From positions 157,680-221,679 of the IMG/VR virus record IMGVR_UViG_3300017971_000190: 64,000 bases of DNA. The stretch is one strand, 5' to 3'. The notes beneath the pieces were generated by a model. The model saw nothing but the letters and a program-made list of their open reading frames with translations. It was not told the origin of the DNA and searched no databases. Shown piece after piece: positions 1 to 64,000 of the stretch. The stretch is from a virus. Position 1 is the stretch's first letter. The number at the start of each line of letters is the position of its first letter. The position numbers and the translations under genes are program-made.

Positions 1-278
1 ACATTTTTATATAAGAGATTATTGTCAAGAATTACAATAAAATCATCTGTTGTATCTAGCAAAATTTCTAGTACATGATTTGGGTTGTGTGTAACCAATC
101 TGTAGCCCACTTGAACATCCCGAGAAAAACCGATCTCTCCCATTAGATGAGGATGTACATAATCATACACGGGTTCAGGTTCAAATACTCTAGTTTCGTC
201 AAAAGCATATCGTTCTTCAATGTCAATTAAGACATCAGTGATAAAATCATCAATAGTATTTAGTTGTTGTTTATTCAT
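1..278 (-). CDS. Hypothetical protein, 3'-truncated by window edge
   Basis: An open frame starts with ATG at 278 (MNKQQLNTIDDF) and runs off the left edge without a stop, giving 92 visible residues. A good Shine-Dalgarno, AGGAG, lies upstream in the tail of the preceding gene, and the start overlaps that gene's stop by 8 bases, as expected for a coupled operon. The visible part is acidic and soluble, with no signal or membrane segment. I do not recognise a family. Confidence 0.75.
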   Translation of the reverse strand, partial: MNKQQLNTIDDFITDVLIDIEERYAFDETRVFEPEPVYDYVHPHLMGEIGFSRDVQVGYRLVTHNPNHVLEILLDTTDDFIVILDNNLLYKN

Positions 279-570
279 AATCTTTATTCTCCTCTCGGAC
301 AAATCGAAGACCATCTTTGTTAAGTCTGTACCACACGTCATTTCCATACAAGATTTTGTTACCTTTACGTAACATACGAGTACCACATAAAAGGCGTCTA
401 CCAAGATTGGTTTTTGTGCTATCTGTATAATAGCTACGTGTAGATAAATCCGTCATATTTAGAATACCATGATCTTCTACCCGGATTGTGTGGTAAGTCT
501 GGTATTTACCTTTATAAATAGACCAAAGCTGTGTCGTCTCTACTTTACTATGTAATCTTTTAGAGTCCAT
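271..570 (-). CDS. Hypothetical protein, 99 aa
   Basis: A small soluble protein rich in Arg, Lys, Tyr and Thr, with no motif I can name. It sits in a tightly spaced minus-strand run, 9 bases after the 294-residue gene upstream, and its end overlaps the start of the next gene. It lacks the arginine-run motif of its neighbours, though it holds a short basic patch (GRRLLCGTRMLRKGNK). Position suggests membership in the late operon; function is unknown. Confidence 0.65.
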   Translation of the reverse strand: MDSKRLHSKVETTQLWSIYKGKYQTYHTIRVEDHGILNMTDLSTRSYYTDSTKTNLGRRLLCGTRMLRKGNKILYGNDVWYRLNKDGLRFVREENKDYE

Positions 571-579
571 AATATTTCC

Positions 580-1464
580 CTATTCTAAAAATCCAGCTCT
601 GCTCCACTGGTCAATCATTTTCTTCACAGCTTCAGTAGCACTATTTCCTTCTGTATAGTCAGCAACACCGTAGGCTCCATCGTAAGGTTTACCTTCCATT
701 TCACTCAGGTAGGCTTTGTATTCGAAAAAGTCGGGTAGTCCACCGCCTTCTTCACTTTCGGGATCGTCATAGAATCCTGTTTGGTAAATATCTATGGTAG
801 CTACTGGTGCATCTGCTCTACCAACATCGTGCCAACGTGGTTCTTGAGCAGAAACCTTTAATCTATTAGCTGGAACCGGTGTGTCAATTACTGCAATGTC
901 AGCGTACTCTAACTGTCTTAGAGCTTCTTGAAGAGGTTTTCCTTTTAGGAGCTGGGAAAGTGATTTAACTCCTTCTTCACCGAAACCAGCATGGTACTCT
1001 AAATCTGTACCCCAATCTTCTTGAACTACTTCTGCCAATTCATCCAGTACACGGTCTTTAGAATGATGTTCCAAAGGAGTAATATAAAGCTGAGTAGGTT
1101 CTTCTAAGTAGTTTACCCAAATATAAGCTACTTCATCTTCAGAAGTAATGGCTACTTTTTTACGTCGCCTTACACTAGCTGTGGCTTCTAATCCTACAAC
1201 ACCAGCCATGGTATCATTCAATTCTAAAAACGAATCTAGAATTTTGTCTTCAACAACTCCGTCTAGTTTATGGAGGATTTTGTTGCTCTGATCGAACTGC
1301 TTACCCATGGTTGCTTTGTAAGCATCTGTGAGCGTTTTAACGATTTTGCCGCTTGCAGTTTCAAACTGCTGTAGCAGCTGTTGCAGCTGGGCTTCTCGGC
1401 GTTGGCTTGCTAAGTGCCTGCGATTTTTCATTTTCCTGATTGTCCCTTCAATTGCGATAGCCAT
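580..1464 (-). CDS. Unrecognised late protein with internal R-rich motif
   Basis: 294 residues. A helical, glutamine-rich N-terminal part (about 1-95) is followed by an R-rich segment, SVRRRKKVAITSEDE, and then an acidic C-terminal domain (about 115-294). The R-rich join resembles the one in many proteins of this region and may be a cleavage site or module boundary. Two starts are plausible: ATG at 1464, just after the previous stop, or ATG at 1431 (MKNRRHLASQRRE), which has an in-frame purine-rich site and itself begins with a basic RRHLA motif. Probably a virion component by context; function unknown. Confidence 0.65.
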   Translation of the reverse strand: MAIAIEGTIRKMKNRRHLASQRREAQLQQLLQQFETASGKIVKTLTDAYKATMGKQFDQSNKILHKLDGVVEDKILDSFLELNDTMAGVVGLEATASVRRRKKVAITSEDEVAYIWVNYLEEPTQLYITPLEHHSKDRVLDELAEVVQEDWGTDLEYHAGFGEEGVKSLSQLLKGKPLQEALRQLEYADIAVIDTPVPANRLKVSAQEPRWHDVGRADAPVATIDIYQTGFYDDPESEEGGGLPDFFEYKAYLSEMEGKPYDGAYGVADYTEGNSATEAVKKMIDQWSRAGFLE

Positions 1465-1465
1465 G

Positions 1466-1720
1466 TTAGTCTATCCAATGTCTAGTGTTTGTTACACGCC
1501 TTACTACCTCATCATAGAGATAATCGTCATCGTTTTTAGATAAATCATTTTCTGTAATACCAAACTTGGCTAGTAGTGCATAGTATTTATCTTGAGCGCT
1601 TGGAGTGTCCATTATTTGAGCCAGCAAAATAGATAGTCCTTGCCTGAATCCTAAATTGTTAAATAAGTTCTCTACAACGTCAGCTATATTTGGTCCTAGT
1701 GCTTGTCTTCGTTTTCTCAT
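1466..1720 (-). CDS. Hypothetical protein with basic N terminus, 84 aa
   Basis: Starts MRKRRQALG, a short version of the arginine-rich leader seen across this region, followed by a compact mainly helical domain. The next gene's start lies at its stop, so translation is probably coupled. No family recognised. The leader suggests it belongs to the same set of small R-tagged proteins as those at 8186-11557. Confidence 0.6.
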   Translation of the reverse strand: MRKRRQALGPNIADVVENLFNNLGFRQGLSILLAQIMDTPSAQDKYYALLAKFGITENDLSKNDDDYLYDEVVRRVTNTRHWID

Positions 1721-1725
1721 TTGTT

Positions 1726-2181
1726 TTAGCCTTGTGAATTATTTGTTATTTCAATGTAGTAGGCTTCAGCTCCGCTACTTTTGTTACTGGACCTAAAACG
1801 TTGTAGAAAAGTCAAAACCTCGTGAATGGCCATTACTTTGTTAGCTCCAGAAGGGTAAGGTTGTGATCCGTCTCTAGACCAAAGCCAACCCAAACCCTCT
1901 TTTTTGCTTCCTATTTTAATGTACCACAGCTCTCCAGCTGCAGCAGCTTCCTCAGCCTTTACCAATTTTTCAGGGTCAATATCACCTTTTATTTCTTTGG
2001 GAATTTGTTTAATAGTTTTTGTAAATCCAGCTTCTCGGCCAGGAAGGTTTTCTCCTGTTTTGCTGCGGAGCAAAGCAAACACATGAAAAAGAATTCCGTC
2101 CCAACGGAAAAAACGATCATCGTAGACTACACTCTGGGCAGTCTTTTTAATGTAAGTTTTGCTACCTACTTTGATTTTCAT
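1726..2181 (-). CDS. Hypothetical protein, 151 aa
   Basis: Soluble protein whose first half looks beta-rich and whose middle resembles a fold that senses or displays a value: YDDRFFRWDGILFHVF, then WYIKIGSKKEGLGWLW. No catalytic motif is evident and there is no signal peptide or membrane helix. It lies in the same run, 1 base from the upstream gene and 5 from the downstream one. Function unknown. Confidence 0.6.
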   Translation of the reverse strand: MKIKVGSKTYIKKTAQSVVYDDRFFRWDGILFHVFALLRSKTGENLPGREAGFTKTIKQIPKEIKGDIDPEKLVKAEEAAAAGELWYIKIGSKKEGLGWLWSRDGSQPYPSGANKVMAIHEVLTFLQRFRSSNKSSGAEAYYIEITNNSQG

Positions 2182-2182
2182 T

Positions 2183-3016
2183 TTATCCTCCCATGACGTC
2201 TAGTTCAACTTCAAAAATAACTGTTTCATCTGCTGCGTGTACTTCAGCACTGTAGGGATAGTCACTTTCTTCTGCCCACTCCATGTTTAGACGACGAGGT
2301 GGATCCATATCAAGGTCATAAACAAAATACTCATTCACAAATCGTTTGATTTTAGGTTTAAGTGTTTGCAGTAGTTCTCTACTGTTCACCACAGCAGAAA
2401 GTAATTGGTGTTTTGAAGCATTGCTTAGATAACGGAAAAGCACTCGTCTTTGTTTACCAGCTAAACTAGCCAAACTTTGTCCACTTACTGCGAATCTAAC
2501 AGTAACAAGAGATATGAAGTCATTGTCTTCTGGTTCTTGGCCACTTGCAAATTCTATACCTTTTAGCTCTACATCGGAAGGATTTAAAACAGCAAACCTA
2601 TGGCGTCTCCTTAGCATGCTTGCAGCCTTTGGCCTTTCTACCACTGTTTCTGTGGTATCCTTTTTCAATTTTGTTTCTTGCTCGCCCCACCACTGAACAG
2701 CCAATTGCCACACTTTTTGCTCTAACAGACTTTGAAGAATGCTAAAAAGGTCAAGATAGTTCAACTCCTTAATAGGAGCAGTACCTAGTTTTTCGTTGTA
2801 GAAAAGAAGTTCGATTAATTCATTACCTGTTAGGTCATCTAAAGATGGTTTTGTTTTGAAAGCTGTGTTGGCATCTTTACCACTATCAACTTCTTTTTGC
2901 ACCTTTTTAAGATAATCGTCTACCAGCTTTTTTAAATCCGGACTGGGAGAGAAGGTTTGCGTACCTATTTCTCCTGGTTTAACTACTCTTGTGTATGCTT
3001 TTCTTTTTGGTCTCAT
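2183..3016 (-). CDS. Two-part late protein joined by an R-rich motif, 277 aa
   Basis: The N terminus is basic (MRPKRKAYTRVV), followed by a helical domain to about residue 130. A second arginine segment, ASMLRRRHRFAVLN, precedes an alpha/beta C-terminal domain. The internal segment includes an in-frame ATG at 2617, so the C-terminal part could be an ancestral separate gene or an alternative product; the Shine-Dalgarno there is weak (AAAGGC). No family recognised; context suggests a virion or head protein. Confidence 0.6.
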   Translation of the reverse strand: MRPKRKAYTRVVKPGEIGTQTFSPSPDLKKLVDDYLKKVQKEVDSGKDANTAFKTKPSLDDLTGNELIELLFYNEKLGTAPIKELNYLDLFSILQSLLEQKVWQLAVQWWGEQETKLKKDTTETVVERPKAASMLRRRHRFAVLNPSDVELKGIEFASGQEPEDNDFISLVTVRFAVSGQSLASLAGKQRRVLFRYLSNASKHQLLSAVVNSRELLQTLKPKIKRFVNEYFVYDLDMDPPRRLNMEWAEESDYPYSAEVHAADETVIFEVELDVMGG

Positions 3017-3028
3017 GCTTAATTCCTT

Positions 3029-3265
3029 TTAATAACTAGGAACAATGTGCATATACAACTCTGGAGGAAGCAGGTGTTCTAAATCCATGGGGTTACCTAC
3101 AAAACAAAACTGGCTTACTTCTACCCTTTGTTCTTTACCATTTTTAACTGTACTACCTACCAGGGTTTCAGTATTAAACCAAACAATATTTTCAACCCTC
3201 TCTCCATTTTTATCTAACACACGAAGAGTTTTCTTTAGTCTAATGTTATTGTTATCAATTATCAT
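3029..3265 (-). CDS. Small hypothetical protein, paralogue of its upstream neighbour
   Basis: 78 residues. It aligns by eye with the 87-residue protein encoded just upstream (3273-3536): both have a '...NGER/NGSERRVQ' core, then a hydrophobic FCFVG or FLFLG strand, then '...LLPPELYMHIVPSY' against '...LFLPDSLRDYRVENLE'. This looks like a tandem gene duplication that has diverged strongly. Function unknown; no cysteine cluster, signal or membrane helix. Confidence 0.6.
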   Translation of the reverse strand: MIIDNNNIRLKKTLRVLDKNGERVENIVWFNTETLVGSTVKNGKEQRVEVSQFCFVGNPMDLEHLLPPELYMHIVPSY

Positions 3266-3272
3266 AATTAAC

Positions 3273-3536
3273 TTACTCCAAATTTTCCACTCTGTAGTCT
3301 CTCAAACTATCAGGAAGAAACAACTCTAGGCTTTTATCTCCAAGAAAGAGAAATTTGGTAATTTGAACTCTCCGTTCACTTCCATTTTCTTCCATGACGT
3401 AAGCCAACATTTGAAGTGTATCAAAACAAATAAGATAGTCTGTAATAGGTAAACCTTTTTCATTCCACAAACAAAGAGAAGCCAAAAGCTCTGGTGTAAC
3501 TTTACTAATTAACAAAATAGACTCATAGGGTAGCAA
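3273..3536 (-). CDS. Small hypothetical protein, tandem paralogue
   Basis: 87 residues, related to the neighbour at 3029-3265 as judged from the shared RRVQITKFLFLGDKSLELFL-type core. Its start overlaps the end of the 491-residue gene upstream by 14 bases, implying coupled translation. Function unknown. The duplicate pair is the clearest local tandem duplication in the left part of the window. Confidence 0.6.
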   Translation of the reverse strand: MLPYESILLISKVTPELLASLCLWNEKGLPITDYLICFDTLQMLAYVMEENGSERRVQITKFLFLGDKSLELFLPDSLRDYRVENLE

Positions 3537-4998
3537 GCATTTTTAAAACTTCTACAGCATCTTCTATTTTTTCGTCCGCTTCTCTAAACATGGTTAAAAG
3601 CTCCTCTAATTGAGGACCCTCAAATTTTTTACTATTGCCGTAGGCCATGCGCAAAAGTACAGGGAGTCTATCTAAAATAGGAGTAAGACCACCAACTATA
3701 CTACGAATGTCATCTTCGACATCTTCATACTCATATCGTACAGCAACTTTTCTTCTACGTCGTCTCAACATTGCTTTTCTCCTGTTCGCTACCAAAGGTT
3801 CGTACTTTTTGTTTTCTTCTACCGCTTGAGCAGCAGCTTCAAAAGCTGGCCCTAAAACTGCATTTTCAATATCTTTAAGATAGTTGTAAATATTTTCTTC
3901 GTTTTCAGATCCGGGCGTTAATTTAAAAAGTATACCAGAAATTTCTCTGGAATAGTCATAATAATCTAAAGAACTAACGTCTCCTGTTCCACTTGTTTCA
4001 GCCCATGTTACAACTTGAGCAATTTCGTAAATCCAATTTTCTACAAGTTGATCAAACTGACTCCAGAGATATTCTCCCGCTTCACTGTCAACAAACCAAT
4101 CTTCATACTGGTTTAATTTGTTTTCTATAAAGGGAGTAATGGCCTCAACTACGGCCTCCTCTACTTGAGGATCGTTGTCGTAAAACTCTGCTCTCCTCTT
4201 AACACTGGCTGCTTTCTGTTCTGCTTGCTCATCTTCTTCAGCACTGTACTGCAAAACTTGGGCGGCAAATTTTTCTAGCTCTTTAAGTACTTTGGAGGTT
4301 GTCTGCTTAGCAGCTGTACCTGCTGTTTTGAATAGCTCTGCTTTTAGTTTACTAGCTTCGTCTGTGGGATCTACTTTTTTAAGCTTCTTTTTACTTTTCT
4401 TGCTTAAACCATGTTCCCAAATAGATTTAGCCAGAGCACCAGTTACCTTACCCAATTTTCTTTCAACGGTAGTTTTCTGACTTCCCCACGTATCAGGATC
4501 TACACTTTCTAGCACACCTTTAAGAGCAGTAAAATAAGCAATACGGTCAATAATATCATAAGCGTGGGTTCTATCTAAAATCTCTTCTGTAGATTCTCCG
4601 GTAGTAACGCTTATCCATTTATCTACAACTTCAACAGCAGCATTGTAGACAAAATCAAAAGAGCCCATGAGGAGTTTGGATCCAGCTTTTACTGCTTGAT
4701 CTACATATTCTTTTTGAGCCCCAGCTTCCTGACCTTTCATGAAGCTTTTTAAAAGGTCTGTTACTGTTTCTCCAAATAGATTTTTCCCTTTGTGCTTTTT
4801 GAATTCTTCTATTTTAGAGGGGTTAATAGCTGCTTGAACAATAAAATAAGCAAGTCTTTTATTTACTAAAGCTTTAAAAGCAGGGGATAATTTTTTAGGA
4901 GAAGCAATTGCAGCTCGGCAAACTTTACCAAGCTCGAAAAAATGAGAGGGATTTTCTAAAAATGGTAAAAAATCCCGAACTGCTATATTGATAGACAT
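3523..4998 (-). CDS. Large helical late protein with R-tagged C-terminal module, 491 aa
   Basis: Predominantly helical and Lys/Glu-rich. Near residue 410 it holds RRKAMLRRRRRKVAVRYEYED, after which comes an 82-residue helical module. That join carries ATG at 3771 with AGGAG seven bases upstream, essentially identical to the starts of the free-standing MLRRRRR genes. A second, internally initiated product is therefore possible, as is proteolytic separation after the arginine run. Probably virion-associated; no known family recognised. Confidence 0.65.
   Translation of the reverse strand: MSINIAVRDFLPFLENPSHFFELGKVCRAAIASPKKLSPAFKALVNKRLAYFIVQAAINPSKIEEFKKHKGKNLFGETVTDLLKSFMKGQEAGAQKEYVDQAVKAGSKLLMGSFDFVYNAAVEVVDKWISVTTGESTEEILDRTHAYDIIDRIAYFTALKGVLESVDPDTWGSQKTTVERKLGKVTGALAKSIWEHGLSKKSKKKLKKVDPTDEASKLKAELFKTAGTAAKQTTSKVLKELEKFAAQVLQYSAEEDEQAEQKAASVKRRAEFYDNDPQVEEAVVEAITPFIENKLNQYEDWFVDSEAGEYLWSQFDQLVENWIYEIAQVVTWAETSGTGDVSSLDYYDYSREISGILFKLTPGSENEENIYNYLKDIENAVLGPAFEAAAQAVEENKKYEPLVANRRKAMLRRRRRKVAVRYEYEDVEDDIRSIVGGLTPILDRLPVLLRMAYGNSKKFEGPQLEELLTMFREADEKIEDAVEVLKMLATL
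3769..3785 (-). promoter_or_regulatory. In-frame internal ribosome-binding site and ATG at 3771
   Basis: The minus-strand sequence reads AGGAG, seven bases, ATG, followed by codons for LRRRRRKVAV. It lies within the 491-residue gene. Initiation here would give an 82-residue protein of the same type as the small R-tagged genes. The site is seen in the sequence; its use is an inference. Confidence 0.5.
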
Positions 4999-5014
4999 GA
5001 ATCTTTAATCCTTC

Positions 5015-5269
5015 CTATGCTGAGGGAAAAGCGGCTTGAACCAGACGAAAAGCTTTTTGGGCATCTACGGTATCAGGTACGTTTAACATGGTAAATGTAA
5101 TTTGGGTGTCACCAGTTTTTTTAATATTAATAGATGGAACCCCATTAAACATTCTAGTTTCAAATCCGTTTTCCGTTTCTAAATCAATACTGTATTTAGT
5201 ACACACAGCTTCTAAAGCTACCATTTGAGCTTCTTCTAAATCTACTACCTTGGTTACTTCTGCTGTCAT
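5015..5269 (-). CDS. Hypothetical protein, 84 aa
   Basis: Small acidic protein with an alpha/beta pattern; a DTQITFTMLNVPDTVDAQKA strand and helix near the C terminus resembles small ferredoxin-like folds, but that is only an impression. It is separated by about 15 bases from each neighbour in the operon. No basic leader and no catalytic motif. Function unknown. Confidence 0.6.
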   Translation of the reverse strand: MTAEVTKVVDLEEAQMVALEAVCTKYSIDLETENGFETRMFNGVPSINIKKTGDTQITFTMLNVPDTVDAQKAFRLVQAAFPSA

Positions 5270-5283
5270 GATTTTTAACCTTT

Positions 5284-7302
5284 CTATTTTCTGCGGTGTT
5301 TACGTGGTCTATGACGCCATTTTTTACCCTCTACACGATCTGCCAAACTAGCACAGAATGCCCCCGGATCTGTAATCTCTGGATCACCTTGTAGTTCTTC
5401 AACACAAGAACTAACGCTACCACCCATACTATTCCAGTAGCTCTCTAAACTATCTTTGTCCCACCCCTCAGGTAAACTTTCCCACTTTCTACCCGTTCTA
5501 TGAGGACGACCACGACCACAACAAGAAGTGCGATGACGATGATGGCTTTGGGAAAACGTAGCTGATACTAAATTCATGTTACTGCAATAAAAAGCTAAAC
5601 GGTTTGCTTCGGTGTCGTTTTTGGGGGCTAAATCATTAAATTCGTCACCGCTTTCATTTTCTGCGTGCCACCCTGAATTGTCTTTGTAAATTAAAACCCA
5701 CATATCTTCTTCAATATTAGACAGTCTACGATCATAAAAATCATAAAGACAAGACAATGGCACATCAAATTCTGAATAATCTGAAAATGAATCAGCTTTT
5801 CTGTGACGTTTTCTAGCAATACGCTTTGCGTAAGCTTCTCGTTCAGCATCATATTCGGAGACGTAGTCTTTGACTACACTCCAAATGGCGTCACTTTCTT
5901 TTTTATTGTAGTGAAGGGTGGTATCACCAAGGTGTTCTACTACTGCTTTGACAATAGTATCAACTTCATGCCCCAGCTCAGCTCCGCGTTCAATTATGCG
6001 AGCTACGTGAGGATCTCTTTTCCAATTAATCATTTGTGAAGCTGTAGATGCATATCTATAGTCAATTTCTTCAAGTGTGGCATCAATATCTTTGAAGTAA
6101 AGAGTAGGGTAATAATGATTCTCATTGGCCCATTCTTTTATGAACTCAATAGCTTCATCCTGGTTATTAAATACACCAATTAATTCGTCATCAATTTCAA
6201 GTTGCACTTCAGAACCAAATTCATCGGTGTAACGAAGAAAAGCATCACCTCTACCAGCAAGTCTACGTCGTCTTCGTCTAAAGTTACCCTTACGGTCTTT
6301 TTTCCTACTAATCATAATTTTGCCCTTTTCGCTTTTAGTTAAAGCAGTTGTTTCCTTTTTGTCGTATTCTTTTCGGTAAACCCTTTTACCGTAAACGTTA
6401 TCCACGTACCAATCTTTAACACCATACTGCTTAGCCCACTTCTTTAACTCAGAGACACTTATAAATTCCAACTCTTTTTTCTGTTTAGCTTTATCTTTTG
6501 GTACATCATCACCGTACTTATCTTTTTTAGCCAATCCACCAGCCACTTCAGCTTTGCTAGGATTACCAGGAACTAATAAGTATTGTTGGCGTCTACGGTG
6601 CCAGTACACTTTCCCGGTTTTAACCTCTTCTGGATCTCCCCACCGCTCCAACTCTTTAATAAGAGGTTTTTCTCCAGAGAACCAATGTATTCCTTTAATT
6701 TCAGTTGCTACTCTACGACGACCCATTGTATTAAAATTCCCTTTATGAGTTTTGAAATTACTACCGGAATTAAAAGGATCTATGCGGTCAATTTCCAAAT
6801 AAATTTCAAAAAGGTCGGGTTCAAGTACGTGACCAGCACTATTTACTAACCATATTTTAGACACTTCAGGATAGTCACCGTCTCTATTTAAAGCTGGTTT
6901 AGGTAAACCATCCCAGTAAACTGTTGCGCTCAATTCTTCTTCTGACAATTCAGTTAACAGGTCTTCAGCATTCCAATCTAAGCCTGTTTGGTCTTCAACT
7001 GTATAAGAAGGATCTATTACTTGTTCCAGCACTTCTCTTAGAGTTGTGGGGTTTGTTTGCGCTTGTTTTAAAATCATGTTTTCAGCTTTCCTGGCTAACT
7101 CTACACAGACACCGTCATTTACACCGTTTTGTTGTCGAATTAAACTGTGAAGCTTATCTAAATCTTCACGATAAGGGTAACGGTACATAAGCTGTTCAAT
7201 GTAAATTTCCGCACCTTGACAATCCACAACAGAATTAGAGTTAGGATACCAGGTTACCCGAGGAGTAAACGGATAAACAGGACCAGTGTAAGCTTTTTTC
7301 AT
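5284..7302 (-). CDS. Mosaic virion-type protein with several R-rich joints, 672 aa
   Basis: At least four modules are separated by arginine-rich segments: TMGRRRVATEI (about residue 192), NFRRRRRRLAGRGDAF (about 342), ARKRHRKADSFSDY (about 495), and a basic C-terminal tail ending in RPRKHRRK. The C-terminal part holds 'LPEGWDKDSLESYWNSMGG' and 'DPGAFCASLADRVEGK', a signature I recall from other phage structural or head-associated proteins. In-frame ATGs at 6726 and 6315 lie at two joints, the latter after AAAGGGCAAAATT. Likely a head-internal or structural polyprotein; exact role unknown. Confidence 0.65.
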   Translation of the reverse strand: MKKAYTGPVYPFTPRVTWYPNSNSVVDCQGAEIYIEQLMYRYPYREDLDKLHSLIRQQNGVNDGVCVELARKAENMILKQAQTNPTTLREVLEQVIDPSYTVEDQTGLDWNAEDLLTELSEEELSATVYWDGLPKPALNRDGDYPEVSKIWLVNSAGHVLEPDLFEIYLEIDRIDPFNSGSNFKTHKGNFNTMGRRRVATEIKGIHWFSGEKPLIKELERWGDPEEVKTGKVYWHRRRQQYLLVPGNPSKAEVAGGLAKKDKYGDDVPKDKAKQKKELEFISVSELKKWAKQYGVKDWYVDNVYGKRVYRKEYDKKETTALTKSEKGKIMISRKKDRKGNFRRRRRRLAGRGDAFLRYTDEFGSEVQLEIDDELIGVFNNQDEAIEFIKEWANENHYYPTLYFKDIDATLEEIDYRYASTASQMINWKRDPHVARIIERGAELGHEVDTIVKAVVEHLGDTTLHYNKKESDAIWSVVKDYVSEYDAEREAYAKRIARKRHRKADSFSDYSEFDVPLSCLYDFYDRRLSNIEEDMWVLIYKDNSGWHAENESGDEFNDLAPKNDTEANRLAFYCSNMNLVSATFSQSHHRHRTSCCGRGRPHRTGRKWESLPEGWDKDSLESYWNSMGGSVSSCVEELQGDPEITDPGAFCASLADRVEGKKWRHRPRKHRRK
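6313..6330 (-). promoter_or_regulatory. In-frame internal Shine-Dalgarno-like site and ATG at 6315
   Basis: The minus strand reads AAAGGGCAAAATT then ATG, translated in the long frame as 'KGKIM'. This matches the leader of free-standing R-tagged genes such as the one starting at 11324 (GGAGGTAAAATC-ATG). It may be a relic of a gene fusion or a working internal start. Confidence 0.4.
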
Positions 7303-7317
7303 GATGAAGGTTTTGTT

Positions 7318-7614
7318 TTAACTTTTTTGGGCAATTGATAAATCAGTTTTGGTTGTGTCTTTGGTGTTGTGGGTTTGACCGCCGTTACTTTTAATGAAAT
7401 CTTCGACAAGGTCCCAAGCTCTTTCTTCATCACCACTAAAAGTGGCAGGTAAAACTGCCAGTTCTAAGGTGAGCTGATTATCAGCCCACCAAAAATGGAA
7501 AACGACGTCGTGGAAAAGTAGTCTGCCTTCAACTTCATCTAGACCACTGGCGTTCTCTTCTTGCAAACGCTCGAAAAAGTGGTCTTTAATATTTAGGAAT
7601 GTTTTGCTTTCCAT
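7318..7614 (-). CDS. Hypothetical protein, 98 aa
   Basis: Small soluble acidic protein, with a central pattern typical of an alpha/beta domain (LLFHDVVFHFWWADNQLTLELAV, quoted only in part here as FHFWWADNQL). No recognised motif, signal or membrane helix. The next gene starts 15 bases downstream. No convincing Shine-Dalgarno precedes its ATG, so it may rely on coupling to the gene upstream. Function unknown. Confidence 0.55.
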   Translation of the reverse strand: MESKTFLNIKDHFFERLQEENASGLDEVEGRLLFHDVVFHFWWADNQLTLELAVLPATFSGDEERAWDLVEDFIKSNGGQTHNTKDTTKTDLSIAQKS

Positions 7615-7619
7615 TTTAA

Positions 7620-8180
7620 TTAAACGCAGCTAGGGAGGACAGCTCCACAGCTAGGACAACTGGTGATTTCTGAATCCCGAGGCGCTGGATTTCCACAATA
7701 GCGACAATCACACTTAGTTTCCCGTTGCAGGTAAAAAGGAATATTTTCAGTGTTAATTATTAAACCAGCCTTGACATAATTTGGTTTTCCTCTAAACCTT
7801 ATCCGTCTAATAGTTTCTATTCTAGCTGTGGTGGGGTTTCCCTCAATAGCAATAGACAAATCACTACCAGGGCGAACTTTAATCGCTTTACTATTTAAAG
7901 TTTTTGCGGGAGCGTCGAGCCTCCGGAACCGGAACGGTGTTGAATATGAGATAGCTACTACCCTTCTACCATGCTCTAAAAGCTGTTCTTTACTTATGGA
8001 GGTGGAAACCACAATTGTGGAACTGTCAGCAGCTGCTGTTTTCTCTTTGCCTTTCTCCTTAATTAAAGAGAGGAGAGCAGCAGCATTTTTTCTAGACCAC
8101 TTGGTACCTGTTTCAGGCCACAACCTTAAGAGAGTGGGAAACAGCTTTCTGAAGTCTTTTGTGGTGAAGTGAAGGAGCAC
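7620..8180 (-). CDS. Protein with C-terminal zinc ribbon, 186 aa
   Basis: The start is a GTG at 8180, chosen because AGAAGGT lies 8 bases upstream and the position abuts the preceding stop. The C-terminal 35 residues form a two-knuckle zinc ribbon: CDCRYCGNP and then CPSCGAVLPSC. The central part is beta-rich and basic. Zinc ribbons of this sort usually bind nucleic acid or stabilise a small domain; nothing here gives a specific role. Late operon context. Confidence 0.6.
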   Translation of the reverse strand: MLLHFTTKDFRKLFPTLLRLWPETGTKWSRKNAAALLSLIKEKGKEKTAAADSSTIVVSTSISKEQLLEHGRRVVAISYSTPFRFRRLDAPAKTLNSKAIKVRPGSDLSIAIEGNPTTARIETIRRIRFRGKPNYVKAGLIINTENIPFYLQRETKCDCRYCGNPAPRDSEITSCPSCGAVLPSCV

Positions 8181-8185
8181 GTGTT

Positions 8186-8467
8186 TTACCTTCTAAAACG
8201 TCTGCGTCGTCTAACCGAACCACCCCGTTGTCTAAACCGTTGTTCGTTAATAGCAGTTTTTAATTTTGCAGCAGCATCTTCCAACCACTCTTCTAAGGTC
8301 TCGGCTTCATTATCTGTTAAAAGATCTGGTCTAAGTCGAGCCTGGTATACAAACTCTGCAATGTCTTTTGCGTCTCTTTCAATGAGTTTGGCAAGTTGTC
8401 TAATGTGACGAAAGGCGAATTCTCTATCACTGAGGGCTAAATGTCGTCTTCTGCTTCTTCTTAACAT
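8186..8467 (-). CDS. Small R-tagged protein MLRRSRRRHLALSD-, 93 aa
   Basis: ATG at 8467 is preferred over an upstream in-frame start because the protein then begins with MLRRSRRRHLALSD, the leader used by at least five other genes here, and it no longer runs into the upstream coding region. A helical body follows, and the C terminus is again basic (RQRGGSVRRRRRFRR). Both ends are therefore arginine clusters, which would suit DNA or RNA binding or processing by a protease. Function unknown. Confidence 0.6.
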   Translation of the reverse strand: MLRRSRRRHLALSDREFAFRHIRQLAKLIERDAKDIAEFVYQARLRPDLLTDNEAETLEEWLEDAAAKLKTAINEQRFRQRGGSVRRRRRFRR

Positions 8468-8501
8468 TTTTAAGTCTCTCTCTCTTAAAGAGGTTGTTTT
8501 C

Positions 8502-10331
8502 TTACAGTCCGCGTTTGTACACATCTACACTATTTACTAATTCCCAAATTTTATCTGTTAATTCAAAAATAAAATTGGGTCCGGGATTTTCAATGTCCCC
8601 AGAATTAACACCTTCTTTAACCAAGTTTTTCATAATGGTCATAATATGTAAACTAGCATCCTCTCTAGCATCTAGGTAGCTTCGTGAAGGTTTGTAAGTT
8701 AAATCAGATTTTCTACGTCGTTTACTACTACGAGCAATAGATGGTCTGTGAGGAAAGTAAGACCTTATGAAATCTTGAACATCACTTCCCCCGTATACTA
8801 CGTCGCCTTTTACATCGGTAATGGATTCATCTGATCCTAGTTCACCATACAACCAAGATTCTAATTCTTCATCCTGCATCATTGTAGCAACATCTTTTTC
8901 TATGTTACCTGTTAAATTAACACCGGGAAGGATGTAAAGCGTACCATATTCGTCTTCTGTTACTTCTATTTGTGAAGGGTCAAAAGCGGCTTTTCTACGT
9001 CGTCTTAAACTAGAAGTTCTAATTGTGTCTTTAACCACTGGGTAACCGTATGGTAACTCCTGGTAAAATCTTCTACGTGGGGTTATTTTTTTCAGATACC
9101 TAACTATGCTTTCTTCTCTACGACTACTATAACCGTCTATGGCATAAATATTGTCACCTTTTTTAACAGCAATTACTGTACCACCCAAACCCATACTTTC
9201 TAGTTTTTCGCCGTCTGTCCATAAGGTTCCGACTCTACCACCGTCGTTAGGAACACCTTCAACAAAATCGTTTACCACTCTTTTATCAGCTGGTTTAAGT
9301 GCTGCTGTTCTAACTTTACTTTCCCTGACAACATACTCACTACGACTACTACACATAGTATATAACTCTGCGGCTTCAAGGTCGTTTAGTCTTGGAATAG
9401 TTTTTTGAATATCTCCTGTTGGGTCGTTACCATAATCAGTATTGGCGATCCATTTACCAGCTACGTGGAGCATATCTATAGGAAAGTTTTTAGTTACCCC
9501 AAATTGAGTTGGTTCCATTCGCAGAAAATCAAAGAGGCAAACAGCGCCTACTTCAAATTCAAGAGGAGCTACTCTGTCTGCACGACGTTCCTTGTGTAAT
9601 TTACCAACTGTAGTTCTACGTTTGCGTCCCATGATTTTGTTTCCTTTTCGTTGACTGGTAACTGGCATTTTAGGTGGTCTACCAGTAATGAGTGCTCTGG
9701 TGATGTCTGTTACTCTGTTAGGTCTTCTTACCTTCATGGCTGCTAAAGCGCTTTCTTTAACTAGTTCTTCGTTGTCGTAGGGATCAGCTGGGAAAGGGTG
9801 AGGTACGTCACCCTCTAATTGTGCCACCCAACTGGAGGCTTCGTCATCCCAGTAAACGGAAATAACATCGTCGTCCATGGAAAAACCTTTTTTGTCTTGT
9901 GGTCCGTACCTCAGCATGACGGTAGGAATTAACTCGTCTAGAGGTAACTCTTCACTGATAAGGTAATAGTCTTCGTGAGGGTAGTCTTCTTTTAATTTCT
10001 TAGTTAGTTTATTTCTGGCTTCTTCAACGCAACTTACAAAAGCGCTACCAAAAACACCGCGTTCACCACCAGAAAGACGATTATACTGTTCATCTAACCA
10101 ACGGTCTGGAGCAGAGAGAAAATCAGGTTCTTCTCCACTAATTATAGAGCGTATGAGATGCATCCCGTTCGCCAGCCCATGCATGTAGGGGTTGACGTTC
10201 CAAGTACCGGGGCTACACTGAATGGCGAGTAAATCGTCAATGCTGTCTAACAAGGCTTTGGTTTCGTAGGTAGTAGGTGGTTCTACTTTAACATGTGGAC
10301 GAGAAATAAAGTTGAAATCACCCCACGGCAT
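8502..10331 (-). CDS. Mosaic late protein with three R-rich joints, 609 aa
   Basis: The N-terminal module (about 1-230) contains 'YMHGLANGMHLIRSI', a pattern I have seen in phage hypothetical proteins. Then comes 'GNKIMGRKRRTTVGK', an in-frame ATG at 9632 preceded by AAAAGGAAACAAAATC. Further joints are SSLRRRRKAAFDPSQ (about 443) and SSKRRRKSDLTYK (about 536). Each joint starts a new domain. The arrangement suggests fused small genes or a polyprotein processed during head maturation. No enzymatic motif recognised. Confidence 0.65.
   Translation of the reverse strand: MPWGDFNFISRPHVKVEPPTTYETKALLDSIDDLLAIQCSPGTWNVNPYMHGLANGMHLIRSIISGEEPDFLSAPDRWLDEQYNRLSGGERGVFGSAFVSCVEEARNKLTKKLKEDYPHEDYYLISEELPLDELIPTVMLRYGPQDKKGFSMDDDVISVYWDDEASSWVAQLEGDVPHPFPADPYDNEELVKESALAAMKVRRPNRVTDITRALITGRPPKMPVTSQRKGNKIMGRKRRTTVGKLHKERRADRVAPLEFEVGAVCLFDFLRMEPTQFGVTKNFPIDMLHVAGKWIANTDYGNDPTGDIQKTIPRLNDLEAAELYTMCSSRSEYVVRESKVRTAALKPADKRVVNDFVEGVPNDGGRVGTLWTDGEKLESMGLGGTVIAVKKGDNIYAIDGYSSRREESIVRYLKKITPRRRFYQELPYGYPVVKDTIRTSSLRRRRKAAFDPSQIEVTEDEYGTLYILPGVNLTGNIEKDVATMMQDEELESWLYGELGSDESITDVKGDVVYGGSDVQDFIRSYFPHRPSIARSSKRRRKSDLTYKPSRSYLDAREDASLHIMTIMKNLVKEGVNSGDIENPGPNFIFELTDKIWELVNSVDVYKRGL
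9630..9648 (-). promoter_or_regulatory. In-frame internal Shine-Dalgarno-like site and ATG at 9632
   Basis: AAAAGGAAACAAAATC precedes ATG and the codons for GRKRRTTVG. Initiation here would give a 376-residue protein. The translated leader 'RKGNKIM' closely resembles the in-frame leader 'TEGNKIM' ahead of the real start at 32901. Confidence 0.45.
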
Positions 10332-10333
10332 TT

Positions 10334-10603
10334 TTAGTCTCCGTAAACACCCACCAAACGATACTCGGTTATGGTTACTAAATTACCGTGATAAAGAAGA
10401 TCGTTTTTCCTACCTGTTGGTTCTGCCTCTAAGCCGTAGCCTTGATTTTCACCAAAATAATTTTCATCAAACCAGATCACACTTTGAAGCTCTCTTGCAA
10501 CACTGTAAGGGTCTTCCAATTCATCTTCTTTAACCCAAAAGGTTGTTCCTTCAGATAAACGAGCTTTTGTAGCTGCTACTCTACGGCGTCTTCGTTTTAG
10601 CAT
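10334..10603 (-). CDS. Small R-tagged protein MLKRRRRRVAATKA-, 89 aa
   Basis: Starts at ATG 10603 after AGGAG. The first eight residues are almost all Arg or Lys, followed by VAA and a small acidic alpha/beta domain ('WVKEDELEDPYSVARELQSV'). This is the archetypal free-standing member of the R-tagged set. The strong charge contrast between tag and body suggests that the tag is a separate functional element: a DNA-binding tail, a packaging signal, or a propeptide removed in the prohead. Confidence 0.7.
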   Translation of the reverse strand: MLKRRRRRVAATKARLSEGTTFWVKEDELEDPYSVARELQSVIWFDENYFGENQGYGLEAEPTGRKNDLLYHGNLVTITEYRLVGVYGD

Positions 10604-10630
10604 TGCTAAATTCTCCTAAAAAGTCGGTTC

Positions 10631-10984
10631 TTATGGCATATCTAAGTACGCCCAACCTTTACTATCAAGTTCGTCTTCTATTTCTTTTTGTGAAAGGATT
10701 AACCCTTCTCTGCTTCCAACATCACGTAGTAGTTGTTTTAAATCCGTTATTGGTTGTTCTCCAGACCACTTAACCTTAAAGTTTTCTTCATCGCCTAAAT
10801 CTGTATGACTAAAAATTGCCGCTATGCCAATAGCATCGTCAATTGCTTCTTGTAGTTGTCTTGAGTTTATCGCTACTATTTCAAATACGTAAGGTTTAGA
10901 TTTATCTTTCGAGGTAAATACTTCTAAATAAGTGTAAACATATGTATATTCAGCAGCCATTCTGCGTCGTCTTCGTCTTAACAT
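10631..10984 (-). CDS. Small R-tagged protein MLRRRRRRMAAEY-, 117 aa
   Basis: Begins at ATG 10984 with AAGGAG upstream. The N terminus is MLRRRRRRMAAEYTYVY, followed by an acidic alpha/beta domain with no recognised motif. Gene order and leader are shared with its neighbours at 10334, 11001 and 11339, so four such genes stand in a row. A virion-internal role is plausible but not shown. Confidence 0.7.
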   Translation of the reverse strand: MLRRRRRRMAAEYTYVYTYLEVFTSKDKSKPYVFEIVAINSRQLQEAIDDAIGIAAIFSHTDLGDEENFKVKWSGEQPITDLKQLLRDVGSREGLILSQKEIEDELDSKGWAYLDMP

Positions 10985-11000
10985 GGCACTGTCTCCTTTG

Positions 11001-11324
11001 TTATTTGTAATAACGATTCCAATAGGTTGTATTATATAGATTAGTGGTAAGCATTGAAACTAAAATATTGCGTAGAGGAGATTTGGCAGACCGTTTTTCT
11101 GGCCAAATGACAGGAATACCAGAAAGAGTCAGTTCTTCTACAATTTGAAACAATTCTTCCATATCAAGTCTGTAAAAAAAATCATCTAGTTGGGTATGAC
11201 TAAGATCCACATGATGATCTGTAAATTCAGTGAACACTTCTAAAAGAGTAGGAGAAGCTTTCAAAATAACATCCGATGCTGCTCCTCTAAAACAGGTATT
11301 TTTGTGTAATCTTCGCCTTAACAT
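11001..11324 (-). CDS. Small R-tagged protein MLRRRLHKNT-, 107 aa
   Basis: ATG at 11324 is chosen over an upstream in-frame start because a near-perfect Shine-Dalgarno (AAGGAGGT) lies six bases before it. The N terminus is MLRRRLHKNTCFRGAA. The rest is a helical domain with hydrophobic and acidic stretches. Reading the leader in frame gives 'KGGKIM', the same words that appear inside several long genes here, which supports the idea that those internal sites are former gene starts. Confidence 0.7.
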   Translation of the reverse strand: MLRRRLHKNTCFRGAASDVILKASPTLLEVFTEFTDHHVDLSHTQLDDFFYRLDMEELFQIVEELTLSGIPVIWPEKRSAKSPLRNILVSMLTTNLYNTTYWNRYYK

Positions 11325-11338
11325 GATTTTACCTCCTT

Positions 11339-11557
11339 TTATCCCTGAGAACACCAAACAGAACCGTTACCGTCTTCATCAGCGTCCATCCAAACCTCAC
11401 CAAAGGCTTCACTGGCTTCAGTTAGCTGTGTGGCTTGAGGTTCAGACCAGTCACCAGCTTCATCTAAAAATTCATCAAACAGGTAACGAAGTTGTGCACT
11501 AGCTTCAAAGGGAGAAACAGCAGCTAATCGTCTTCTACGTCTATGTCGTCTTAGCAT
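11339..11557 (-). CDS. Small R-tagged protein sharing a domain with the next gene, 72 aa
   Basis: Start at ATG 11557, preceded by AAAGGAACTGTC, giving MLRRHRRRRRLAAVSPFEAS. The body contains 'EPQATQLTEASEAFGEVWMD', which matches the C terminus of the 534-residue protein upstream ('DPLDRQMYEASEAFEMDLYG'). Both resemble a domain common in phages with the sense GAGFxDGDWP...LTExSxxFGExDLYV. This one is a short, degenerate copy lacking the GAGF part. Confidence 0.65.
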   Translation of the reverse strand: MLRRHRRRRRLAAVSPFEASAQLRYLFDEFLDEAGDWSEPQATQLTEASEAFGEVWMDADEDGNGSVWCSQG

Positions 11558-11598
11558 GACAGTTCCTTTTCTCTCAGCTAATATTACGTTGTTTCGCT

Positions 11599-13203
11599 TT
11601 AACAAGCTACACCCCCTTCACCAGAAGAGTGTCCATAAAGATCCATTTCAAAAGCCTCACTAGCTTCGTACATTTGTCGGTCTAATGGATCTGGCCAATC
11701 ACCATCCATGAAGCCAGCTCCCGTACCTTGGGCGGTCATAGCAAAATCGTGACCTGCATCAGCAGGACTTCCGGCTTCCATAATTGCATCACCAAAATGA
11801 ATCCAAAATTCGGCGCAGTTTTCTTCCATCTGGCTATAACAATCATTATCAATATCATTGGAACCGAAAACAGAATCCATTGGAACACCTTCATCATCGC
11901 CATAAGCAGTACTAACAAATAACAAACCTTCTACGTAAGCATCAAAGAATTCTTTAAAAGCAGCATCTTGTTCTTTACCACGCAAGGAACTAGGTTTCGG
12001 TTTATATCGACCATGCTGCGCTATAATGGCTTTAGTATTGCGGAGCAGTTTTTCGATACGATTTAATTCTTCATCGGATGTATCGTCTTCTAACCCTTGT
12101 GTGTACCTTACTAACCATCTTTCCAAAGTCGATTCTAAAGCATTCAATTCGTCAATAGAAGCTTTAGTTCGTCCAAGATCTTGTGGCCGGTGCGATACTA
12201 ATCTAGAACCAAGAGCATAAACTGGATCGCTCTGTCCACTATGGAACCACAAAATAACTTCGGGATCTAATTGAGTAGAAGTGACAGGAATAAAATAATC
12301 AGAACCTAAATCACCAGCTTTTCGTTTTCGGTCAAAAGGGCGACGGGTACCTTTCCTTTCTTTTTTGGCAACTGGAAAATATCGTTTAGCCCACTTTTCC
12401 AAATCAGCAGCAGAAACTTCTTGAACCACAGCGTAGTCTTTGGTCAGTTTCTTAGCCAAAACTACTTGAGCTTTTTGCATGTAACGGAAAGCAGCCTGAG
12501 CTGTTTTAATACCTTTTCTCCTCAGCTTGCTCACACCACCTGTGACTTTAACCAGATCTTTAATTTCCAATTCGGCTTCTTTAGCCACTTCACCCTTCTT
12601 AAGCCTTACTGGTTTTTTGCTTTTCCAGCGACGAGGACCCTTTTTAAATCCTGCTTCCCCTTCTCCCATAAGGTCTTCAAAACCAACTTCCCCCTCACCT
12701 TCAGCAGGAGCAGCTTCCTCACCTTCAGCAGGTGCTTCCTCCTCTGGTTCAGCTACCGGCTCCTCTTCTACCTCTTCCACTTCTTCTACACCAAAGAGTT
12801 CGTCATCACTTTCAGAAGAATCTTCTTCTGTGCTTTGAATAAATTCAGCAGCAGCACTGCTAGCTAAATCTTCTAAAGAATCACTTATTTCTCCCATACC
12901 CTCTTTCATGACAGACTGAACAACCTCTTTAATGAACTCACCAAAGTGTTTGGCTGCCTCTTCCTTACCTCTTCTTCCTAACTCGTCACCAATTTCTTCA
13001 GTGAGATCGTCAATAGCGGTTTGGAAAATCTCTTTTAGACCGTCTTTAATGGTGAGCACACTATTGCTGTACAACTTAGTACCAGCAGCGTTGAATAGTG
13101 AAGTCAAATCTGGCCCCATGCGGCGTTCCAATTTGCTACTTACGCTACCAGGTTGGGTGCTATCAGCTGCTTTTCTCAAAGTGGTTTTGGTTTTTCGTGC
13201 CAT
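11599..13203 (-). CDS. Acidic/basic late protein with phage GAGFxDGDWP domain, 534 aa
   Basis: Starts MARKTKTTLRKAAD after AAAGGA. A helical N-terminal half (about 1-125) is followed by a Glu/Pro/Ala-rich acidic linker (about 130-180), a basic patch (RRWKSKKPVRLKKGEV), a middle domain that includes FDRKRKAGDLGSDYF, and a C-terminal domain with 'GHDFAMTAQGTGAGFMDGDW'. I recognise this last domain from many unrelated phage proteins; its function is not established. The acidic linker and basic patches resemble scaffold or internal head proteins. Confidence 0.6.
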   Translation of the reverse strand: MARKTKTTLRKAADSTQPGSVSSKLERRMGPDLTSLFNAAGTKLYSNSVLTIKDGLKEIFQTAIDDLTEEIGDELGRRGKEEAAKHFGEFIKEVVQSVMKEGMGEISDSLEDLASSAAAEFIQSTEEDSSESDDELFGVEEVEEVEEEPVAEPEEEAPAEGEEAAPAEGEGEVGFEDLMGEGEAGFKKGPRRWKSKKPVRLKKGEVAKEAELEIKDLVKVTGGVSKLRRKGIKTAQAAFRYMQKAQVVLAKKLTKDYAVVQEVSAADLEKWAKRYFPVAKKERKGTRRPFDRKRKAGDLGSDYFIPVTSTQLDPEVILWFHSGQSDPVYALGSRLVSHRPQDLGRTKASIDELNALESTLERWLVRYTQGLEDDTSDEELNRIEKLLRNTKAIIAQHGRYKPKPSSLRGKEQDAAFKEFFDAYVEGLLFVSTAYGDDEGVPMDSVFGSNDIDNDCYSQMEENCAEFWIHFGDAIMEAGSPADAGHDFAMTAQGTGAGFMDGDWPDPLDRQMYEASEAFEMDLYGHSSGEGGVAC

Positions 13204-13233
13204 GATATTGAAGTCCTTTCTGACTTTTGTTTC

Positions 13234-16200
13234 TTAGCTTCTACGGCGACGAGCAAAAACGCCTACGCCGGGAATTTTCAGTTTTGCAGGGGGAATTGTT
13301 TTAGTTTCGTAGCGATTTAAACGAGCTTTACGATTTGAAGCGCTGTAACTGTGCTCAACAGGTTCCACCTCGTCTAAACGCACACCTTGCACTATCTCAT
13401 TGGTTTCTGGATTAAAAAGAACAAGTAAAATACCTTCAGGAGCACCACTTTCAGCATCGGCATCATAATACTGCCAAATATCACCATCATAGTAAAATTG
13501 TTTTCCAACTTCAATACCAGCAATATCTCTTCCATAAGATTTATAGAGGTGTATGTCTTCTTTAACTCTAGCTACATCCTGATCATTTAAAACATGACGA
13601 AGGTAAGGAGCTGCTTTTCTTTTTCTCACCGAAGCAAACCTACCTTCTTCAAACTGTTTCACTAATTTTCTCAGTTCCCCAGTTAAAATAGCGGTAGTTT
13701 CGTGTTTGTCTCCACGACCAATAATACGCGGTTTAACGTTCCAAATAAATTGTTCCAACTCTGGTCCTGGATTACGTTTTAAATCAACACCAATGATCAT
13801 ATCAAAACCACGAGGAAGACGGTTGTTAAATGCTTCTCCGTAAACAACGTCGTCCATGGCTTCTAAAAAATAAGCCCAGCCACGTTTGTACTCTGTATTG
13901 TAGTGGTTTAAAATCTTCTCGGCTAAGTCATAGTAGTAATCAGCCTGTTTAATTCTAGTCTTACCTGTGGTGGGAGGCAATTTGTAGAGAGGTTTAGATT
14001 TTAGGCCAAACTCGGGATCAATATCAATGCGTTTACTGGCAAAGGTGTCTGATGCTATAGCTTCAGCTACCTCAAAAGTGGGAAGATTATCCCAAGCATT
14101 GCCATTATAAGTTTCGGTAAACATTTCGCTACCTGCTTCTTCTCCATGCTCTTCTACCAATTCATCATAGTGTTCTCTATAATGCTCAAAATTCCACATT
14201 TCTAAAGTTTCAAAAGCTTGCTGAATACAACTTTCAGCACTTTCATAACTGTCCACTACTACAGCTGCAGCGGGATTAAATCCGCTACCATCGTGAACAA
14301 TGGCTACGTTGACAGTTTCAGAATCGGGATCAAGATAACCTTCTCCGTCTACCACTGAAACCCCTTTTAACATGGACTTAAATTGTTCTAGATCACCCCT
14401 AGCTGTACGTTTTCTAGTTTTAGCCGTTGCAGCAAAAACTCCCGGAAAAAGCCTTCTAGCACGGTCGTTATCCATTACACTAATGTGCCAGGAACCATGG
14501 TCTGGAAGACGCGACGTACTCCACGGTGCGTTCTTTTCATGACTAAGAGCGTCTTCAGCCCAAACACTGACAGTAGGCCCTTGAAGAAAAACAGCGTAGT
14601 CGCCACGAGTGGTCACTTTACCAGGAAATTGGCTGAAAATGCGTTTCAAAAGGGGGATGGGATCTCGTCCGTCATCCCAGGCAAAATCTACACGGTAAGT
14701 ACCGTACTGAGGACCGTCAAAATAAGCCCTTACAGGTTGAGGACCACTGAGGTGACTAACACCTCTAAAATCAAAATCGTTGAGATCAGCTGCAATTTGA
14801 TCAGCTGTGGTTCTAATTTCTTCCAGGTTAGCTTGGCGTTTACGGTATCTCATTGATTTACCCTTTGTCAAGAGTGGGTTTTTAGACCCCACACTCATTG
14901 TGTCTTCGAGGAAGATGGTTACCCAATTTTTAAATAAATCTAGTTCAGAATATCTTTCGTTTTCTAGTTTATCATTGCGTAGGCTACTATCTTTGGGATC
15001 CCAAAACCAACCTGTACCATCATTAAGAAGATACCCTTCTACAGCCGTTCCTACGTTGACAGCAATTTTGTTTGAATCAACTTGCTGAAACTTAACAGTT
15101 GGATATTCTATTTCTTGGAAACGTTTTACCAATTCCTTAGTCATTTCGTCTCTTGGTTTAATAGGAACAATATCAGTCTTAACTCCGCTTTCTCTAGCAG
15201 CGTCGTAGACAGCAGAGTCAAAGTGGGAGAGTTCTTCCTCACTTAAAAATTCTCCATCACTACGTTCAATAAGTGCAGTGGTAATAAACATTTTAGAAGA
15301 GCTGCTATCAAATAATACTAAAGAATCGTCAACAACTTGAGTTTCATATGGCTTACTCCAACCGACGTTAGGCTCAGTGACTAGAGGCATGGAAGCTATG
15401 GCAAAGTCAACAGCAGCTGGAAAAGAGGAAAAAGTCTGCTTGTCTTTTTGCCCCTCTTGCTCAACTCTGTATTTGTCTTCAGACCATTGGGTATAAGTAA
15501 CAGTTACGGTGTAAGTAGGCTCATAGTCACTTTTCCTAATTTTCATGTTGCCCAACCTTTTGTAATCTGAGGGCTCAAAAACCCGTTCTCCGGTTTTGTC
15601 CGGAAGTAAACTAGAGTACCACTCTGGCTCTAGTTTGTACATGCGACCCTTACTGGTTTTTAAATTTCTAGCAATTGGTACACTGCGTACAATAGGATTG
15701 GTAGTAATAAAGTATTCTAATTTAATAGGAGTTTTTCTACTAAATGAAGTATATTCCATGCGACCGTTAAAACGGTCTAAATCTTCTTGAGCACCATAAG
15801 AGCGACAAACTAAAATCCAAGTACCATCTTTAATAATGACATTTACTGCTTTATTTAATGGTTTACCCGCATCCATGGTTTGTTTGCCAATGTCTTCACT
15901 AAGGGGTACATCTAAACCAAGACCGCGAAGTCTTTTTACTTCAGAACGGAAGTGGGCACCATGTTGATCTCGTTCCCACCTATCTTCTCCACTTTGCATG
16001 AACTTAACGTGTATTAATTCATGCCCTAAAATGCCAAGAAATGTCTCTCTGTCTAAATCGTAACGGTTGCTAATTTCCAGGCTCGTAACTTTGGTTTCTC
16101 CAGTGTTACGATTACGTCTTCCTTTTACTAAACCGTACTGGCGGTAGAACCGACCGTACTTGAAATGGAAACTTAAACTGAGTTCACCATTAAAGTACTT

Positions 16201-16326
16201 ACGGTTCAGCTCTTCAGCTTCTCTTTTTAAATTGAAGCGTTCCCAGTCTTTTTTAGCGTAGCGGTTAAACACTTGCTTAGAACTTTTTACGAGGTAACGG
16301 TACTTCCAGCTCACCACCAGAGGCAA
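13234..16326 (-). CDS. SprT-like metalloprotease domain fused to a mosaic of R-bordered modules, 1030 aa
   Basis: The N-terminal domain (about 18-150) has the SprT pattern: LNRKYFNGELS, then the zinc-binding HELIH (102-106) and HGAHFRSEVKRLR (122-134). SprT/Spartan-family enzymes act on DNA-bound proteins; whether this one is active is inferred from the intact HExxH. The rest is a string of modules separated by basic joints: MKIRKSDYEP (ATG 15546), MRYRKRQANL (ATG 14853), KTRKRTARGDLEQ, SVRKRKAAPYLRH and SNRKARLNRYETK, ending ARRRRS. The first 50 bases overlap the upstream gene, so the true start is uncertain. Confidence 0.65.
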   Translation of the reverse strand: MPLVVSWKYRYLVKSSKQVFNRYAKKDWERFNLKREAEELNRKYFNGELSLSFHFKYGRFYRQYGLVKGRRNRNTGETKVTSLEISNRYDLDRETFLGILGHELIHVKFMQSGEDRWERDQHGAHFRSEVKRLRGLGLDVPLSEDIGKQTMDAGKPLNKAVNVIIKDGTWILVCRSYGAQEDLDRFNGRMEYTSFSRKTPIKLEYFITTNPIVRSVPIARNLKTSKGRMYKLEPEWYSSLLPDKTGERVFEPSDYKRLGNMKIRKSDYEPTYTVTVTYTQWSEDKYRVEQEGQKDKQTFSSFPAAVDFAIASMPLVTEPNVGWSKPYETQVVDDSLVLFDSSSSKMFITTALIERSDGEFLSEEELSHFDSAVYDAARESGVKTDIVPIKPRDEMTKELVKRFQEIEYPTVKFQQVDSNKIAVNVGTAVEGYLLNDGTGWFWDPKDSSLRNDKLENERYSELDLFKNWVTIFLEDTMSVGSKNPLLTKGKSMRYRKRQANLEEIRTTADQIAADLNDFDFRGVSHLSGPQPVRAYFDGPQYGTYRVDFAWDDGRDPIPLLKRIFSQFPGKVTTRGDYAVFLQGPTVSVWAEDALSHEKNAPWSTSRLPDHGSWHISVMDNDRARRLFPGVFAATAKTRKRTARGDLEQFKSMLKGVSVVDGEGYLDPDSETVNVAIVHDGSGFNPAAAVVVDSYESAESCIQQAFETLEMWNFEHYREHYDELVEEHGEEAGSEMFTETYNGNAWDNLPTFEVAEAIASDTFASKRIDIDPEFGLKSKPLYKLPPTTGKTRIKQADYYYDLAEKILNHYNTEYKRGWAYFLEAMDDVVYGEAFNNRLPRGFDMIIGVDLKRNPGPELEQFIWNVKPRIIGRGDKHETTAILTGELRKLVKQFEEGRFASVRKRKAAPYLRHVLNDQDVARVKEDIHLYKSYGRDIAGIEVGKQFYYDGDIWQYYDADAESGAPEGILLVLFNPETNEIVQGVRLDEVEPVEHSYSASNRKARLNRYETKTIPPAKLKIPGVGVFARRRRS
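14851..14865 (-). promoter_or_regulatory. In-frame internal ribosome-binding site and ATG at 14853
   Basis: AAAGGG, seven bases, then ATG followed by codons for RYRKRQANLEE. It lies at a module joint in the 1030-residue SprT-like gene. In frame it reads 'TKGKSM'. Either a fusion relic or an alternative start. Confidence 0.45.
15544..15560 (-). promoter_or_regulatory. In-frame internal Shine-Dalgarno-like site and ATG at 15546
   Basis: AAAAGGTTGGGCAAC precedes ATG and codons for KIRKSDYEPT, again at a domain boundary with a basic start, about 260 residues into the SprT-like gene. The Shine-Dalgarno is moderate. Confidence 0.35.
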
Positions 16327-16537
16327 TGGCTTTAAGTAGGTCTTCTACGTGTTTAACACCTTCTGAAAATTCCCATTTCATTCCTTCAAGAGTATCAACT
16401 ATAGCCTTCTTTCTTCCTAATTTTAAATTCTCTGCAAGGGCTTCTACATGCCAGTCTAAACTCTCCATTACGTCGTCAAGATTTTCTAACAGATCTTTGG
16501 TACTGTAAACTTCAACGTTGTTTTTAAAGTAAGGCAT
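16277..16537 (-). CDS. Hypothetical helical protein, 86 aa
   Basis: Almost wholly helical acidic protein with a basic last turn (PLPRKKF). Heptad-like spacing of Leu, Val and Ile suggests a coiled coil or helical hairpin ('NLDDVMESLDWHVEALAENL'). It lies between the prohead protease and the SprT-like gene and overlaps the latter's apparent start by 50 bases. A small morphogenesis protein is possible but unproved. Confidence 0.6.
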   Translation of the reverse strand: MPYFKNNVEVYSTKDLLENLDDVMESLDWHVEALAENLKLGRKKAIVDTLEGMKWEFSEGVKHVEDLLKAIASGGELEVPLPRKKF

Positions 16538-16569
16538 TGTTGTTGTCCTTTTTGTGGCGTTTAAACAAA

Positions 16570-17421
16570 TTAACCGTGGATATAGCTACTTAAACTTGTA
16601 ACATTTGCTTGGTCATTATTAGAAATTGCCGAATCCTCTATAAAATAGAGATCTCTTAAAATCTCCCAAACTATATAGTCACCAATAACTTGTCCTTTAC
16701 CTTCTCCATTAGCTACATGTTCGCAGGTAACGCGCCCATCACTGATATAGCCACAATCTGGGAGACTACATTCTGTCTTCTCTACAAGACATCCCATACT
16801 ATGACCAATTATTTCTCGTTTTTCTATTCGCTTAGCTAATTTAGAATCTTTGCTACGATCAAATCCTTTGAGTAACTTAACATGCGGTCTGCCCATAAAA
16901 GGAACCATAACAGCATCAAAAATAGCGCCTTTAGCTTTAGTTGGATCTTGATTATCATGATCCTGATGCGCTGGTTTACCAATAAAAGTTTGGTAGGTCA
17001 TTCTACTCATAGGTATTTTCCACTTTAACATTTCGTCCATGGTAAATCCATCCATATTTCTATTTGGGTACCCAATAACAAGTGCGGGAGACTCTGTTAT
17101 AATATAATCTGAGATTGATGGACTACAATCATAAGCTTCACTAGCACTCTTCAACCAACTAATATCCAGAGTATCGCAGCTGCAATTTTTTAAATCTGCC
17201 CCAGCAACACGCAATTTTCCACGGGGGTCTTTAAATTGCTCCAGTTTATGCCCTTCGATAATGAGAGGTTCAGGTACGTAAATCTGATTACGGGCATCGT
17301 ACCGTTCTGCCACATAAGCATCTCCCCGAACTACCATTCCTTCATAGTTGCCATCTTTATCGTAACTGGCATAGTGACCATCAACACGGGGTAGGCTTAC
17401 ATGACCGTTAATGTGAGGCAT
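16570..17421 (-). CDS. Prohead (head maturation) protease, 283 aa
   Basis: The pattern of the phage prohead protease family is clear: 'GKPAHQDHDNQDPTKAKGAI' with candidate catalytic His152 and His155, followed by 'IIGHSMGCLVEKTECS' with the nucleophile Ser208. These serine proteases cleave scaffold and head proteins inside the prohead. A Cys cluster (C218, C223, C233) follows the serine, as in related phage enzymes that carry a small zinc-like knuckle. Shine-Dalgarno AAAGGA precedes the start. A strong hairpin separates it from the scaffold-like gene upstream. It is the obvious candidate to process the R-rich joints in the neighbouring proteins; that is inference. Confidence 0.85.
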   Translation of the reverse strand: MPHINGHVSLPRVDGHYASYDKDGNYEGMVVRGDAYVAERYDARNQIYVPEPLIIEGHKLEQFKDPRGKLRVAGADLKNCSCDTLDISWLKSASEAYDCSPSISDYIITESPALVIGYPNRNMDGFTMDEMLKWKIPMSRMTYQTFIGKPAHQDHDNQDPTKAKGAIFDAVMVPFMGRPHVKLLKGFDRSKDSKLAKRIEKREIIGHSMGCLVEKTECSLPDCGYISDGRVTCEHVANGEGKGQVIGDYIVWEILRDLYFIEDSAISNNDQANVTSLSSYIHG

Positions 17422-17444
17422 GAAACTTTTCCTTTTAAACCGAA

Positions 17445-17486
17445 CCGGTTGGGGTGAAGCGTTTTTGTTTTCTTCACCCCAACCGG
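17445..17486. terminator. 15-bp perfect hairpin between scaffold-like gene and protease
   Basis: CCGGTTGGGGTGAAG (17445-17459) pairs perfectly with 17472-17486 across a 12-base T-rich loop. A T-tract follows the stem on the plus strand (ATTTTT); on the transcribed minus strand the 3' flank is TTCGGTTTAAAA, only weakly U-rich. It may act as an intrinsic terminator, or as a stability or processing hairpin that sets different mRNA levels for scaffold and protease. Confidence 0.6.
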
Positions 17487-17531
17487 ATTTTTAACTGTCT
17501 ACTAATTACTGATTAAAGAAGGCTGGTTTGG

Positions 17532-19370
17532 TTACTTACCCGTTTTACGTTTAAACGCATCGTAACCAACGGTAAGGGCGCTAGCAGTGCGATTAGAAAG
17601 ACGACCCTTCATACGCTGACGCCAGTAATTGGGATCCCACTTCCTACCGCTAGCAGTACGTTCTTCTGTTTCATCAACAACAGGAGTACCATGACCTGTG
17701 GTAATGGGAACAGAGCGGGGCATTTGCCTGTTTTGCTGGACGGAGGCGGCAACGGGAATTGCTTCTTCCTCAGCAGCGTAGCCGGGGTGACGCCATTCCA
17801 TGCTAGCGATTTCAGCAGTGTGGTGAGCCATTACGTCTTGAGGTGCACCTAACAGCTCATCAGCTTTGTTAATAAGCATTTCGAGGTAGGAAGCCCCACT
17901 CTTACGGAAAGCGCCTTCTATTTTATTAACACACGTATTGGTGTCAATACCAAGGCTGTTAAACTGGTTAACGAGAGCTTCTTTAAGAGCATTCTCACCC
18001 CAATAATTCTTAACAGAGCCTTCAGCGACAACAGCCATGATATTCATGAACTCGTCTTTGAGGTCTGCCAGGGTAGCACGGCGCTCAGCTTGAATTTCTT
18101 CAGCTAACTGAGCCCTAACCTCAGAAGCAATCTCGTTTTCGTAAGCAGCTGTGGCATAGAAACGAGCGTTTACACTTTTAAGAGTCTCCTCAACACCAAA
18201 CGTAGTAAAGCCTTCTTTAATGCGGTCAATGTAGCTCGGTTTGAAGAATAGACCCTTAAACTCATTAGTAAGGTCAGTGTCAGAAAGGTGAATTTCTGCT
18301 ACCGGATGACCCATAGCGAAAATAGCGTAGAGGGGGTCCTCTTTGAACAATTCGTAATTCTCGTCTTCAGGATTAACCCCAAAAGGAATGAAATCGAAAC
18401 GAGCATTTTTAAGAGATTTTAAGTCACGTGTATTGTACACTCTCTCCATAAGAGGTTTACCAGCTTCTGTAGGACCACAACCCTCTTCGTCTTCAGCTCC
18501 ACATTCTTTAGAAGAAGCTGTTTCACCCTCGCTCTCTTCTTCTCCCTCTTCGCCTTCTTTGCCCTCTTCTTCCTTTTCTTCTTCCTCTTCTTCTTCATCT
18601 TCCTCTTCACCATCTTCAACAGGAACACACTTCATTTCCTGTCCCTCAGGGCAGCCACCTTCTTCCTCTTCACCTTCCATACCCTCTTCTTCTTCAAGTT
18701 CGAGGCCCTCTAAATCTAAATCATCTAGATTTAGATCTTCAAACTCGAATCCCATTTCCTCAGCAGGCTCGTCTTCATCTTCTTCCGCTTTGCGACGGCG
18801 GTCAAAAATGGGATGACGAGGTTTGTCTTCACTAAAACGACGGCGACGGCGACGAGAGAAAGGACTCTCATCATCTTCCTGTGCACGGCGACGGCGACGA
18901 GGAGAACGTAAGTCCTCATCATCGAGATACAGGTTTTCAGAGGTCCGACTACGACGACGAGGAGGCGTTGGAAGCCGATCTGCTAAACGGGAGCGGCGAG
19001 TTCTACGTTTTCTAAGACTCATGGTTCTTTTTCCTTTACCGGCAAAATTTGCGGTAGGTTGATTTATTGCTTGCTCGTCAATCAACTCTTCACTAAGAGA
19101 ACCTGGTGAGGTTTTTTCATTAAGTAAGAGTCGATAAGCTTTTGGGTGTTTGAATTTAAGCATCTGCAATATTACGTCTGCACGTTCGGGATCTACTGCA
19201 GATACCTCTTTAATGAATTCTTTAAGGTCTAAGATAGCTAAATCTTCGGCTAGTTGATCACATTTTCGCCAAAGCTTGTTATCATCAACCTTTAAATGTG
19301 GTGACGGTGCTCTCGCACGGGGAGGTGGTATTTCACCTACCCTCTTTCTAATTTTCCTTTTTCTCGACAT
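17532..19370 (-). CDS. Putative scaffold / prohead core protein with acidic and R-rich regions, 612 aa
   Basis: ATG at 19370 is chosen because AGGAG lies upstream; it gives MSRKRKIRKRVGE. Order: a basic leader and helical domain (about 1-115); a second R-rich leader, MSLRKRRTRRSRLADR (ATG 19022); four more joints (RRRRRAQEDDE, RRRRRRFSED, FDRRRKAEEDED and the like); a long Glu-rich tract; then a helical C-terminal region (about 330-540). Placement between portal and prohead protease, extreme acidity and helicity fit a scaffold or core protein. No sequence family is confidently recognised; a fused capsid domain cannot be excluded. Confidence 0.55.
   Translation of the reverse strand: MSRKRKIRKRVGEIPPPRARAPSPHLKVDDNKLWRKCDQLAEDLAILDLKEFIKEVSAVDPERADVILQMLKFKHPKAYRLLLNEKTSPGSLSEELIDEQAINQPTANFAGKGKRTMSLRKRRTRRSRLADRLPTPPRRRSRTSENLYLDDEDLRSPRRRRRAQEDDESPFSRRRRRRFSEDKPRHPIFDRRRKAEEDEDEPAEEMGFEFEDLNLDDLDLEGLELEEEEGMEGEEEEGGCPEGQEMKCVPVEDGEEEDEEEEEEEKEEEGKEGEEGEEESEGETASSKECGAEDEEGCGPTEAGKPLMERVYNTRDLKSLKNARFDFIPFGVNPEDENYELFKEDPLYAIFAMGHPVAEIHLSDTDLTNEFKGLFFKPSYIDRIKEGFTTFGVEETLKSVNARFYATAAYENEIASEVRAQLAEEIQAERRATLADLKDEFMNIMAVVAEGSVKNYWGENALKEALVNQFNSLGIDTNTCVNKIEGAFRKSGASYLEMLINKADELLGAPQDVMAHHTAEIASMEWRHPGYAAEEEAIPVAASVQQNRQMPRSVPITTGHGTPVVDETEERTASGRKWDPNYWRQRMKGRLSNRTASALTVGYDAFKRKTGK
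19020..19037 (-). promoter_or_regulatory. In-frame internal ribosome-binding site and ATG at 19022
   Basis: AAAGGA, nine bases, then ATG AGT CTT AGA, coding SLRKRRTRRSRLADR. Initiation here would yield a 496-residue scaffold-like protein without the first 116 residues. In frame the leader reads 'GKGKRTM'. Confidence 0.5.
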
Positions 19371-19452
19371 AGATTTGTCTTCTCCTAATGTTGTGAACAA
19401 CTTTCAGGTCGGCATGTTGGTTGGTAATTAGTGGGCCTTCCTGAAACTACTG

Positions 19453-19650
19453 TTATAGTAAAACTCCCAATTGTTTGAGAGCATTTCTTATTTTGTAATA
19501 AGGGCTATCAGCAAGTAATTTTTTTCGAGCTACATCTATTTTTTCATTGGTTGCTAAAACATGGAGAATTTCTGCTTGTTCTCCAATAAAATCCCAAAGG
19601 CGATCTTCTGTCGTCTTTGCTGTTACTTTTTTAACTCTTCGTACTCTCAC
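19453..19650 (-). CDS. Small hypothetical protein with basic N terminus, 65 aa
   Basis: Starts MRVRRVKKVTAKTTEDRLWD, then a helical body ending KQLGVLL. It has the basic leader style of the region but no alanine joint. It lies six bases from the upstream gene. Function unknown; a head-completion or chaperone role would be guesswork. Confidence 0.55.
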   Translation of the reverse strand: MRVRRVKKVTAKTTEDRLWDFIGEQAEILHVLATNEKIDVARKKLLADSPYYKIRNALKQLGVLL

Positions 19651-19656
19651 TACAGT

Positions 19657-20085
19657 CTACTTTCTCAAGTTTTTAACGAGGTAGTTCATCAAATCTGAAA
19701 GGGTTTGAAAACTCTCTTCTCCAGCACTTTTTCTGGCACCTCTAGTCCAACTACAACTGATAGGGAAATTGCAGCTACCAGCAGCTGATAAATTCACAAC
19801 AGCTTTGTTACTTGTTGTAGAACTGAGTTGAAGATGTATAGCAAAAGAGTTAGTACCAACAGAAGATACATAGACGTTTTTAGCATGCAACCGTTTTTTA
19901 AGCTCTTCGCCAATAAGACTAAACGCTTGAGCACATGTAGCTACTTCATAACAAGAAAAAGCATCCAGTATGGTACCAGTACCCGTATTTTTTCTATTGC
20001 AACAATTTCCAAGAATATTGTATGCTGCCCCTATATTTCCTGCTTGTCCAGGCAATAGACGAGACCAACCACAACCAGTAGACAC
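19657..20085 (-). CDS. Cysteine-containing hypothetical protein, 142 aa, GTG start
   Basis: GTG at 20085 is preceded by GGAG at good spacing, so it is the preferred start. The protein has seven or eight cysteines, including NCCNRKN, SCYEVATC and SCNFPISCSW, and an alpha/beta layout. It ends in a basic helix (LVKNLRK). Not recognised. Its place just after the portal gene suggests a head or neck factor, without direct support. Confidence 0.55.
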   Translation of the reverse strand: MSTGCGWSRLLPGQAGNIGAAYNILGNCCNRKNTGTGTILDAFSCYEVATCAQAFSLIGEELKKRLHAKNVYVSSVGTNSFAIHLQLSSTTSNKAVVNLSAAGSCNFPISCSWTRGARKSAGEESFQTLSDLMNYLVKNLRK

Positions 20086-20218
20086 GTGCGTTCTCCAGGC
20101 TAAAGGTACAGATTCACCCTGTTTAGGGTCAAATCACACTAAAATTACCTTCTCCATAGAAGATAAATTGGTTTTACAATTTTTGAGGAAGGAAAAGGAG
20201 GGAAAAGGAATGAAGGAA

Positions 20219-20599
20219 CTAGTCAAAAGAAAGAGTAATTGGTTCTACAAGCTCTCCATCAGCTATATAAGCTCTAAATACAATAGGAGCTTCACCGAAT
20301 TCGTCTAAAATAGAAAGTGGCCTACCTTCAGGAAACTTCAAAAAACCTTTAATGTTGAAACCAGATTCAGGTCCCCCATAGTCACTTTCCAATTCGGTCC
20401 CTATGAGAGTAACAGGAGTACCGTATTGAGTTTGCAGCACTCTAATAATAAGCTGTTCAAATTCTTTCCAGTTGGCTTGAGGACTGTCTTCAAACTTGTC
20501 CACTAATTCTTCTTCAGTGGGGCCTTCTTCTGGAGGATCTTGTGCTATTTTAATTCTCTTGTAACGTAGAGAACCGATAGCTATATTTTCTTTTGACAT
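20219..20599 (-). CDS. Hypothetical protein, 126 aa
   Basis: Acidic soluble protein whose middle part looks like a small alpha/beta domain ('VTLIGTELESDYGGPESGFN'). It starts six bases after the portal stop and was probably co-transcribed with the portal. A stretch of about 130 bases without a clear gene follows on the 3' side. No motif recognised. Confidence 0.6.
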   Translation of the reverse strand: MSKENIAIGSLRYKRIKIAQDPPEEGPTEEELVDKFEDSPQANWKEFEQLIIRVLQTQYGTPVTLIGTELESDYGGPESGFNIKGFLKFPEGRPLSILDEFGEAPIVFRAYIADGELVEPITLSFD

Positions 20600-20605
20600 G
20601 TGTTG

Positions 20606-22924
20606 TTAACCTAATTCATCTCTACGGACATACCCCGTAAGAGTTTTATTATGAGGAAGACTTCTCTCTCTATTAGAGAGAATGTTCCTAAATTGATCAA
20701 CAGAAAGTGGCCTTATTTCATTTTCATTGTGACCACTTAATCTAGCCAGGGCGACTAATTCATTAGCAATCGCTTTTGTCATTCTACCATTCATGCGGGT
20801 AGTAATATATTTACTGAGTAGACTATAGATTTCAGAACTGAGTTCAACAGGAGGAATATAACCTAATCGTATAGCTATATAAAGTATGGATTGCGCTTGA
20901 ATATCATTAAATCCTTCTTTGCGTAAGCCTTTATAAAGAGTAGAAGCTAATTTAATTCTTTCATCTTCGTGAGGATCTGTTTGAGCCACCTTGTAAAGTA
21001 CTTGTGCAATACGTCTTTTTGGTAAAGAGAAAAATGTTTCATTTTCATCCCAAAGCGGAAGTTCACTCAATAAACCAATAATATCTTTTCCAAGTATTCG
21101 ATAGTTAGATTTCTTAACACGATGAGGAGCAGCGTAAACTTCTTTGGTCGGTTTTTTGGGTTCAACTGGAAAACGAGCATGGTCTAAAGCAGCTCCAGCA
21201 CCTTCTTCACCAGCAGGCGCTTCGGCAGGGGGGGCAGGTTCTTCACCGAAACCACCCCCGGGTTCTTCACCGAAACCACCACCAGGTTCTTCTCCAAAAT
21301 CAAATCCTTCTTCCTCTCCAAAACCACCACCACCTAAACCACCTTCTTCTCCTTCACCCCCAACGTAAGTATCGTTTTCATCAAAACCCATTTTAGTACG
21401 AAGTTCAGCAACAGCTCGTTTATACTCGTACATTTTCTTACGAGTTTCTAAATCGCTTTTTGAATTTTCTAGTTCTTCATCAATATCTAAACCGCCTGCT
21501 TGGTAGAAGGTACGCATATTTAAAATGCCACCCTCTTCTTTAAGAGTGCGAAGAAGCTCCATATAAGCTTCATCACGAGTAGGAGTAAGAGGTCTACTCC
21601 ACTCGATTTTGGGAATGATTAAATCACTAACAGCTTTATTTTTGGGTCTAGCGATTCTGTAACGGTGATTTATTTCTGCCGTTTTCCTTTTAACAAAATC
21701 TTCTTGTTCTGACAACTGACGACACATTTTATCAATTATAATTTTTTTGGTAAAATAAGAACGAAGGTATTGTAGTTTTTCAATAAAGACCGTTCTAATG
21801 GTCTCCATACTATTCCAATTACTTTCACCAGTAACCAGTGTTTCACTAACTCCTAAAGCCCTCATTTTTCCTTCAACAAGGAAAGGCCATTCGTCAGAGA
21901 ATTTCCAGTAATCAGCAGAACCACCACCAACACTGGTAACTTCAACATCTTTTTTGGTTACAACTTTAGCTCCAACTGGATCTTCTTCACTAGCGAAGAA
22001 CAGATCTAACAATTCTTGAAGCTCTTCAGGAGTAGCTCCTTCAGGACCAGTAATATGAAGGAGGGGGCCAGCTCTACGACGAGCACCAGCAATAGATGCG
22101 TTATAAATAGCACTTTCATAAACCTTAAAAATGAGAACTCTGTTAAGATAACTACTGCCTTTACAATCCCAAGAGAAAGCACGACGGGGAAGGAAAATAG
22201 TATTTTCAGGAGACAGCGGAATCTGCTTTCCAGCTGCCATTAATTTAACAATTACTGGATCTATTTGAAGACGATCTTCCACCACTCGGGGGTCTTTAGA
22301 CGTTGCCCAAGATCTTTGTTCAGCTGTTGGTTGAATATCGATAATGGCGTTCCCACCAGGAGTTTCAGGATACTGAATAGAAAGGAAATTCAAATTGTGC
22401 GCAATTACTCCATCCCAATAATTAAGGCTATCGTTATAAAGCAGGTGAGCTACAAATTTACCAAAAGTAAGGAAGTCATGTAACAACTCTGGCATAAGAG
22501 GAATCATGCCACTAGAGTAAAGAGCATCTTCAAAAAATTGTTTTTGATAGGAATCAACTACACCGCTAACAATGATATCTTCAGAAAAAGCAAGATCTTT
22601 CCAGTATTCTAAAGTAGGACTAACAATTGGATCAAATGTAGCAATTTCCTCGTACATTTTATTCTGACTGGCGCTATCACCAGGAAGAAATTGCTCTCCT
22701 AAAGTAGGAGCTTCAGCGCGATCTGTAACAGGGCTATATTCTTGATTTAAATTACCAGCAGCTGGGGTTAAAGAATTACCATAACCAAAACCGCCAACAC
22801 CATAGCCTCTTCGTTGTATAGCTCCCAAACGCTTTTTACGTTGTGTGCTACTAGCTCCGATAGCTCTTCTAGAAGAGCCTCTTCGGAGTCTCCCTTTTGT
22901 AAGGTCATAACGGATGTTAAACAT
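20606..22924 (-). CDS. Portal protein, 772 aa
   Basis: The portal forms the dodecameric ring through which DNA enters the head. Support is its place directly after the large terminase, its length, and patterns typical of large-phage portals: 'DPIVSPTLEYWKDLAFSED', 'FLTFGKFVAHLLYNDSLNYW' and 'NSMETIRTVFIEKLQYLRSY'. The N terminus is strongly basic with RRAIGASSTQRKKRLG. After residue 515 comes an unusual Gly/Glu/Pro-rich linker with repeated GFGEEPGG units, then a helical C-terminal domain. AGGTGA precedes the ATG. A hairpin-rich leader lies upstream. Confidence 0.8.
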   Translation of the reverse strand: MFNIRYDLTKGRLRRGSSRRAIGASSTQRKKRLGAIQRRGYGVGGFGYGNSLTPAAGNLNQEYSPVTDRAEAPTLGEQFLPGDSASQNKMYEEIATFDPIVSPTLEYWKDLAFSEDIIVSGVVDSYQKQFFEDALYSSGMIPLMPELLHDFLTFGKFVAHLLYNDSLNYWDGVIAHNLNFLSIQYPETPGGNAIIDIQPTAEQRSWATSKDPRVVEDRLQIDPVIVKLMAAGKQIPLSPENTIFLPRRAFSWDCKGSSYLNRVLIFKVYESAIYNASIAGARRRAGPLLHITGPEGATPEELQELLDLFFASEEDPVGAKVVTKKDVEVTSVGGGSADYWKFSDEWPFLVEGKMRALGVSETLVTGESNWNSMETIRTVFIEKLQYLRSYFTKKIIIDKMCRQLSEQEDFVKRKTAEINHRYRIARPKNKAVSDLIIPKIEWSRPLTPTRDEAYMELLRTLKEEGGILNMRTFYQAGGLDIDEELENSKSDLETRKKMYEYKRAVAELRTKMGFDENDTYVGGEGEEGGLGGGGFGEEEGFDFGEEPGGGFGEEPGGGFGEEPAPPAEAPAGEEGAGAALDHARFPVEPKKPTKEVYAAPHRVKKSNYRILGKDIIGLLSELPLWDENETFFSLPKRRIAQVLYKVAQTDPHEDERIKLASTLYKGLRKEGFNDIQAQSILYIAIRLGYIPPVELSSEIYSLLSKYITTRMNGRMTKAIANELVALARLSGHNENEIRPLSVDQFRNILSNRERSLPHNKTLTGYVRRDELG
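21225..21345. repeat. GFGEEPGG-coding repeat in the portal gene
   Basis: Short tandem repeats encode three to four GFGEEPGG-like units between the portal's body and its C-terminal domain. The tract is low-complexity, acidic and probably flexible. It is an internal coding repeat, not a separate element. Confidence 0.6.
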
Positions 22925-22976
22925 TCAAATCACCTAAATACTGGTGCACCAATAGTTTAACAAAGTTAGAAAGAGA

Positions 22977-23062
22977 TTCACTGCTCACAAGAAGCCCTAG
23001 AAGTTCATATTTCAAAATTTTTCTATGGAGGGCTTTTGTCCCTCCTGCTTGTAAGCAGTGAA
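22977..23062 (-). promoter_or_regulatory. Structured RNA-like leader ahead of the portal gene
   Basis: A 15-base stem (22977-22991 with 23048-23062, one G-U pair) encloses a perfect hairpin, GGAGGG-cttttgt-CCCTCC (23027-23045). The arm AGGGCTT (23029-23035) can instead pair with AAGCCCT (22992-22998), so two exclusive structures are possible. The element fills the 143-base gap between the zinc-ribbon gene and the portal. It might be a terminator/antiterminator, a processing site or a translational switch. Pairing is seen in the sequence; function is inferred. Confidence 0.5.
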
Positions 23063-23067
23063 CCAAA

Positions 23068-23451
23068 CTAATCTTTCCATAACACAGCACGACAAGTTGA
23101 GCAGTACATTACTTCTTCCCCTTTTCTAATTTTAGGGTAACTAACGTTTTTATCGGTTTTGCACTTGGGGCAAATGCCTTTATCTCGCATTTCTTTGATG
23201 GCTTCAAAAGCACTTGCTCCACTTTTAGGAGAAGCAGCTGTTACGATAGAAGCTTTTCGAAGTTTAGGAATTTCAATTATTTTAGCAATTCGTTTACTTA
23301 CGATTATGAAAGCAGTTTGACGGTCTTTTTCATTTTTTAGATTTTCAAATCCAGCTACCTTTAAACTACCTACTATTTTTTCTTTTGCACTGTGTGTAAG
23401 TTGAACATCAGCCCGATCTGCAGCCAGTGCAACAAATTCGTAAAGGGTCAT
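23068..23451 (-). CDS. Zinc-ribbon protein between terminase and portal, 127 aa
   Basis: The N-terminal half is helical. The C-terminal 40 residues form a zinc ribbon with two CxxC knuckles, CPKCKTDKNV and CSTCRAVLW. It starts within two bases of the large terminase stop behind a GGAAGG site, so it is expressed with the terminase. A role as packaging accessory or late transcription factor is possible, but neither is shown. Confidence 0.65.
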   Translation of the reverse strand: MTLYEFVALAADRADVQLTHSAKEKIVGSLKVAGFENLKNEKDRQTAFIIVSKRIAKIIEIPKLRKASIVTAASPKSGASAFEAIKEMRDKGICPKCKTDKNVSYPKIRKGEEVMYCSTCRAVLWKD

Positions 23452-23453
23452 TG

Positions 23454-25784
23454 TTAAAACCTTCCTCTGTTACCACCATTGTGGGATTGTCTTCTGGTTT
23501 GTTGTCGTCCTTGAGGGGAACGTCCTCTGCCTGATCGTCTAGCTCTACCACCACCGTAAATATATTTAGGAATATTAAACATTCCTGCAATTGGTTTATT
23601 GGCTCTTTTAAACCCCATTGCTTCCATACCAGCTCTACGGTATTTGAAACGGCTTTTCTTTTCAAATTCCTTTTTGTAAGATTTTATAAATCTGTGGGCT
23701 AGAACTGTAGTTCTAAAAAGGTCATCATTGCCAATATCGGGTTTAAATAATTTACGATTAAAAACATTAACAGTAAGTATTTGAGCTAGACAGTGAGAAC
23801 GAGGGTACATAGATCTCATCGCCAAATCTCTAGTTTTTAAAATAGAATCAATGTCGCTATCTTGAGTATTAAATCGTATCTTATTTCCGCCTAGGTCATG
23901 ACGGAAATTTTTGAAATCGTTAAAAGTCAAGCTGTAACGTTCGCTAATTACGTTGTGTTTAGTTCTTAAATCATAAAAAGCATGAGCACTTTGCCAACGG
24001 TCATACGCTACATAGAGTACATTGAATGAGTTAACAATAGGAACAATTACATTATCGTATGCCCAAGCTAAATCTACACTCATACCGTTTCTAGGAGCTA
24101 CCTCCATTAACTCTTCAATGTACGCACCATCCAACTCGGGAAGGTAACGAGCAAAAGTAAGAGCAAATGAATTCTTCTTTTCTCCGTTGTCAACAGCTAA
24201 AGCATAAGCATAGAGGTTGTTCTTTTTAGGAATTTTTACTTCTGGTTGAAGTGTTTGTAATCCTAAGTCGCTTTCATTTTCTTTTATGACGTAAGTAAAA
24301 GCTGGCTCTGGTTCGGTCATCTCATAAACTAAATCTTCTAGTAGAGTTTGATCTTTAAAAAACGGGTTACTTGCCTTTGGAGGAATAGCATAGAAATCAC
24401 GGAGAATATCTTCTTCCGGTTCTCCTGCAAATTCGTCTCTGATTGCTTCTTCTGTTTGTTTAGGGTTAACTTCCCAGGTAGCAAAATGCGTATAGTAAAT
24501 TCGAGGATTTTTAGCAGCCACTTCAGCCCGTTGCATGATCGGGTCTCCGATAGAAGACGGGCTACTAATGTTTGCCATTATTGCGTCTATGGCATTATAA
24601 TCTCCATTTTTACGTCTAATATCTGCTGCTGCACGAAGTGTTCTTAAATTATTTGTAAGAGAACGGAAAATAGCCGAACCATCTCGTACTCTTCTTTTTC
24701 TACCTTGATCATCATAATTAAACCATCCAAGCTCATCTATGATATTTATGAGACCTGTTTTTCCGCGAAGATTGGAACTGTTAGCTGCTGCCATAGAAAG
24801 AGCAAGACGTTTGCTAGGAAAGGTAAGAAATGTTTGCCCACTTTGAAAAAGATCTAAACCTAAACGTCTACCCTCATCTTTAAGGTAAGAGGCCACACTT
24901 TTAAACCAAGGACTACTGCGCAAAGCATCGCAAAACGGTACCCAAGAAAATTCGCTGCTCTGTTTGAGTGTAGGTGATACAAATGTACCACTCACAATTT
25001 TATTAGCAGGCTCATCAAAATAAGCCATTGGATTTTCAAGGGCAAGATAACGATGAATATGGTATGTAGCTACAAATGTAGAAGCACTGTGACTTTTACC
25101 GCTCCGCTGTCCCCAAATAGAGCACAGTTCATTAGGAGGTACAGGTCTTAATCTGGAAAGTGCATAATCTCCGTAATCATTATATTTGTGGAATTTTGGA
25201 TCCACAATCCATTCCTGCAACATCTCTGTTCTGTTACGTTTGCAGACAGGACAAACACCATGTTCTAAAAGAACAAAACGCTCCATAAGCTCGCCATAAT
25301 TAGCATCTACTGGAACGTCAAAAATATAATCTAAATCTGAACAACTATAACAAGCATCTCTATTAAAATGAACAACTACTTGAAATTGTTTTGCATAAGG
25401 TTTAGTAGAACTGTTTAAAAAAGAGGGACTAATAATCCAATCTATAATGTTAGACGCTTCTGGGAATTTTTGGTCTGCAAAAACTCCCATATCAAAATTA
25501 GAGTCAATAGCTTTCTCAATTAAATCTTCCGGATTAGGTAATTTGTCAGGATCTGAAGGAAGGGAGTCAAAATTAACTACATCGTAAACAACATTGAAAA
25601 AGTCAATTTCTTCTATTGTAGGAGTAGGTAACTCGGTAGTAATTAATTCTGCGACTAATGGTGATTTCTTTTTCTTTTTACGACGTTTTTTCTTTTTTGT
25701 TTTAGTCTTGTCCTTTTTAGATGCACTTTTGGGCATCTCCTGAACAGCATTGATTTTAGGAGAAAGGAAATCTACTTTTTTCAT
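23454..25784 (-). CDS. Large terminase subunit (TerL), 776 aa
   Basis: DNA-packaging ATPase/nuclease. Walker A is GQRSGKS at 225-231 and Walker B is INIIDELGWF, with the catalytic pair at 350-351. The C-terminal nuclease begins near 'YALAVDNGEKKNSFAL'. Two additions are notable: a likely zinc site formed by CYSC (145-148) and CPVC (178-181) ahead of the ATPase, and a very basic N terminus of Lys/Arg. The C terminus ends in an RG-rich tail (RGRSPQGRQQTRR). It lies directly before the zinc-ribbon and portal genes. Confidence 0.9.
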   Translation of the reverse strand: MKKVDFLSPKINAVQEMPKSASKKDKTKTKKKKRRKKKKKSPLVAELITTELPTPTIEEIDFFNVVYDVVNFDSLPSDPDKLPNPEDLIEKAIDSNFDMGVFADQKFPEASNIIDWIISPSFLNSSTKPYAKQFQVVVHFNRDACYSCSDLDYIFDVPVDANYGELMERFVLLEHGVCPVCKRNRTEMLQEWIVDPKFHKYNDYGDYALSRLRPVPPNELCSIWGQRSGKSHSASTFVATYHIHRYLALENPMAYFDEPANKIVSGTFVSPTLKQSSEFSWVPFCDALRSSPWFKSVASYLKDEGRRLGLDLFQSGQTFLTFPSKRLALSMAAANSSNLRGKTGLINIIDELGWFNYDDQGRKRRVRDGSAIFRSLTNNLRTLRAAADIRRKNGDYNAIDAIMANISSPSSIGDPIMQRAEVAAKNPRIYYTHFATWEVNPKQTEEAIRDEFAGEPEEDILRDFYAIPPKASNPFFKDQTLLEDLVYEMTEPEPAFTYVIKENESDLGLQTLQPEVKIPKKNNLYAYALAVDNGEKKNSFALTFARYLPELDGAYIEELMEVAPRNGMSVDLAWAYDNVIVPIVNSFNVLYVAYDRWQSAHAFYDLRTKHNVISERYSLTFNDFKNFRHDLGGNKIRFNTQDSDIDSILKTRDLAMRSMYPRSHCLAQILTVNVFNRKLFKPDIGNDDLFRTTVLAHRFIKSYKKEFEKKSRFKYRRAGMEAMGFKRANKPIAGMFNIPKYIYGGGRARRSGRGRSPQGRQQTRRQSHNGGNRGRF

Positions 25785-25788
25785 ACTC

Positions 25789-25971
25789 TTAAATATCTTC
25801 TAAGTCTTCAAGATTTATTTCTTCTTCTTCGTCTTCAACCAACTCTTCTTCATTTGGACTGTCTGCTGTCAACCTTTTCAGTTCTTTAGCCTCTTCTTTT
25901 AATTTAATTCTTATTTGTTTAAGTTCTCTGGTATTTAATGCTTTGTGCAAATCGGTTATAGGAAGATTCAT
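25789..25971 (-). CDS. Small acidic protein before TerL, 60 aa
   Basis: ATG at 25971 is preferred over one 15 bases upstream because GAGGGGG precedes it. The protein is a basic helix (RIKLKEEAKELKRL) followed by an acidic tail (EEELVEDEEEEINLEDLED). It abuts the terminase gene. No family recognised; it could be an accessory packaging or regulatory peptide. Confidence 0.5.
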   Translation of the reverse strand: MNLPITDLHKALNTRELKQIRIKLKEEAKELKRLTADSPNEEELVEDEEEEINLEDLEDI

Positions 25972-26004
25972 CTGTTGCCCCCTCATGCGCTACGAACCAG
26001 TTCC

Positions 26005-26523
26005 TCATCTACCTCTCTTACCTGCTTGCTGTAGAATAGCATCGTAGACTTTATCTAATTTATCTACAGCAGTGATAAGTAAATCACTCTCTTTTTCAAA
26101 TAATTCTGCCATATTAAATATAGTTTTCTTTAACGACTGTGAAAAATACCAAACAGGAATACCATCTCCATCTTTAATATCGTGAAGTTTATCTTGAGTT
26201 TTTGCCAACTCTAAAAGTTGATTAAGTGTTAGTATTTGTTCTGAGGAGCTTTTTTGAAGTTCTCTTATCTTGCGATCCATGTCCGCCATACCAGCATCAA
26301 ATTCAGCACGAAGAAGAATTCTATTTTCACCTTTATCATCTACCCAATGAATAGGTTTTTCATTTTTGTTTCTTCCACGTTCGCTTAACCAAGTAACAAA
26401 TTTAAGAAGGCCAAGCACAAAACCAGCAATGAAGGTGGCAATACCAATTATTGCTCCCCAGTTCATCGTTGGATTTTTTGCAGTTTCTGCTGCTAAAGCA
26501 GGTAGTAAAAGTAACAGTAACAT
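26005..26523 (-). CDS. Membrane-anchored protein with coiled coil, possible lysis protein, 172 aa
   Basis: The N terminus is a short hydrophobic leader (LLLLLLPALAAE), then a transmembrane helix at about 21-47 (IIGIATFIAGFVLGLLKFV), then a polar, largely coiled-coil region. One membrane anchor plus a long helical domain suits an inner-membrane spanin or a holin-like accessory, and a lytic transglycosylase lies two genes upstream. No diagnostic motif is present, so the lysis assignment is inference. Confidence 0.5.
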   Translation of the reverse strand: MLLLLLLPALAAETAKNPTMNWGAIIGIATFIAGFVLGLLKFVTWLSERGRNKNEKPIHWVDDKGENRILLRAEFDAGMADMDRKIRELQKSSSEQILTLNQLLELAKTQDKLHDIKDGDGIPVWYFSQSLKKTIFNMAELFEKESDLLITAVDKLDKVYDAILQQAGKRGR

Positions 26524-26555
26524 AATCCTAATCCTTCCTACCGCGTGTGTTACCT

Positions 26556-27215
26556 TTACTCCTCTTCCAACGTCTCCTCTGTATCCTCAGGCTCAAACTC
26601 ACGGTTTGTAAGCAGCTCAACAAAAATGGTAAGGTGTCTTTCTGCCTCCTCATTAACAACTGGACTGTTTACCATAAAACCAGCAACAGCTTTCATAAAA
26701 TCAATATCGATTTCAGATTGAACTTCCTCTGTTGCACCTTCTTCAAGCTCTTCACTATAGCTCAAATCTACAAGAATTTGTTTTTGAAGTTTTCCAATAG
26801 CGTAAGCAACCGAGGGGCACTCAGTTTCAACTACTTCTTCATTTCGGAGAACATCAAAAGTGGTACCAGAATCAGGGCTTGAGATGGAGTAGGTATTTTC
26901 TCCGTAAGTAGCTGAAAAAGGGACTTTAAGAGGTTTGACTTCATTTTCAGCTGTGCGAAATTTGTCCCCAACATTTTTAAGCGTGAGAGTTAAAAAAGAA
27001 CTGTTTCTTTTCACAGAAACATTTTCTGTAGATCCCAAAACCTGTTTAGCACACAGTGTCAACAGTTTCCCAACTCTGACAGGATCTTTAGAACAATAAA
27101 TAGTAAGACGAGATTTATTCTTAGAAAGGGACGACGCAACTGTTACTTCGCGGAGATCACTTTTCTTAACAACCAAAAACAACCTATCTTTAATGCTGTG
27201 AAGTATTTTTTCCAT
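26556..27215 (-). CDS. Hypothetical protein, 219 aa
   Basis: ATG at 27215 is preferred to an upstream GTG that would extend it by nine residues. The N-terminal two thirds look like alternating strands and helices ('LFLVVKKSDLREVTVASS', 'LTIYCSKDPVRVGKLLTLCA'). The C-terminal third is acidic and helical. No recognised motif, signal or membrane helix. It sits between the lytic transglycosylase and the membrane protein. Confidence 0.55.
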   Translation of the reverse strand: MEKILHSIKDRLFLVVKKSDLREVTVASSLSKNKSRLTIYCSKDPVRVGKLLTLCAKQVLGSTENVSVKRNSSFLTLTLKNVGDKFRTAENEVKPLKVPFSATYGENTYSISSPDSGTTFDVLRNEEVVETECPSVAYAIGKLQKQILVDLSYSEELEEGATEEVQSEIDIDFMKAVAGFMVNSPVVNEEAERHLTIFVELLTNREFEPEDTEETLEEE

Positions 27216-27247
27216 AACGAACCAATCTAGGGTAGAGCACACAACTA

Positions 27248-27273
27248 GGATTTACACTCTAAAGTGCAAATCC
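27248..27273. promoter_or_regulatory. Near-perfect inverted repeat upstream of the 219-aa gene
   Basis: GGATTT-a-CACT and AGTG-c-AAATCC flank a four-base centre. The arms are ten base pairs with one mismatch. It lies in the short gap between the lytic transglycosylase terminator and the next gene, where an operator or a 5' leader hairpin would be expected. Function unknown. Confidence 0.4.
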
Positions 27274-27303
27274 CCATCCTCTCTTATAGAATAACTTAAA
27301 AGT

Positions 27304-27326
27304 GCTACTTTTTCGTTAAAAGTAGC
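27304..27326 (-). terminator. Intrinsic terminator at the end of the lytic transglycosylase gene
   Basis: On the minus strand GCTACTTTT and AAAAGTAGC form a nine-base-pair stem with a five-base loop, followed by ACTTTTAAG. It overlaps the last codons and stop of the gene. The T-rich 3' flank fits rho-independent termination. Confidence 0.6.
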
Positions 27327-28336
27327 TTTTCGGTGGGTTTCTTAGTTTTAGAGGGTGGGTAAAATTTGGTTCGAATAGATTTTATACGAAAGCATCTTCT
27401 ACAACTACGTTTACTACGAATCTTGTTTCTAGCTCCATAGTAAAAACAGCTGAGTTTTGTCCAGTAAGCTGCAATAGCAAAACACTTTCGTTTACCCCTT
27501 TTACAACCTTTGTATTCTGCGTACCAAATAGCTTTACTGGGATAGTGACTGATAAACATGCGGTTACAACGATAAGAACTTCTACAACGATTACGGGTTT
27601 TATAGTATGTACCTTGATTGTATCGATTCATAACACAACGGTTGAGAGGTTGATTGGATTTAAAGTTGGTTTTACAAAAAGATACATGTCTAGCTAATTC
27701 TTTTGCACTTTTTAAAAAGACCAAATTATAATCGCTGGCATAACGTTTGCACATACGTCGCACATACGCAGCTTTTCCATAAATGCGGTGCTGGGTAATT
27801 CCGCAATCTGCACCACAAGCCCGTCTACCCCCGAAAGGAAGAGGTTGTCCACAACGTGCATCTATGAGTTGAAGAGGACGGAAATCACTTTCCATACGTC
27901 CTACAGCAATAAGGAATGTGGCATCTATACCAGTTGCTTTTTCTGCCTTCAAAGCAGCTGTGACAATTCTTTCACGTTTCTTTTGAGATTTCTTAGCATG
28001 CTTAAAACAATACCTTAAACGACGATTACACTTTTTAAAGAGATATTTGCTTTTCTTTTCCCAACGTTTGCAACGGTGCCGTTGCAGACAGTCTTTACGG
28101 GAAACCATAACTCCCTTGTCTTCAATAGCCTCAACAGATTTAAGCAGCTCTTTTCTTCTCTCTTCTAAATTGACTTTCGATTTCTTAGCCACTATACCAT
28201 CAAATAAATGATCTACTTTTTCTACCACGTCTTTCTCTTTTAAACTATCTCCTGTGGGAGGCTCTGCAACAACAGAAGTAGGGAGTAAAAAACAAAGTAA
28301 AATGAAGAATAACGAAAACGTTGCTGATTTTCTCAT
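27305..28336 (-). CDS. Secreted, cysteine-rich lytic transglycosylase-like protein, 343 aa
   Basis: A Sec signal peptide (FSLFFILLCFLLPTSVVA, cleavage after about residue 24) precedes a basic linker and an SLT-like core: 'ATGIDATFLIAVGRMESDF' with candidate catalytic Glu149, then 'CGADCGITQHRIYG'. Lytic transglycosylases cleave peptidoglycan glycan strands; a phage enzyme of this kind could serve lysis. The mature protein has about 17 cysteines and is very Arg/Lys-rich, which is unusual and implies many disulfides or bound metal. It has its own terminator. Confidence 0.7.
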   Translation of the reverse strand: MRKSATFSLFFILLCFLLPTSVVAEPPTGDSLKEKDVVEKVDHLFDGIVAKKSKVNLEERRKELLKSVEAIEDKGVMVSRKDCLQRHRCKRWEKKSKYLFKKCNRRLRYCFKHAKKSQKKRERIVTAALKAEKATGIDATFLIAVGRMESDFRPLQLIDARCGQPLPFGGRRACGADCGITQHRIYGKAAYVRRMCKRYASDYNLVFLKSAKELARHVSFCKTNFKSNQPLNRCVMNRYNQGTYYKTRNRCRSSYRCNRMFISHYPSKAIWYAEYKGCKRGKRKCFAIAAYWTKLSCFYYGARNKIRSKRSCRRCFRIKSIRTKFYPPSKTKKPTEKLLLTKK

Positions 28337-28417
28337 GGTAAAGTATTCCTTTCTTCCTTACGGTTACGATTGTTTTCCCTTTACAAAAGGAGGGAGTTAA
28401 ACTGTGAAGGGAAAAGG

Positions 28418-28436
28418 TGAGAACAGAACGTTCTCA
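28418..28436 (-). terminator. Hairpin terminator after the terminase-small-like gene
   Basis: TGAGAAC and GTTCTCA form a seven-base-pair stem with a five-base loop, overlapping the stop codon. The minus-strand flank is CCTTTTCCC. A further long-range pairing (28373-28381 with 28407-28415) is possible in the gap. The spacing suggests that the lytic transglycosylase gene downstream has its own promoter in this 97-base gap. Confidence 0.45.
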
Positions 28437-29117
28437 GTGAAGCGTTGGGAGGGAGCTGTCTTTTTCTTTTTTTGAGGCGGAAGTTTTCTTTTTCTTACTC
28501 ACCTTTTTGGCGCTGTTTTGTTCAGCAATAACGCTAACCAATTTTGGTTTGAGTCTTTCTTCTCCAGCCTCAATTATGAAAAAGCGAGTGCTAATTTTTT
28601 TCCAAGTGTCTTTAACCAATTTTTGAACTTTGGTATCGTAGCGATTGGTAAGTAACTCTCTTAATTCTTGATCAAAAATACCACCTTCTTCAATTAATAT
28701 TTTAGCCATTTCACTAAGCAACGGTCTTAGAACCTGACCATGCACAGCATTTACTAAATCTTCATTGGGACGCATACGTTCAATACCAGCAGCATATTCA
28801 CGTACTTCTCGAATTAAATCCTTGTAAAAAATAGAAGCTCCAACACGTTGTTCATCACTACCAAATCTGTAATCGTTTCTGGCTTCTTCCAAATCTTTTA
28901 AAAGGGTATCGAGAATAGTTTGAAGGGTCTCTATGCCACTTTTAGGAGGGGTTTTAGGAGCACCACCTAGACAGTTATTGTAGTGGCGTAAAATGGCCCG
29001 GGGTGGTAAATCGTACTTCTCTGCCAACTGCTCAACAGACAGTTTTCCTCTCTCAATAGACTTGTTAAGCCGTTTGAGTTTTTTGAGTTTCAGTTTTTGG
29101 CAGAGTTTGCAGCTCAC
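28434..29117 (-). CDS. HTH protein, possible small terminase subunit, 227 aa
   Basis: The apparent start is GTG at 29117. The N terminus has CKLCQKLKLKKL and then a helix-turn-helix, LSVEQLAEKYDLPPRAILRH, followed by a helical middle (about 70-170) and a Lys-rich tail (KKVSKKKKTSASKKEKD). N-terminal HTH plus helical oligomerisation region is the layout of phage small terminase subunits, and the gene lies upstream of TerL, though separated by three genes. This remains a context-based suggestion; a transcription regulator is the alternative. Confidence 0.5.
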   Translation of the reverse strand: MSCKLCQKLKLKKLKRLNKSIERGKLSVEQLAEKYDLPPRAILRHYNNCLGGAPKTPPKSGIETLQTILDTLLKDLEEARNDYRFGSDEQRVGASIFYKDLIREVREYAAGIERMRPNEDLVNAVHGQVLRPLLSEMAKILIEEGGIFDQELRELLTNRYDTKVQKLVKDTWKKISTRFFIIEAGEERLKPKLVSVIAEQNSAKKVSKKKKTSASKKEKDSSLPTLH

Positions 29118-29126
29118 GAAAATCCC

Positions 29127-29498
29127 TTAGAACATGTGACTAGGCAGCTTCATACCAAGTGCGTGAGCTGCTTTGAAAATGTTGTTACGCATGAGGGAGA
29201 GACCCCACCGATCGCCATTTTCAATTACAGATCTCATGCGATTAAATGCTTCTAGTTCATTTCTGGTTAACTCGAATTTATTGTAGAAGTACTCATAAAC
29301 TTTATTTAACAATTCAACAGACTGTTCATCTTTATCTAAAACATCAACAGTATCCACATACGCAGTTACATCTACAAGGGCTTCGATAGCACTTTCAGCT
29401 CTTCGTTGCCTAGCAGCTAAACGTGAGCGACGAATACGTTTACGTCGCCTCCAGGAAGAATTATTTTTTGCCAATCTTGGTCGTCTGCGTTTTAACAT
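29127..29498 (-). CDS. R-tagged protein with double arginine cluster, 123 aa
   Basis: ATG at 29498 is preceded by AAGGAG and gives MLKRRRPRLAKNNSSWRRRK. A second cluster, RIRRSRLAARQRRAESAIEAL, follows at once, so the first 40 residues are extremely basic. A helical domain follows. This is the only R-tagged small gene upstream of the terminase; two successive motifs ending in RLA are consistent with two processing or binding units. Confidence 0.65.
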   Translation of the reverse strand: MLKRRRPRLAKNNSSWRRRKRIRRSRLAARQRRAESAIEALVDVTAYVDTVDVLDKDEQSVELLNKVYEYFYNKFELTRNELEAFNRMRSVIENGDRWGLSLMRNNIFKAAHALGMKLPSHMF

Positions 29499-29508
29499 GA
29501 GTATCTCC

Positions 29509-32500
29509 TTAAAGTTCTTCGCCTTCGTAACCATGAAGGTAATTTCTTAGTTCATACATATCTTCTTCATCTGCAAAGAAAACAAGAGCTAGCCTACCTG
29601 TGTCTTCATCCAAAGTAATTTCGTAACTTCCAGCTGGGAGTTCGCTGTAACCACTGTTCATAGGCATAACAATATAACGGGTAAGGGCACTTTGTAAATC
29701 TTCTTCACTGGCTTCAGAACCCAACTTTTTACGTAAATCGTAGTGTTTGACTACAGTCCAAAACTCTTCATCACTAGCGTTGGCAGGTAAAATTTCGTCT
29801 ACCTCAAATTCCATAGAGTCAGCTTCGCCTTCATAGGCGTCACTGTAATTGAGGTGGTTAAGTACGTGGCCATCGAAAACAGCTACGTCGTCTTGGAGAT
29901 CGTAACGAGCCATAATCTTCCTCCGTTTGAAAGAGGCTTCCATTTCCCACGGAATAGGTTTAACAGGCTTCTTTTTACGACGACGTTTTCTTTGTTTTAG
30001 AGCTTTATCTGTAACAGGCCACAACGTTTTCTTCTCTAAAGCCAACTCAAAAATATCAGCAATAATTTTGTCGTGAAGATACCATTTATCATTTTTATCA
30101 TAACCTTCTTCCAAACGCTCTTTAGCAAGTCTATTAGACGTATCCTTATTTCGTCTAAGGTCATTAAAATCTCTATGTGCTGCTAACCAAGCAGCTCTTT
30201 CATCTATTTGCTGTTCGGTTAAATCAACAGGCATAATATCGCCATGAGGCATATGAGGTTTATCGTACCAATCAACTGGTCTCTCATTGTCAATTATACG
30301 TGCTTTTTTTCGGAAAGTAGATCCTCTTCTTCCCTTACCAAAAGTATTTACCAAACCTTGACAATCTGCATCAGGAGGACAGTAAAATACCATGACTAGT
30401 CTATTAGCGTCGTCTACAGTAAACTGGTAACGACCACCAAACTCAGCTAGTTCACTGTTGCCTTGATTAAGGGGTGTAGCAATATTGTAGTTTAAGCTGT
30501 TCACGACGAACATGCGAAGTTCTTGAAGGTCTCCGCTACTTCTTAAACTATCGGGAAGTGAGAGTCCCTCTTTCTCGGCCATAATCTCCCACTCATCCCA
30601 AGGGGCATCCCAACTAATAAGCGTATCAAGTACGCAATCGAGATGATCAATAGTAGATTTCCTAGCTTGCTCTCTAAGACACTGTTTGACCATGTCATCA
30701 TAATGGTGAGGTCTAAGGGGCATTGCTTGTCTACGTCGTCCACTACGCCTAACTCTACCTTCTCTACTATGTTCTTTTCTAAACGCCTCAACAGCAAATT
30801 CTAAAGCCTGACCAGCAACCTTGTCACTAAGATCAAAAAGCTGTTCATGCAGTGTAAAGTCACTGGACATGAGAGCTAAAATTTCTTCTCCCTCAATGTC
30901 CATGGCACAAAGTTCATCCCAAGTACCTTCACATTCCCACGTACCAATACCACTACCAGCTTCTTCCCAAACAGCGTAGAGAATACCATCATCTTCATCC
31001 ATAAGGAGATCATAAGCTTCTTCTTTTTGGTCCGGTGTTAAACTGGTGTTGGAAGCCAGATATTTTTTAACAGCTGCTTTCCATTTCTGCACCCAAGCAT
31101 TTTTAAATTGTTCTGTTTCCGCCCAAAGTTCATCGTGTAAATACTCAAAAGCGTGATTTACATAATCACCCCAATCTTGATAAAAAGTGTCTAACATTAC
31201 TTCAAGTTGAGCATCACTTAAAGACTCAACTTGTTTGGGGTAAGTCTCTCTGGCAAATTTTACACCTTCACTGCCTTCCAGTTCTTGACCTTCACTTTCA
31301 ACAACAGTGCTTTCAATTTCTTGCATGAGCCCTTCCATAAGGGTTCTAGCATGATGATAGTAAAGAGCTATTTTACGACGCATTCTTGCTTTCCCTTCCA
31401 ACCTTAATTGTTGTTGACGAGGGTCAACACCTTCGGTGTATTCTTTAACTAGATGCCAAATTGGATGGGAAGGATCAAGGTAATCGTCACCCCAATTTTC
31501 CGCCATTTCCCGGACTATATCTTCGGTAGAGAGGTATTTATCTCTAGATAATTTTTGTATGTTTTTTCTAATATCTTCTTCAGTACCGTGAAAAATAGAA
31601 CCAAATTCTTCTTCAGCCTTTTCTTCTTCCATTTCTTTAATTTTATTTTGCACAGCGTGTTGCGCTAAACTACGTGATGCTTTCATATCTTCTTGAATGC
31701 TTTTCCATTCTTCTTCACCAGCACTAGCAGTCACGTTTTTAATTTCTGGCCAGAGTAAACTTTCTACTTCACCTTTTAACTGACTTTCGTTTACATCTTC
31801 ATGCCAGAGAGAATCTACAATGTCATTCTGATAAGTATCAAAATCACCCCACTCAGAAACTCCACCAATGGCGTCAAAGAAAGCTTGGTCAGCAGCATAA
31901 TCTCCCATATTTTCTATGGCTTGTCTAACTTTGCCTTCTGCTAAACTCCACGGATCTTCCTCATTTCCCACTTTAGAGATTAATTGTGCCAACGTATTTT
32001 CAATCCAATCTTCAACAGTACTTTTAACATCATCTAAGAAGTAGTCAGGACTAGGAGCGCTGTCATAAATGGCACTGCTGTAAACTTCTTTAAGAACGTC
32101 TAGCATGAGTTTAGGGTCATCACTAGCAGGAAGTTCTTCAAGTTCTACTAAACGTAGGAAGTCATCTTTATCTAGAACCTCCATCTCATCAGCATACAGC
32201 TGATGATAAATAGAATTCTGATAATCTTCACCCCAGTAACCCGCTGTTCTCTTAAAAGCAGCCACCAAGGATTTAGCAAAAGCTTGTTTCATTTGAAACA
32301 TTTCGGCACTGACTTTTTTACCTTCCAAATCCCAACTAGCAAGAGCTTTAGTTTCTGGACCACCGTGCTCAATACCTGCCTCAGTGATATAAGCTTTAGC
32401 TGGTACAGGAAGTTCAAACTCATCGAAGTCTTTGCTACTGGCTGGGCGCAAACCAAATTTAGCTAGTTCATCAGCAGTTACATGAGTTTTAGTCGGAATA

Positions 32501-32901
32501 GCATTTTCTGGTGTGAGCAATTCTACCTCAAAAATCTGTCTATCACTATCGTCTACATTGATACTTCTAACGTAGAGGAAGGGATAACGATCTTCAGCAG
32601 CATCAGCGTAGTACCACTTGTTCTTTTCTAAATTAAGTCTGCTAGCGTTTCGCTTTTTAGGTTTCTTAGAGCTGCTTTCTATTTCCTGAAGACAGCTGCA
32701 GCGAGCTACTTTTAAATCATACTTAGTAGCAAAAGCTTCTAATTTAGGCAAGTCTGCTACTTTAACATTATTTAAACCAATAGTAGCTTCGTTAGTAGAA
32801 AAAAGAGAAGCTCCTCTTTCCTGTAACAAAGGTTTGGCTTTTTCTACAGCCCCTGGAGCACCAGTTAAAGTGACAGCCCCATAAAATTGGACTTTACTCA
32901 T
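29509..32901 (-). CDS. Giant mosaic late protein with several R-bordered modules, 1130 aa
   Basis: ATG at 32901 is used because GAGGGAAATAAGATC precedes it; ten in-frame upstream residues are then leader. Modules: a small alpha/beta N-terminal domain (YGAVTLTGAPGAVEKAK, which looks like an ACT- or BRCT-sized fold), SSKKPKKRNASRLN, a long acidic helical region, RMRRKIALYYHHA (ATG 31383), RVRRSGRRRQAMPLRP, a pair of related C-terminal domains ('NYNIATPLNQGNSELAEFGG' and 'RYIVMPMNSGYSELPAGSY'), and between them FKRRKIMARYDLQDD (ATG 29913). No enzyme motif recognised; the virion is the likely location. Confidence 0.65.
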   Translation of the reverse strand: MSKVQFYGAVTLTGAPGAVEKAKPLLQERGASLFSTNEATIGLNNVKVADLPKLEAFATKYDLKVARCSCLQEIESSSKKPKKRNASRLNLEKNKWYYADAAEDRYPFLYVRSINVDDSDRQIFEVELLTPENAIPTKTHVTADELAKFGLRPASSKDFDEFELPVPAKAYITEAGIEHGGPETKALASWDLEGKKVSAEMFQMKQAFAKSLVAAFKRTAGYWGEDYQNSIYHQLYADEMEVLDKDDFLRLVELEELPASDDPKLMLDVLKEVYSSAIYDSAPSPDYFLDDVKSTVEDWIENTLAQLISKVGNEEDPWSLAEGKVRQAIENMGDYAADQAFFDAIGGVSEWGDFDTYQNDIVDSLWHEDVNESQLKGEVESLLWPEIKNVTASAGEEEWKSIQEDMKASRSLAQHAVQNKIKEMEEEKAEEEFGSIFHGTEEDIRKNIQKLSRDKYLSTEDIVREMAENWGDDYLDPSHPIWHLVKEYTEGVDPRQQQLRLEGKARMRRKIALYYHHARTLMEGLMQEIESTVVESEGQELEGSEGVKFARETYPKQVESLSDAQLEVMLDTFYQDWGDYVNHAFEYLHDELWAETEQFKNAWVQKWKAAVKKYLASNTSLTPDQKEEAYDLLMDEDDGILYAVWEEAGSGIGTWECEGTWDELCAMDIEGEEILALMSSDFTLHEQLFDLSDKVAGQALEFAVEAFRKEHSREGRVRRSGRRRQAMPLRPHHYDDMVKQCLREQARKSTIDHLDCVLDTLISWDAPWDEWEIMAEKEGLSLPDSLRSSGDLQELRMFVVNSLNYNIATPLNQGNSELAEFGGRYQFTVDDANRLVMVFYCPPDADCQGLVNTFGKGRRGSTFRKKARIIDNERPVDWYDKPHMPHGDIMPVDLTEQQIDERAAWLAAHRDFNDLRRNKDTSNRLAKERLEEGYDKNDKWYLHDKIIADIFELALEKKTLWPVTDKALKQRKRRRKKKPVKPIPWEMEASFKRRKIMARYDLQDDVAVFDGHVLNHLNYSDAYEGEADSMEFEVDEILPANASDEEFWTVVKHYDLRKKLGSEASEEDLQSALTRYIVMPMNSGYSELPAGSYEITLDEDTGRLALVFFADEEDMYELRNYLHGYEGEEL
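29911..29926 (-). promoter_or_regulatory. Strong in-frame internal ribosome-binding site and ATG at 29913
   Basis: The minus strand reads CGGAGGAAGATT then ATG GCT CGT TAC. GGAGG six bases from an ATG is as good as any authentic start in the window. It opens a final module of about 134 residues that repeats a domain found earlier in the same protein. Independent translation of this module is likely on sequence grounds. Confidence 0.55.
31381..31398 (-). promoter_or_regulatory. In-frame internal Shine-Dalgarno-like site and ATG at 31383
   Basis: GGAAGGGAAAGCAAGA precedes ATG and the codons for RRKIALYYHHARTL. It is another basic module start inside the 1130-residue gene. Spacing from the GGAAGG core is slightly long. 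Confidence 0.35.
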
Positions 32902-32905
32902 GATC

Positions 32906-33145
32906 TTATTTCCCTCTGTAGTACCGGTCATAAAGGGCTTTTACCACTCTTCGCCGTTTTGATGGTATGCTAAGAAAGCGACTATTTTCCAAAACGTGCA
33001 TGAAAATTTTAGCCGCTATATCGTCTGAGTTCTGAAATCCACCCGTCGCCCGAAAAATAATTTCAAAAATGTTATCTAAGCGCCGCAGTAAAGCTGCACC
33101 GATTTTGGTATCAGTGGTGCCTTTCTTTTTTCTACTGACTCTCAT
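32906..33145 (-). CDS. Small basic protein, 79 aa
   Basis: Starts MRVSRKKKGTTDTKIGAALL and ends SKRRRVVKALYDRYYRGK, so both ends are basic around a short helical core. It overlaps the leader of the giant mosaic gene. The general style matches the R-tagged set. Not recognised. Confidence 0.55.
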   Translation of the reverse strand: MRVSRKKKGTTDTKIGAALLRRLDNIFEIIFRATGGFQNSDDIAAKIFMHVLENSRFLSIPSKRRRVVKALYDRYYRGK

Positions 33146-33158
33146 AATTAGTACCTCT

Positions 33159-34019
33159 TTAGTAGCCCATGATATCTATGGGTAAATCTTTCAATTGTTC
33201 ATCTCGTTTTTTAGCTTCAGCATCTTTAGTGGCTGTTTCTTCTAAGCGATCTGCCAAGTCTTTGTAACGAAAACGTTGCACTACCAACCAAATAAGAGGA
33301 GTGGGAAGATTACCTGTTGCAGAGACTGCTAGTGGTAAATCTTCATCTTCGCTTTCAACTAACTGACTTTCAAAAGTTTCAACTTTCTTCCAAAGGTCTT
33401 TACTACCAGCTCTTTTCAAAGCTTTTTTAATCAATTGGTCAATATGAAAACCTTGCTTTTTAAGATCGTCAATTACCTGAATTTTATCTTTATCCGCAAG
33501 TTCGTTGAAAGCAGCAAATACGTAAGTCCATTGCAGAGGAAAGAGATCTAGAGTTTTCTTATATTTAAAAAGTTGCCAGTTAACATAGGCTAAAATGGCT
33601 TCTGGCCTAGCCAGTTGTGAAAGACCAGGTACTCTACGACCATACCAAACCACTTTAATTACATCATACAACAAACCAAATTTGGAAATAAGCATATCTG
33701 TAGTTACAGTAGAAGGAAGTAAGTACCAGTAGATTAAATGATCTGTGGGTAAAAGATTTCTACCGTTAATAAAAGGAAGTTCCTCTTCGTACTTTTTTAA
33801 ATCTTCGGTTGGAACTAAAACAATGACATCTAAATCTGATTTTTCGTCGTAGTAATTGGTTACTAATTCACCCGCTAAAAGTACACCTGTAGCAGTGGGA
33901 AAACGTGTAGCAATCACGTCTTCAATTTGCGCTCTGGTACGGGGTAGCAACTCGTTTTCGTTGCTAGTTTGCCACACATCAGGGGCAAGATATAGATGGT
34001 AAAATTCTTCCCAAGGCAT
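33159..34019 (-). CDS. Nucleotidyltransferase-fold protein, 286 aa
   Basis: Residues 43-70 show the pol-beta-type nucleotidyltransferase pattern: a Gly-containing turn (LLAGELVTNYYDEK) followed by SDLDVIVLVP at 61-70, whose two Asp residues are the usual metal ligands. The rest is mostly helical, as in minimal NTases. Substrate unknown; AMP or nucleotide transfer to protein, RNA or a small molecule are possibilities. There is no Shine-Dalgarno before its ATG, and it lies directly downstream of a 14-bp hairpin. Confidence 0.6.
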   Translation of the reverse strand: MPWEEFYHLYLAPDVWQTSNENELLPRTRAQIEDVIATRFPTATGVLLAGELVTNYYDEKSDLDVIVLVPTEDLKKYEEELPFINGRNLLPTDHLIYWYLLPSTVTTDMLISKFGLLYDVIKVVWYGRRVPGLSQLARPEAILAYVNWQLFKYKKTLDLFPLQWTYVFAAFNELADKDKIQVIDDLKKQGFHIDQLIKKALKRAGSKDLWKKVETFESQLVESEDEDLPLAVSATGNLPTPLIWLVVQRFRYKDLADRLEETATKDAEAKKRDEQLKDLPIDIMGY

Positions 34020-34034
34020 TTTAAAAATGTATTA

Positions 34035-34074
34035 CTGTGGGAGGGAGAAAATAATAGCTCTCTCCCTCCCACAG
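34035..34074. terminator. 14-bp perfect hairpin between structural-type gene and NTase gene
   Basis: CTGTGGGAGGGAGA (34035-34048) pairs perfectly with 34061-34074 around a 12-base loop. On the minus strand the stem is followed by TAATACATTTTTAAAATG, so it is T-rich close to the next start codon. It fits an intrinsic terminator after the highly initiated small gene upstream, with some read-through into the NTase gene. Confidence 0.6.
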
Positions 34075-34098
34075 GGTTTCACAAGTTTAGATTGTTAA

Positions 34099-34542
34099 TT
34101 AGGCCGGAGCCCCAGTTGCATCTACGAATCCAGTGCCGTCGCTGTAATTCGGTAAATCCGTATTTGTGTTAAACCCATTAAATCCTTCAGGCACATCATT
34201 AAATGCAGGTCTGGTACCAGCAACGGAATCGAAGAATGAAGTCATTCCATAAGGCATTCCTGTAGCAGCTTGCAGAGATTTAATGTAACACGGGGTAACC
34301 GTACTTCCATTAGTTCCACCAGTGAAGCCCATATCATCATACTTCGGGAATACACTGACCCGACCAACAGATACTAGAGCAGCCAAAGCGATACAGCGGT
34401 CTACATTGCCAACAATATGACGAGCTGGAACGTCCGCAAATTTACCTGGGTTAATACGAGTATTACCCACAATGACTGCGCTACTGTGAGTGTTGTGAAC
34501 TCTAAACAAGAGTTCGTCTTTCTGAATCCATCTTTGCGCCAT
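34099..34542 (-). CDS. Small structural-type protein, 147 aa
   Basis: Starts MAQRWIQKDELLFRVHN with AAGGAG well placed, and is flanked by hairpins on both sides, suggesting separate and strong expression. The protein appears beta-rich (SSAVIVGNTRINPGKFADV) with a Gly/Asn/Pro-rich C terminus lacking charged runs. That profile suits a head decoration, tail or fibre protein; it has no R-rich motif. Exact role unknown. Confidence 0.55.
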   Translation of the reverse strand: MAQRWIQKDELLFRVHNTHSSAVIVGNTRINPGKFADVPARHIVGNVDRCIALAALVSVGRVSVFPKYDDMGFTGGTNGSTVTPCYIKSLQAATGMPYGMTSFFDSVAGTRPAFNDVPEGFNGFNTNTDLPNYSDGTGFVDATGAPA

Positions 34543-34644
34543 AACTGTTTCTCCTTGGCTGCAAAACGTGAAACGATTTTGGTCTAAACTGGTATTTGAT
34601 ATCGTTGTTGTGAAGTGGGAGTTTTCCTCCCGTTAAAAAGTAAC

Positions 34645-35541
34645 TTAAATTTCCTCTATTTTCATCAATATCTCTTTAGCCTTATCAATACCATACTTTC
34701 TTCGTTCTCTAATCAACTTGGGATCAAAGTCTAAACCACTGCCTAAACTATGGGAAGGCATGAATACTCTAATAGTTAGTTTTTTCTTTCCTTTTGCATT
34801 TGGGTGTCCAATATCAATGAGATCATTATAAAGTAGTGCCCGTTTAACATCTCTTAAGAATATTTCACTGCTCATGAGATCTACACAACGAAACCCAACT
34901 GTAACAGCATTTCGTTTGGTCCCAGACCAGTTATCATGGGGATCTACTGTACTAGTAATTGGAGGACCAGTTAAAACTACGTCCATGGTAGTGCAACCAG
35001 CATCAATAGCAGATTGAAGAGGAGTAACACAACGGTAACCACCGTCCATCCAGAGATCGTCATTGATCCACTTACCTAAAAGATACGGTTCTAAACCACT
35101 ACTAGCACAAACCCATTTCCACAAATCTGGAGTAAACTGAGTAGCTTCCCAATAATTACCAGCTCCATAAGCACAACAACCTATTCTTATTTCTCGTCCG
35201 CTTTCAGCTGCTTTTTCATCTTTCACATTTGTTTTAATTATTTTCTGAAGCGGGCTGCTATTATAAAAGGCATCTTTACTAACTAGTCCTGCCAACTTTC
35301 CCCAAATCCAGCGTTTGTAAATACTCTCATTTCCTTTAAGACCTAGCCATATTTTATCCAAGACTTCTACAGCTTCTCCAAAAGCACCAAGTGGAAATTG
35401 GCTAACCATGCCAGCTTCCAATGCTCCTACACTTACCCCACTCACAAAACTATAATCCTCACCATTTTCGGCTAAAACAGTAAGAACGCCTTGTGTGAAA
35501 GCACCTTTACTTCCACCACCACTCATGACTAAAGCTTTCAT
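34645..35541 (-). CDS. Patatin-like phospholipase, 298 aa
   Basis: ATG at 35541 is chosen over an in-frame start 27 bases upstream because the protein then begins MKALVMSGGGSKGAF and sits one base after the preceding stop. Motifs: oxyanion loop GGGSKG (8-13), nucleophile elbow GVSVG with Ser37, and catalytic DGG (166-168). Patatins hydrolyse acyl chains of phospholipids. Here it lies next to fibre-type genes, so a virion enzyme or a host-membrane-damaging factor is possible. No signal peptide is seen. Confidence 0.85.
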   Translation of the reverse strand: MKALVMSGGGSKGAFTQGVLTVLAENGEDYSFVSGVSVGALEAGMVSQFPLGAFGEAVEVLDKIWLGLKGNESIYKRWIWGKLAGLVSKDAFYNSSPLQKIIKTNVKDEKAAESGREIRIGCCAYGAGNYWEATQFTPDLWKWVCASSGLEPYLLGKWINDDLWMDGGYRCVTPLQSAIDAGCTTMDVVLTGPPITSTVDPHDNWSGTKRNAVTVGFRCVDLMSSEIFLRDVKRALLYNDLIDIGHPNAKGKKKLTIRVFMPSHSLGSGLDFDPKLIRERRKYGIDKAKEILMKIEEI

Positions 35542-35542
35542 C

Positions 35543-36529
35543 TTAAACGGCTCCATTTGTAGTTGCATCCCAACGGAAAAGCATTATTACACCATTAATC
35601 TCTACTTCGTTGACTGGCTCTTTAACTTTAACTAATTCCATACCCATTTTCCAATGATGACTTACCCATTCTACCAAGTAGGCATCAATTTCAAATATTC
35701 CTCGCGGAGATCCCATCGTAACATTTCTAACTAAGTACATTGGAGGAGGAACAACTCCATAAAGGAGAACTATTCTTCGATCATATTTTCCCCGTTCTTG
35801 CTCCTCTTGATAAACGGTTATTTCTTCAGTTCTTTCATTAACTACCCAAGGGCCTTGACTACTTGGAATTGGACATGCAGCTGTTAAATCAACATCGTAA
35901 TCACCATTTCCATCCATGGGGTAAATTATGTAACCATCTATAATAGTGCAATTACCGGTACCACTTCCATTTGGTGTAACATCAGAACTTCCAAATTTAA
36001 TGTAAACAGAAAAAAAATCTTCTCCGTTAAAATCATCCGTATTTTTCCAATTTATTTCTCCATCATGAACATAGACTGATTCTGCAAATTCCAATTCTAT
36101 AAATTTAGTTCCAGTTTCTGTAGCTGCAAAAGTAATCCTAACAGGAGTACCTTCTCCTCGTTTAAGAGGGTCTAATTGATCCCCTTTTGACGTATACCAA
36201 GTAAAACTGCCACCAGGAGCTGGGGTAGGTACGATTACTTGTTTTCCATCACGATCAATACGAGCCCCATCTATTTTAACATCGGTAGCAGGTGGGGCAA
36301 GAGGTTCTCCACTATGACTGCCAACTATAGTATTTAAAGTGGTTTCATCTTCAGTTGAAAGTGCATCTTTAAACCAAATAGAACATGTGTCTGTTGCCTC
36401 TGCAACATCAATTCGATCTAGTGCTGTTACAATAGTGCTGGCTCTTATTTCTTCTGTTAAGCAGTCAGGAGCCACTTTTCCATTAGGAAAATCCGTACTA
36501 ATTGTATAATTATATTCTGTTGCTGCCAT
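35543..36529 (-). CDS. Virion surface/fibre-type protein with shared N-terminal domain, 328 aa
   Basis: The first about 85 residues (ISTDFPNGKVAPDCLTEEI..., DTCSIWFKDALS, HSGEPLAPP) match those of the next gene upstream in the operon. The remaining 240 residues form a different beta-rich region ('GTKFIELEFAESVYVHDGEI', 'SVYIKFGSSDVTPNGSG'). No enzyme motif. Probably a baseplate or fibre component in which a common attachment domain carries a different distal part. Confidence 0.6.
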   Translation of the reverse strand: MAATEYNYTISTDFPNGKVAPDCLTEEIRASTIVTALDRIDVAEATDTCSIWFKDALSTEDETTLNTIVGSHSGEPLAPPATDVKIDGARIDRDGKQVIVPTPAPGGSFTWYTSKGDQLDPLKRGEGTPVRITFAATETGTKFIELEFAESVYVHDGEINWKNTDDFNGEDFFSVYIKFGSSDVTPNGSGTGNCTIIDGYIIYPMDGNGDYDVDLTAACPIPSSQGPWVVNERTEEITVYQEEQERGKYDRRIVLLYGVVPPPMYLVRNVTMGSPRGIFEIDAYLVEWVSHHWKMGMELVKVKEPVNEVEINGVIMLFRWDATTNGAV

Positions 36530-36531
36530 GA

Positions 36532-37149
36532 TTACTCTCCGATTCCCATAATTTCAAGCCTAACACGCCTAATCTTAGAAGCCCCATTTGTTTGCGTAGT
36601 ACAGTAATCTAAGTCAATAAAATGATCTCCAGCGGTTAATGTTACTTTTCCAAATCCGCTACAAGGTCTCCATCCAGCACTAGGACGAAGTTCTTCATCG
36701 ACTTCATAAATAGTAGTTAAATCATTCACTTGAACTCTAGCTTTAAATTGTCCTTGATTAGATCCCATACATTCATAACTGAAACCAACTCGATACGAAC
36801 CTTCTTTAACACTTGAAACATTTAGTCTCAGCTTTTGTTGGAATTCAGTAGACGTAGTAATAGTAGTAGTTTGATCTTCTGCTATAGTATACGCATCTCC
36901 GAATTGTACTGGAGGAGGGAGAGGTTCTCCGCTATGATTAGCAACAATGCTATCTAAATTTATTTGGTCTTCGGAACTTAGATTGTCAGTAAACCAAATA
37001 TCACACGTATCGGCAGTTTTGTTTGTAGTAATATGATTTAATGGAGTAACAATAACACTAGTGTTTATTTCTTTAGTAAGTCGTTCAATATCTACTTTCC
37101 CATTTGGAAAATCTGTGCTAATTGGGTAAGTATATTTAGTTTCAGCCAT
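36532..37149 (-). CDS. Virion surface/fibre-type protein, two shuffled domains, 205 aa
   Basis: N-terminal domain A (STDFPNGKVDIERL, DTCDIWFTDNLSSED, HSGEPLPPP) is shared with the neighbour at 35543. C-terminal domain B (GSYRVGFSYECMGSNQGQFK..., LTAGDHFIDLDY, RRVRLEIMGIGE) is shared with the C terminus of the protein at 37149. The gene is therefore the A-B link in a set A-C, A-B, X-B, evidence of domain shuffling among adjacent genes. Domain B looks like a beta-sandwich, perhaps for carbohydrate binding. Confidence 0.65.
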   Translation of the reverse strand: MAETKYTYPISTDFPNGKVDIERLTKEINTSVIVTPLNHITTNKTADTCDIWFTDNLSSEDQINLDSIVANHSGEPLPPPVQFGDAYTIAEDQTTTITTSTEFQQKLRLNVSSVKEGSYRVGFSYECMGSNQGQFKARVQVNDLTTIYEVDEELRPSAGWRPCSGFGKVTLTAGDHFIDLDYCTTQTNGASKIRRVRLEIMGIGE

Positions 37150-37931
37150 TAGCTAATTCTCCAGAGTTCCAACCTGACGTTCCAAATATAAGATGCCTGA
37201 AGCGCAGAAGAAGACCAAAAATCTAACGTGATATTATGCTCTCCTGCACTTAAAGTTCTGACAGCAAATCCTCCTGTGGGGGAATAATTACTTGTTCCAG
37301 AATTTGTAGGGTACTCACTGTGATCCATTAAATTTGGATCTGTATCATCTAATCTTACTCTAGCTTTAAAAGATTGATTACTAGCGTCTTGTGACCATTC
37401 GTAGTTCCACCCAATTCTATAAACACCAGTAGGTAAAGTTGCAAGAGTTGTTAACGTCAGTACATTGACAGGGGTGGTGCTTGTAGTTCCTAGTCCACCA
37501 AGTTCCTCATCTGTTTGATATTCAGATCCAAATACCACAAAAAAAGGGTAAGGCTCCCAAGTTGCTTGAGACTCGTTCCAAGTAAGCAGGTCTTTATCTG
37601 TGGGTGTAGTTACTGCAACGTTGTTTCCTTGTAGTCTATTTGCATTCCATTGAGCAACATCATTACCTACTTGTTCAGCTGTAACTACATGAGGATTACT
37701 TTGAGAATCTACGTGTCCATCTAATTCTAAGTGGGTATGGGATCCTCTATTTTGAATTAGGGTATGGTCTATTAAATTTTGATTTCCAGAATCTATTAAA
37801 ATATAGGTAGTATCTTGATAATGAATTTTGTATTGACCATCAGTAGTATTAAACCACAGCTGTCCATCTTCAGGTGTAGAAGGATCTGTTGTCAAAAGGT
37901 CGAAATTTAAACCATCACTTTTAATAGGCAT
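37149..37931 (-). CDS. Fibre-type protein with shared C-terminal domain B, 260 aa
   Basis: The N-terminal part has common fibre motifs: 'PSTPEDGQLWFNTTDGQYK' and 'HVDSQSNPHVVTAEQVG'. The C-terminal about 120 residues (GVYRIGWNYEWSQDASNQSF, RTLSAGEHNITLDF, WNVRLELWRI) match domain B of the next gene downstream. Beta-rich, without charged runs. Likely part of a tail-fibre or baseplate assembly that contacts the host surface. Confidence 0.65.
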   Translation of the reverse strand: MPIKSDGLNFDLLTTDPSTPEDGQLWFNTTDGQYKIHYQDTTYILIDSGNQNLIDHTLIQNRGSHTHLELDGHVDSQSNPHVVTAEQVGNDVAQWNANRLQGNNVAVTTPTDKDLLTWNESQATWEPYPFFVVFGSEYQTDEELGGLGTTSTTPVNVLTLTTLATLPTGVYRIGWNYEWSQDASNQSFKARVRLDDTDPNLMDHSEYPTNSGTSNYSPTGGFAVRTLSAGEHNITLDFWSSSALQASYIWNVRLELWRIS

Positions 37932-37933
37932 AA

Positions 37934-39811
37934 TTACGCCTCACCATAAGGAGCAGCAATCCATAAAACTTCCACCAATCCATTGATATTATTTGCTCCC
38001 ATATTTATTGTAAAGCCAGCAGCTGTTTTGTTTTCTACAGCAGGTGAAAATTGAACATGGAAAGATGTAACACAGGTCAAAGAAATAGAATAATCAGCAT
38101 TGGTGTAAGCAGTTGCAAAAACAACAGAAGCTTTTTTTGGATTTCCGGCAAAACTAGCAGCTACTACATGATCGGCCTTCATTCCAAGTGCGGGACCACC
38201 AACACGTAAGTTACCTATTTGTATTTTCTTTTTGTTATTTGCGTCAGCACTATCTTCTACCAATAAAATATCTGTATCTATAGGGTCAGCTTTTTCAACA
38301 AATGTAGTAAAATCAGCTGCTCCTCTTTTTAACTGAGCATCATCAGTTACATTTCCAAGTCCAACATCAGATTTTGTAACATCATGGGGATTACCAACTA
38401 CAGTACCACGATGCGTTGTATTGGCAGCAACATCAGCATTTGCAGAAACTCTACCTTCAGTGTAATAAAGATTTACCCCTTCAGTTAAATGGGAAGTGGT
38501 TTTAGTTCCTAACCAAGTATCTGCCCTTCCGTCAGTATGGTATTGTGCATGATCATCTGACCCAAGCCCCAATAAATTAGCATGAACAAGCGTAGATCCA
38601 ACCGAACCAGCCATTCCGTAACCAAAAATTCGACTTAAAATAGGTCTTATGTCATATAAACGGTTAGAAATAGAAGTGTCATTTTTTTGACATACAATAT
38701 AAGCAAGATAAACAACACCACCTTTTGTTAATGCATTTGGTAGTGTTGGAAGCGCACCTTTAAGAGCTTCAGTTTCGGTAGCGTATTCAGCTTGACCAAA
38801 GGAATAGTAAACTGAACCGGTAGAAGTACGAACCAGTACATCTTTTTTCCAGTAACTATCGGTCATAGTTACTAAGGCACTAGCTTCTGGTTGTGTTCTA
38901 TCATTCCATTGTGTTGTATTAACATGATTAAGATTATTAGTATCTACTACCCAGTCATTATCTGTTGTTTTATAGAATTTGGTAAATGTACTAGTATCTC
39001 CTACATCAAATTCATTTAATTGAATGAAAAATTTACCAGATGTAATATTAAGTTCTAAAAAATCTGGATCTGCTTTTTCAGCTACAATGCATCCACTTTC
39101 TGCCAGCGTACCAATTCCCAAACGAGCAAAATTATGCACCATCGTCTGAAAAGATTCAATAACATTTTGTGTATTAGAAAATCCTAGTACAATAGAATTT
39201 GTTGGGTCAGTTCTTATGTAACCAACTTTAGCTAAATTAGTATTAGGGAAAGAAGATGTTACACTAACTGCCCCATCTTTATCAATAGAGATATAGTTAT
39301 CTCCAGCAAATAAGGTGTTCCCTGAAACAGGATTAGTCCATTCAGGAAAATAAAGAACCCCTCCATCTTTGACTAAAGCAGAACCAGCAGAAATGGAAAA
39401 ACCGATTCCACCTGTTAAAGATAAATTGGCCCCACTTACAATTCCTGTACCAGTAGATGCTGCAAAAGGAGCTAATCCGTCTGCTAGAGATGACATTGTA
39501 GGAATTGTATCTGTACCACCAATTCCCGAATTTTCTAAAGCTGCTTTTGTTGCAGAATTGGGAACATTTGTAGCGTTAAGATGTAAATTAAAAACTTGAA
39601 CAAGTCCAGAATATGTACCAGTAAGAGTAATGGTAAAAGAATTGGTTGGATCAGTAGTATCGGGAGTTACAGAGCTAATTAAATCAGCTCTGACTTTGCT
39701 CCCAATAACAACTTGAAGTCCAAGAGAATCTGTATTTTGTCCATGATTTAGTACTATGGTATTAGTAGTACTAAAAGACTGCGTAAAAACTAATTCTACA
39801 ACATTGGCCAT
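37934..39811 (-). CDS. Long tail-fibre protein, 625 aa
   Basis: Beta-rich, Gly/Thr/Asn-rich, with segments found in many phage fibres: 'LLGLGSDDHAQYHTDGRADT', 'SHLTEGVNLYYTEGRVSAN' and 'NPHDVTKSDVGLGNVTDDA'. These repeats usually form trimeric beta-helical shafts. The N terminus resembles a virion-attachment beta domain (VVELVFTQSFSTTNTIVLNH). It belongs to a six-gene fibre cluster. Host receptor unknown. Confidence 0.75.
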   Translation of the reverse strand: MANVVELVFTQSFSTTNTIVLNHGQNTDSLGLQVVIGSKVRADLISSVTPDTTDPTNSFTITLTGTYSGLVQVFNLHLNATNVPNSATKAALENSGIGGTDTIPTMSSLADGLAPFAASTGTGIVSGANLSLTGGIGFSISAGSALVKDGGVLYFPEWTNPVSGNTLFAGDNYISIDKDGAVSVTSSFPNTNLAKVGYIRTDPTNSIVLGFSNTQNVIESFQTMVHNFARLGIGTLAESGCIVAEKADPDFLELNITSGKFFIQLNEFDVGDTSTFTKFYKTTDNDWVVDTNNLNHVNTTQWNDRTQPEASALVTMTDSYWKKDVLVRTSTGSVYYSFGQAEYATETEALKGALPTLPNALTKGGVVYLAYIVCQKNDTSISNRLYDIRPILSRIFGYGMAGSVGSTLVHANLLGLGSDDHAQYHTDGRADTWLGTKTTSHLTEGVNLYYTEGRVSANADVAANTTHRGTVVGNPHDVTKSDVGLGNVTDDAQLKRGAADFTTFVEKADPIDTDILLVEDSADANNKKKIQIGNLRVGGPALGMKADHVVAASFAGNPKKASVVFATAYTNADYSISLTCVTSFHVQFSPAVENKTAAGFTINMGANNINGLVEVLWIAAPYGEA

Positions 39812-39814
39812 TGT

Positions 39815-41086
39815 TTAGACTCTTTCACCAAGTGAAAAATTAGATCCGCTTACTTCTACTTCTAGTACTGCAATATCTGCTCCATTTAACGTAGCAGCTT
39901 CAAACATAAATACTATTATATCGCCTTCATAATAATTAGAAATATCAATTCCAGAAAATTCTAATGCAATAAATTTATTTGTTTGTGAAACGTCTACATT
40001 TGTGTGAGTCACTGTTTGAGCAGCCTTTGCTGTTCTACTTTCCGTATTAGCAAGTGTTCTTGGAACTGGAACTATTCCTCCTGTAGGGTCTGCTTCCAGT
40101 ACACCTACAACTTCAGTAGGTAAGCATGATAAAGTACAAGTAGCAGGAGATGTTCCTGTTGAAGTGGGAATATATATTATATAAAAATTAAGAGGAAGAG
40201 ATGTATCGATTCCACGTGGTAGTGAAAACTGATAATTAATTATGTCACCATTAGAATTTAAAAGGCAATTTTTAAGAATATGTGACCACTGTGTAGGAGT
40301 ACCTCCAGCTCCTACTGTTAGTACAGCATTTGTTACGCCACCACTTTCCCCAAAAACATTTCCACTAGTTGCAAGAACTTTTCTAAACCTAGATAATCCT
40401 CTAAGTACAAATGCTCCATTAGAAGAAATAGCAACATGTCCACTTGGAACTAATTTCCACCACTCGAATACTGGGGCAGTTGTTAAATTGTTGGTAATTC
40501 TAAATCGTGCCCAATATAGATTTTTCCCATTTATTGATTTTTTAACCCAAACAGTATCGCTAGCAATTCCAAAATTCACACACTCTTTATTAGCAGATCG
40601 GATAAATATTTCATTTGCATACTTGTATAAATTTGGTGATCCACAAGCCATTACCCCAACTGATACCCACTGAGAACCATTCCAGATTTCTACTACAAAA
40701 GAGCGTTTTACAATTTCTACAGCTGCTGTTACAATATATGCGCCTATTCCATAATGTTTGGCTTTATCAGCGCTTTCGATATCATCAACTTCACTCCCAA
40801 CTAAAATAGTATGATTAGCAGCTGTTCCTTGAAAAGAAAATGTAGAACCACTTTCGCTAGCAGCTTCAGCACTTACATCTATAAAATTTCCTCCATCTGT
40901 TGTTGGTGTAGCAGTAGCATCTGTTGTTAAAACCACCATTCCTTCTGTATATGGCAAACCTCGTCCAAGTGCAACTTCACCTCCGTCACCAGCAGTACCA
41001 ACATTTAGAGATTCGATGTCAATTTCATGACCTTCTTCTCTACCGTATCCACCATTGTCTCTTACTATGGGATGTTTTGCTGACAT
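39815..41086 (-). CDS. Virion surface/fibre-associated protein, 423 aa
   Basis: Beta-rich protein between two fibre genes, with hydrophobic and Gly/Thr/Ser-rich composition ('VEIVKRSFVVEIWNGSQWVSVG', quoted in part as FVVEIWNGSQWVSVG; 'GKNLYWARFRITNNLTTAPV'). Such 'GSQWVSV...YWARFRI' patterns occur in phage baseplate or fibre proteins. No catalytic motif. Likely a structural part of the host-recognition apparatus. Confidence 0.6.
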   Translation of the reverse strand: MSAKHPIVRDNGGYGREEGHEIDIESLNVGTAGDGGEVALGRGLPYTEGMVVLTTDATATPTTDGGNFIDVSAEAASESGSTFSFQGTAANHTILVGSEVDDIESADKAKHYGIGAYIVTAAVEIVKRSFVVEIWNGSQWVSVGVMACGSPNLYKYANEIFIRSANKECVNFGIASDTVWVKKSINGKNLYWARFRITNNLTTAPVFEWWKLVPSGHVAISSNGAFVLRGLSRFRKVLATSGNVFGESGGVTNAVLTVGAGGTPTQWSHILKNCLLNSNGDIINYQFSLPRGIDTSLPLNFYIIYIPTSTGTSPATCTLSCLPTEVVGVLEADPTGGIVPVPRTLANTESRTAKAAQTVTHTNVDVSQTNKFIALEFSGIDISNYYEGDIIVFMFEAATLNGADIAVLEVEVSGSNFSLGERV

Positions 41087-41092
41087 TATATT

Positions 41093-43858
41093 TTAAACCC
41101 TAACCGGTACATCCGGATCAATTATAATTACACAGCGTTGATTGCCACCATAATTACTAGCATCTAAAATTATTCCTGCTTTAGTTTGAAAATTATTTGA
41201 ATTTTTAATAGGAACGTCGTTTCTAAATTGCCCAGGATTAACCCAACTCAAAATAGCTGGATCTCCAGCAACAGGAGCAGGTACCAAAGCAGCATCAAAT
41301 TGTACTTCTACTTTTCCTGAATTTACTACTTCTCCTATGACAGCATTGTACACACCAACAAAGGTAGCTGATTTAAAAGAACCTGTGGCAGCAGAACAAT
41401 CTGTAGGGGAAATAGTATTATCCGCACTTACATATCCAGCTTGATACTGAACCATAGCAGAAGTATCAAGCCCGTTTATTTTTAACTCTTCATGATAATG
41501 TAAACCGTCAGCATTTGAGCCATCTAAAAGTGTATCCACATTGCTAGAAGTAAAGTTAGGAGTGGTTAATGCAACTCCCCCAATACTAAACCCTGTACCA
41601 CTTGGAACATCTAGCGTCGTAACATTGGTTTGAAGGTCTACTAAAGTAGAAGTGGCGTATATATCACCATTTATGTCTAAACGAGGAATTGAAAAATCCC
41701 CACCAATTAGTGGAGTAGCCGTACTACTATTGGCGATGTATAATTTATTACTTCCAAGTTCATTTTGCCCAGCATTGTGGCCGAGCATAACATTTCCACT
41801 CGCAGCACCAGTTAAACTGAGCCCAGTACTATTACCGATGCAAACATTTTGGCTTCCTGTGAGACCTACTCCAAGATCTCCCAAAGCACTTGACCCGACA
41901 GCTACATTATTATCTCCAGCTGTAGCACCGTAATGAGCACGAACCCCTACAGAAACATTATTTGATCCGGAAATTAAATTAACACTTGCGCTGCGTCCTA
42001 GTGCAGTATTATTAGATCCTCCAGAAGCTGCTTCAAGTGCTTTGTGACCTACAGCCGTGCTACTACTGCTGGCTCCATCTCTAAGAGCATGCCAACCAAC
42101 AGCAGTATTTCGAGTAGTTCCAGTTGTAACTGAACATGTTTCTTCACCTATGGCAACTGTTTCAGCAGTAGAATTACTTCCACTCATAGCATTGTAGCCA
42201 ACAGCTACATTTGAATACCCATTAGTAAGGGCTACTAAAGAATTTTCTCCTACGCCTACATTTGCTCCACCAGTAAGAGTAAAATTACCTGAATTTAATC
42301 CTAAGAAAGTATTGTTGGTGCCGTAAATGTGTAACGCTGGAGTAGTATCAAAAGAAAGAACACCAACAGTAGAAGAAATAGTAATTGGTAAATCAAAACG
42401 ATTGAAATAAATATTGGCCCCCCTATTTAAAGAGGTTCCTATATCCAACCCGGTAACTAAGACATCTGTTTTAATATCTACATAAAGTCCCGCTGGATTA
42501 AGACCAAAAAATTGAGTGTACCCAATTTCGTTTAGATCAGCTACGTCAGTAGGGTTGGTTTTATGTTCAAGCCAAAGAGTTGACGTTGGGCCAATTAAGC
42601 GAGTTCTGAATGCTTCTACGTTACCAGTCCCATCTCCCGCAGCAACAACATGTCCAGCTACTTCTCCAGTTGCACCATTTGCATCGTAGTTAATTACAAA
42701 AGGTTCAGCAGATGTTTGTAGAAGATCTGCATTGATCGTCAATTCACTAGAAGTAAAATCTCCATAAATTAATGGAGGATTGACAGTATTATTTGAAATA
42801 TAAAGTTTGTTACTTCCTACTTCATTTTGACCAGCTCTCCAACCGATAAAGACATTTTCAGATCCAGTAGCATTAATACCAGCTTGATAACCTACTACTG
42901 TATTCTTACTTCCAGTTAGATTATTTTGAAGAGAGTCTGTTCCGATTGCTATATTTTGATCACCACCAGTATGTAATTCGAGAGCACTATTACCAATGGC
43001 AATACAATCTCTAGAAGCTACTGAAGAATAAAATGATCTGTATCCTATTGCAACATTGTCATGACCATTATCATTGGAATAAAGGGCTTCATGGCCAAGT
43101 GCGGTGTTAGCGTCTCCAACTGTAATTTGATAGCCAGCTCTATACCCGACAACAGTATTATTAGCTGCGGTGGTTGTAGCTTTAAGAGTTTCTTTTCCTA
43201 TTGCTGTATTGCCTGAACCGGTGAGAGTTAGATTTCCAGAATCAGATCCTAAAAATAGGTTATTTACCCAGTAAGAGTGTAAAAATCTTTTTGAGTCTAC
43301 AAAAATAATTCCTTCAGGAACCGAGGTAGTAGAAGGTAAATAAATATTTGGACCGGAAATACTACCAGCATCTAAGGCGTCAGCGTAAAGTGTCCCAGCT
43401 CTATTGGCAGGATCTCCTAAATCATACCCTGTGGCATAAAAGTTATTATCAATATTTACAATACCAGTTCCATGTGGATCTAGTGTAATATCCCCATTAT
43501 TAGAAGTGGTAATTGTTTGGCCGTTTATCAGTGTGGTGGTAGCATCAATGCTGAAAGGAATTTCAACACTAAGAGTTCCACCATAAAAACGATGAGCACC
43601 AAAAGCAGGAACTGTAAAAGAACCACCACCCCCTACTTTTAAATCAGCTCCTCCATCAGTTCTTAGTTCTGCACCAACCCCCCATACTTGAAAATCATGT
43701 CCATTTTCTACATACACATCTTTTTGAGTAGGAGAACCTCCAATTGTTAATCGACCAGACTGGGGAGCAATATTGCCAGCAAGAAGAGTATCTGTATCTG
43801 CAATTTCCCCATGAATGCGTTGAATGACATCAAAATATACTGTTCTATAGCTTCCCAC
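41093..43858 (-). CDS. Fibre with two YadA-head-like repeat blocks, 921 aa
   Basis: GTG start at 43858. Two blocks of 14-residue-type repeats (NxAxG...), for example 'NTAIGKETLKATTTAANNTV', 'DNVAIGYRSFYSSV' and 'NTALGRSASVNLISGSNNVS', resemble the left-handed beta-roll of trimeric autotransporter heads such as YadA. Each block ends in nearly the same sentence, AGQNE(V/L)GSNKLYI(S/A)N, followed by GDF and a strand, so the whole block was duplicated. The repeats suggest a trimeric adhesin fibre for host binding. Confidence 0.75.
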   Translation of the reverse strand: MGSYRTVYFDVIQRIHGEIADTDTLLAGNIAPQSGRLTIGGSPTQKDVYVENGHDFQVWGVGAELRTDGGADLKVGGGGSFTVPAFGAHRFYGGTLSVEIPFSIDATTTLINGQTITTSNNGDITLDPHGTGIVNIDNNFYATGYDLGDPANRAGTLYADALDAGSISGPNIYLPSTTSVPEGIIFVDSKRFLHSYWVNNLFLGSDSGNLTLTGSGNTAIGKETLKATTTAANNTVVGYRAGYQITVGDANTALGHEALYSNDNGHDNVAIGYRSFYSSVASRDCIAIGNSALELHTGGDQNIAIGTDSLQNNLTGSKNTVVGYQAGINATGSENVFIGWRAGQNEVGSNKLYISNNTVNPPLIYGDFTSSELTINADLLQTSAEPFVINYDANGATGEVAGHVVAAGDGTGNVEAFRTRLIGPTSTLWLEHKTNPTDVADLNEIGYTQFFGLNPAGLYVDIKTDVLVTGLDIGTSLNRGANIYFNRFDLPITISSTVGVLSFDTTPALHIYGTNNTFLGLNSGNFTLTGGANVGVGENSLVALTNGYSNVAVGYNAMSGSNSTAETVAIGEETCSVTTGTTRNTAVGWHALRDGASSSSTAVGHKALEAASGGSNNTALGRSASVNLISGSNNVSVGVRAHYGATAGDNNVAVGSSALGDLGVGLTGSQNVCIGNSTGLSLTGAASGNVMLGHNAGQNELGSNKLYIANSSTATPLIGGDFSIPRLDINGDIYATSTLVDLQTNVTTLDVPSGTGFSIGGVALTTPNFTSSNVDTLLDGSNADGLHYHEELKINGLDTSAMVQYQAGYVSADNTISPTDCSAATGSFKSATFVGVYNAVIGEVVNSGKVEVQFDAALVPAPVAGDPAILSWVNPGQFRNDVPIKNSNNFQTKAGIILDASNYGGNQRCVIIIDPDVPVRV

Positions 43859-43861
43859 GAT

Positions 43862-44617
43862 TTAAGCCTTCTTTAAAGGTAATCCCAATTGTACAACTAA
43901 AATAGATGTAGTCTTAGCATAACCAACTTGCTGAACTACATTCCCGCTAGTATTGGGAGGAGTATTGGTTATGGCACCAGCTGTGGAAGGATCTACATAA
44001 TAGTACAAATCAGCAGTTAAAGCTCCAGCAAAACCGCCTATCTCTCCCGAACGATTAATAATACATGTAGTAGCCGTAGGCTTGGAAATAACAACACCTA
44101 CAGCTGGCATTGTACTTGTAGAATCTGCTTTTGCTTTGTCTACACTGCTAGCACCAGTTTGATATACAACGTCTCTTACGGCTACAGTAGCAGGACAATT
44201 CCATTCTGTTTCTAAAACTTCAATGTCAGGAATAGGATCTACACCCGTAAATACATGAGTAACACCGTGTGGAATAGGTGCTCCACCTGGACCAATTATT
44301 ACTCCATCTGTATCATGAGTAGCATCTCCCCCCGTTTTCATTCTTAAATTATTAGTAGCATCTACCCAAAGATGATAGGTACCTAAACGGAATTTATCAG
44401 GACCGAACCATGCAGAATCATAATGAACAGAAGTAGCATCTAAATCAACAATTTTAATTTGACCATTTCTTAAAAGAATGTCATATCGTTTATCATTTAT
44501 TGTTTTATCATACTCTATATGAGGGAAAGTGCGCGAAGAACGACTTCCCAAAACCCCATTTAAGGGACTGGAAAGTGATATAGCCTGTTGAGTAAGATTA
44601 TCTATTCTTAAGCCCAC
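43862..44617 (-). CDS. Fibre-cluster protein, 251 aa, GTG start
   Basis: GTG at 44617 has AGGTGA upstream. The C-terminal about 110 residues ('WNCPATVAVRDVVYQTGASS', 'MPAVGVVISKPTATTCIINR', 'YYYVDPSTAGAITNTPPN') form a beta-rich domain that I associate with small capsid or fibre proteins of phages in which a property is displayed on a beta-barrel. It was probably translated as part of the fibre cluster. Precise role unknown. Confidence 0.6.
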   Translation of the reverse strand: MGLRIDNLTQQAISLSSPLNGVLGSRSSRTFPHIEYDKTINDKRYDILLRNGQIKIVDLDATSVHYDSAWFGPDKFRLGTYHLWVDATNNLRMKTGGDATHDTDGVIIGPGGAPIPHGVTHVFTGVDPIPDIEVLETEWNCPATVAVRDVVYQTGASSVDKAKADSTSTMPAVGVVISKPTATTCIINRSGEIGGFAGALTADLYYYVDPSTAGAITNTPPNTSGNVVQQVGYAKTTSILVVQLGLPLKKA

Positions 44618-44625
44618 GTTTTCAC

Positions 44626-45453
44626 CTAAGGTCGATAGTCTTTCAATATTTTTTTGATTTTGCTATTTATGGTACCATCCTTTATTCTACCATTAATTAA
44701 GTCAGAAATATTAAATTCCCAGTTTAATTTTTGACTCTTAAATATACCAGGAGCTGTAATTACATCATGACCGCCTACAGGTTTATTTTCAGAAAGAGGT
44801 GACAAGTTGACAGCGCTTAGACGCAATTGAGCGTCAGAACAATCTTGTTGGAGTTCCTCTTCGTAAAAACTTAAATCTCCACCAATATCTCTAGCTTCAT
44901 CAATAGATACAATTATGTAGGCAAAATACTCTGTAAATCCAGCGCCCATTTTTTTACGATAATAAACAGAACCACCATACCGTTTAATTCTATTTACTAA
45001 TTTTCGGTGAGCACCCCTACTTTCGTCTGTGTGCCACCAAATACTAATAAATGCTTTATCGTCAAATTTTTTACCACGGGTAAGTGGTTTTTCTTTAGAT
45101 TTAGGGCCTTTTTGTTTAACCAAATAAGTCCCTTGATCTGTCTTTTTCCACCTGTAACCAGCTGGAGGATTAGAACTAATCTTTTTAATTAGCCCCTGAA
45201 TAAATTTACCACTTGGCACGTCTACTCTAGCCATAGCAGCTGCTAACTGTTCAATTAGGTCATCAGGAACAAATTCAGTAGGCACACGGGCAGTTTTCTC
45301 CTCTTTAGAAAGGAGCCCCTCTAACCAACCGATTACTTGTTCCTTGGAAAGCCTAAGACGATAAATTATAGAAAATAAACGGTTGGCAACTATGTTGACT
45401 AGATCGTACCAGCCTGCAACCTTATAGGTTAGGCCCGCTAATCGTAAAGGCAT
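44626..45453 (-). CDS. Unrecognised protein upstream of fibre cluster, 275 aa
   Basis: The N-terminal half is helical with a hydrophobic stretch (YDLVNIVANRLFSIIYRLRL) not long enough for a confident membrane helix. The middle has 'GAHRKLVNRIKRYGGSVYYR' and an IVSIDEARDIGG strand-turn, and the C terminus is helical. It contains KTAR and RGAHRK basic spots but no R-run. No family recognised. Confidence 0.55.
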   Translation of the reverse strand: MPLRLAGLTYKVAGWYDLVNIVANRLFSIIYRLRLSKEQVIGWLEGLLSKEEKTARVPTEFVPDDLIEQLAAAMARVDVPSGKFIQGLIKKISSNPPAGYRWKKTDQGTYLVKQKGPKSKEKPLTRGKKFDDKAFISIWWHTDESRGAHRKLVNRIKRYGGSVYYRKKMGAGFTEYFAYIIVSIDEARDIGGDLSFYEEELQQDCSDAQLRLSAVNLSPLSENKPVGGHDVITAPGIFKSQKLNWEFNISDLINGRIKDGTINSKIKKILKDYRP

Positions 45454-45489
45454 AGCTACGCAATTCTGTTTAGTGTTTAAAAATAAATT

Positions 45490-46266
45490 CTAGAGTTTTA
45501 CTAATTTTGTAGCAAAACCGCGATCTCCGTAGGCTTTAGTAAAAAAGTCAATTAATTCTTGCTCTGACATTTTTTTATCGCCTTCAGCAGCTTCTACTAC
45601 GTTCATAACAGAAGGCCGAAGTGTATCGATCGTAACACCATTTGCTTCAATTTTTACTTTATCACCATCAACAGCCAGTACTTGGCCTTCTAAGACACTT
45701 CCCTGATGCGTAAAAGCAACTTTATCACCAACATCAACGGCACTATAACCAACAGTACGGAGATCGTCTAAACGAGGACGTTTATGATAACTAGCAGTGC
45801 GAGTTGTTTTTTCGTGGTCTTTCAAAAGCTCGTCAAGATTCTCAGTTTCAAGTCTGGCTAAGAAACGAGCACCGTCTTTTTCACGTAATTCCCAAATGGC
45901 ATTGTTTTCATCTTGCCACTGAGAAACGCCTACTTTAACCATTCCTTGACGAACGTACTCCTCAGGCACAACTTGAGGAATCTTAAAAACAGACGCAGTA
46001 ATTAGCTTATCTTCGGGATGAAGCTCAATTGTCTCAAGCATTACTCTAAGCTGACCATCAAAACTAGCAGTAAAAAAGCGGTCAATATCCATACGTTTTG
46101 GAATACCAAGCTCTGGATTAAAACCTACTAGAACTTTAGCCGTCCTTTTGTCGGCCATTTTGTGATGCCACAAACACAGGTCAAAACGGCTTTTTCCTGT
46201 TTTTTGCGCTACTTTTGCCATGCGCTGATTGAATTTGGCGTTGAGGCGAGCGGGATCAAAACTCAT
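45490..46266 (-). CDS. Protein with KOW-like beta domain, 258 aa
   Basis: ATG at 46266 is used because AAGGAG precedes it. The N terminus is helical and basic, and the middle is an alpha/beta region. Near residues 175-225 a small barrel, VGDKVAFTHQGSVLEGQVLA then DKVKIEANGVTIDTLRPS, resembles a KOW or SH3-like fold. The C terminus is a short acidic helix. The role may be nucleic-acid or protein binding; unknown. Confidence 0.55.
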   Translation of the reverse strand: MSFDPARLNAKFNQRMAKVAQKTGKSRFDLCLWHHKMADKRTAKVLVGFNPELGIPKRMDIDRFFTASFDGQLRVMLETIELHPEDKLITASVFKIPQVVPEEYVRQGMVKVGVSQWQDENNAIWELREKDGARFLARLETENLDELLKDHEKTTRTASYHKRPRLDDLRTVGYSAVDVGDKVAFTHQGSVLEGQVLAVDGDKVKIEANGVTIDTLRPSVMNVVEAAEGDKKMSEQELIDFFTKAYGDRGFATKLVKL

Positions 46267-46369
46267 TTCGGAACTCCTTTTTACGTTAAAGCACACTACA
46301 AAGCGCGCACTTCACCTTAACTGATAGCTCTACCAACTTGTCTCTATAAAGTAACTTAAGATGACTGCT

Positions 46370-47215
46370 TTAAGCAGAAGGAAATGACAGATTGTAGGTA
46401 GTACACAAACGCTCCAAAGAAGCTCTATCTAATCCTAAACTGGTACTAATAACATTGAAAGATGAAAAGCTCTCTAAACAACAACGAAGAACTTTATTTA
46501 TAGGAAGTCCAAAATCTTGCTCTACTTTTAAAACATGAGGGGGTTTAAAATTGTAGCAATTTGTACTACAGTAAGAAATTCCCTTTTTAGTAACTTTGGA
46601 AGAGAGCCGTTTTTCACAGACAGGGCATACAGAAGAGGACAAAATCCTGTATTGACGATCTACTAAACTTTCTTCCTCAATTTTCTTTTTTAAGGCCGAT
46701 TGTCTTAATTTAAGCAAAGCTCCATTAAGGATCTTTTTCAATTCGTTGGTAGAAATTCCGGTAAGAATTGTTAGCTCATTATAGCTAAGAGAAGTACGTT
46801 TCTTTTTAGTTTGTTTGTTTTCTTCTTCTTCATTCTGTTTTGTAACATAATCTAAAATACAATTATTGCACCAGCTTTTTCCTGGAGTATGGAATAAACA
46901 ACTTTCTAGTCCACATGGCTGGTACATGGTAATATTCAACTCAGGACACTGATAAGAATTTCGGACAAGTAATTTTGGGTGAAAAGTATCACTAAGAAGA
47001 TAAGTATCTTCAAAAATTTCGTTTAAAATGGAAAATAATTCTAGAGAGTTTTCAGAGGGTTGTTTTTCATAAAGTAGTAAAATAGTTTCTAAAAGTCCTG
47101 AACAAGGGCAGCTATCTTCTTCAGGATTACAACAGGGAATGTCTTTTTTAAACATTCCTTCCTCACGTAAAAACTTGACTAGTATCTCGTAAAGGGGTTT
47201 GAAAGCACACGGCAT
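46370..47215 (-). CDS. Cysteine-rich HTH protein, possible regulator, 281 aa
   Basis: Contains three Cys clusters: CCNPEEDSCPC near residue 25, 'CGLESCLFHTPGKSWCNNC', and a later CPVCEKRL...CSTNC zinc-ribbon-like pair. There are two helix-turn-helix-like segments: SLSYNELTILTGISTNELKK and, at the C terminus, NVISTSLGLDRASLERLCTT. Zinc knuckles plus HTH suggest DNA binding and perhaps transcription control. It is divergent from the plus-strand gene, across a palindromic intergenic region that it might regulate. Confidence 0.55.
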   Translation of the reverse strand: MPCAFKPLYEILVKFLREEGMFKKDIPCCNPEEDSCPCSGLLETILLLYEKQPSENSLELFSILNEIFEDTYLLSDTFHPKLLVRNSYQCPELNITMYQPCGLESCLFHTPGKSWCNNCILDYVTKQNEEEENKQTKKKRTSLSYNELTILTGISTNELKKILNGALLKLRQSALKKKIEEESLVDRQYRILSSSVCPVCEKRLSSKVTKKGISYCSTNCYNFKPPHVLKVEQDFGLPINKVLRCCLESFSSFNVISTSLGLDRASLERLCTTYNLSFPSA

Positions 47216-47244
47216 TTTTATTTTGTTCTCCCATCGGAAAAAGA

Positions 47245-47285
47245 GGTTGTTCTATCTTTGTTTAACAAAGTAGTCTATAAAATAA
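47245..47285. promoter_or_regulatory. Divergent promoter region with 15-nt palindrome
   Basis: The 129-base gap between oppositely transcribed genes holds a perfect inverted repeat, CTTTGTT-T-AACAAAG, at 47256-47270, followed five bases later by TATAAAAT (47276-47283), a good plus-strand -10 element. No clear -35 was found at standard spacing, so activation or phage-modified polymerase may be needed. The palindrome could be an operator. Confidence 0.5.
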
Positions 47286-47344
47286 AGTACCGGTGTTACT
47301 GTTTAAACAGGCGGTTTTGTAAATCAAAGTCCAAGGAGACCAAA

Positions 47345-48346
47345 ATGCAAAACAGAGATTTCCCCTACTTCAGCTGTACTGTTGTCTTTGTAGACGAAAA
47401 AGGAAAAGAGGTAACTCAAACCGATTTCCCCACTCTACAAAAATTCTTTTTAGCTTGGAAGGAAGGAGAATTAAAAAGGAGGGTTAAAATCGTAGAAAAA
47501 GAAGATGGAGTTTTAAACTCCTACTTTAAAAAAGTAGAAAACGATACTAGAGCAGCTTTATTAAGTTTAACATTTAATTTGCAAGAATGTTATGATTGGC
47601 TTAATGTACATTTAGGATTGAGCAATCATATTTTAGCTTATCAGAAAATAGAAATGGGAGCACATGCCCGAGTTAGAATTCCTAAAAATGATTTGGTATT
47701 CTTTGCAGCACCTGGTGATTCCGCAGAATCTGCTGCCAAAGTAGGGTTTGTTTTTGTTCCATCCCTACCCATAGAATTTAATTTTGAAAGAAAACGGGGA
47801 GAGTTTAAGGACAATCCCAAAAAGGTAGTAGAAGAATTTCTAAATGAAATGGTAAAAGAAACTATTGCTAAAGACAATGCTACCGTAGTATTTTTACTCA
47901 AACAGGGGGCACAAGACACGGTGCTTTGCGAACAATTTTCTCCAGCATCTTTTAATACTATTAGGCATAAACTTTGGGAAAAACAAATACCAGCCCCCAC
48001 ACTGCTGACTACTCCAGCGGTATTAGCTTTTATAGTGGAAGAAGCTCAGTGGTTTTATCCAGATAATAAAAGTAATTGGGCAACAGGACAAGTTGGAAAA
48101 TTTGGAGATGTGTCTATTATTTGTGGTGGCTCTGAAAAAGATGAGTTTGGTTGTGGTCTCGATTTTACAGATTACTTCATGTTTGGACCACCCCAAAAAG
48201 TGGGCGTAAGAACTGAAAAAATTCCAATAGAAATAGAATCCATAGACAAGTCTATTTTAGGGGTTTCTTTAATGGGGTGGAGCCTTTATGGATCTCGGGG
48301 CACACTGATATTTGGCAGTGGAATTTCCCACGCCAAAATTGGATAG
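47345..48346 (+). CDS. Unrecognised protein, only plus-strand gene, 333 aa
   Basis: ATG at 47345 is chosen because CAAGGAGACCAAA precedes it; the frame is open 87 bases further upstream without a ribosome site. The protein is soluble alpha/beta with no signal or membrane helix. 'FVDEKGKEVTQTDFPTLQK' near the N terminus and a C-terminal 'LMGWSLYGSRGTLIFGSGIS' give no family match. Its strand, isolation and own promoter set it apart; it may be an early or regulatory protein. Confidence 0.65.
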   Translation: MQNRDFPYFSCTVVFVDEKGKEVTQTDFPTLQKFFLAWKEGELKRRVKIVEKEDGVLNSYFKKVENDTRAALLSLTFNLQECYDWLNVHLGLSNHILAYQKIEMGAHARVRIPKNDLVFFAAPGDSAESAAKVGFVFVPSLPIEFNFERKRGEFKDNPKKVVEEFLNEMVKETIAKDNATVVFLLKQGAQDTVLCEQFSPASFNTIRHKLWEKQIPAPTLLTTPAVLAFIVEEAQWFYPDNKSNWATGQVGKFGDVSIICGGSEKDEFGCGLDFTDYFMFGPPQKVGVRTEKIPIEIESIDKSILGVSLMGWSLYGSRGTLIFGSGISHAKIG

Positions 48347-48391
48347 TAGTGTATATTTTAGAGGAAGGAGGGGAGAAAGGGAGGGATTGGT

Positions 48392-48886
48392 TTAGAGCTT
48401 AAGATCTAGAAGATTCTTCTTGCTCTTCTTGGCCTTCTTACCCTTCTTTCCACTACCCTTGGGGCGACCACGCTTACCTGTTTTCTTTGCTGCAGCCTTC
48501 TTCTTGGGAGGACGACCACGACGCTTCTTGGGTGCATCATCGGCAGCCTTCTTCTTGGGAGGACGACCACGACGCTTCTTGGGAGCATCATCGGCAGCCT
48601 TCTTCTTGGGAGGACGACCACGACGCTTCTTGGGAGCATCATCGGCAGCCTTCTTCTTGGGAGGACGACCACGACGCTTCTTGGGTGCCTCTCCATCATC
48701 GGGAGCTTCTACCACCTCTTCTACCACCGTACCGTTAATCGGAACGATGTAGGTAGTGGTGTTCTTACGAGACGTCATCTCGACGGTAAGAACGCCAGCG
48801 CGGGCCTTCACAATGGACCCCTTTGTCAGTAGTCCGAACACCTGTGAAGCGGACATGTTAACAAGCTTGGTTTCTGGTTTTGCCAT
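48392..48886 (-). CDS. AT-hook protein with four tandem repeats, 164 aa
   Basis: ATG at 48886 is selected because TAGGAG lies upstream; it gives MAKPETKLVNMSASQVF. A small N-terminal domain (about 1-65) may be a beta fold. Then come four near-identical 17-residue units, PKKRRGRPPKKKAADDA, each with an RGRPP AT-hook core, and a final GKRGRPKGSGKKGKK tail. AT-hooks bind the minor groove of AT-rich DNA; several in tandem suggest DNA compaction or histone-H1-like action. Confidence 0.75.
   Translation of the reverse strand: MAKPETKLVNMSASQVFGLLTKGSIVKARAGVLTVEMTSRKNTTTYIVPINGTVVEEVVEAPDDGEAPKKRRGRPPKKKAADDAPKKRRGRPPKKKAADDAPKKRRGRPPKKKAADDAPKKRRGRPPKKKAAAKKTGKRGRPKGSGKKGKKAKKSKKNLLDLKL
48494..48694. 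repeat. Four 51-bp tandem coding repeats
   Basis: The word GACGACCACG recurs exactly at 48511, 48562, 48613 and 48664, spacing 51. Copies differ by only a few bases, so the array is recent or kept uniform. It encodes the AT-hook units above. Confidence 0.85.
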
Positions 48887-48917
48887 TTGATTTCTCCTAT
48901 GATTTGGCATTTGGGAA

Positions 48918-50540
48918 TTACGACAAATCTCGTCGTATACGGACAAATTGATTAAATCTGGCAACTGCTACTGGATCGGGATCTTTTTGAAAGAGGAAAT
49001 CTATTTTCATGCCTACCAACTCTTTCCTCTGCTTCCACAGCTCCATACGCTGATCAGATCCACCTTTATGTTCCAGACCTCCTCCAACTGCAAATTCCTT
49101 ACCGTCGTACCGTACAATAAAACGACGTAATCGGGCACTGTGTCTAAAGGTTACTACGCCTTTGGGGGTGCAATAAACTCTCCGAGCAGATGAGTCTTTA
49201 GCCGCTTTCTTAAGTCTCTGAATAAACGACTCCAGCTCTTCTACTGTATCAAAAGAAGGTCGAACTTGCAAGTAGTATTTTGTCTTTTTTACCTTTCCAA
49301 CCTTTTTCATTATCCTGTAGATTTTATCCGTAATCTCTGGATCTGCTGCTGCGTTCTTCCCCTTCTTCCCAGGCTCCAACCTCACAATGACTCCAGTAGC
49401 CTCTTCCTCTGCCTTAAATTTAATCACATCAGGGCCTCTGTGGTCATCCAAACGAAGCGGGGCATCTACAGTCTTAATCATTGCTCCCTCAAAACTACGG
49501 TCCAGAGCCCTATTGTAGAATTTATGGAGAGCTTCCTCCATTCTAAGAATTTTGTGGCCTAGAATACCTATGTTAGGGCTTCGATAGTACACCTTGGGGG
49601 TGATCTTTAAAGGATTGAGAGCCGCTCCTTCTTGCGAGCAGCCTAAGAGATGATGTTTGCGTTCTTCCCAAGGCATTTCAAAAATACCAGCTTCGTAGGC
49701 TTTAAGAGGTGCCCAATCCCATACTACAGCTCGAACATCATCTAGAAATTCTGCTTCATTGAAGTTCTTATAACTACTCACGATACTAGAAGTTTTATTC
49801 CACGACTTTGCTAGGAATTCTCCATCAATGAAGACATCTTCTTCAGGGCCTACCAAGTCTCTCGCCAAACTAAAAAGCTGTCTAGTAAAGAGTTCGACAT
49901 TTTCAATATGCTTTTTTCGCCGGTTAGCCCTACTGACTATAATTACCTTTTTGACTTTTTGAAAAATAAAAAGAAGGGCTCTTTCTCCGTCTAATTTATA
50001 CTCACCAGCTTTTGGAAATTTTAATGGTTTGTATTTTTTGGGAAGTCTTTTGTAGGCCAACCCCAACATACACCCTCTAAACTGCATAGAGGCATTGTTA
50101 GTACCAGTCTTACCTTCTGTGAGAAAACCTAAACCAAAAACGGATTTAATTGTTTTCGGACCTACTCCTACACGAAGGTCATGGTCTAAAATTCTCAATA
50201 ACCATTTAGCTACTAGAGGGTCACTTTTGAGAAGTAGAGCTTTGGTTTTAGCAGTAGCTTTTTTAGAACCCCAACGACGCTCTTTAAGGTAACTGGCCAG
50301 CTTAACAAATTTAAGCCAAGAGTCATGTGGAGTTATTTCGGAAGTACAACGGGCGGTTTTTATTATAGGATGAACAAAGTACCGATCCTGCCCAAGAGCC
50401 ATTTTAAAAATGGTTTTTAAAACTGGATTGGTTTTTGTTTCTTCCAAAAGGATTTTTTTCTCTTTGTTCTTTTCGTACACCTCCAGCCTTTCCAAACAAT
50501 TAAAGGCTTCCTCAACTTGTGTTTTGGTGGATTTTTTCAT
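48918..50540 (-). CDS. ATP-dependent DNA ligase, 540 aa
   Basis: Adenylation motif I is EYKLDGER with the AMP-accepting Lys182; IDGEFLAKSW follows. Motif IV is SFEGAMIKT, and motif V is DVIKFKAEE, followed by an OB-type C-terminal domain. The layout matches phage ligases of the T4 type and would seal nicks in replication and recombination. No Shine-Dalgarno is seen before ATG 50540; the ATG lies in a short hairpin (50536-50541 with 50551-50556) just after a 15-bp hairpin, suggesting translational control. Confidence 0.85.
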   Translation of the reverse strand: MKKSTKTQVEEAFNCLERLEVYEKNKEKKILLEETKTNPVLKTIFKMALGQDRYFVHPIIKTARCTSEITPHDSWLKFVKLASYLKERRWGSKKATAKTKALLLKSDPLVAKWLLRILDHDLRVGVGPKTIKSVFGLGFLTEGKTGTNNASMQFRGCMLGLAYKRLPKKYKPLKFPKAGEYKLDGERALLFIFQKVKKVIIVSRANRRKKHIENVELFTRQLFSLARDLVGPEEDVFIDGEFLAKSWNKTSSIVSSYKNFNEAEFLDDVRAVVWDWAPLKAYEAGIFEMPWEERKHHLLGCSQEGAALNPLKITPKVYYRSPNIGILGHKILRMEEALHKFYNRALDRSFEGAMIKTVDAPLRLDDHRGPDVIKFKAEEEATGVIVRLEPGKKGKNAAADPEITDKIYRIMKKVGKVKKTKYYLQVRPSFDTVEELESFIQRLKKAAKDSSARRVYCTPKGVVTFRHSARLRRFIVRYDGKEFAVGGGLEHKGGSDQRMELWKQRKELVGMKIDFLFQKDPDPVAVARFNQFVRIRRDLS

Positions 50541-50604
50541 CGAAGTTTTTGATGAACTTATGGGTGGGAAATGGTAGTCAAAGTTCGCTTACCATTTCCC
50601 ACCC
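50536..50604 (-). promoter_or_regulatory. Double hairpin over the ligase start
   Basis: GGGTGGGAAATGGTA (50562-50576) pairs perfectly with 50590-50604 (15 bp, 13-base loop), and a smaller stem TTCATC/GATGAA (50536-50541 with 50551-50556) encloses the ligase start codon. The large stem lacks a U-tract on the minus strand, so it may be a processing or regulatory hairpin rather than a terminator. Confidence 0.5.
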
Positions 50605-50622
50605 TTTTAAAAATGGAGTAAT

Positions 50623-51705
50623 CTAGTCGTCTTCCGCCGTCATCTCCACGATTTCGACATTCATGTTTTGACGGAAGTTCTTTAGACGGAATGTACGACG
50701 TTTGCCTCTGTATTTACCTTCGAGAATGGCAATACTAATTTGCCCTTGGTAGGTCTTAAAAATAATACCTTCCAGACGCTCTCCAGTTTTCTCGTCATCC
50801 CACTGCACAGTCATGCCGCCCTTAAGAGGAAGGGCTTTTTGAGACTTCTGTTGACGTTGCCTACGATTAAGAGCACGAATAAGAGGAGTAATATAGAGAA
50901 TTTGATCCTCATGCACAAAGTTTTTCTGAAGCCAACTGAAAGCAGCAGCAAAAAGCTTAACACCTTCTCCAGACTCAGCATCATCTATAATCTTGGTCCG
51001 CATTTCTAACAGTTTGCGGTAAGACGGTAGTAACCTACGCACGGCTTCCCGAGCAGAGAAAGGAAGCTTGTCATTAAAATCTTCAAACGCCTTAGCATTT
51101 TCTACGTTGACGTAGTATTGCCCACAGCTGAAATTATTTTTAATGACTTTGGTTTTAGGATCGTCGGGATCTAGACGTTCCCCCTCTTTGCAGAAGACTT
51201 GTCCCATTATTTCCCGGTTAAACATGGTACATGTACCACAGGTAATCGGAATAACGTCCCCTACTTCATACTCCTTGTCGTCTACCGTAAATCCTTTTTG
51301 TACTTTGTAGACGGGTGTAGTGTCTTTATCTTTAGCTAGTTTCTTTTTGCGACCGCGCTTCTTCTTTTTCTTAGGCTTCTTCTCACGCTCATCTTCATCG
51401 TCATCATCGGAGTCATCATCATCACCATCGTCAGAATCGGAGTCATCGGAGTCATCATCATCACCATCGTCAGAATCGGAGTCATCATCATCGTCATCAT
51501 CGTCGTCGTCATCATCGTCATCATCGTCGTCGTCCTCATCTACAGTATCATCTGAGTCATCGTCATCGTAATCTTCATACTCTTCATCTTCCTCTTCTTC
51601 GTCCTCAGACTCATCCTCCTCCTCGGTCTCTACATCCTCATACTCGTCCTCTTCATGCCGATGGCTTTTGGACTTTGTGCTGTGCTTTTTTCTCTTCTTA
51701 GCCAT
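50623..51705 (-). CDS. Acidic/basic protein with poly-Asp tract and Cys cluster, 360 aa
   Basis: ATG at 51705 follows AAAGGAG. The N terminus is Lys-rich and His-containing (AKKRKKHSTKSKSH). Residues about 20-105 are Glu/Asp/Ser, including 18 consecutive Asp, then KKPKKKKKRGRKKKLAKDKD. A cysteine site (CGTC, FC, then SCGQYYV) suggests Zn or Fe-S binding, and the C terminus has a small beta barrel, GGMTVQWDDEKTGERLEG. The acidic arm could compete for or regulate basic DNA-binding proteins; function unknown. Confidence 0.6.
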   Translation of the reverse strand: MAKKRKKHSTKSKSHRHEEDEYEDVETEEEDESEDEEEEDEEYEDYDDDDSDDTVDEDDDDDDDDDDDDDDDDDDSDSDDGDDDDSDDSDSDDGDDDDSDDDDEDEREKKPKKKKKRGRKKKLAKDKDTTPVYKVQKGFTVDDKEYEVGDVIPITCGTCTMFNREIMGQVFCKEGERLDPDDPKTKVIKNNFSCGQYYVNVENAKAFEDFNDKLPFSAREAVRRLLPSYRKLLEMRTKIIDDAESGEGVKLFAAAFSWLQKNFVHEDQILYITPLIRALNRRQRQQKSQKALPLKGGMTVQWDDEKTGERLEGIIFKTYQGQISIAILEGKYRGKRRTFRLKNFRQNMNVEIVEMTAEDD

Positions 51706-51768
51706 TACGACTCCTTTGAAGAACAATCTGTTCCTGCTGTGATGCCCAAGGGCGTGTAAAGTGTAGCA

Positions 51769-51799
51769 GCTATACTACTCAGGTTTACAAAAAAGTCAA
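51769..51799 (-). promoter_or_regulatory. Sigma-70-like promoter candidate
   Basis: On the minus strand TTGACT (51794-51799) is followed at 16 bases by TAGTAT (51772-51777), or at 19 by TATAGC. It lies in the 116-base gap before the acidic/basic gene and could drive it and the ligase. A short inverted repeat GAACA-atc-TGTTC lies at 51721-51733 near the leader. Confidence 0.45.
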
Positions 51800-51821
51800 G
51801 TACTTTGTGAGTCTCTAAATT

Positions 51822-52709
51822 TTAGCCCTCCGACACAGCAGCTTCTAATTTTCTGACAGCTTTGACAACCCACGTCAAATCTTTTGAACTTAGATTATAC
51901 TTTTTAGAAAGTGCACTGATTTTTTTGGGTTTTTTAGCATCTAGATAAAGTCGAGCAGCCTTTGACAGGCGTCGTCCTCCTCCTACATCCCATTTTTTTT
52001 CTAGAAAAGTGTACAGCTTTTTACATAGCTCGGTATTTTCTACATTTTCCTCTAAGAGTTTGCAGTGTTCTTTAAATTCTGAACGATCCATATCTTTGAT
52101 TATTCTTAGAATTATAGGAATAAGGACAGCATCTTGGTACTCTATATTATCTCCAGAGAAGCTGCTTTTAATCTCTTTCAAAATTGGAAGTAATTCAGGA
52201 GCCTCGGTTTTTTCCGGTATAGTTGCATTTTTATTTTTAGACTGTTTTTTCCTAGGCTTTATCGTTGTTTGCTTTTTATGACTTTTCCGAGGTGTTATTT
52301 TAATTAAAACAGCATCCTCCTCTATAATGTTTCGTAATTCATCTGCGGTTTTAAAAGACAAAGAGCGAACAACTTTATTATTCTTCATCTCTGCATCGAT
52401 AATTGGAACCCCTAAAGAAAGGAGCTGTTCAGGTTGTCCTTTTCCACAAATTAGAAGGCGATGTATTCTCTTAGCATGACGATAAAGTTCGTGATATTTT
52501 TCAGGAGCTGTTAGGATAACATAGTTTCTAGACTCATCTGTTTGCTTCGGAAGTTTAAATTCTTCTTCTTCTCCCTCAGGTGGGTAAACAAATACTTTAC
52601 CACCAGTATTAGGGGAATGAATGTGAAATACCACCACAAATGTTGGCTTCATAGTTGCAAGCCCAACAGCGTGGACTTTTCTGACTTTTGATTTTTTCTT
52701 TTTTGTCAC
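51822..52709 (-). CDS. Unrecognised protein with C-terminal HTH-like helix pair, 295 aa
   Basis: The N-terminal domain begins KKKKSKVRKVHAVGL and then FVVVFHIHSPNTGGKVFVYP, apparently alpha/beta. A Lys-rich linker (about 145-170) follows, then a helical C-terminal part ending with ISALSKKYNLSSKDLTWVVK, which resembles a helix-turn-helix. Its start overlaps the stop of the gene upstream (ATGA), so translation is coupled in the recombination operon. Function unknown. Confidence 0.55.
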   Translation of the reverse strand: MTKKKKSKVRKVHAVGLATMKPTFVVVFHIHSPNTGGKVFVYPPEGEEEEFKLPKQTDESRNYVILTAPEKYHELYRHAKRIHRLLICGKGQPEQLLSLGVPIIDAEMKNNKVVRSLSFKTADELRNIIEEDAVLIKITPRKSHKKQTTIKPRKKQSKNKNATIPEKTEAPELLPILKEIKSSFSGDNIEYQDAVLIPIILRIIKDMDRSEFKEHCKLLEENVENTELCKKLYTFLEKKWDVGGGRRLSKAARLYLDAKKPKKISALSKKYNLSSKDLTWVVKAVRKLEAAVSEG

Positions 52710-53203
52710 AGGGCTTGTCTCCTGATTAGATCTACCAGTACTGTTTGTAACCGTTTGCTGGAATTCAATTCCAAAACGGTTTCTTTTCTTTGTGTTTTCG
52801 TTACTACTTTACAACCTTTACTATCAGTTTTTGATAAGGATTTAGTTGATACTAAAGTAACAAGTTTACCAGCACTTATGTAAAAGGGCAACAGTTTAAA
52901 ATTTGTGTTTAGAGATTGATTCAAAAAATCGGTTAAAAGCTTATCCACTCCAATAGAGTGATCGTACATTCTACAAATTTCAACCAATAAAGGTATGGTG
53001 AATTTTGGTCTACCTCTCTTCAATTTCTTATATAGAATTCCATTGGTTAATTTAATTTCAGAGCCTTCGTGTGTTTCCAGTATAATGTGGTCTTTAATTA
53101 GATTAATTCTTCCTACAGTTTCTTCAGGAAGAAAATATTGTAACCAATAATGTAAACTGGTAGATCCTCCATTAGCTAAAGCTGTAAATACTCGAACCAA
53201 CAT
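52706..53203 (-). CDS. Unrecognised protein after the Rad50-like gene, 165 aa
   Basis: ATG at 53203 is preferred to an upstream in-frame GTG at 53215 because it lies two bases after the Rad50-like stop. 'LKRGRPKFTIPLLVEICRMY' has one AT-hook-like GRP element but not a full hook. The C terminus is basic (LVDLIRRQAL). The protein is soluble, of mixed alpha/beta pattern. Not recognised; it belongs to the recombination operon by position. Confidence 0.55.
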   Translation of the reverse strand: MLVRVFTALANGGSTSLHYWLQYFLPEETVGRINLIKDHIILETHEGSEIKLTNGILYKKLKRGRPKFTIPLLVEICRMYDHSIGVDKLLTDFLNQSLNTNFKLLPFYISAGKLVTLVSTKSLSKTDSKGCKVVTKTQRKETVLELNSSKRLQTVLVDLIRRQAL

Positions 53204-53204
53204 A

Positions 53205-55661
53205 TCACAATGCACCTTCTGTTGATAACATCTTTGCTGCTAAACGTCGGTATTTCTTTGGAGGAGCTGTTGAAGTATAAAGTTTACTTACATTGTTTTC
53301 TCGAATTGACCACCAAGTCTGGTCCCATACTGAACTGTTAATCACTTCAGGTCTATGACTTATTACAAATATAGAAGAGAATCTTTCTTTAAGCATTTCT
53401 AAAATGGAGAGTAGGCTTTCTTCTCCAGGAGGATCTAAATTACCAAAAGGTTCGTCAATAATCAAAATATTAAAAGAGCTATCTGTATAAAGCTCTTTTA
53501 AATCTCTCATTCCAAGTAGGAAAGCTAACCCAGCTTTATGTTTCTCTCCACCGCTCAATAACTGACTCTTAACTGATGATTTTCTACCTTTACGACAAAG
53601 ATAGAACTGAAGATTATTTTCTCCTCCGAATTCTAAGCTTACTTTCTTACGAGGCCATAACATGGAAGAATAGGCAGGAATTGTTTTTTCAGTGGCCTCT
53701 TTTAAAATATGTTGAAATCTAGCTTGTTTCATTCCTTGGGGATGAAAAGCAGTTTTAAGAGCCTTGAAACACGTTAGTTTATTCTGTAATTTAGAACTTT
53801 CTTTTAATTTGGAAGTTAGTTCTGAAATCCTTTCCAATAGACTTTTTATGTGATTTATTTTTATTTCTAATTTGGCTGCTTTGCTGCTATATTTTTTGTA
53901 TCGGCTACTCAAAGTTCTTACATCAGTTTTTAATTGCTGAACTGTTTTCGATACTTCATTTTTGTTTCCTCTTGGAAGAGGTTTAAGCTCCAAGTTAATA
54001 CGTCGTATTTTAATAACTACCTCTACCAATTTTTTAAGCTCTCGATAATTATTCCTGATTTTAGGCAGTTTTGTTTTAATGTCTTCCAAATTTCCTTCAG
54101 GTAGTGCTTCTAACAATGTCTCTAAACGTTCTTTTTGCTTTACAAGTTCAAGAATGGATGACAACTTACGTTCTTTTTTCTGAAGTTTAGTTATTTTAGT
54201 GTTTATTTCTTGAAGTGTGGAATCACAGTCAATAGTCTTTAGTTGATCTGCCAACCTAAGATATTGTTCATAAGATTCGAGAGATGACTTGAGTTTGAAA
54301 TTTCTACGTTTTTTCTTTTTTAATGCATCTCTCGAAGAAGCCAACTTAATTTGCAGTTCATCAACTTGTTCTTTAGTTAGATTTCTAGCTTGACCACATG
54401 TTGGGCAAACACCTTTTTCCAATCTATGATTAACAGATTTTATTGTACTGGTTAATTCTGCTATTGCAGAAATTTGAGCTTCGTTTTCTTCTTGAAGCTT
54501 ATGAATATTCGTTGGTGGTTTTTCGATTTGGGAAAGGTCTTCTTGCAGTTCTAGTTTCTTCTCTGCTTTTGGTAGCTCTACAACTTTTAAATGGTGTAAA
54601 GTTGTTTTTAGGCTAGTTAAGTCTTCTTCTATAGATTCCAATGATTCAATTTCTTCTAAAGACTCATCTAATTTACTTAACTGACTTTCAATAACAGATC
54701 TTCTTCTAAGATCTTCTTCTTGATTTTCAAGAGTGATTTTCTTTTTAGCTAAATTTTTGAGAGACTCTTGCAAAGATTTAAGTGCAACTTTAGTAAGTTG
54801 TTTTTTCTGTTCAAATTTAGGTTTCAGAAGATGGTCGTATTTAGACCATAAAGTTTGCAGTTCTTCCTCTTTGGTAAAACGCAGCTTAAGAGATGCTAGT
54901 AATTCTTGCTGCTCCTCTAATTCGTTTTGAGTTGCAATAAAACCTGCCTGCATAGCATCTGCTTTTTGAGCTGCTTTTACGTACTTATTTTTTAGGGTTT
55001 TAAGCTTGCCTGCTTTTTCTAACTGACTTTCTATTTCTTCAATTTGAGCTTTTAATCTATCAAGTTGAGAAATTTCAGTTTCTACCAAACTAATTTGTGT
55101 ATTTAATTGACTATAAAAATCATCGTAGACATTTAAACTAAACATTACGGTTAGTTTTTTACGACGTTCTCCGTCTTTACCGTGCAAGAGCACGTGATTC
55201 AAATCTTGGGTTAGATAAACTAAATTGAAGAAGCTAGTCTCATCAATCTGAAGAAGCTGGTCTCTAATCCAAGTATGAGGATGTTTTCTATGCTCTCTGG
55301 GTAAGATATCTTTTCCTGTATCTAAATCTAAAACTTCTACTTTATTGCCATATAGATTATGTTTTCTAAATTGATTAATTTGAATAGGTCGGTCATCTAT
55401 TTTTAAACGAAGACTTTTCTCCAAATTTTTCTTAGCTGAGAAATTAATAATATCGTCAGCTGTATCTTTCTTTCCGCTTTTTCCTACAAGTAAACGAGCT
55501 AAGCTATCAGGAACTGTGCTTTTTCCAGATCCTAAAAATCCCCCATCATCTAAATTTAAACCTCTATGTATAACTAAACCCTGATTAGCCAAAGGAATTT
55601 CAGCTGACAAATAAATAGAGGCATTTCTCAGCCTGAAATCTAACAATTCAATGGTAGGCAT
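53205..55661 (-). CDS. Rad50/SbcC/T4 gp46-like recombination ATPase, 818 aa
   Basis: SMC-type ATPase partner of the Mre11-like nuclease. Walker A is GFLGSGKST (41-49). A long coiled coil (about 195-660) is interrupted by a zinc hook, CPTC at 419-422. The ABC signature is LSGGEKHKAG (702-711) and Walker B is ILIIDEPFGN (731-740). All key elements are present and the length suits gp46/SbcC. With the protein at 59857 it would process DNA ends for recombination-dependent replication. Confidence 0.9.
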   Translation of the reverse strand: MPTIELLDFRLRNASIYLSAEIPLANQGLVIHRGLNLDDGGFLGSGKSTVPDSLARLLVGKSGKKDTADDIINFSAKKNLEKSLRLKIDDRPIQINQFRKHNLYGNKVEVLDLDTGKDILPREHRKHPHTWIRDQLLQIDETSFFNLVYLTQDLNHVLLHGKDGERRKKLTVMFSLNVYDDFYSQLNTQISLVETEISQLDRLKAQIEEIESQLEKAGKLKTLKNKYVKAAQKADAMQAGFIATQNELEEQQELLASLKLRFTKEEELQTLWSKYDHLLKPKFEQKKQLTKVALKSLQESLKNLAKKKITLENQEEDLRRRSVIESQLSKLDESLEEIESLESIEEDLTSLKTTLHHLKVVELPKAEKKLELQEDLSQIEKPPTNIHKLQEENEAQISAIAELTSTIKSVNHRLEKGVCPTCGQARNLTKEQVDELQIKLASSRDALKKKKRRNFKLKSSLESYEQYLRLADQLKTIDCDSTLQEINTKITKLQKKERKLSSILELVKQKERLETLLEALPEGNLEDIKTKLPKIRNNYRELKKLVEVVIKIRRINLELKPLPRGNKNEVSKTVQQLKTDVRTLSSRYKKYSSKAAKLEIKINHIKSLLERISELTSKLKESSKLQNKLTCFKALKTAFHPQGMKQARFQHILKEATEKTIPAYSSMLWPRKKVSLEFGGENNLQFYLCRKGRKSSVKSQLLSGGEKHKAGLAFLLGMRDLKELYTDSSFNILIIDEPFGNLDPPGEESLLSILEMLKERFSSIFVISHRPEVINSSVWDQTWWSIRENNVSKLYTSTAPPKKYRRLAAKMLSTEGAL

Positions 55662-55678
55662 GGTGTGGTAGGAAAGAG

Positions 55679-55885
55679 TTAGGAGTTGAGCTTTTTGATA
55701 AAAGCTGCTAACGTAGTTATTGGAATAAGACGCCTACTTCTTTTTCGCAATCCAGAATTTAAATGTTCAATTTGCTCATCTTCCAGTTGTACAGATACAA
55801 GTATTTTAGAGGGGTCTTCTTCAAATTGTTTTCCAACATCTCTTACATTTCGTCCAACAATACCTTCATAATTTTTTTTAGGCAT
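55679..55885 (-). CDS. Small hypothetical protein, 68 aa
   Basis: ATG at 55885 (MPKKNYEGIVGRNVRD) begins one base after the previous stop, so it is preferred to an in-frame start inside that gene. The protein has a strand-rich centre (SKILVSVQLEDEQIEHL) and a basic C-terminal half (RKRSRRLIPITTL). Coupled to its neighbours; function unknown. Confidence 0.5.
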   Translation of the reverse strand: MPKKNYEGIVGRNVRDVGKQFEEDPSKILVSVQLEDEQIEHLNSGLRKRSRRLIPITTLAAFIKKLNS

Positions 55886-55886
55886 T

Positions 55887-56126
55887 TTATTTTCCAGCTG
55901 TTCTATGCGATTCGATCTCACTTTCTAAACGAGAAAGAGCCGCTGGAATAGGATCAAATTCAATCTCACCGTTTTTGCTGGTTCCAGTACAAGAACCATT
56001 AAGACAATGCGCTACAACCGGTACCCCATAATTGGTGAGCTTGTAAGGATTTTCTGTGTCGATAATTCTATAGTCTTTAATTTCCGCTAAAAAATGTCTA
56101 GTACCACCACAAACTTTACAACGCAT
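55887..56126 (-). CDS. Small zinc-binding protein, 79 aa
   Basis: CKVCGGTRHF at the N terminus and CLNGSCTG later provide two pairs of cysteines (residues 3, 6 and about 40, 45), enough for a zinc ribbon. The remainder is short and helical. It lies between the clamp loader and the Rad50-like gene. Perhaps a nucleic-acid-binding adaptor; unknown. Confidence 0.55.
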   Translation of the reverse strand: MRCKVCGGTRHFLAEIKDYRIIDTENPYKLTNYGVPVVAHCLNGSCTGTSKNGEIEFDPIPAALSRLESEIESHRTAGK

Positions 56127-56131
56127 AGGTC

Positions 56132-57298
56132 TTACTTCCTTTTCTTCCCCCAGGTTGATTTTCCAATAGAAATTGCTTCGATAGCCACACTTTCCAAAAC
56201 TGCATGAGCATTGATTGTATAGCTTTTAATAGATGCTTGAGCAGAAAGTAGGAGCTTGAGCATAGTATTAATATCTTGAATATGTTTAAGAGCTACCTCA
56301 CGTCCTACATGTTGTACATTTTTGACCGCCCAAAATTTAGATCTATCAGTAAGTTTTTTATCCACCCAACTAGTAAGTAACAAATGCAAAATTAAAACTA
56401 TTTGATCAATAAAAGATGTATGGTTTTCTACACTATTTACAGCTTGAAAAGCCAATGCTAAATCGAGAGAGAAAAGAGCACTGACATAATCTTGAGAAGC
56501 CAAGTAAGGCTTAGCCGCAGCACTCTCGCGAAGTATGGTTGGAAGATGTTTTTTAATATCAACTGACTTGCCTGCTGTCCTAACATAATTTACCACACTC
56601 TCTAACAGAATCAAGGCATCTCTTGGATGACCGTTAACCACACCAGCTATTTCTTGTCTAGTCTTTTTTGTTAAGTTCAATCCCTCTTTTTTGCCTATTC
56701 GGAGAAGTAATTTAGATGTAAGAGCCGGAGAAATAGGACGTAGTATAAATTTAGTAGCTCTACTACGGATAGTATTAGGCAACTTTTCTGGTTCAGTGGT
56801 ACAAAGAATAAATCGACTATCCCCAGGAGGATGTTCAAATGTTTTAAGAGCTGCTTGCCAAGCAGGACCAGTAATTTGGTGACACTCGTCCAGAATAAAA
56901 ATTTTGTAACGAGTAATAGGAGCATATTCGGCTTGCTCCTGAAGATTCCGCATATCTTCTATTTTTCGTTTATCAGCTGCATCTATTTCTTTAACATCTG
57001 GATGGGTACCTGTCCCCATTATAACAGAGCGCATAGCCTTACAACTATCACATTTTCGGCAAGGTTCACCCTGAGGAGTGAGTTTTTCACAATTGGCATA
57101 GAGAGCAATTAACCTAGCGAGGGTAGTTTTACCAGAGCTGTAAGGACCGGCTAAAAGAATAGTAGGTGGAATAGTTTTTGCTTCTACCATTCCTCTAATT
57201 TTTTGAACAGCTAAGTCTTGTCCAATTACCGTTTTAAGAGAACGAGGACGGTATTTGATAGCAAGAGATATATTTTTTGGGGCGTTTTCGGTTGTCAT
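56132..57298 (-). CDS. Clamp-loader ATPase, DnaX/T4 gp44-like, 388 aa
   Basis: AAA+ ATPase that loads the sliding clamp. 'YRPRSLKTVIGQDLAV' opens the fold; Walker A is GPYSSGKTTLA (51-61); a zinc-binding set (C70, C80, C83, C86) matches the DnaX insertion; Walker B is FILDECH (134-140); sensor 1 (CTTEPEKLP) and an arginine-finger SRA motif follow. Start overlaps the methyltransferase stop (ATGA). No separate small clamp-loader subunit is evident in the window. Confidence 0.9.
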   Translation of the reverse strand: MTTENAPKNISLAIKYRPRSLKTVIGQDLAVQKIRGMVEAKTIPPTILLAGPYSSGKTTLARLIALYANCEKLTPQGEPCRKCDSCKAMRSVIMGTGTHPDVKEIDAADKRKIEDMRNLQEQAEYAPITRYKIFILDECHQITGPAWQAALKTFEHPPGDSRFILCTTEPEKLPNTIRSRATKFILRPISPALTSKLLLRIGKKEGLNLTKKTRQEIAGVVNGHPRDALILLESVVNYVRTAGKSVDIKKHLPTILRESAAAKPYLASQDYVSALFSLDLALAFQAVNSVENHTSFIDQIVLILHLLLTSWVDKKLTDRSKFWAVKNVQHVGREVALKHIQDINTMLKLLLSAQASIKSYTINAHAVLESVAIEAISIGKSTWGKKRK

Positions 57299-58929
57299 GA
57301 CTTCTTCTTTACAAACAGTTTAGTCGGTTTTCCAATACGACGTTTTGCAATTCGAGCATACTCTTTATTTAACTCCATACCAATAAAAGTACGATTAAGA
57401 AGGCGAGCTGCTATACCTGTAGTTCCGCTACCACAATACGGATCTAAAACAATATCTCCAGGACGTGACCCGAGAGTAATTAAATAACTCATAAGTGTAA
57501 CGGGTTTTACCGTTGGATGGTGATTTGCCATTTTAGAAGGTGGTTTACCATCAATACGAGATGGTTTTTTCATCCTTCTACCTCTATGCCTAGCAATAGG
57601 ATCGCTTATTTTTTCCGGTAAATCTTCTAAACCAACATTCTTTTCTTTTTTACTAGGTTTAGGAACAATAAGAAAAGGAAAAGTCTTTTGAGCTTTACTA
57701 GGTAAGTCATTTACAAATTTTAAAAACCAAGCATCTAAATCAAAATAACGAGAAAATGAACCAGAATCTCCAATAGTTTCAGCATTGGTTTTCTTGGGCA
57801 TTTTACCACTATATCCTTTTCTATTTCTACGCTTAGTATTGGCTTTCATTTTACCACTAGTTCGTTTAAAACCATCATTTAAACTGTCATCACTTACAAG
57901 AATATTAGCAGGGAAACGACCCTCAGACGACATATAATAATCTACACCGGACCATACATAAGAATCATCGTTGAAATTATTCCCTGGTACACCTATATTA
58001 AGCACTGTTACAAAATCTTTAGTAGGAATTCTACAATCTCCCAACCAAGTACAACCTTTACCATTTACCAAAGCTTGAGTAAGAAATGTCTTAAAGGTGG
58101 TATTTTTGTATGGTTTACTTTCCAGTTTTTTCTTACCGCACCACACTTCATCTTTTAAATCAGGATTAAGAGCCAAACGTCGTTTAACTGTTTTACCAAT
58201 TTTGATATATTTTTTGGACCCGTATTTTTTCTGCAAAGCTGCAATTTGTTTTTTAGTTTTCAGTTTCCTTACGCTAGTGTACCAATAATCCCAACCAATG
58301 CTCTGATAGAGTTGTTCTCTTGTCACTTTTTCGATTGGTTTCATTACGCATAAGATGACTTCTGTGGCGGGTTTGGGTTGGAATCCTCCAAAAGATCCAT
58401 CCAGTTTTTTTGCTTCTGGAGTAGTTGGAATTGTATCGTCTGGTTGATCTTGAACAACTCCAAATTTTGTTTCTCTTTTTTCTTTGTACCGTTTTCCTTT
58501 ATAACCACCTTTTTTAGAATTCGGATTACTAGAGCTTAATCCAGATTTTTTACGTTTTTTATCGGCTTTCTTATCAGCTTCTTTACTAAGATTAGTACCT
58601 TTATTCATTCCTGTAGCAAATGTCCAGTAAAGACTGGTGAAATTGGTTTCAAATCCAGCCTCTTGTAAATTTAAAATCATTTTGCTGAGACAGTCTTGAC
58701 GAGGAATGCATTGTACAAAAGCGAAGCCACCAGGTTTAAGGACTCTAAAACATTCTTTCCAAACTTCAACAGGTGGTACAGCCTTATCCCAAAAAGGTTT
58801 AGATGCCATAAAGTTCAATCCATAAGGTGGATCTGTAACAATTAAGTCTACACAATTTCCAAAAGGAATGGATTTTAATCGCTCTAAACAGTCCCCCTGA
58901 TAAATGTGGTAATGACATTGTAAAGACAT
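57295..58929 (-). CDS. DNA methyltransferase with central insertion, 544 aa
   Basis: Amino-methyltransferase of the beta order: the catalytic motif TDPPYGLNF (DPPY 33-36) comes first and the S-adenosylmethionine-binding motif DPYCGSGTTG (496-505) last, followed by FIGMELNKEYA. N6-adenine or N4-cytosine would be the target. The roughly 300 residues between are long for the family and Lys-rich, probably carrying target recognition. It may protect phage DNA from host restriction or mark it for packaging. No cognate nuclease is seen. Confidence 0.85.
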   Translation of the reverse strand: MSLQCHYHIYQGDCLERLKSIPFGNCVDLIVTDPPYGLNFMASKPFWDKAVPPVEVWKECFRVLKPGGFAFVQCIPRQDCLSKMILNLQEAGFETNFTSLYWTFATGMNKGTNLSKEADKKADKKRKKSGLSSSNPNSKKGGYKGKRYKEKRETKFGVVQDQPDDTIPTTPEAKKLDGSFGGFQPKPATEVILCVMKPIEKVTREQLYQSIGWDYWYTSVRKLKTKKQIAALQKKYGSKKYIKIGKTVKRRLALNPDLKDEVWCGKKKLESKPYKNTTFKTFLTQALVNGKGCTWLGDCRIPTKDFVTVLNIGVPGNNFNDDSYVWSGVDYYMSSEGRFPANILVSDDSLNDGFKRTSGKMKANTKRRNRKGYSGKMPKKTNAETIGDSGSFSRYFDLDAWFLKFVNDLPSKAQKTFPFLIVPKPSKKEKNVGLEDLPEKISDPIARHRGRRMKKPSRIDGKPPSKMANHHPTVKPVTLMSYLITLGSRPGDIVLDPYCGSGTTGIAARLLNRTFIGMELNKEYARIAKRRIGKPTKLFVKKKS

Positions 58930-58936
58930 TTAAAAA

Positions 58937-59857
58937 CTAGTCGGCAAAAACTCTGGCAAATATTTCCTCTGGGCTTTTATCACTAGTGAATCCAGAAGCA
59001 GCTTTGTGTCCACCACCTCCAAAATGCTGGGCAAAAGAAGAGACGTCAAAACCATTATCACTAGCTCTCAAACTATAAACGTACTCACCGTCATTTTTCT
59101 GAAACCAACACACTCCCATATCACAACCTTTTACTAAGGCCAACTCTTCTCCAACTTCACTTTGCAGAATAGGACTATTGGCAATCATAACTTTAACAAC
59201 AGAAAAACCAGGAACAGAAGCTGCAACTCCAGGCCACGCTCCAGCTAGTAAAGATTTTTTCTGTTGATCTTGTGACCTTAAAATAGCTGCTCCATAACCA
59301 GAAACAGCATTTGGCAGTGTGGGTTCAGCGTCAGAAGATGTTTTAAGAAAATTTAGAATTTGAATCCAGGTTTCAATGTCTCTAGGCCAACTAGCTAACC
59401 ATGCGTTTACTTCTCTGCTTCCCAATAATTTCCATTGCCACAAATCTCTATCCTGAACGTAACCAACTAATTGTTCAAGAATAGATTTGATTTCTTTAAA
59501 CTCTTTGCTAGCAGCTGTAGGCAAACCTTTTACTAAATCAAATGCGAGTTGTGCTCCACTTCTGTTCATATCAAAAGTGGCAAAATCTAAACCTTCACAA
59601 TTGTTTTTAGCAGTTTCGTGATGATCTAAAACAATAAGATTGGAGGCAATTTCGTTCATGTGCACTAACGTATCTCGTGAATAACTAAAATCGACAATCC
59701 ATATGTCTCTATCTGTAATAACTTCATCTGGAGGAGGATCTTCTCCATATTGAGCAGACATGACTTCTGCTTTTTCACCCAAGCCTAAATAGAGAACAAG
59801 GGCTCCACAAATCCCATCACTACAACCCCGGTGATGTATAATCAAAGATTCTTCCAT
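58937..59857 (-). CDS. DHH-family phosphoesterase, 306 aa
   Basis: Metal ligands are visible: HRGCSDG (Asp14), WIVDFS (Asp56) and LDHHE (DHH 78-80); the C-terminal DHHA1-type motif is FGGGGHKAASG (279-289). Family members include RecJ nuclease and nano-RNase or cyclic dinucleotide hydrolases. The compact size suits the latter, but location between Mre11-like and methyltransferase genes also suits a DNA end-processing role. The start overlaps the upstream stop (TAATG). Confidence 0.8.
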   Translation of the reverse strand: MEESLIIHHRGCSDGICGALVLYLGLGEKAEVMSAQYGEDPPPDEVITDRDIWIVDFSYSRDTLVHMNEIASNLIVLDHHETAKNNCEGLDFATFDMNRSGAQLAFDLVKGLPTAASKEFKEIKSILEQLVGYVQDRDLWQWKLLGSREVNAWLASWPRDIETWIQILNFLKTSSDAEPTLPNAVSGYGAAILRSQDQQKKSLLAGAWPGVAASVPGFSVVKVMIANSPILQSEVGEELALVKGCDMGVCWFQKNDGEYVYSLRASDNGFDVSSFAQHFGGGGHKAASGFTSDKSPEEIFARVFAD

Positions 59858-60918
59858 TAGACTTTTTTCTTTCGCTTGTATTGTTTAGGAATAGGAACTT
59901 TAACACCTAAACTTTTTCCAATTTTCCTCAAATACCGCCAGCTGCGACCTTTCATCTTGTGGCTTAATCCAGCTTCATCTAAGTAGTCGTCAAGTTGAGC
60001 AAATAATCCAAACTCTATATTTTCTAGATTGCTTGTTCTTTGACGTTTAAACAACTTAGCATTTGGATGATATTTAACATTTGGAGGCAATTCTCCAACA
60101 GCAGCATCTGCGAGAGTTTCGGGTTCAAAATCTATAAAAGCATCTGACGGAATTTCTTCTGGTAATTTTGAACAATGTATAAGCGGTGAGCTAGTAATTG
60201 GAATAATTTCAGGTTCGGTAGGATTATCTGTATCTACTAAAAGAACACCTTTGGGTAATTTTTCATCAAAGCGAGTTTGATGAGGTGAACCACTATACCA
60301 GGCATTGGAGATTATCTTTTGGCACTTGTGAACATCTCCCAAAGCCCAGTAGGTAACTCTTGGAAACAAATTTTCCACAAGTACAATTTGTCCCCCTTTT
60401 TCTTTTACAAAACCTGTATCTGTTTTTGCCCCTCTTAGATATTCATGAAGTACAACCACAATAGGTAAATCATCTTCTGGAATATTTTCTAAGATAGCTT
60501 CAAGCAGTAACCTAAATTCGTTATTAGTCCAGTCTGCAAAAGGGAACAGAATAAAATAACAACCCTTTTTCTTAAAGAAAGAAGGGTAATTATCATAAAC
60601 AAAATGTTTTTTATGTTTTATTTTAGAAAGATAGCTAAGGGACGTATCCCCCAAATCTTCAGATCTATCTTCATGATTTCCGCTTATAGCAATAATAGGA
60701 AGGGGGCATGAACCAAGCCAATCGCTCAATAGTTGCCGTTCAAGGTGAGTAATACTTTTACTATGATAAATATCTCCAGCTACTACAATTAAATCAGCTT
60801 CATGTATAACAGCAATATCAGTTATACTCTGAAGTGTCTTCTCCACCCTCCTTAAAAATCCATCAAATTCTCTAAGGGCATTCAGGTGAATATCCGCCGT
60901 ATGGAGGAAACGAGTCAC
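59857..60918 (-). CDS. Mre11/SbcD/T4 gp47-like nuclease, 353 aa
   Basis: Calcineurin-type phosphoesterase with the metal motifs in order: FLHTADIHL (Asp9, His11), VVAGDIYH (Asp48), ISGNHED (about 79-85), VVLHEYLRG, and 'WALGDVHKCQKII'. It is the nuclease partner of the Rad50-like ATPase encoded 4 kb downstream in the same operon. The C terminus ends in a basic tail (KQYKRKKKV). Acts in recombination and end processing. Confidence 0.9.
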   Translation of the reverse strand: MTRFLHTADIHLNALREFDGFLRRVEKTLQSITDIAVIHEADLIVVAGDIYHSKSITHLERQLLSDWLGSCPLPIIAISGNHEDRSEDLGDTSLSYLSKIKHKKHFVYDNYPSFFKKKGCYFILFPFADWTNNEFRLLLEAILENIPEDDLPIVVVLHEYLRGAKTDTGFVKEKGGQIVLVENLFPRVTYWALGDVHKCQKIISNAWYSGSPHQTRFDEKLPKGVLLVDTDNPTEPEIIPITSSPLIHCSKLPEEIPSDAFIDFEPETLADAAVGELPPNVKYHPNAKLFKRQRTSNLENIEFGLFAQLDDYLDEAGLSHKMKGRSWRYLRKIGKSLGVKVPIPKQYKRKKKV

Positions 60919-60966
60919 TGAACTTAACCTGTTTAAGATTTAGAAGGAGGGTGGAAAAAGACCTAA

Positions 60967-61296
60967 TTAAAGGTCCCAGCCGCGCACAGTCTTACGACCA
61001 TTACGAAGGGTGCGAAGACACGCTTTTTTGATCATAGCATAAAGCTCATTGGCCAGCCATGCCTCAATATCTTTCTCAGCACGAAGACCGGTAGCTTTCA
61101 GCACTTCCTTAACCTTAGAAGTAGTCACAATTTTAACACCCACGTCTGCTTTCGCTTTCTTAATGCGAGCTTTTACCTGCTTTGCTGTAGGTGCATCACC
61201 AGCAGGAGTTCCAGCTTTCTTGTTTGTACTTCCCTTAGGACGCCCGCGCTTCTTAGGAGCTGCATCTGTTTTCTTTGTTCTCTTCTTTTTTGGCAT
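60967..61296 (-). CDS. AT-hook plus histone-fold protein, 109 aa
   Basis: The Lys-rich N terminus carries an AT-hook-like KKRGRPKGS (15-23). The C-terminal half reads like a histone fold: helix 1 TTSKVKEVLKATG, loop, long helix 2 IEAWLANELYAMIKKACLRT, then NGRKTVRGWDL, which matches the loop-2 'GRKTIKAEDI' of archaeal histones such as HMf. Helix 3 appears cut short. Histone-fold proteins wrap or bridge DNA. Placement among recombination genes suggests a phage chromatin protein. The fold is inferred by eye. Confidence 0.7.
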   Translation of the reverse strand: MPKKKRTKKTDAAPKKRGRPKGSTNKKAGTPAGDAPTAKQVKARIKKAKADVGVKIVTTSKVKEVLKATGLRAEKDIEAWLANELYAMIKKACLRTLRNGRKTVRGWDL

Positions 61297-61325
61297 TTGA
61301 TGTTTCCTTTCGTTGCCAAAGGTTG

Positions 61326-61829
61326 CTACGGTTCAGTTACAATCACAACCTTATTTGATTTTCCGAAGTACGATTTAACAATTTTTCTCACTTCTTTTTT
61401 CCAATTTAAACCACCATTCCCACACCCGGGTTTTGGTAATAACACTCTCCTCCAATTTCTTTTCAATATCAGTTTATTTAACTGTTTACAACTTGTTTCT
61501 ATAAGCTCTAAATCCGCTTTATCTTTCCAGTGATACTTAACAGGAAAGGATACAATATGCCACGGAACAGCCACCAAAAGAGGATCTGTTCTCCTAGGTA
61601 AAGAAAGATAAGGAACCGCAGCATCGTTTTTAGTTAGAACCCTAACTCTGTTTCCTTTTTTACTTAATTTAGTGCCTAGTAACTTTTGTAGACCATACCA
61701 AGAACGAGCCGCTTGAAGTGCGACTCCTCTCCCCATTACTGCACCACCATCTTTTTTAACATCTCCGTTGGTAGTAATAACAATGGCATCCGCTTTTTCG
61801 AGAAACATATTACAACGTTTAATTTTCAT
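61326..61829 (-). CDS. Macro-domain (ADP-ribose-binding) protein, 167 aa
   Basis: The macro fold is indicated by 'ADAIVITTNGDVKKDGGAVM' with GRGVALQA at the N terminus and 'RVLLPKPGCGNGGLNWKKE' near the C terminus. The pattern resembles ADP-ribose-1''-phosphate phosphatases and related binders. A phage enzyme could remove ADP-ribose used in host defence or recycle tRNA-splicing products; that is inference. It overlaps the RecA stop by one base (TAATG). Confidence 0.8.
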   Translation of the reverse strand: MKIKRCNMFLEKADAIVITTNGDVKKDGGAVMGRGVALQAARSWYGLQKLLGTKLSKKGNRVRVLTKNDAAVPYLSLPRRTDPLLVAVPWHIVSFPVKYHWKDKADLELIETSCKQLNKLILKRNWRRVLLPKPGCGNGGLNWKKEVRKIVKSYFGKSNKVVIVTEP

Positions 61830-63145
61830 TAGCTCGCCATTTCTTCTTCTAGTTCTTCATCATTTCTAGTTTGTTTTTTAGAACGTTTTTTCCCTTTTTT
61901 ACCTTGCTTACGTCTGCGTCTACGTAAGTCTCTGTATTCAGATCCTTCTTCTTCTACGCGACGTTGAACCTCTTCCTGATCTATTTCTTCTTCTTCATAT
62001 TCTTCAAAATCTTGATCATAGAAATAATTTTGAGGTCCGTCATGTTGCATATATTCTTCAAATACCCTATCTTTTTTCAAACGCCTGAATAAAAAAGCTC
62101 TAAATTTCGGATTTTCAACATGTTGTCGGAATTTCATCCAACTGAGCTTCTTAGTTTCTTTTTTGGGGAAAACAATTTGACGCAATCCATTACCAGTTAC
62201 TTTAAGATGACCAGTCTTTTTAAGGAAGACTTCAGCATCTAGAGATCTATCTAAACCACGTGCAAGAATAATTCCTAATCCCTCTAAAATCCGGTGAGGC
62301 ATAAATACTTTATTTTTTGTTGTTCTAGCTGTAATCGGAAGAACATCAACTTTGGTTTTATCTTTAACCAGTTTCCGTCTGGTAAGCATTATTTTTTGGT
62401 CAGGATAATACATAAGGGCAGCTCCACCATATTCTTTTTGTGGATTGCCCCATTGACCAATTGCAGTTCTCATTTGATTAGAACCTAGTAAAAGAGCGCC
62501 TTTCCTCTTAAGACGTGGGCGAATCATTTGAAGGAAATTGCTATGCATTCTAGCTTGCGGAGCAATACGACCCTCACCAGTTTCGTCGTCTACTTCTTCA
62601 GAACTCATAGCAGCAAAACTATCTACCAAAAATACAATTTGAGGTGGTTTATTTTCTACCTCTGGGAGGGCTTTTAAAGTAACGAGAATATGTCTGTACA
62701 TTTGTTCACCAAAATCAGGCTGACAATAAAAATAATTCGGGTACTCAATCTTATTACCTGTTTTAGCTGGTGTCCCATTTTTATTAATCTTTGGCAAAAC
62801 AATGCTGTGATCTAGATCGATACCTTGATTACTCATGTAAACCGGATCAGATCCACTTTCAAAATCATAATGAACTACAGTAATAAAATTCATTTGACAA
62901 CTAACAATTAATTCCTGCAATAGTGTACTCTTCCCACAACCTTCTGGCCCGAAAATAGTTACAAATTTTCCTGAAGGAAATCCACCCCCTAAAATTAAAT
63001 CTATAGAAAGGCTACCAGAAGATACAGTATTGTGTACTCGTCTAGCCTCTTTAAGAGGAGCACAATCCAAACCTTTAACAGCTTTAAAAGCATTAATGGC
63101 TGCAATTGCTGGATGAAATGCAAAGACGGGTTTCTTGGCTCCCAT
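61829..63145 (-). CDS. RecA/UvsX-like recombinase, 438 aa
   Basis: Strand-exchange ATPase. 'VSSGSLSIDLILGGGFPSGK' leads into Walker A GPEGCGKST (66-74); Walker B lies in FLVDSFAAMS; loop and L2-type region 'LLLGSNQMRTAIGQWGNPQK' with 'GGAALMYYPDQKIMLTRR' is strongly RecA-like. The C terminus is extended by a domain and a tail of alternating acid and basic runs (LRRRRRKQGKKGKKRSKKQ, then acidic), unlike bacterial RecA. First gene of the recombination operon in this window. Confidence 0.9.
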   Translation of the reverse strand: MGAKKPVFAFHPAIAAINAFKAVKGLDCAPLKEARRVHNTVSSGSLSIDLILGGGFPSGKFVTIFGPEGCGKSTLLQELIVSCQMNFITVVHYDFESGSDPVYMSNQGIDLDHSIVLPKINKNGTPAKTGNKIEYPNYFYCQPDFGEQMYRHILVTLKALPEVENKPPQIVFLVDSFAAMSSEEVDDETGEGRIAPQARMHSNFLQMIRPRLKRKGALLLGSNQMRTAIGQWGNPQKEYGGAALMYYPDQKIMLTRRKLVKDKTKVDVLPITARTTKNKVFMPHRILEGLGIILARGLDRSLDAEVFLKKTGHLKVTGNGLRQIVFPKKETKKLSWMKFRQHVENPKFRAFLFRRLKKDRVFEEYMQHDGPQNYFYDQDFEEYEEEEIDQEEVQRRVEEEGSEYRDLRRRRRKQGKKGKKRSKKQTRNDEELEEEMAS

Positions 63146-63168
63146 GAATTTTGTACCTTTTCATTTTG

Positions 63169-63534
63169 TTACGAAACTAATAACTTATAAAGTTCGTCAT
63201 AACTTTTAGTACCGTGATGCCGTGATATTTCTTTCCCAACATAAAAAATTCTTAATTGTGGTAGTATCGAAACAGAAAAGTAATTTAGTATCTCTTCTGA
63301 CTTTACATTTACTGCTACAATTAGATTATTTTGATGGTTTTCTCTAACTAAAAAATTATCAATAACAGTAGTAAAATGTTTACTAATAGGATTATCACTA
63401 AATAAATAAAGAATAAAAGATTCACCTAGCGATGATAAAGCACTTGGAATATACCACGGTACTTCTAAACAAGAACGCTGATGTAAAGTCTTAGCATCAT
63501 TCCAGGTTCCTGTATATTTCCAACTGCGTACCAT
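63169..63534 (-). CDS. Thioredoxin-fold protein without CxxC, 121 aa
   Basis: The C-terminal half fits a thioredoxin fold: LIVAVNVKSEEILNYFSV, then SILPQLRIFYVGKEISRHHG with a proline at the cis-Pro position, then a final helix. There is no CxxC active site; a single Cys lies near residue 22. Hence it may be structural or a protein partner, rather than an oxidoreductase. Starts with a weak Shine-Dalgarno. Confidence 0.55.
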   Translation of the reverse strand: MVRSWKYTGTWNDAKTLHQRSCLEVPWYIPSALSSLGESFILYLFSDNPISKHFTTVIDNFLVRENHQNNLIVAVNVKSEEILNYFSVSILPQLRIFYVGKEISRHHGTKSYDELYKLLVS

Positions 63535-63567
63535 CGCCAGTAATCTGGTTCTTTTATCTACAAATTA

Positions 63568-63735
63568 TTATCGTTTGATTGAAAGCAGTATCGTGTTTAA
63601 ATCCACACAAGGAGCTAACCAGATACACTTTTTGCACCGTGGTTTTTCACGATAATAACCATAGCAAGTTGGACTATTTCTTGCGCTTCTTTTTAGTTTT
63701 CTTATTTTTGCTGCCCTTTGGACGTCCACGCTTTT
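63568..63735 (-). other. Cysteine module in +1 frame after the poly-Asp gene (possible frameshift extension)
   Basis: Just past the stop of the poly-Asp/AT-hook gene, the +1 frame reads CYGYYREKPRCKKCIWLAPC and on to a stop at 63568. This CxGxY...CxxC...C pattern is one I know from the C termini of phage and archaeal-virus proteins. No ATG with a ribosome site opens this frame; only a weak GTG does. A-rich sequence precedes the zero-frame stop. It may be reached by a +1 frameshift, be a separate GTG-started peptide, or reflect a one-base sequence error. Confidence 0.4.
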
Positions 63736-64000
63736 TCGGAGCTGCCTTTTTCTTTTTGGCATCTTTGCGCTTCTTACTATACCTACGTTTCTTAGGCGCT
63801 GGTTCTTCGTCATCATCGTCGTCGTCATCATCATCGTCATCATCGTCATCATCATCATCATCATCGTCGTCATCGTCGTCGTCATCATCGTCGTCATCAT
63901 CGTCGTCATCATCGTCGTCATCATCGTCGTCATCATCGTCATCATCGTCGTCATCATCGTCGTCATCATCGTCGTCATCATCGTCGTCATCATCGTCGTC
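63674..64000 (-). CDS. Poly-aspartate/AT-hook protein, 5'-truncated by window edge
   Basis: In the correct frame the right edge encodes 64 consecutive Asp codons (63809-64000, all GAC or GAT) and then EEPAPKKRRYSKKRKDAKK, an AT-hook-like KKRGRPKGSKNKK and a Lys/Arg tail, stop TAG at 63674. The start lies outside the window. The layout, acidic run then basic DNA-binding tail, matches the protein at 50623. Another frame of the same repeat reads poly-Met/Thr and is an artefact. Possible DNA-mimic or histone-chaperone-like role. Confidence 0.7.
   Translation of the reverse strand, partial: DDDDDDDDDDDDDDDDDDDDDDDDDDDDDDDDDDDDDDDDDDDDDDDDDDDDDDDDDDDDDDDDEEPAPKKRRYSKKRKDAKKKKAAPKKRGRPKGSKNKKTKKKRKK
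63809..64000. repeat. GTC/ATC triplet tract encoding poly-Asp
   Basis: 192 bases of uninterrupted GTC or ATC triplets on the plus strand (GAC/GAT on the coding strand), continuing past the window edge. Third-position mixing of GAC and GAT argues for selection at the protein level rather than simple slippage. It is a coding microsatellite, not a CRISPR or origin iteron. Confidence 0.85.

Follow-up and report, generated by a model that had tools for sequence, protein, structure and literature searches.

The head-gene block of a large uncultured phage

The phage analysed here is a large uncultured virus of bacteria with a record of 221,679 bases (221.7 kb). The window, by which we mean the whole stretch of 64,000 nucleotides that was analysed first, covers bases 157680-221679 of this record. 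The remainder of the record was also taken in, and ORFs were called mechanically across its full length. Positions are those of the window unless they are marked as genome positions.

The head genes form a block at genome 137-178 kb. In the order of transcription, the block begins with the terminase large subunit (23454-25784, minus strand; phrog_17415, E=3e-94) and the portal protein (20606-22924, minus; phrog_16240, E=8e-73), followed by small genes, a scaffold-like protein (17532-19400, minus) and a prohead (head maturation) protease of 283 aa (16570-17421, minus; phrog_18299, E=2e-38). Downstream of the protease, about 27 kb are taken up by genes that are mostly tagged; then come a minor structural protein (phrog_16710), the major capsid protein (MCP; genome 146172-147311, phrog_2522, E=5e-47) and further tagged genes. 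The catalytic residues of the protease, His155 and Ser208, were invariant among seven homologues and also in an alignment of five. The scaffold-like protein consists of Arg-run segments, a very acidic stretch with a net charge of -21 and -23 over two consecutive 50-aa segments, and a conserved C-terminal domain, the latter one being kept in every clade member tested.

Several other genes of the window were recorded in passing. A solitary plus-strand gene at 47258-48346 encodes a diverged paralogue of the MCP (27% identity), and in the relative G002 a shorter gene of MCP-like type lies at 9166, near a second cluster of tagged genes. By eye, a minus-strand gene at 34645-35568, amid tail-region genes, encodes a patatin-like phospholipase (GGGSKGAF... 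SGVSVGALEAG). The protein at 48392-48964 (minus) carries four tandem DDAPKKRRGRPPKKKAA repeats resembling an AT-hook or histone tail, and a low-complexity ORF with MMTTMMTT repeats is located at the end of the record (63568-63993, minus).

A short arginine-rich tag recurs on head-block proteins

About two dozen otherwise unrelated proteins around the capsid-maturation protease share a tag composed of an Arg run, one further residue and Ala. The original prediction had placed this motif in about 15 proteins at 1150-32901; the motif is real, while the set is larger and reaches outside the window to genome 137-158 kb. By way of correction, long genes like 29509-32931 are part of other late modules, and their basic runs are not clearly tags. 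Tags were listed from simple patterns and the weak ones partly by eye; the main statistics given below are independent of the weak tags.

All six N-terminal motifs that had first drawn attention to the series were recovered at their positions, the true start often lying downstream of the longest-ORF start. These are, all on the minus strand like the other tags of the window described here and with a slash set after the tag, MLRRSRRRHLA/L (8435-8467), MLKRRRRRVA/A (10574-10603), MLRRRRRRMA/A (10955-10984), MLRRRLHKN (11298-11324; without Ala, SD AAGGAGGT upstream), MLRRHRRRRRLA/A (11522-11557) and MLKRRRPRLA/K (29469-29498), the last one followed by WRRRKRIRRSRLAA at 29412-29453. The protein tagged at 8435-8467 also terminates in an Arg run, SVRRRRRFRR (8189-8218). 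Further N-terminal tags are MRKRRQA/L (1700-1720), MRPKRKA/Y (2996-3016), the basic (V/M)RVRRVKKVTA/KT (19618-19650) of a 65-aa protein at 19453-19650 and SLRYKRIKIA/QDPPEE (20543-20572) of the protein at 20219-20599.

The internal motifs quoted earlier (AMLRRRRRKVAV, NFRRRRRRLAG, SLRRRRKAAF, SVRKRKAAPY and DRRRKAEED) are likewise all present. Internal tags comprise SVRRRKKVA/I (1150-1176), RKRHRKA/D (5794-5814), SLRRRRKAA (8985-9011), SVRKRKAA (13609-13632) and the pair LRRKGIKTA/Q and DRKRKA/G (12316-12525) in the protein at 11599-13203, whose N-terminal half is conserved clade-wide. An in-frame SD-like sequence accompanies MLRRRHRFA/V (2591-2617), MLRRRRRKVA/V (3742-3771), MISRKKDRKGNFRRRRRRLA/G (6256-6315), MGRRRVA/T (6706-6726) and MRYRKRQA/N (14830-14853); GNKIMGRKRRTTVG (9603-9632) is also start-like, with the SD AAAAGGAAAC. 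The scaffold-like protein carries a cluster of Arg runs (RRRRRA/QEDD, RRRRRRFS and DRRRKA/EED; 18786-18899) as well as MSLRKRRTRRSRLA with an in-frame start-like SD (18981-19022).

Outside the window, the series continues past the MCP to genome base 137131, and the tags at genome 137-158 kb include MRRRRRFA, MKIRPLRRRFKTA/Q, MKIRKLRIA/Q and MVRRRRRGNINLRRRMA. Some head-block proteins have no recognisable tag, and tags without Ala exist, namely MLRRRLHKN and the YxxV variants of the second tag type described below. Far from the head block, an outlying protein (genome 27611-28147, plus strand) that begins with MTLRRRRRRIRTIVADKE adjoins other probable structural genes.

Restriction of the tag to the head block and constraint at the peptide level

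The original prediction would have been contradicted by a tag occurring at random across non-virion genes. Instead, the block contains 18 runs of RRRR or longer, spread over 13 of its 44 proteins, compared with two in the 273 other ORFs of the genome. When the block proteins were shuffled with their composition kept, such runs averaged 0.7 and never exceeded 3; for the shuffled rest of the genome the average was 0.4. The Ala is enriched as well: of the 119 basic runs counted in the block, 35 have it two residues past their end, against a background of 8.4% (p=3e-11). Outside the block there was no Ala excess at this position, Ala being absent from the six commonest residues there. Ala-Gln following a basic stretch was also over-represented, with 11 occurrences in the 13 kaa of the block and 9 in 56 kaa elsewhere.

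The protein bodies do differ, as had been claimed: BLAST similarity was detected between only two protein pairs within the block. As the bodies are mostly without mutual similarity, the tag has not been inherited along with them. The Arg codons of the tags are mixed (AGA, CGT, CGC, CGA and AGG), which rules out a DNA-level repeat as the source of the tag and indicates that the constraint acts on the peptide.

Internal tags resemble former gene starts

Nine in-frame ATGs of tags deep inside long ORFs are preceded by SD sequences with a mean strength of 4.2, whereas the remaining internal ATGs of the block average 2.1 (p=3e-6). This strength equals that of real gene starts; one example reads AAAAGGAAACAAAATC-ATG-GGACGC, in the protein context ...GNKIM-GRKRR. 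Because the deep internal tags follow ATGs with start-like SDs, the long genes look like fusions, and the simplest reading of the sequence is that they arose by fusing small tagged genes, most internal tags being former start sites. Modules also move between proteins. Residues 125-243 of the product of the gene at genome 140721, located between two Arg runs, correspond to residues 96-214 of the product of gene 51680 in the relative G001. As in polyvalent proteins, single polypeptides thus combine several unrelated domains that are reshuffled among relatives.

The same SDs could mean that the internal tags are live translation starts, so that long ORFs would yield a fused protein together with separate modules and the separation would be translational and not proteolytic. 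The nine deep ATGs are what this explanation would predict, but many internal tags (among them SVRRRKKVA, SLRRRRKAA, SVRKRKAA and RKRHRKA) lack an ATG, so that it is not the whole explanation, and we consider it unlikely. Alternatively, small genes with a common start region may have recombined and fused, with the tag being a mere junction mark without peptide function. The start-like SDs ahead of deep internal tags and the extensive module shuffling among relatives would fit such scars, but the mixed codons place conservation at the amino-acid and not the DNA level. Moreover, a functionless scar would be expected to decay, rather than to stay near consensus in unrelated proteins or to be swapped wholesale for another conserved tag, and we regard this explanation as quite improbable.

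Relatives carry an unrelated tag in the same head block

Protease alignments gave 77 and then 80 viral contigs. In relatives of this phage (G000), the same head block carries a tag unrelated to the Arg run, P-x-x-[IVL]-x-[YF]-x-G-x-x-Y-x-x-A, hereafter the YKG-type tag. It was present in all 15 loci whose protease is 47-52% identical to that of the window, some of these loci being near-copies of one phage. A single outlier, L155, has about ten YKG tags flanking a protease that is only 38% identical, and neither tag was found in the remaining examined loci with proteases of 33-42% identity. In G002 (105.7 kb; locus L030), the YKG regular expression matched 41 times in 32.6 kaa, compared with 19 times in 70.5 kaa of G000, and 23 of the G002 matches have Ala three residues past the second Tyr. 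In G002 the tags are concentrated in the head block, with two more clusters outside it.

Trees group G000 with the YKG-tagged phages (support 99/97 for the protease, 94/95 for the MCP and 100/100 for the portal). None of the three trees gave a resolved order of G000 relative to G001 and L152, and the direction of change between YKG-type and Arg-run tags was not polarised. No comparable Arg-run series was seen in the cultured cousins Dickeya JA29, Pseudomonas KoPa-5, NCTB, Vibrio GR11A and Salmonella Sen-NF (proteases 30-38% identical). A 20-aa YKG tag had no match in cultured phages, the huge phage LR745208, which was matched by one module, showed no tag series, and GTDB genome contigs yielded no relative of the protease. 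Structure prediction for one YKG-tagged protein gave a mean pLDDT of 49, too low to be informative.

In a neighbouring lineage (L031, L034, L035 and L038), small head-region genes begin with an amphipathic LQKRhhxVAxxL, possibly a third tag type; the LQKRhhxVA motif occurs merely 2-3 times per 20 kb in phages of this kind. Among the tagged proteins of relatives, a YKG-tagged DNA topoisomerase IB of G002 (L107:17191-18705; Pfam PF01028, E=8e-15) is a surprising enzyme for a head-type tag. A phosphatase-like protein (L116:4603-5079; HCWGGISRS, weak match to the dual-specificity phosphatase family DSPc) is YKG-tagged, and its G002 homologue (15122) is apparently untagged. Other domain assignments to tagged modules are weak too, namely SprT-like (6e-5) and ParB_N (0.004) matches that both fall below the Pfam cut-off. 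ART-like segments were recognised by eye only, with no Pfam match, and no account of DUF5661 or DUF5662 was found in the open-access papers searched.

Tags are exchanged at orthologous junctions while the Ala is retained

One such exchange is seen in the 65-aa protein at 19453-19650. All eight aligned relatives of the same clade start with KLxYKGxxYxxA/[IK]T, with small variants, whereas G000 has VRVRRVKKVTA/KT. In the pair ...YKGRTYVLA/KTRED and ...VRRVKKVTA/KTTED, the tag is replaced, and the Ala and the residues following it are retained. The family of the protein at 20219-20599 (genome 177898) has YKG-type N termini in some members (KAQSVLYKGRVYVA/ADETD and KARSVLYKGRVYVA/AEEAD, the ADETD type reading SVLYKGRVYVA/ADETD at the junction) and others elsewhere, namely RIKIA/QDPPEE in the window, QKRIA/QDPLEE, SKLILA/QDV, FRREA/QDP and IQVEA/QDP.

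The tagged orthologues at genome 137131 and G002 72094 carry MKIRPLRRRFKTA and TPTIIEFRGAFYCIA, respectively, although their alignment begins only well past the tag. In a local alignment, the N-terminal module of the Arg-tagged protein at genome 142753 matched a part of the longer G002 protein 64994 that comes after a YKG tag. A small module with a conserved KDxDP has an Arg-type tag ahead of it in G000 and G002 69088, and a YKG tag in G002 60652, so that both tag types precede the same small module within one genome. In the window itself, the N-terminal MKIKVGSKTYIKKTA/Q (2137-2181, minus) resembles a degenerate YKG-type tag, its G002 orthologue having EEIQYKGCRYVLA.

Judged from these sequences, at least two tags can stand in for each other, the Arg run being one of them. 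The polybasic character is not conserved among orthologues, which have a YKG-type tag at the orthologous sites. The two unrelated labels swapped at the same sites form a natural experiment: the junction matters and the arginines do not. This bears on the idea that the tags are polyarginine segments of packaged proteins that bind DNA or neutralise charge, with no role as a signal. Nucleic-acid binding is a classical property of Arg runs, and packaging of these proteins along with the DNA is probable; however, the tag that relatives have at these junctions is not polyarginine, and DNA binding has no need of a fixed Ala two residues after the run. Because the replacement tag lacks an Arg run, DNA binding is disfavoured as the general role, and we consider it very unlikely.

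A proposed signal for head assembly

The motif had initially been read as a prohead-protease cleavage signal, as a DNA-binding or head-targeting tag, or as both, with cutting after packaging. Head targeting, with or without cleavage, has been strengthened by the Ala-retaining swap, the clade-wide co-occurrence with the protease lineage and the location of tags at N termini and module borders; DNA binding has lost ground owing to the non-polyarginine tag at the same sites.

We hold, with slightly more confidence than doubt, that the tag is a short exchangeable head-assembly signal: most likely a means of recruiting proteins to the prohead, and probably one that the prohead protease of the block cleaves behind the Ala. 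A signal read near the Ala is suggested by the restriction to the head block, the position of the tags, the retention of the Ala on swapping and the fact that the tags accompany a single protease lineage. Placed N-terminally in small proteins and at module borders in long ones, the tag would act as a signal peptide for head assembly, bringing presumptive internal or ejected cargo and the scaffold into the prohead. The protease encoded in the same block would then cut after the conserved Ala. If recruitment is joined by a cut behind the Ala, the fused genes would be polyproteins, as cutting at the module borders would split multi-module proteins into mature pieces. The tagged enzymes may be packaged and injected cargo, fitting the polyvalent-protein kind, and in related phages the YKG-type signal would serve in the same role at the same sites. 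The YKG tags of G002 in two clusters outside the head block speak against this proposal, as do the tags without Ala, the block proteins that have no recognisable tag, the preference for Glu of the cousin proteases with mapped sites, and the trees, which leave the direction of tag replacement unpolarised. The MCP alignment contains a conserved LxxA near residue 80, with no tie to cleavage.

A tag that serves for targeting alone would dock the protein on an acidic scaffold or core and remain uncut, with the Ala having a structural role at the end of a strand or helix. The scaffold-like protein contains strongly acidic segments, the Arg-run tags are strongly basic on mostly acidic bodies, and tags also stand at extreme C termini (G000 8189-8218), where cutting would gain little. 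The YKG-type tag, however, has hardly any net charge, which means that the two tags do not have charge docking in common, and what survives the swap is the Ala and the residues directly after it. We find targeting without cutting rather doubtful.

For the preferred signal that is also cut, we propose a wider generalisation tentatively: a lineage of jumbo phages may label dozens of virion proteins with one peptide, replaced genome-wide between lineages with the Ala kept, and its protease may cut after Ala at N termini and between modules to give packaged polyproteins. If true, this lineage-wide label could be read from sequence and would allow the head proteome to be predicted for uncultured phages; it would offer a route for loading chosen proteins into the large capsids of laboratory phages; and it predicts a prohead protease that cuts after Ala rather than Glu. 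To our knowledge, how large phages other than T4 select head-bound proteins is poorly understood.

Comparison with known systems

In T4, internal proteins and Alt join the core via an N-terminal CTS, which is later removed by the protease (PMC5694885). Like the CTS, the tag is a short N-terminal element on several non-homologous proteins of the head cluster, encoded together with a prohead protease and a scaffold, and the recruit-then-remove logic is the one proposed here. In contrast to the T4 element, the tag marks far more proteins, can also stand between modules or at a C terminus, and comes in two unrelated sequences that replace one another.

Giant phages are likewise thought to recruit and then remove, using longer propeptides (PMC10052503). 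SPN3US (gp245) and phiKZ resemble the present phage in that many head proteins are processed by a prohead protease, and SPN3US gp53 and gp54 agree in all of their first 15 residues while being only 34% identical as proteins. They differ in cleavage at A-X-E, in propeptides mostly longer than 100 residues and in having no genome-wide common tag. The cousin phage PaBG, whose protease is related, offers a further parallel: its MCP is shortened by about 20%, and multiple proteolysis sites occur in several of its virion proteins (PMC7412058).

Polyvalent proteins combine disparate enzymatic domains in a shuffled, multi-domain architecture; their packaging and injection have been predicted, and processing has been proposed for them (Iyer et al. 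2017; PMC5512222). As far as the consulted part of that paper goes, processing is ascribed to zincin domains inside the proteins, and a shared short tag between modules is not described. The modules of this phage, for their part, mostly have no assigned identity. Our comparison covers the open-access literature, and an earlier description of either tag is possible.

The cousin proteases with mapped sites (T4, phiKZ and SPN3US) cut after Glu, not Ala. A capsid maturation protease that cuts after Ala is herpesvirus assemblin, which matures the scaffold. We know of no multi-protein tag in that system, and its likeness to the protease of this phage would be one of function. T4 propeptides are cut after Glu, while the constant residue of the tag is Ala; as the junction residue is Ala, the tag is not a member of the Glu-specific CTS class and is better described as a variant, one with a probable CTS-like mode of action.
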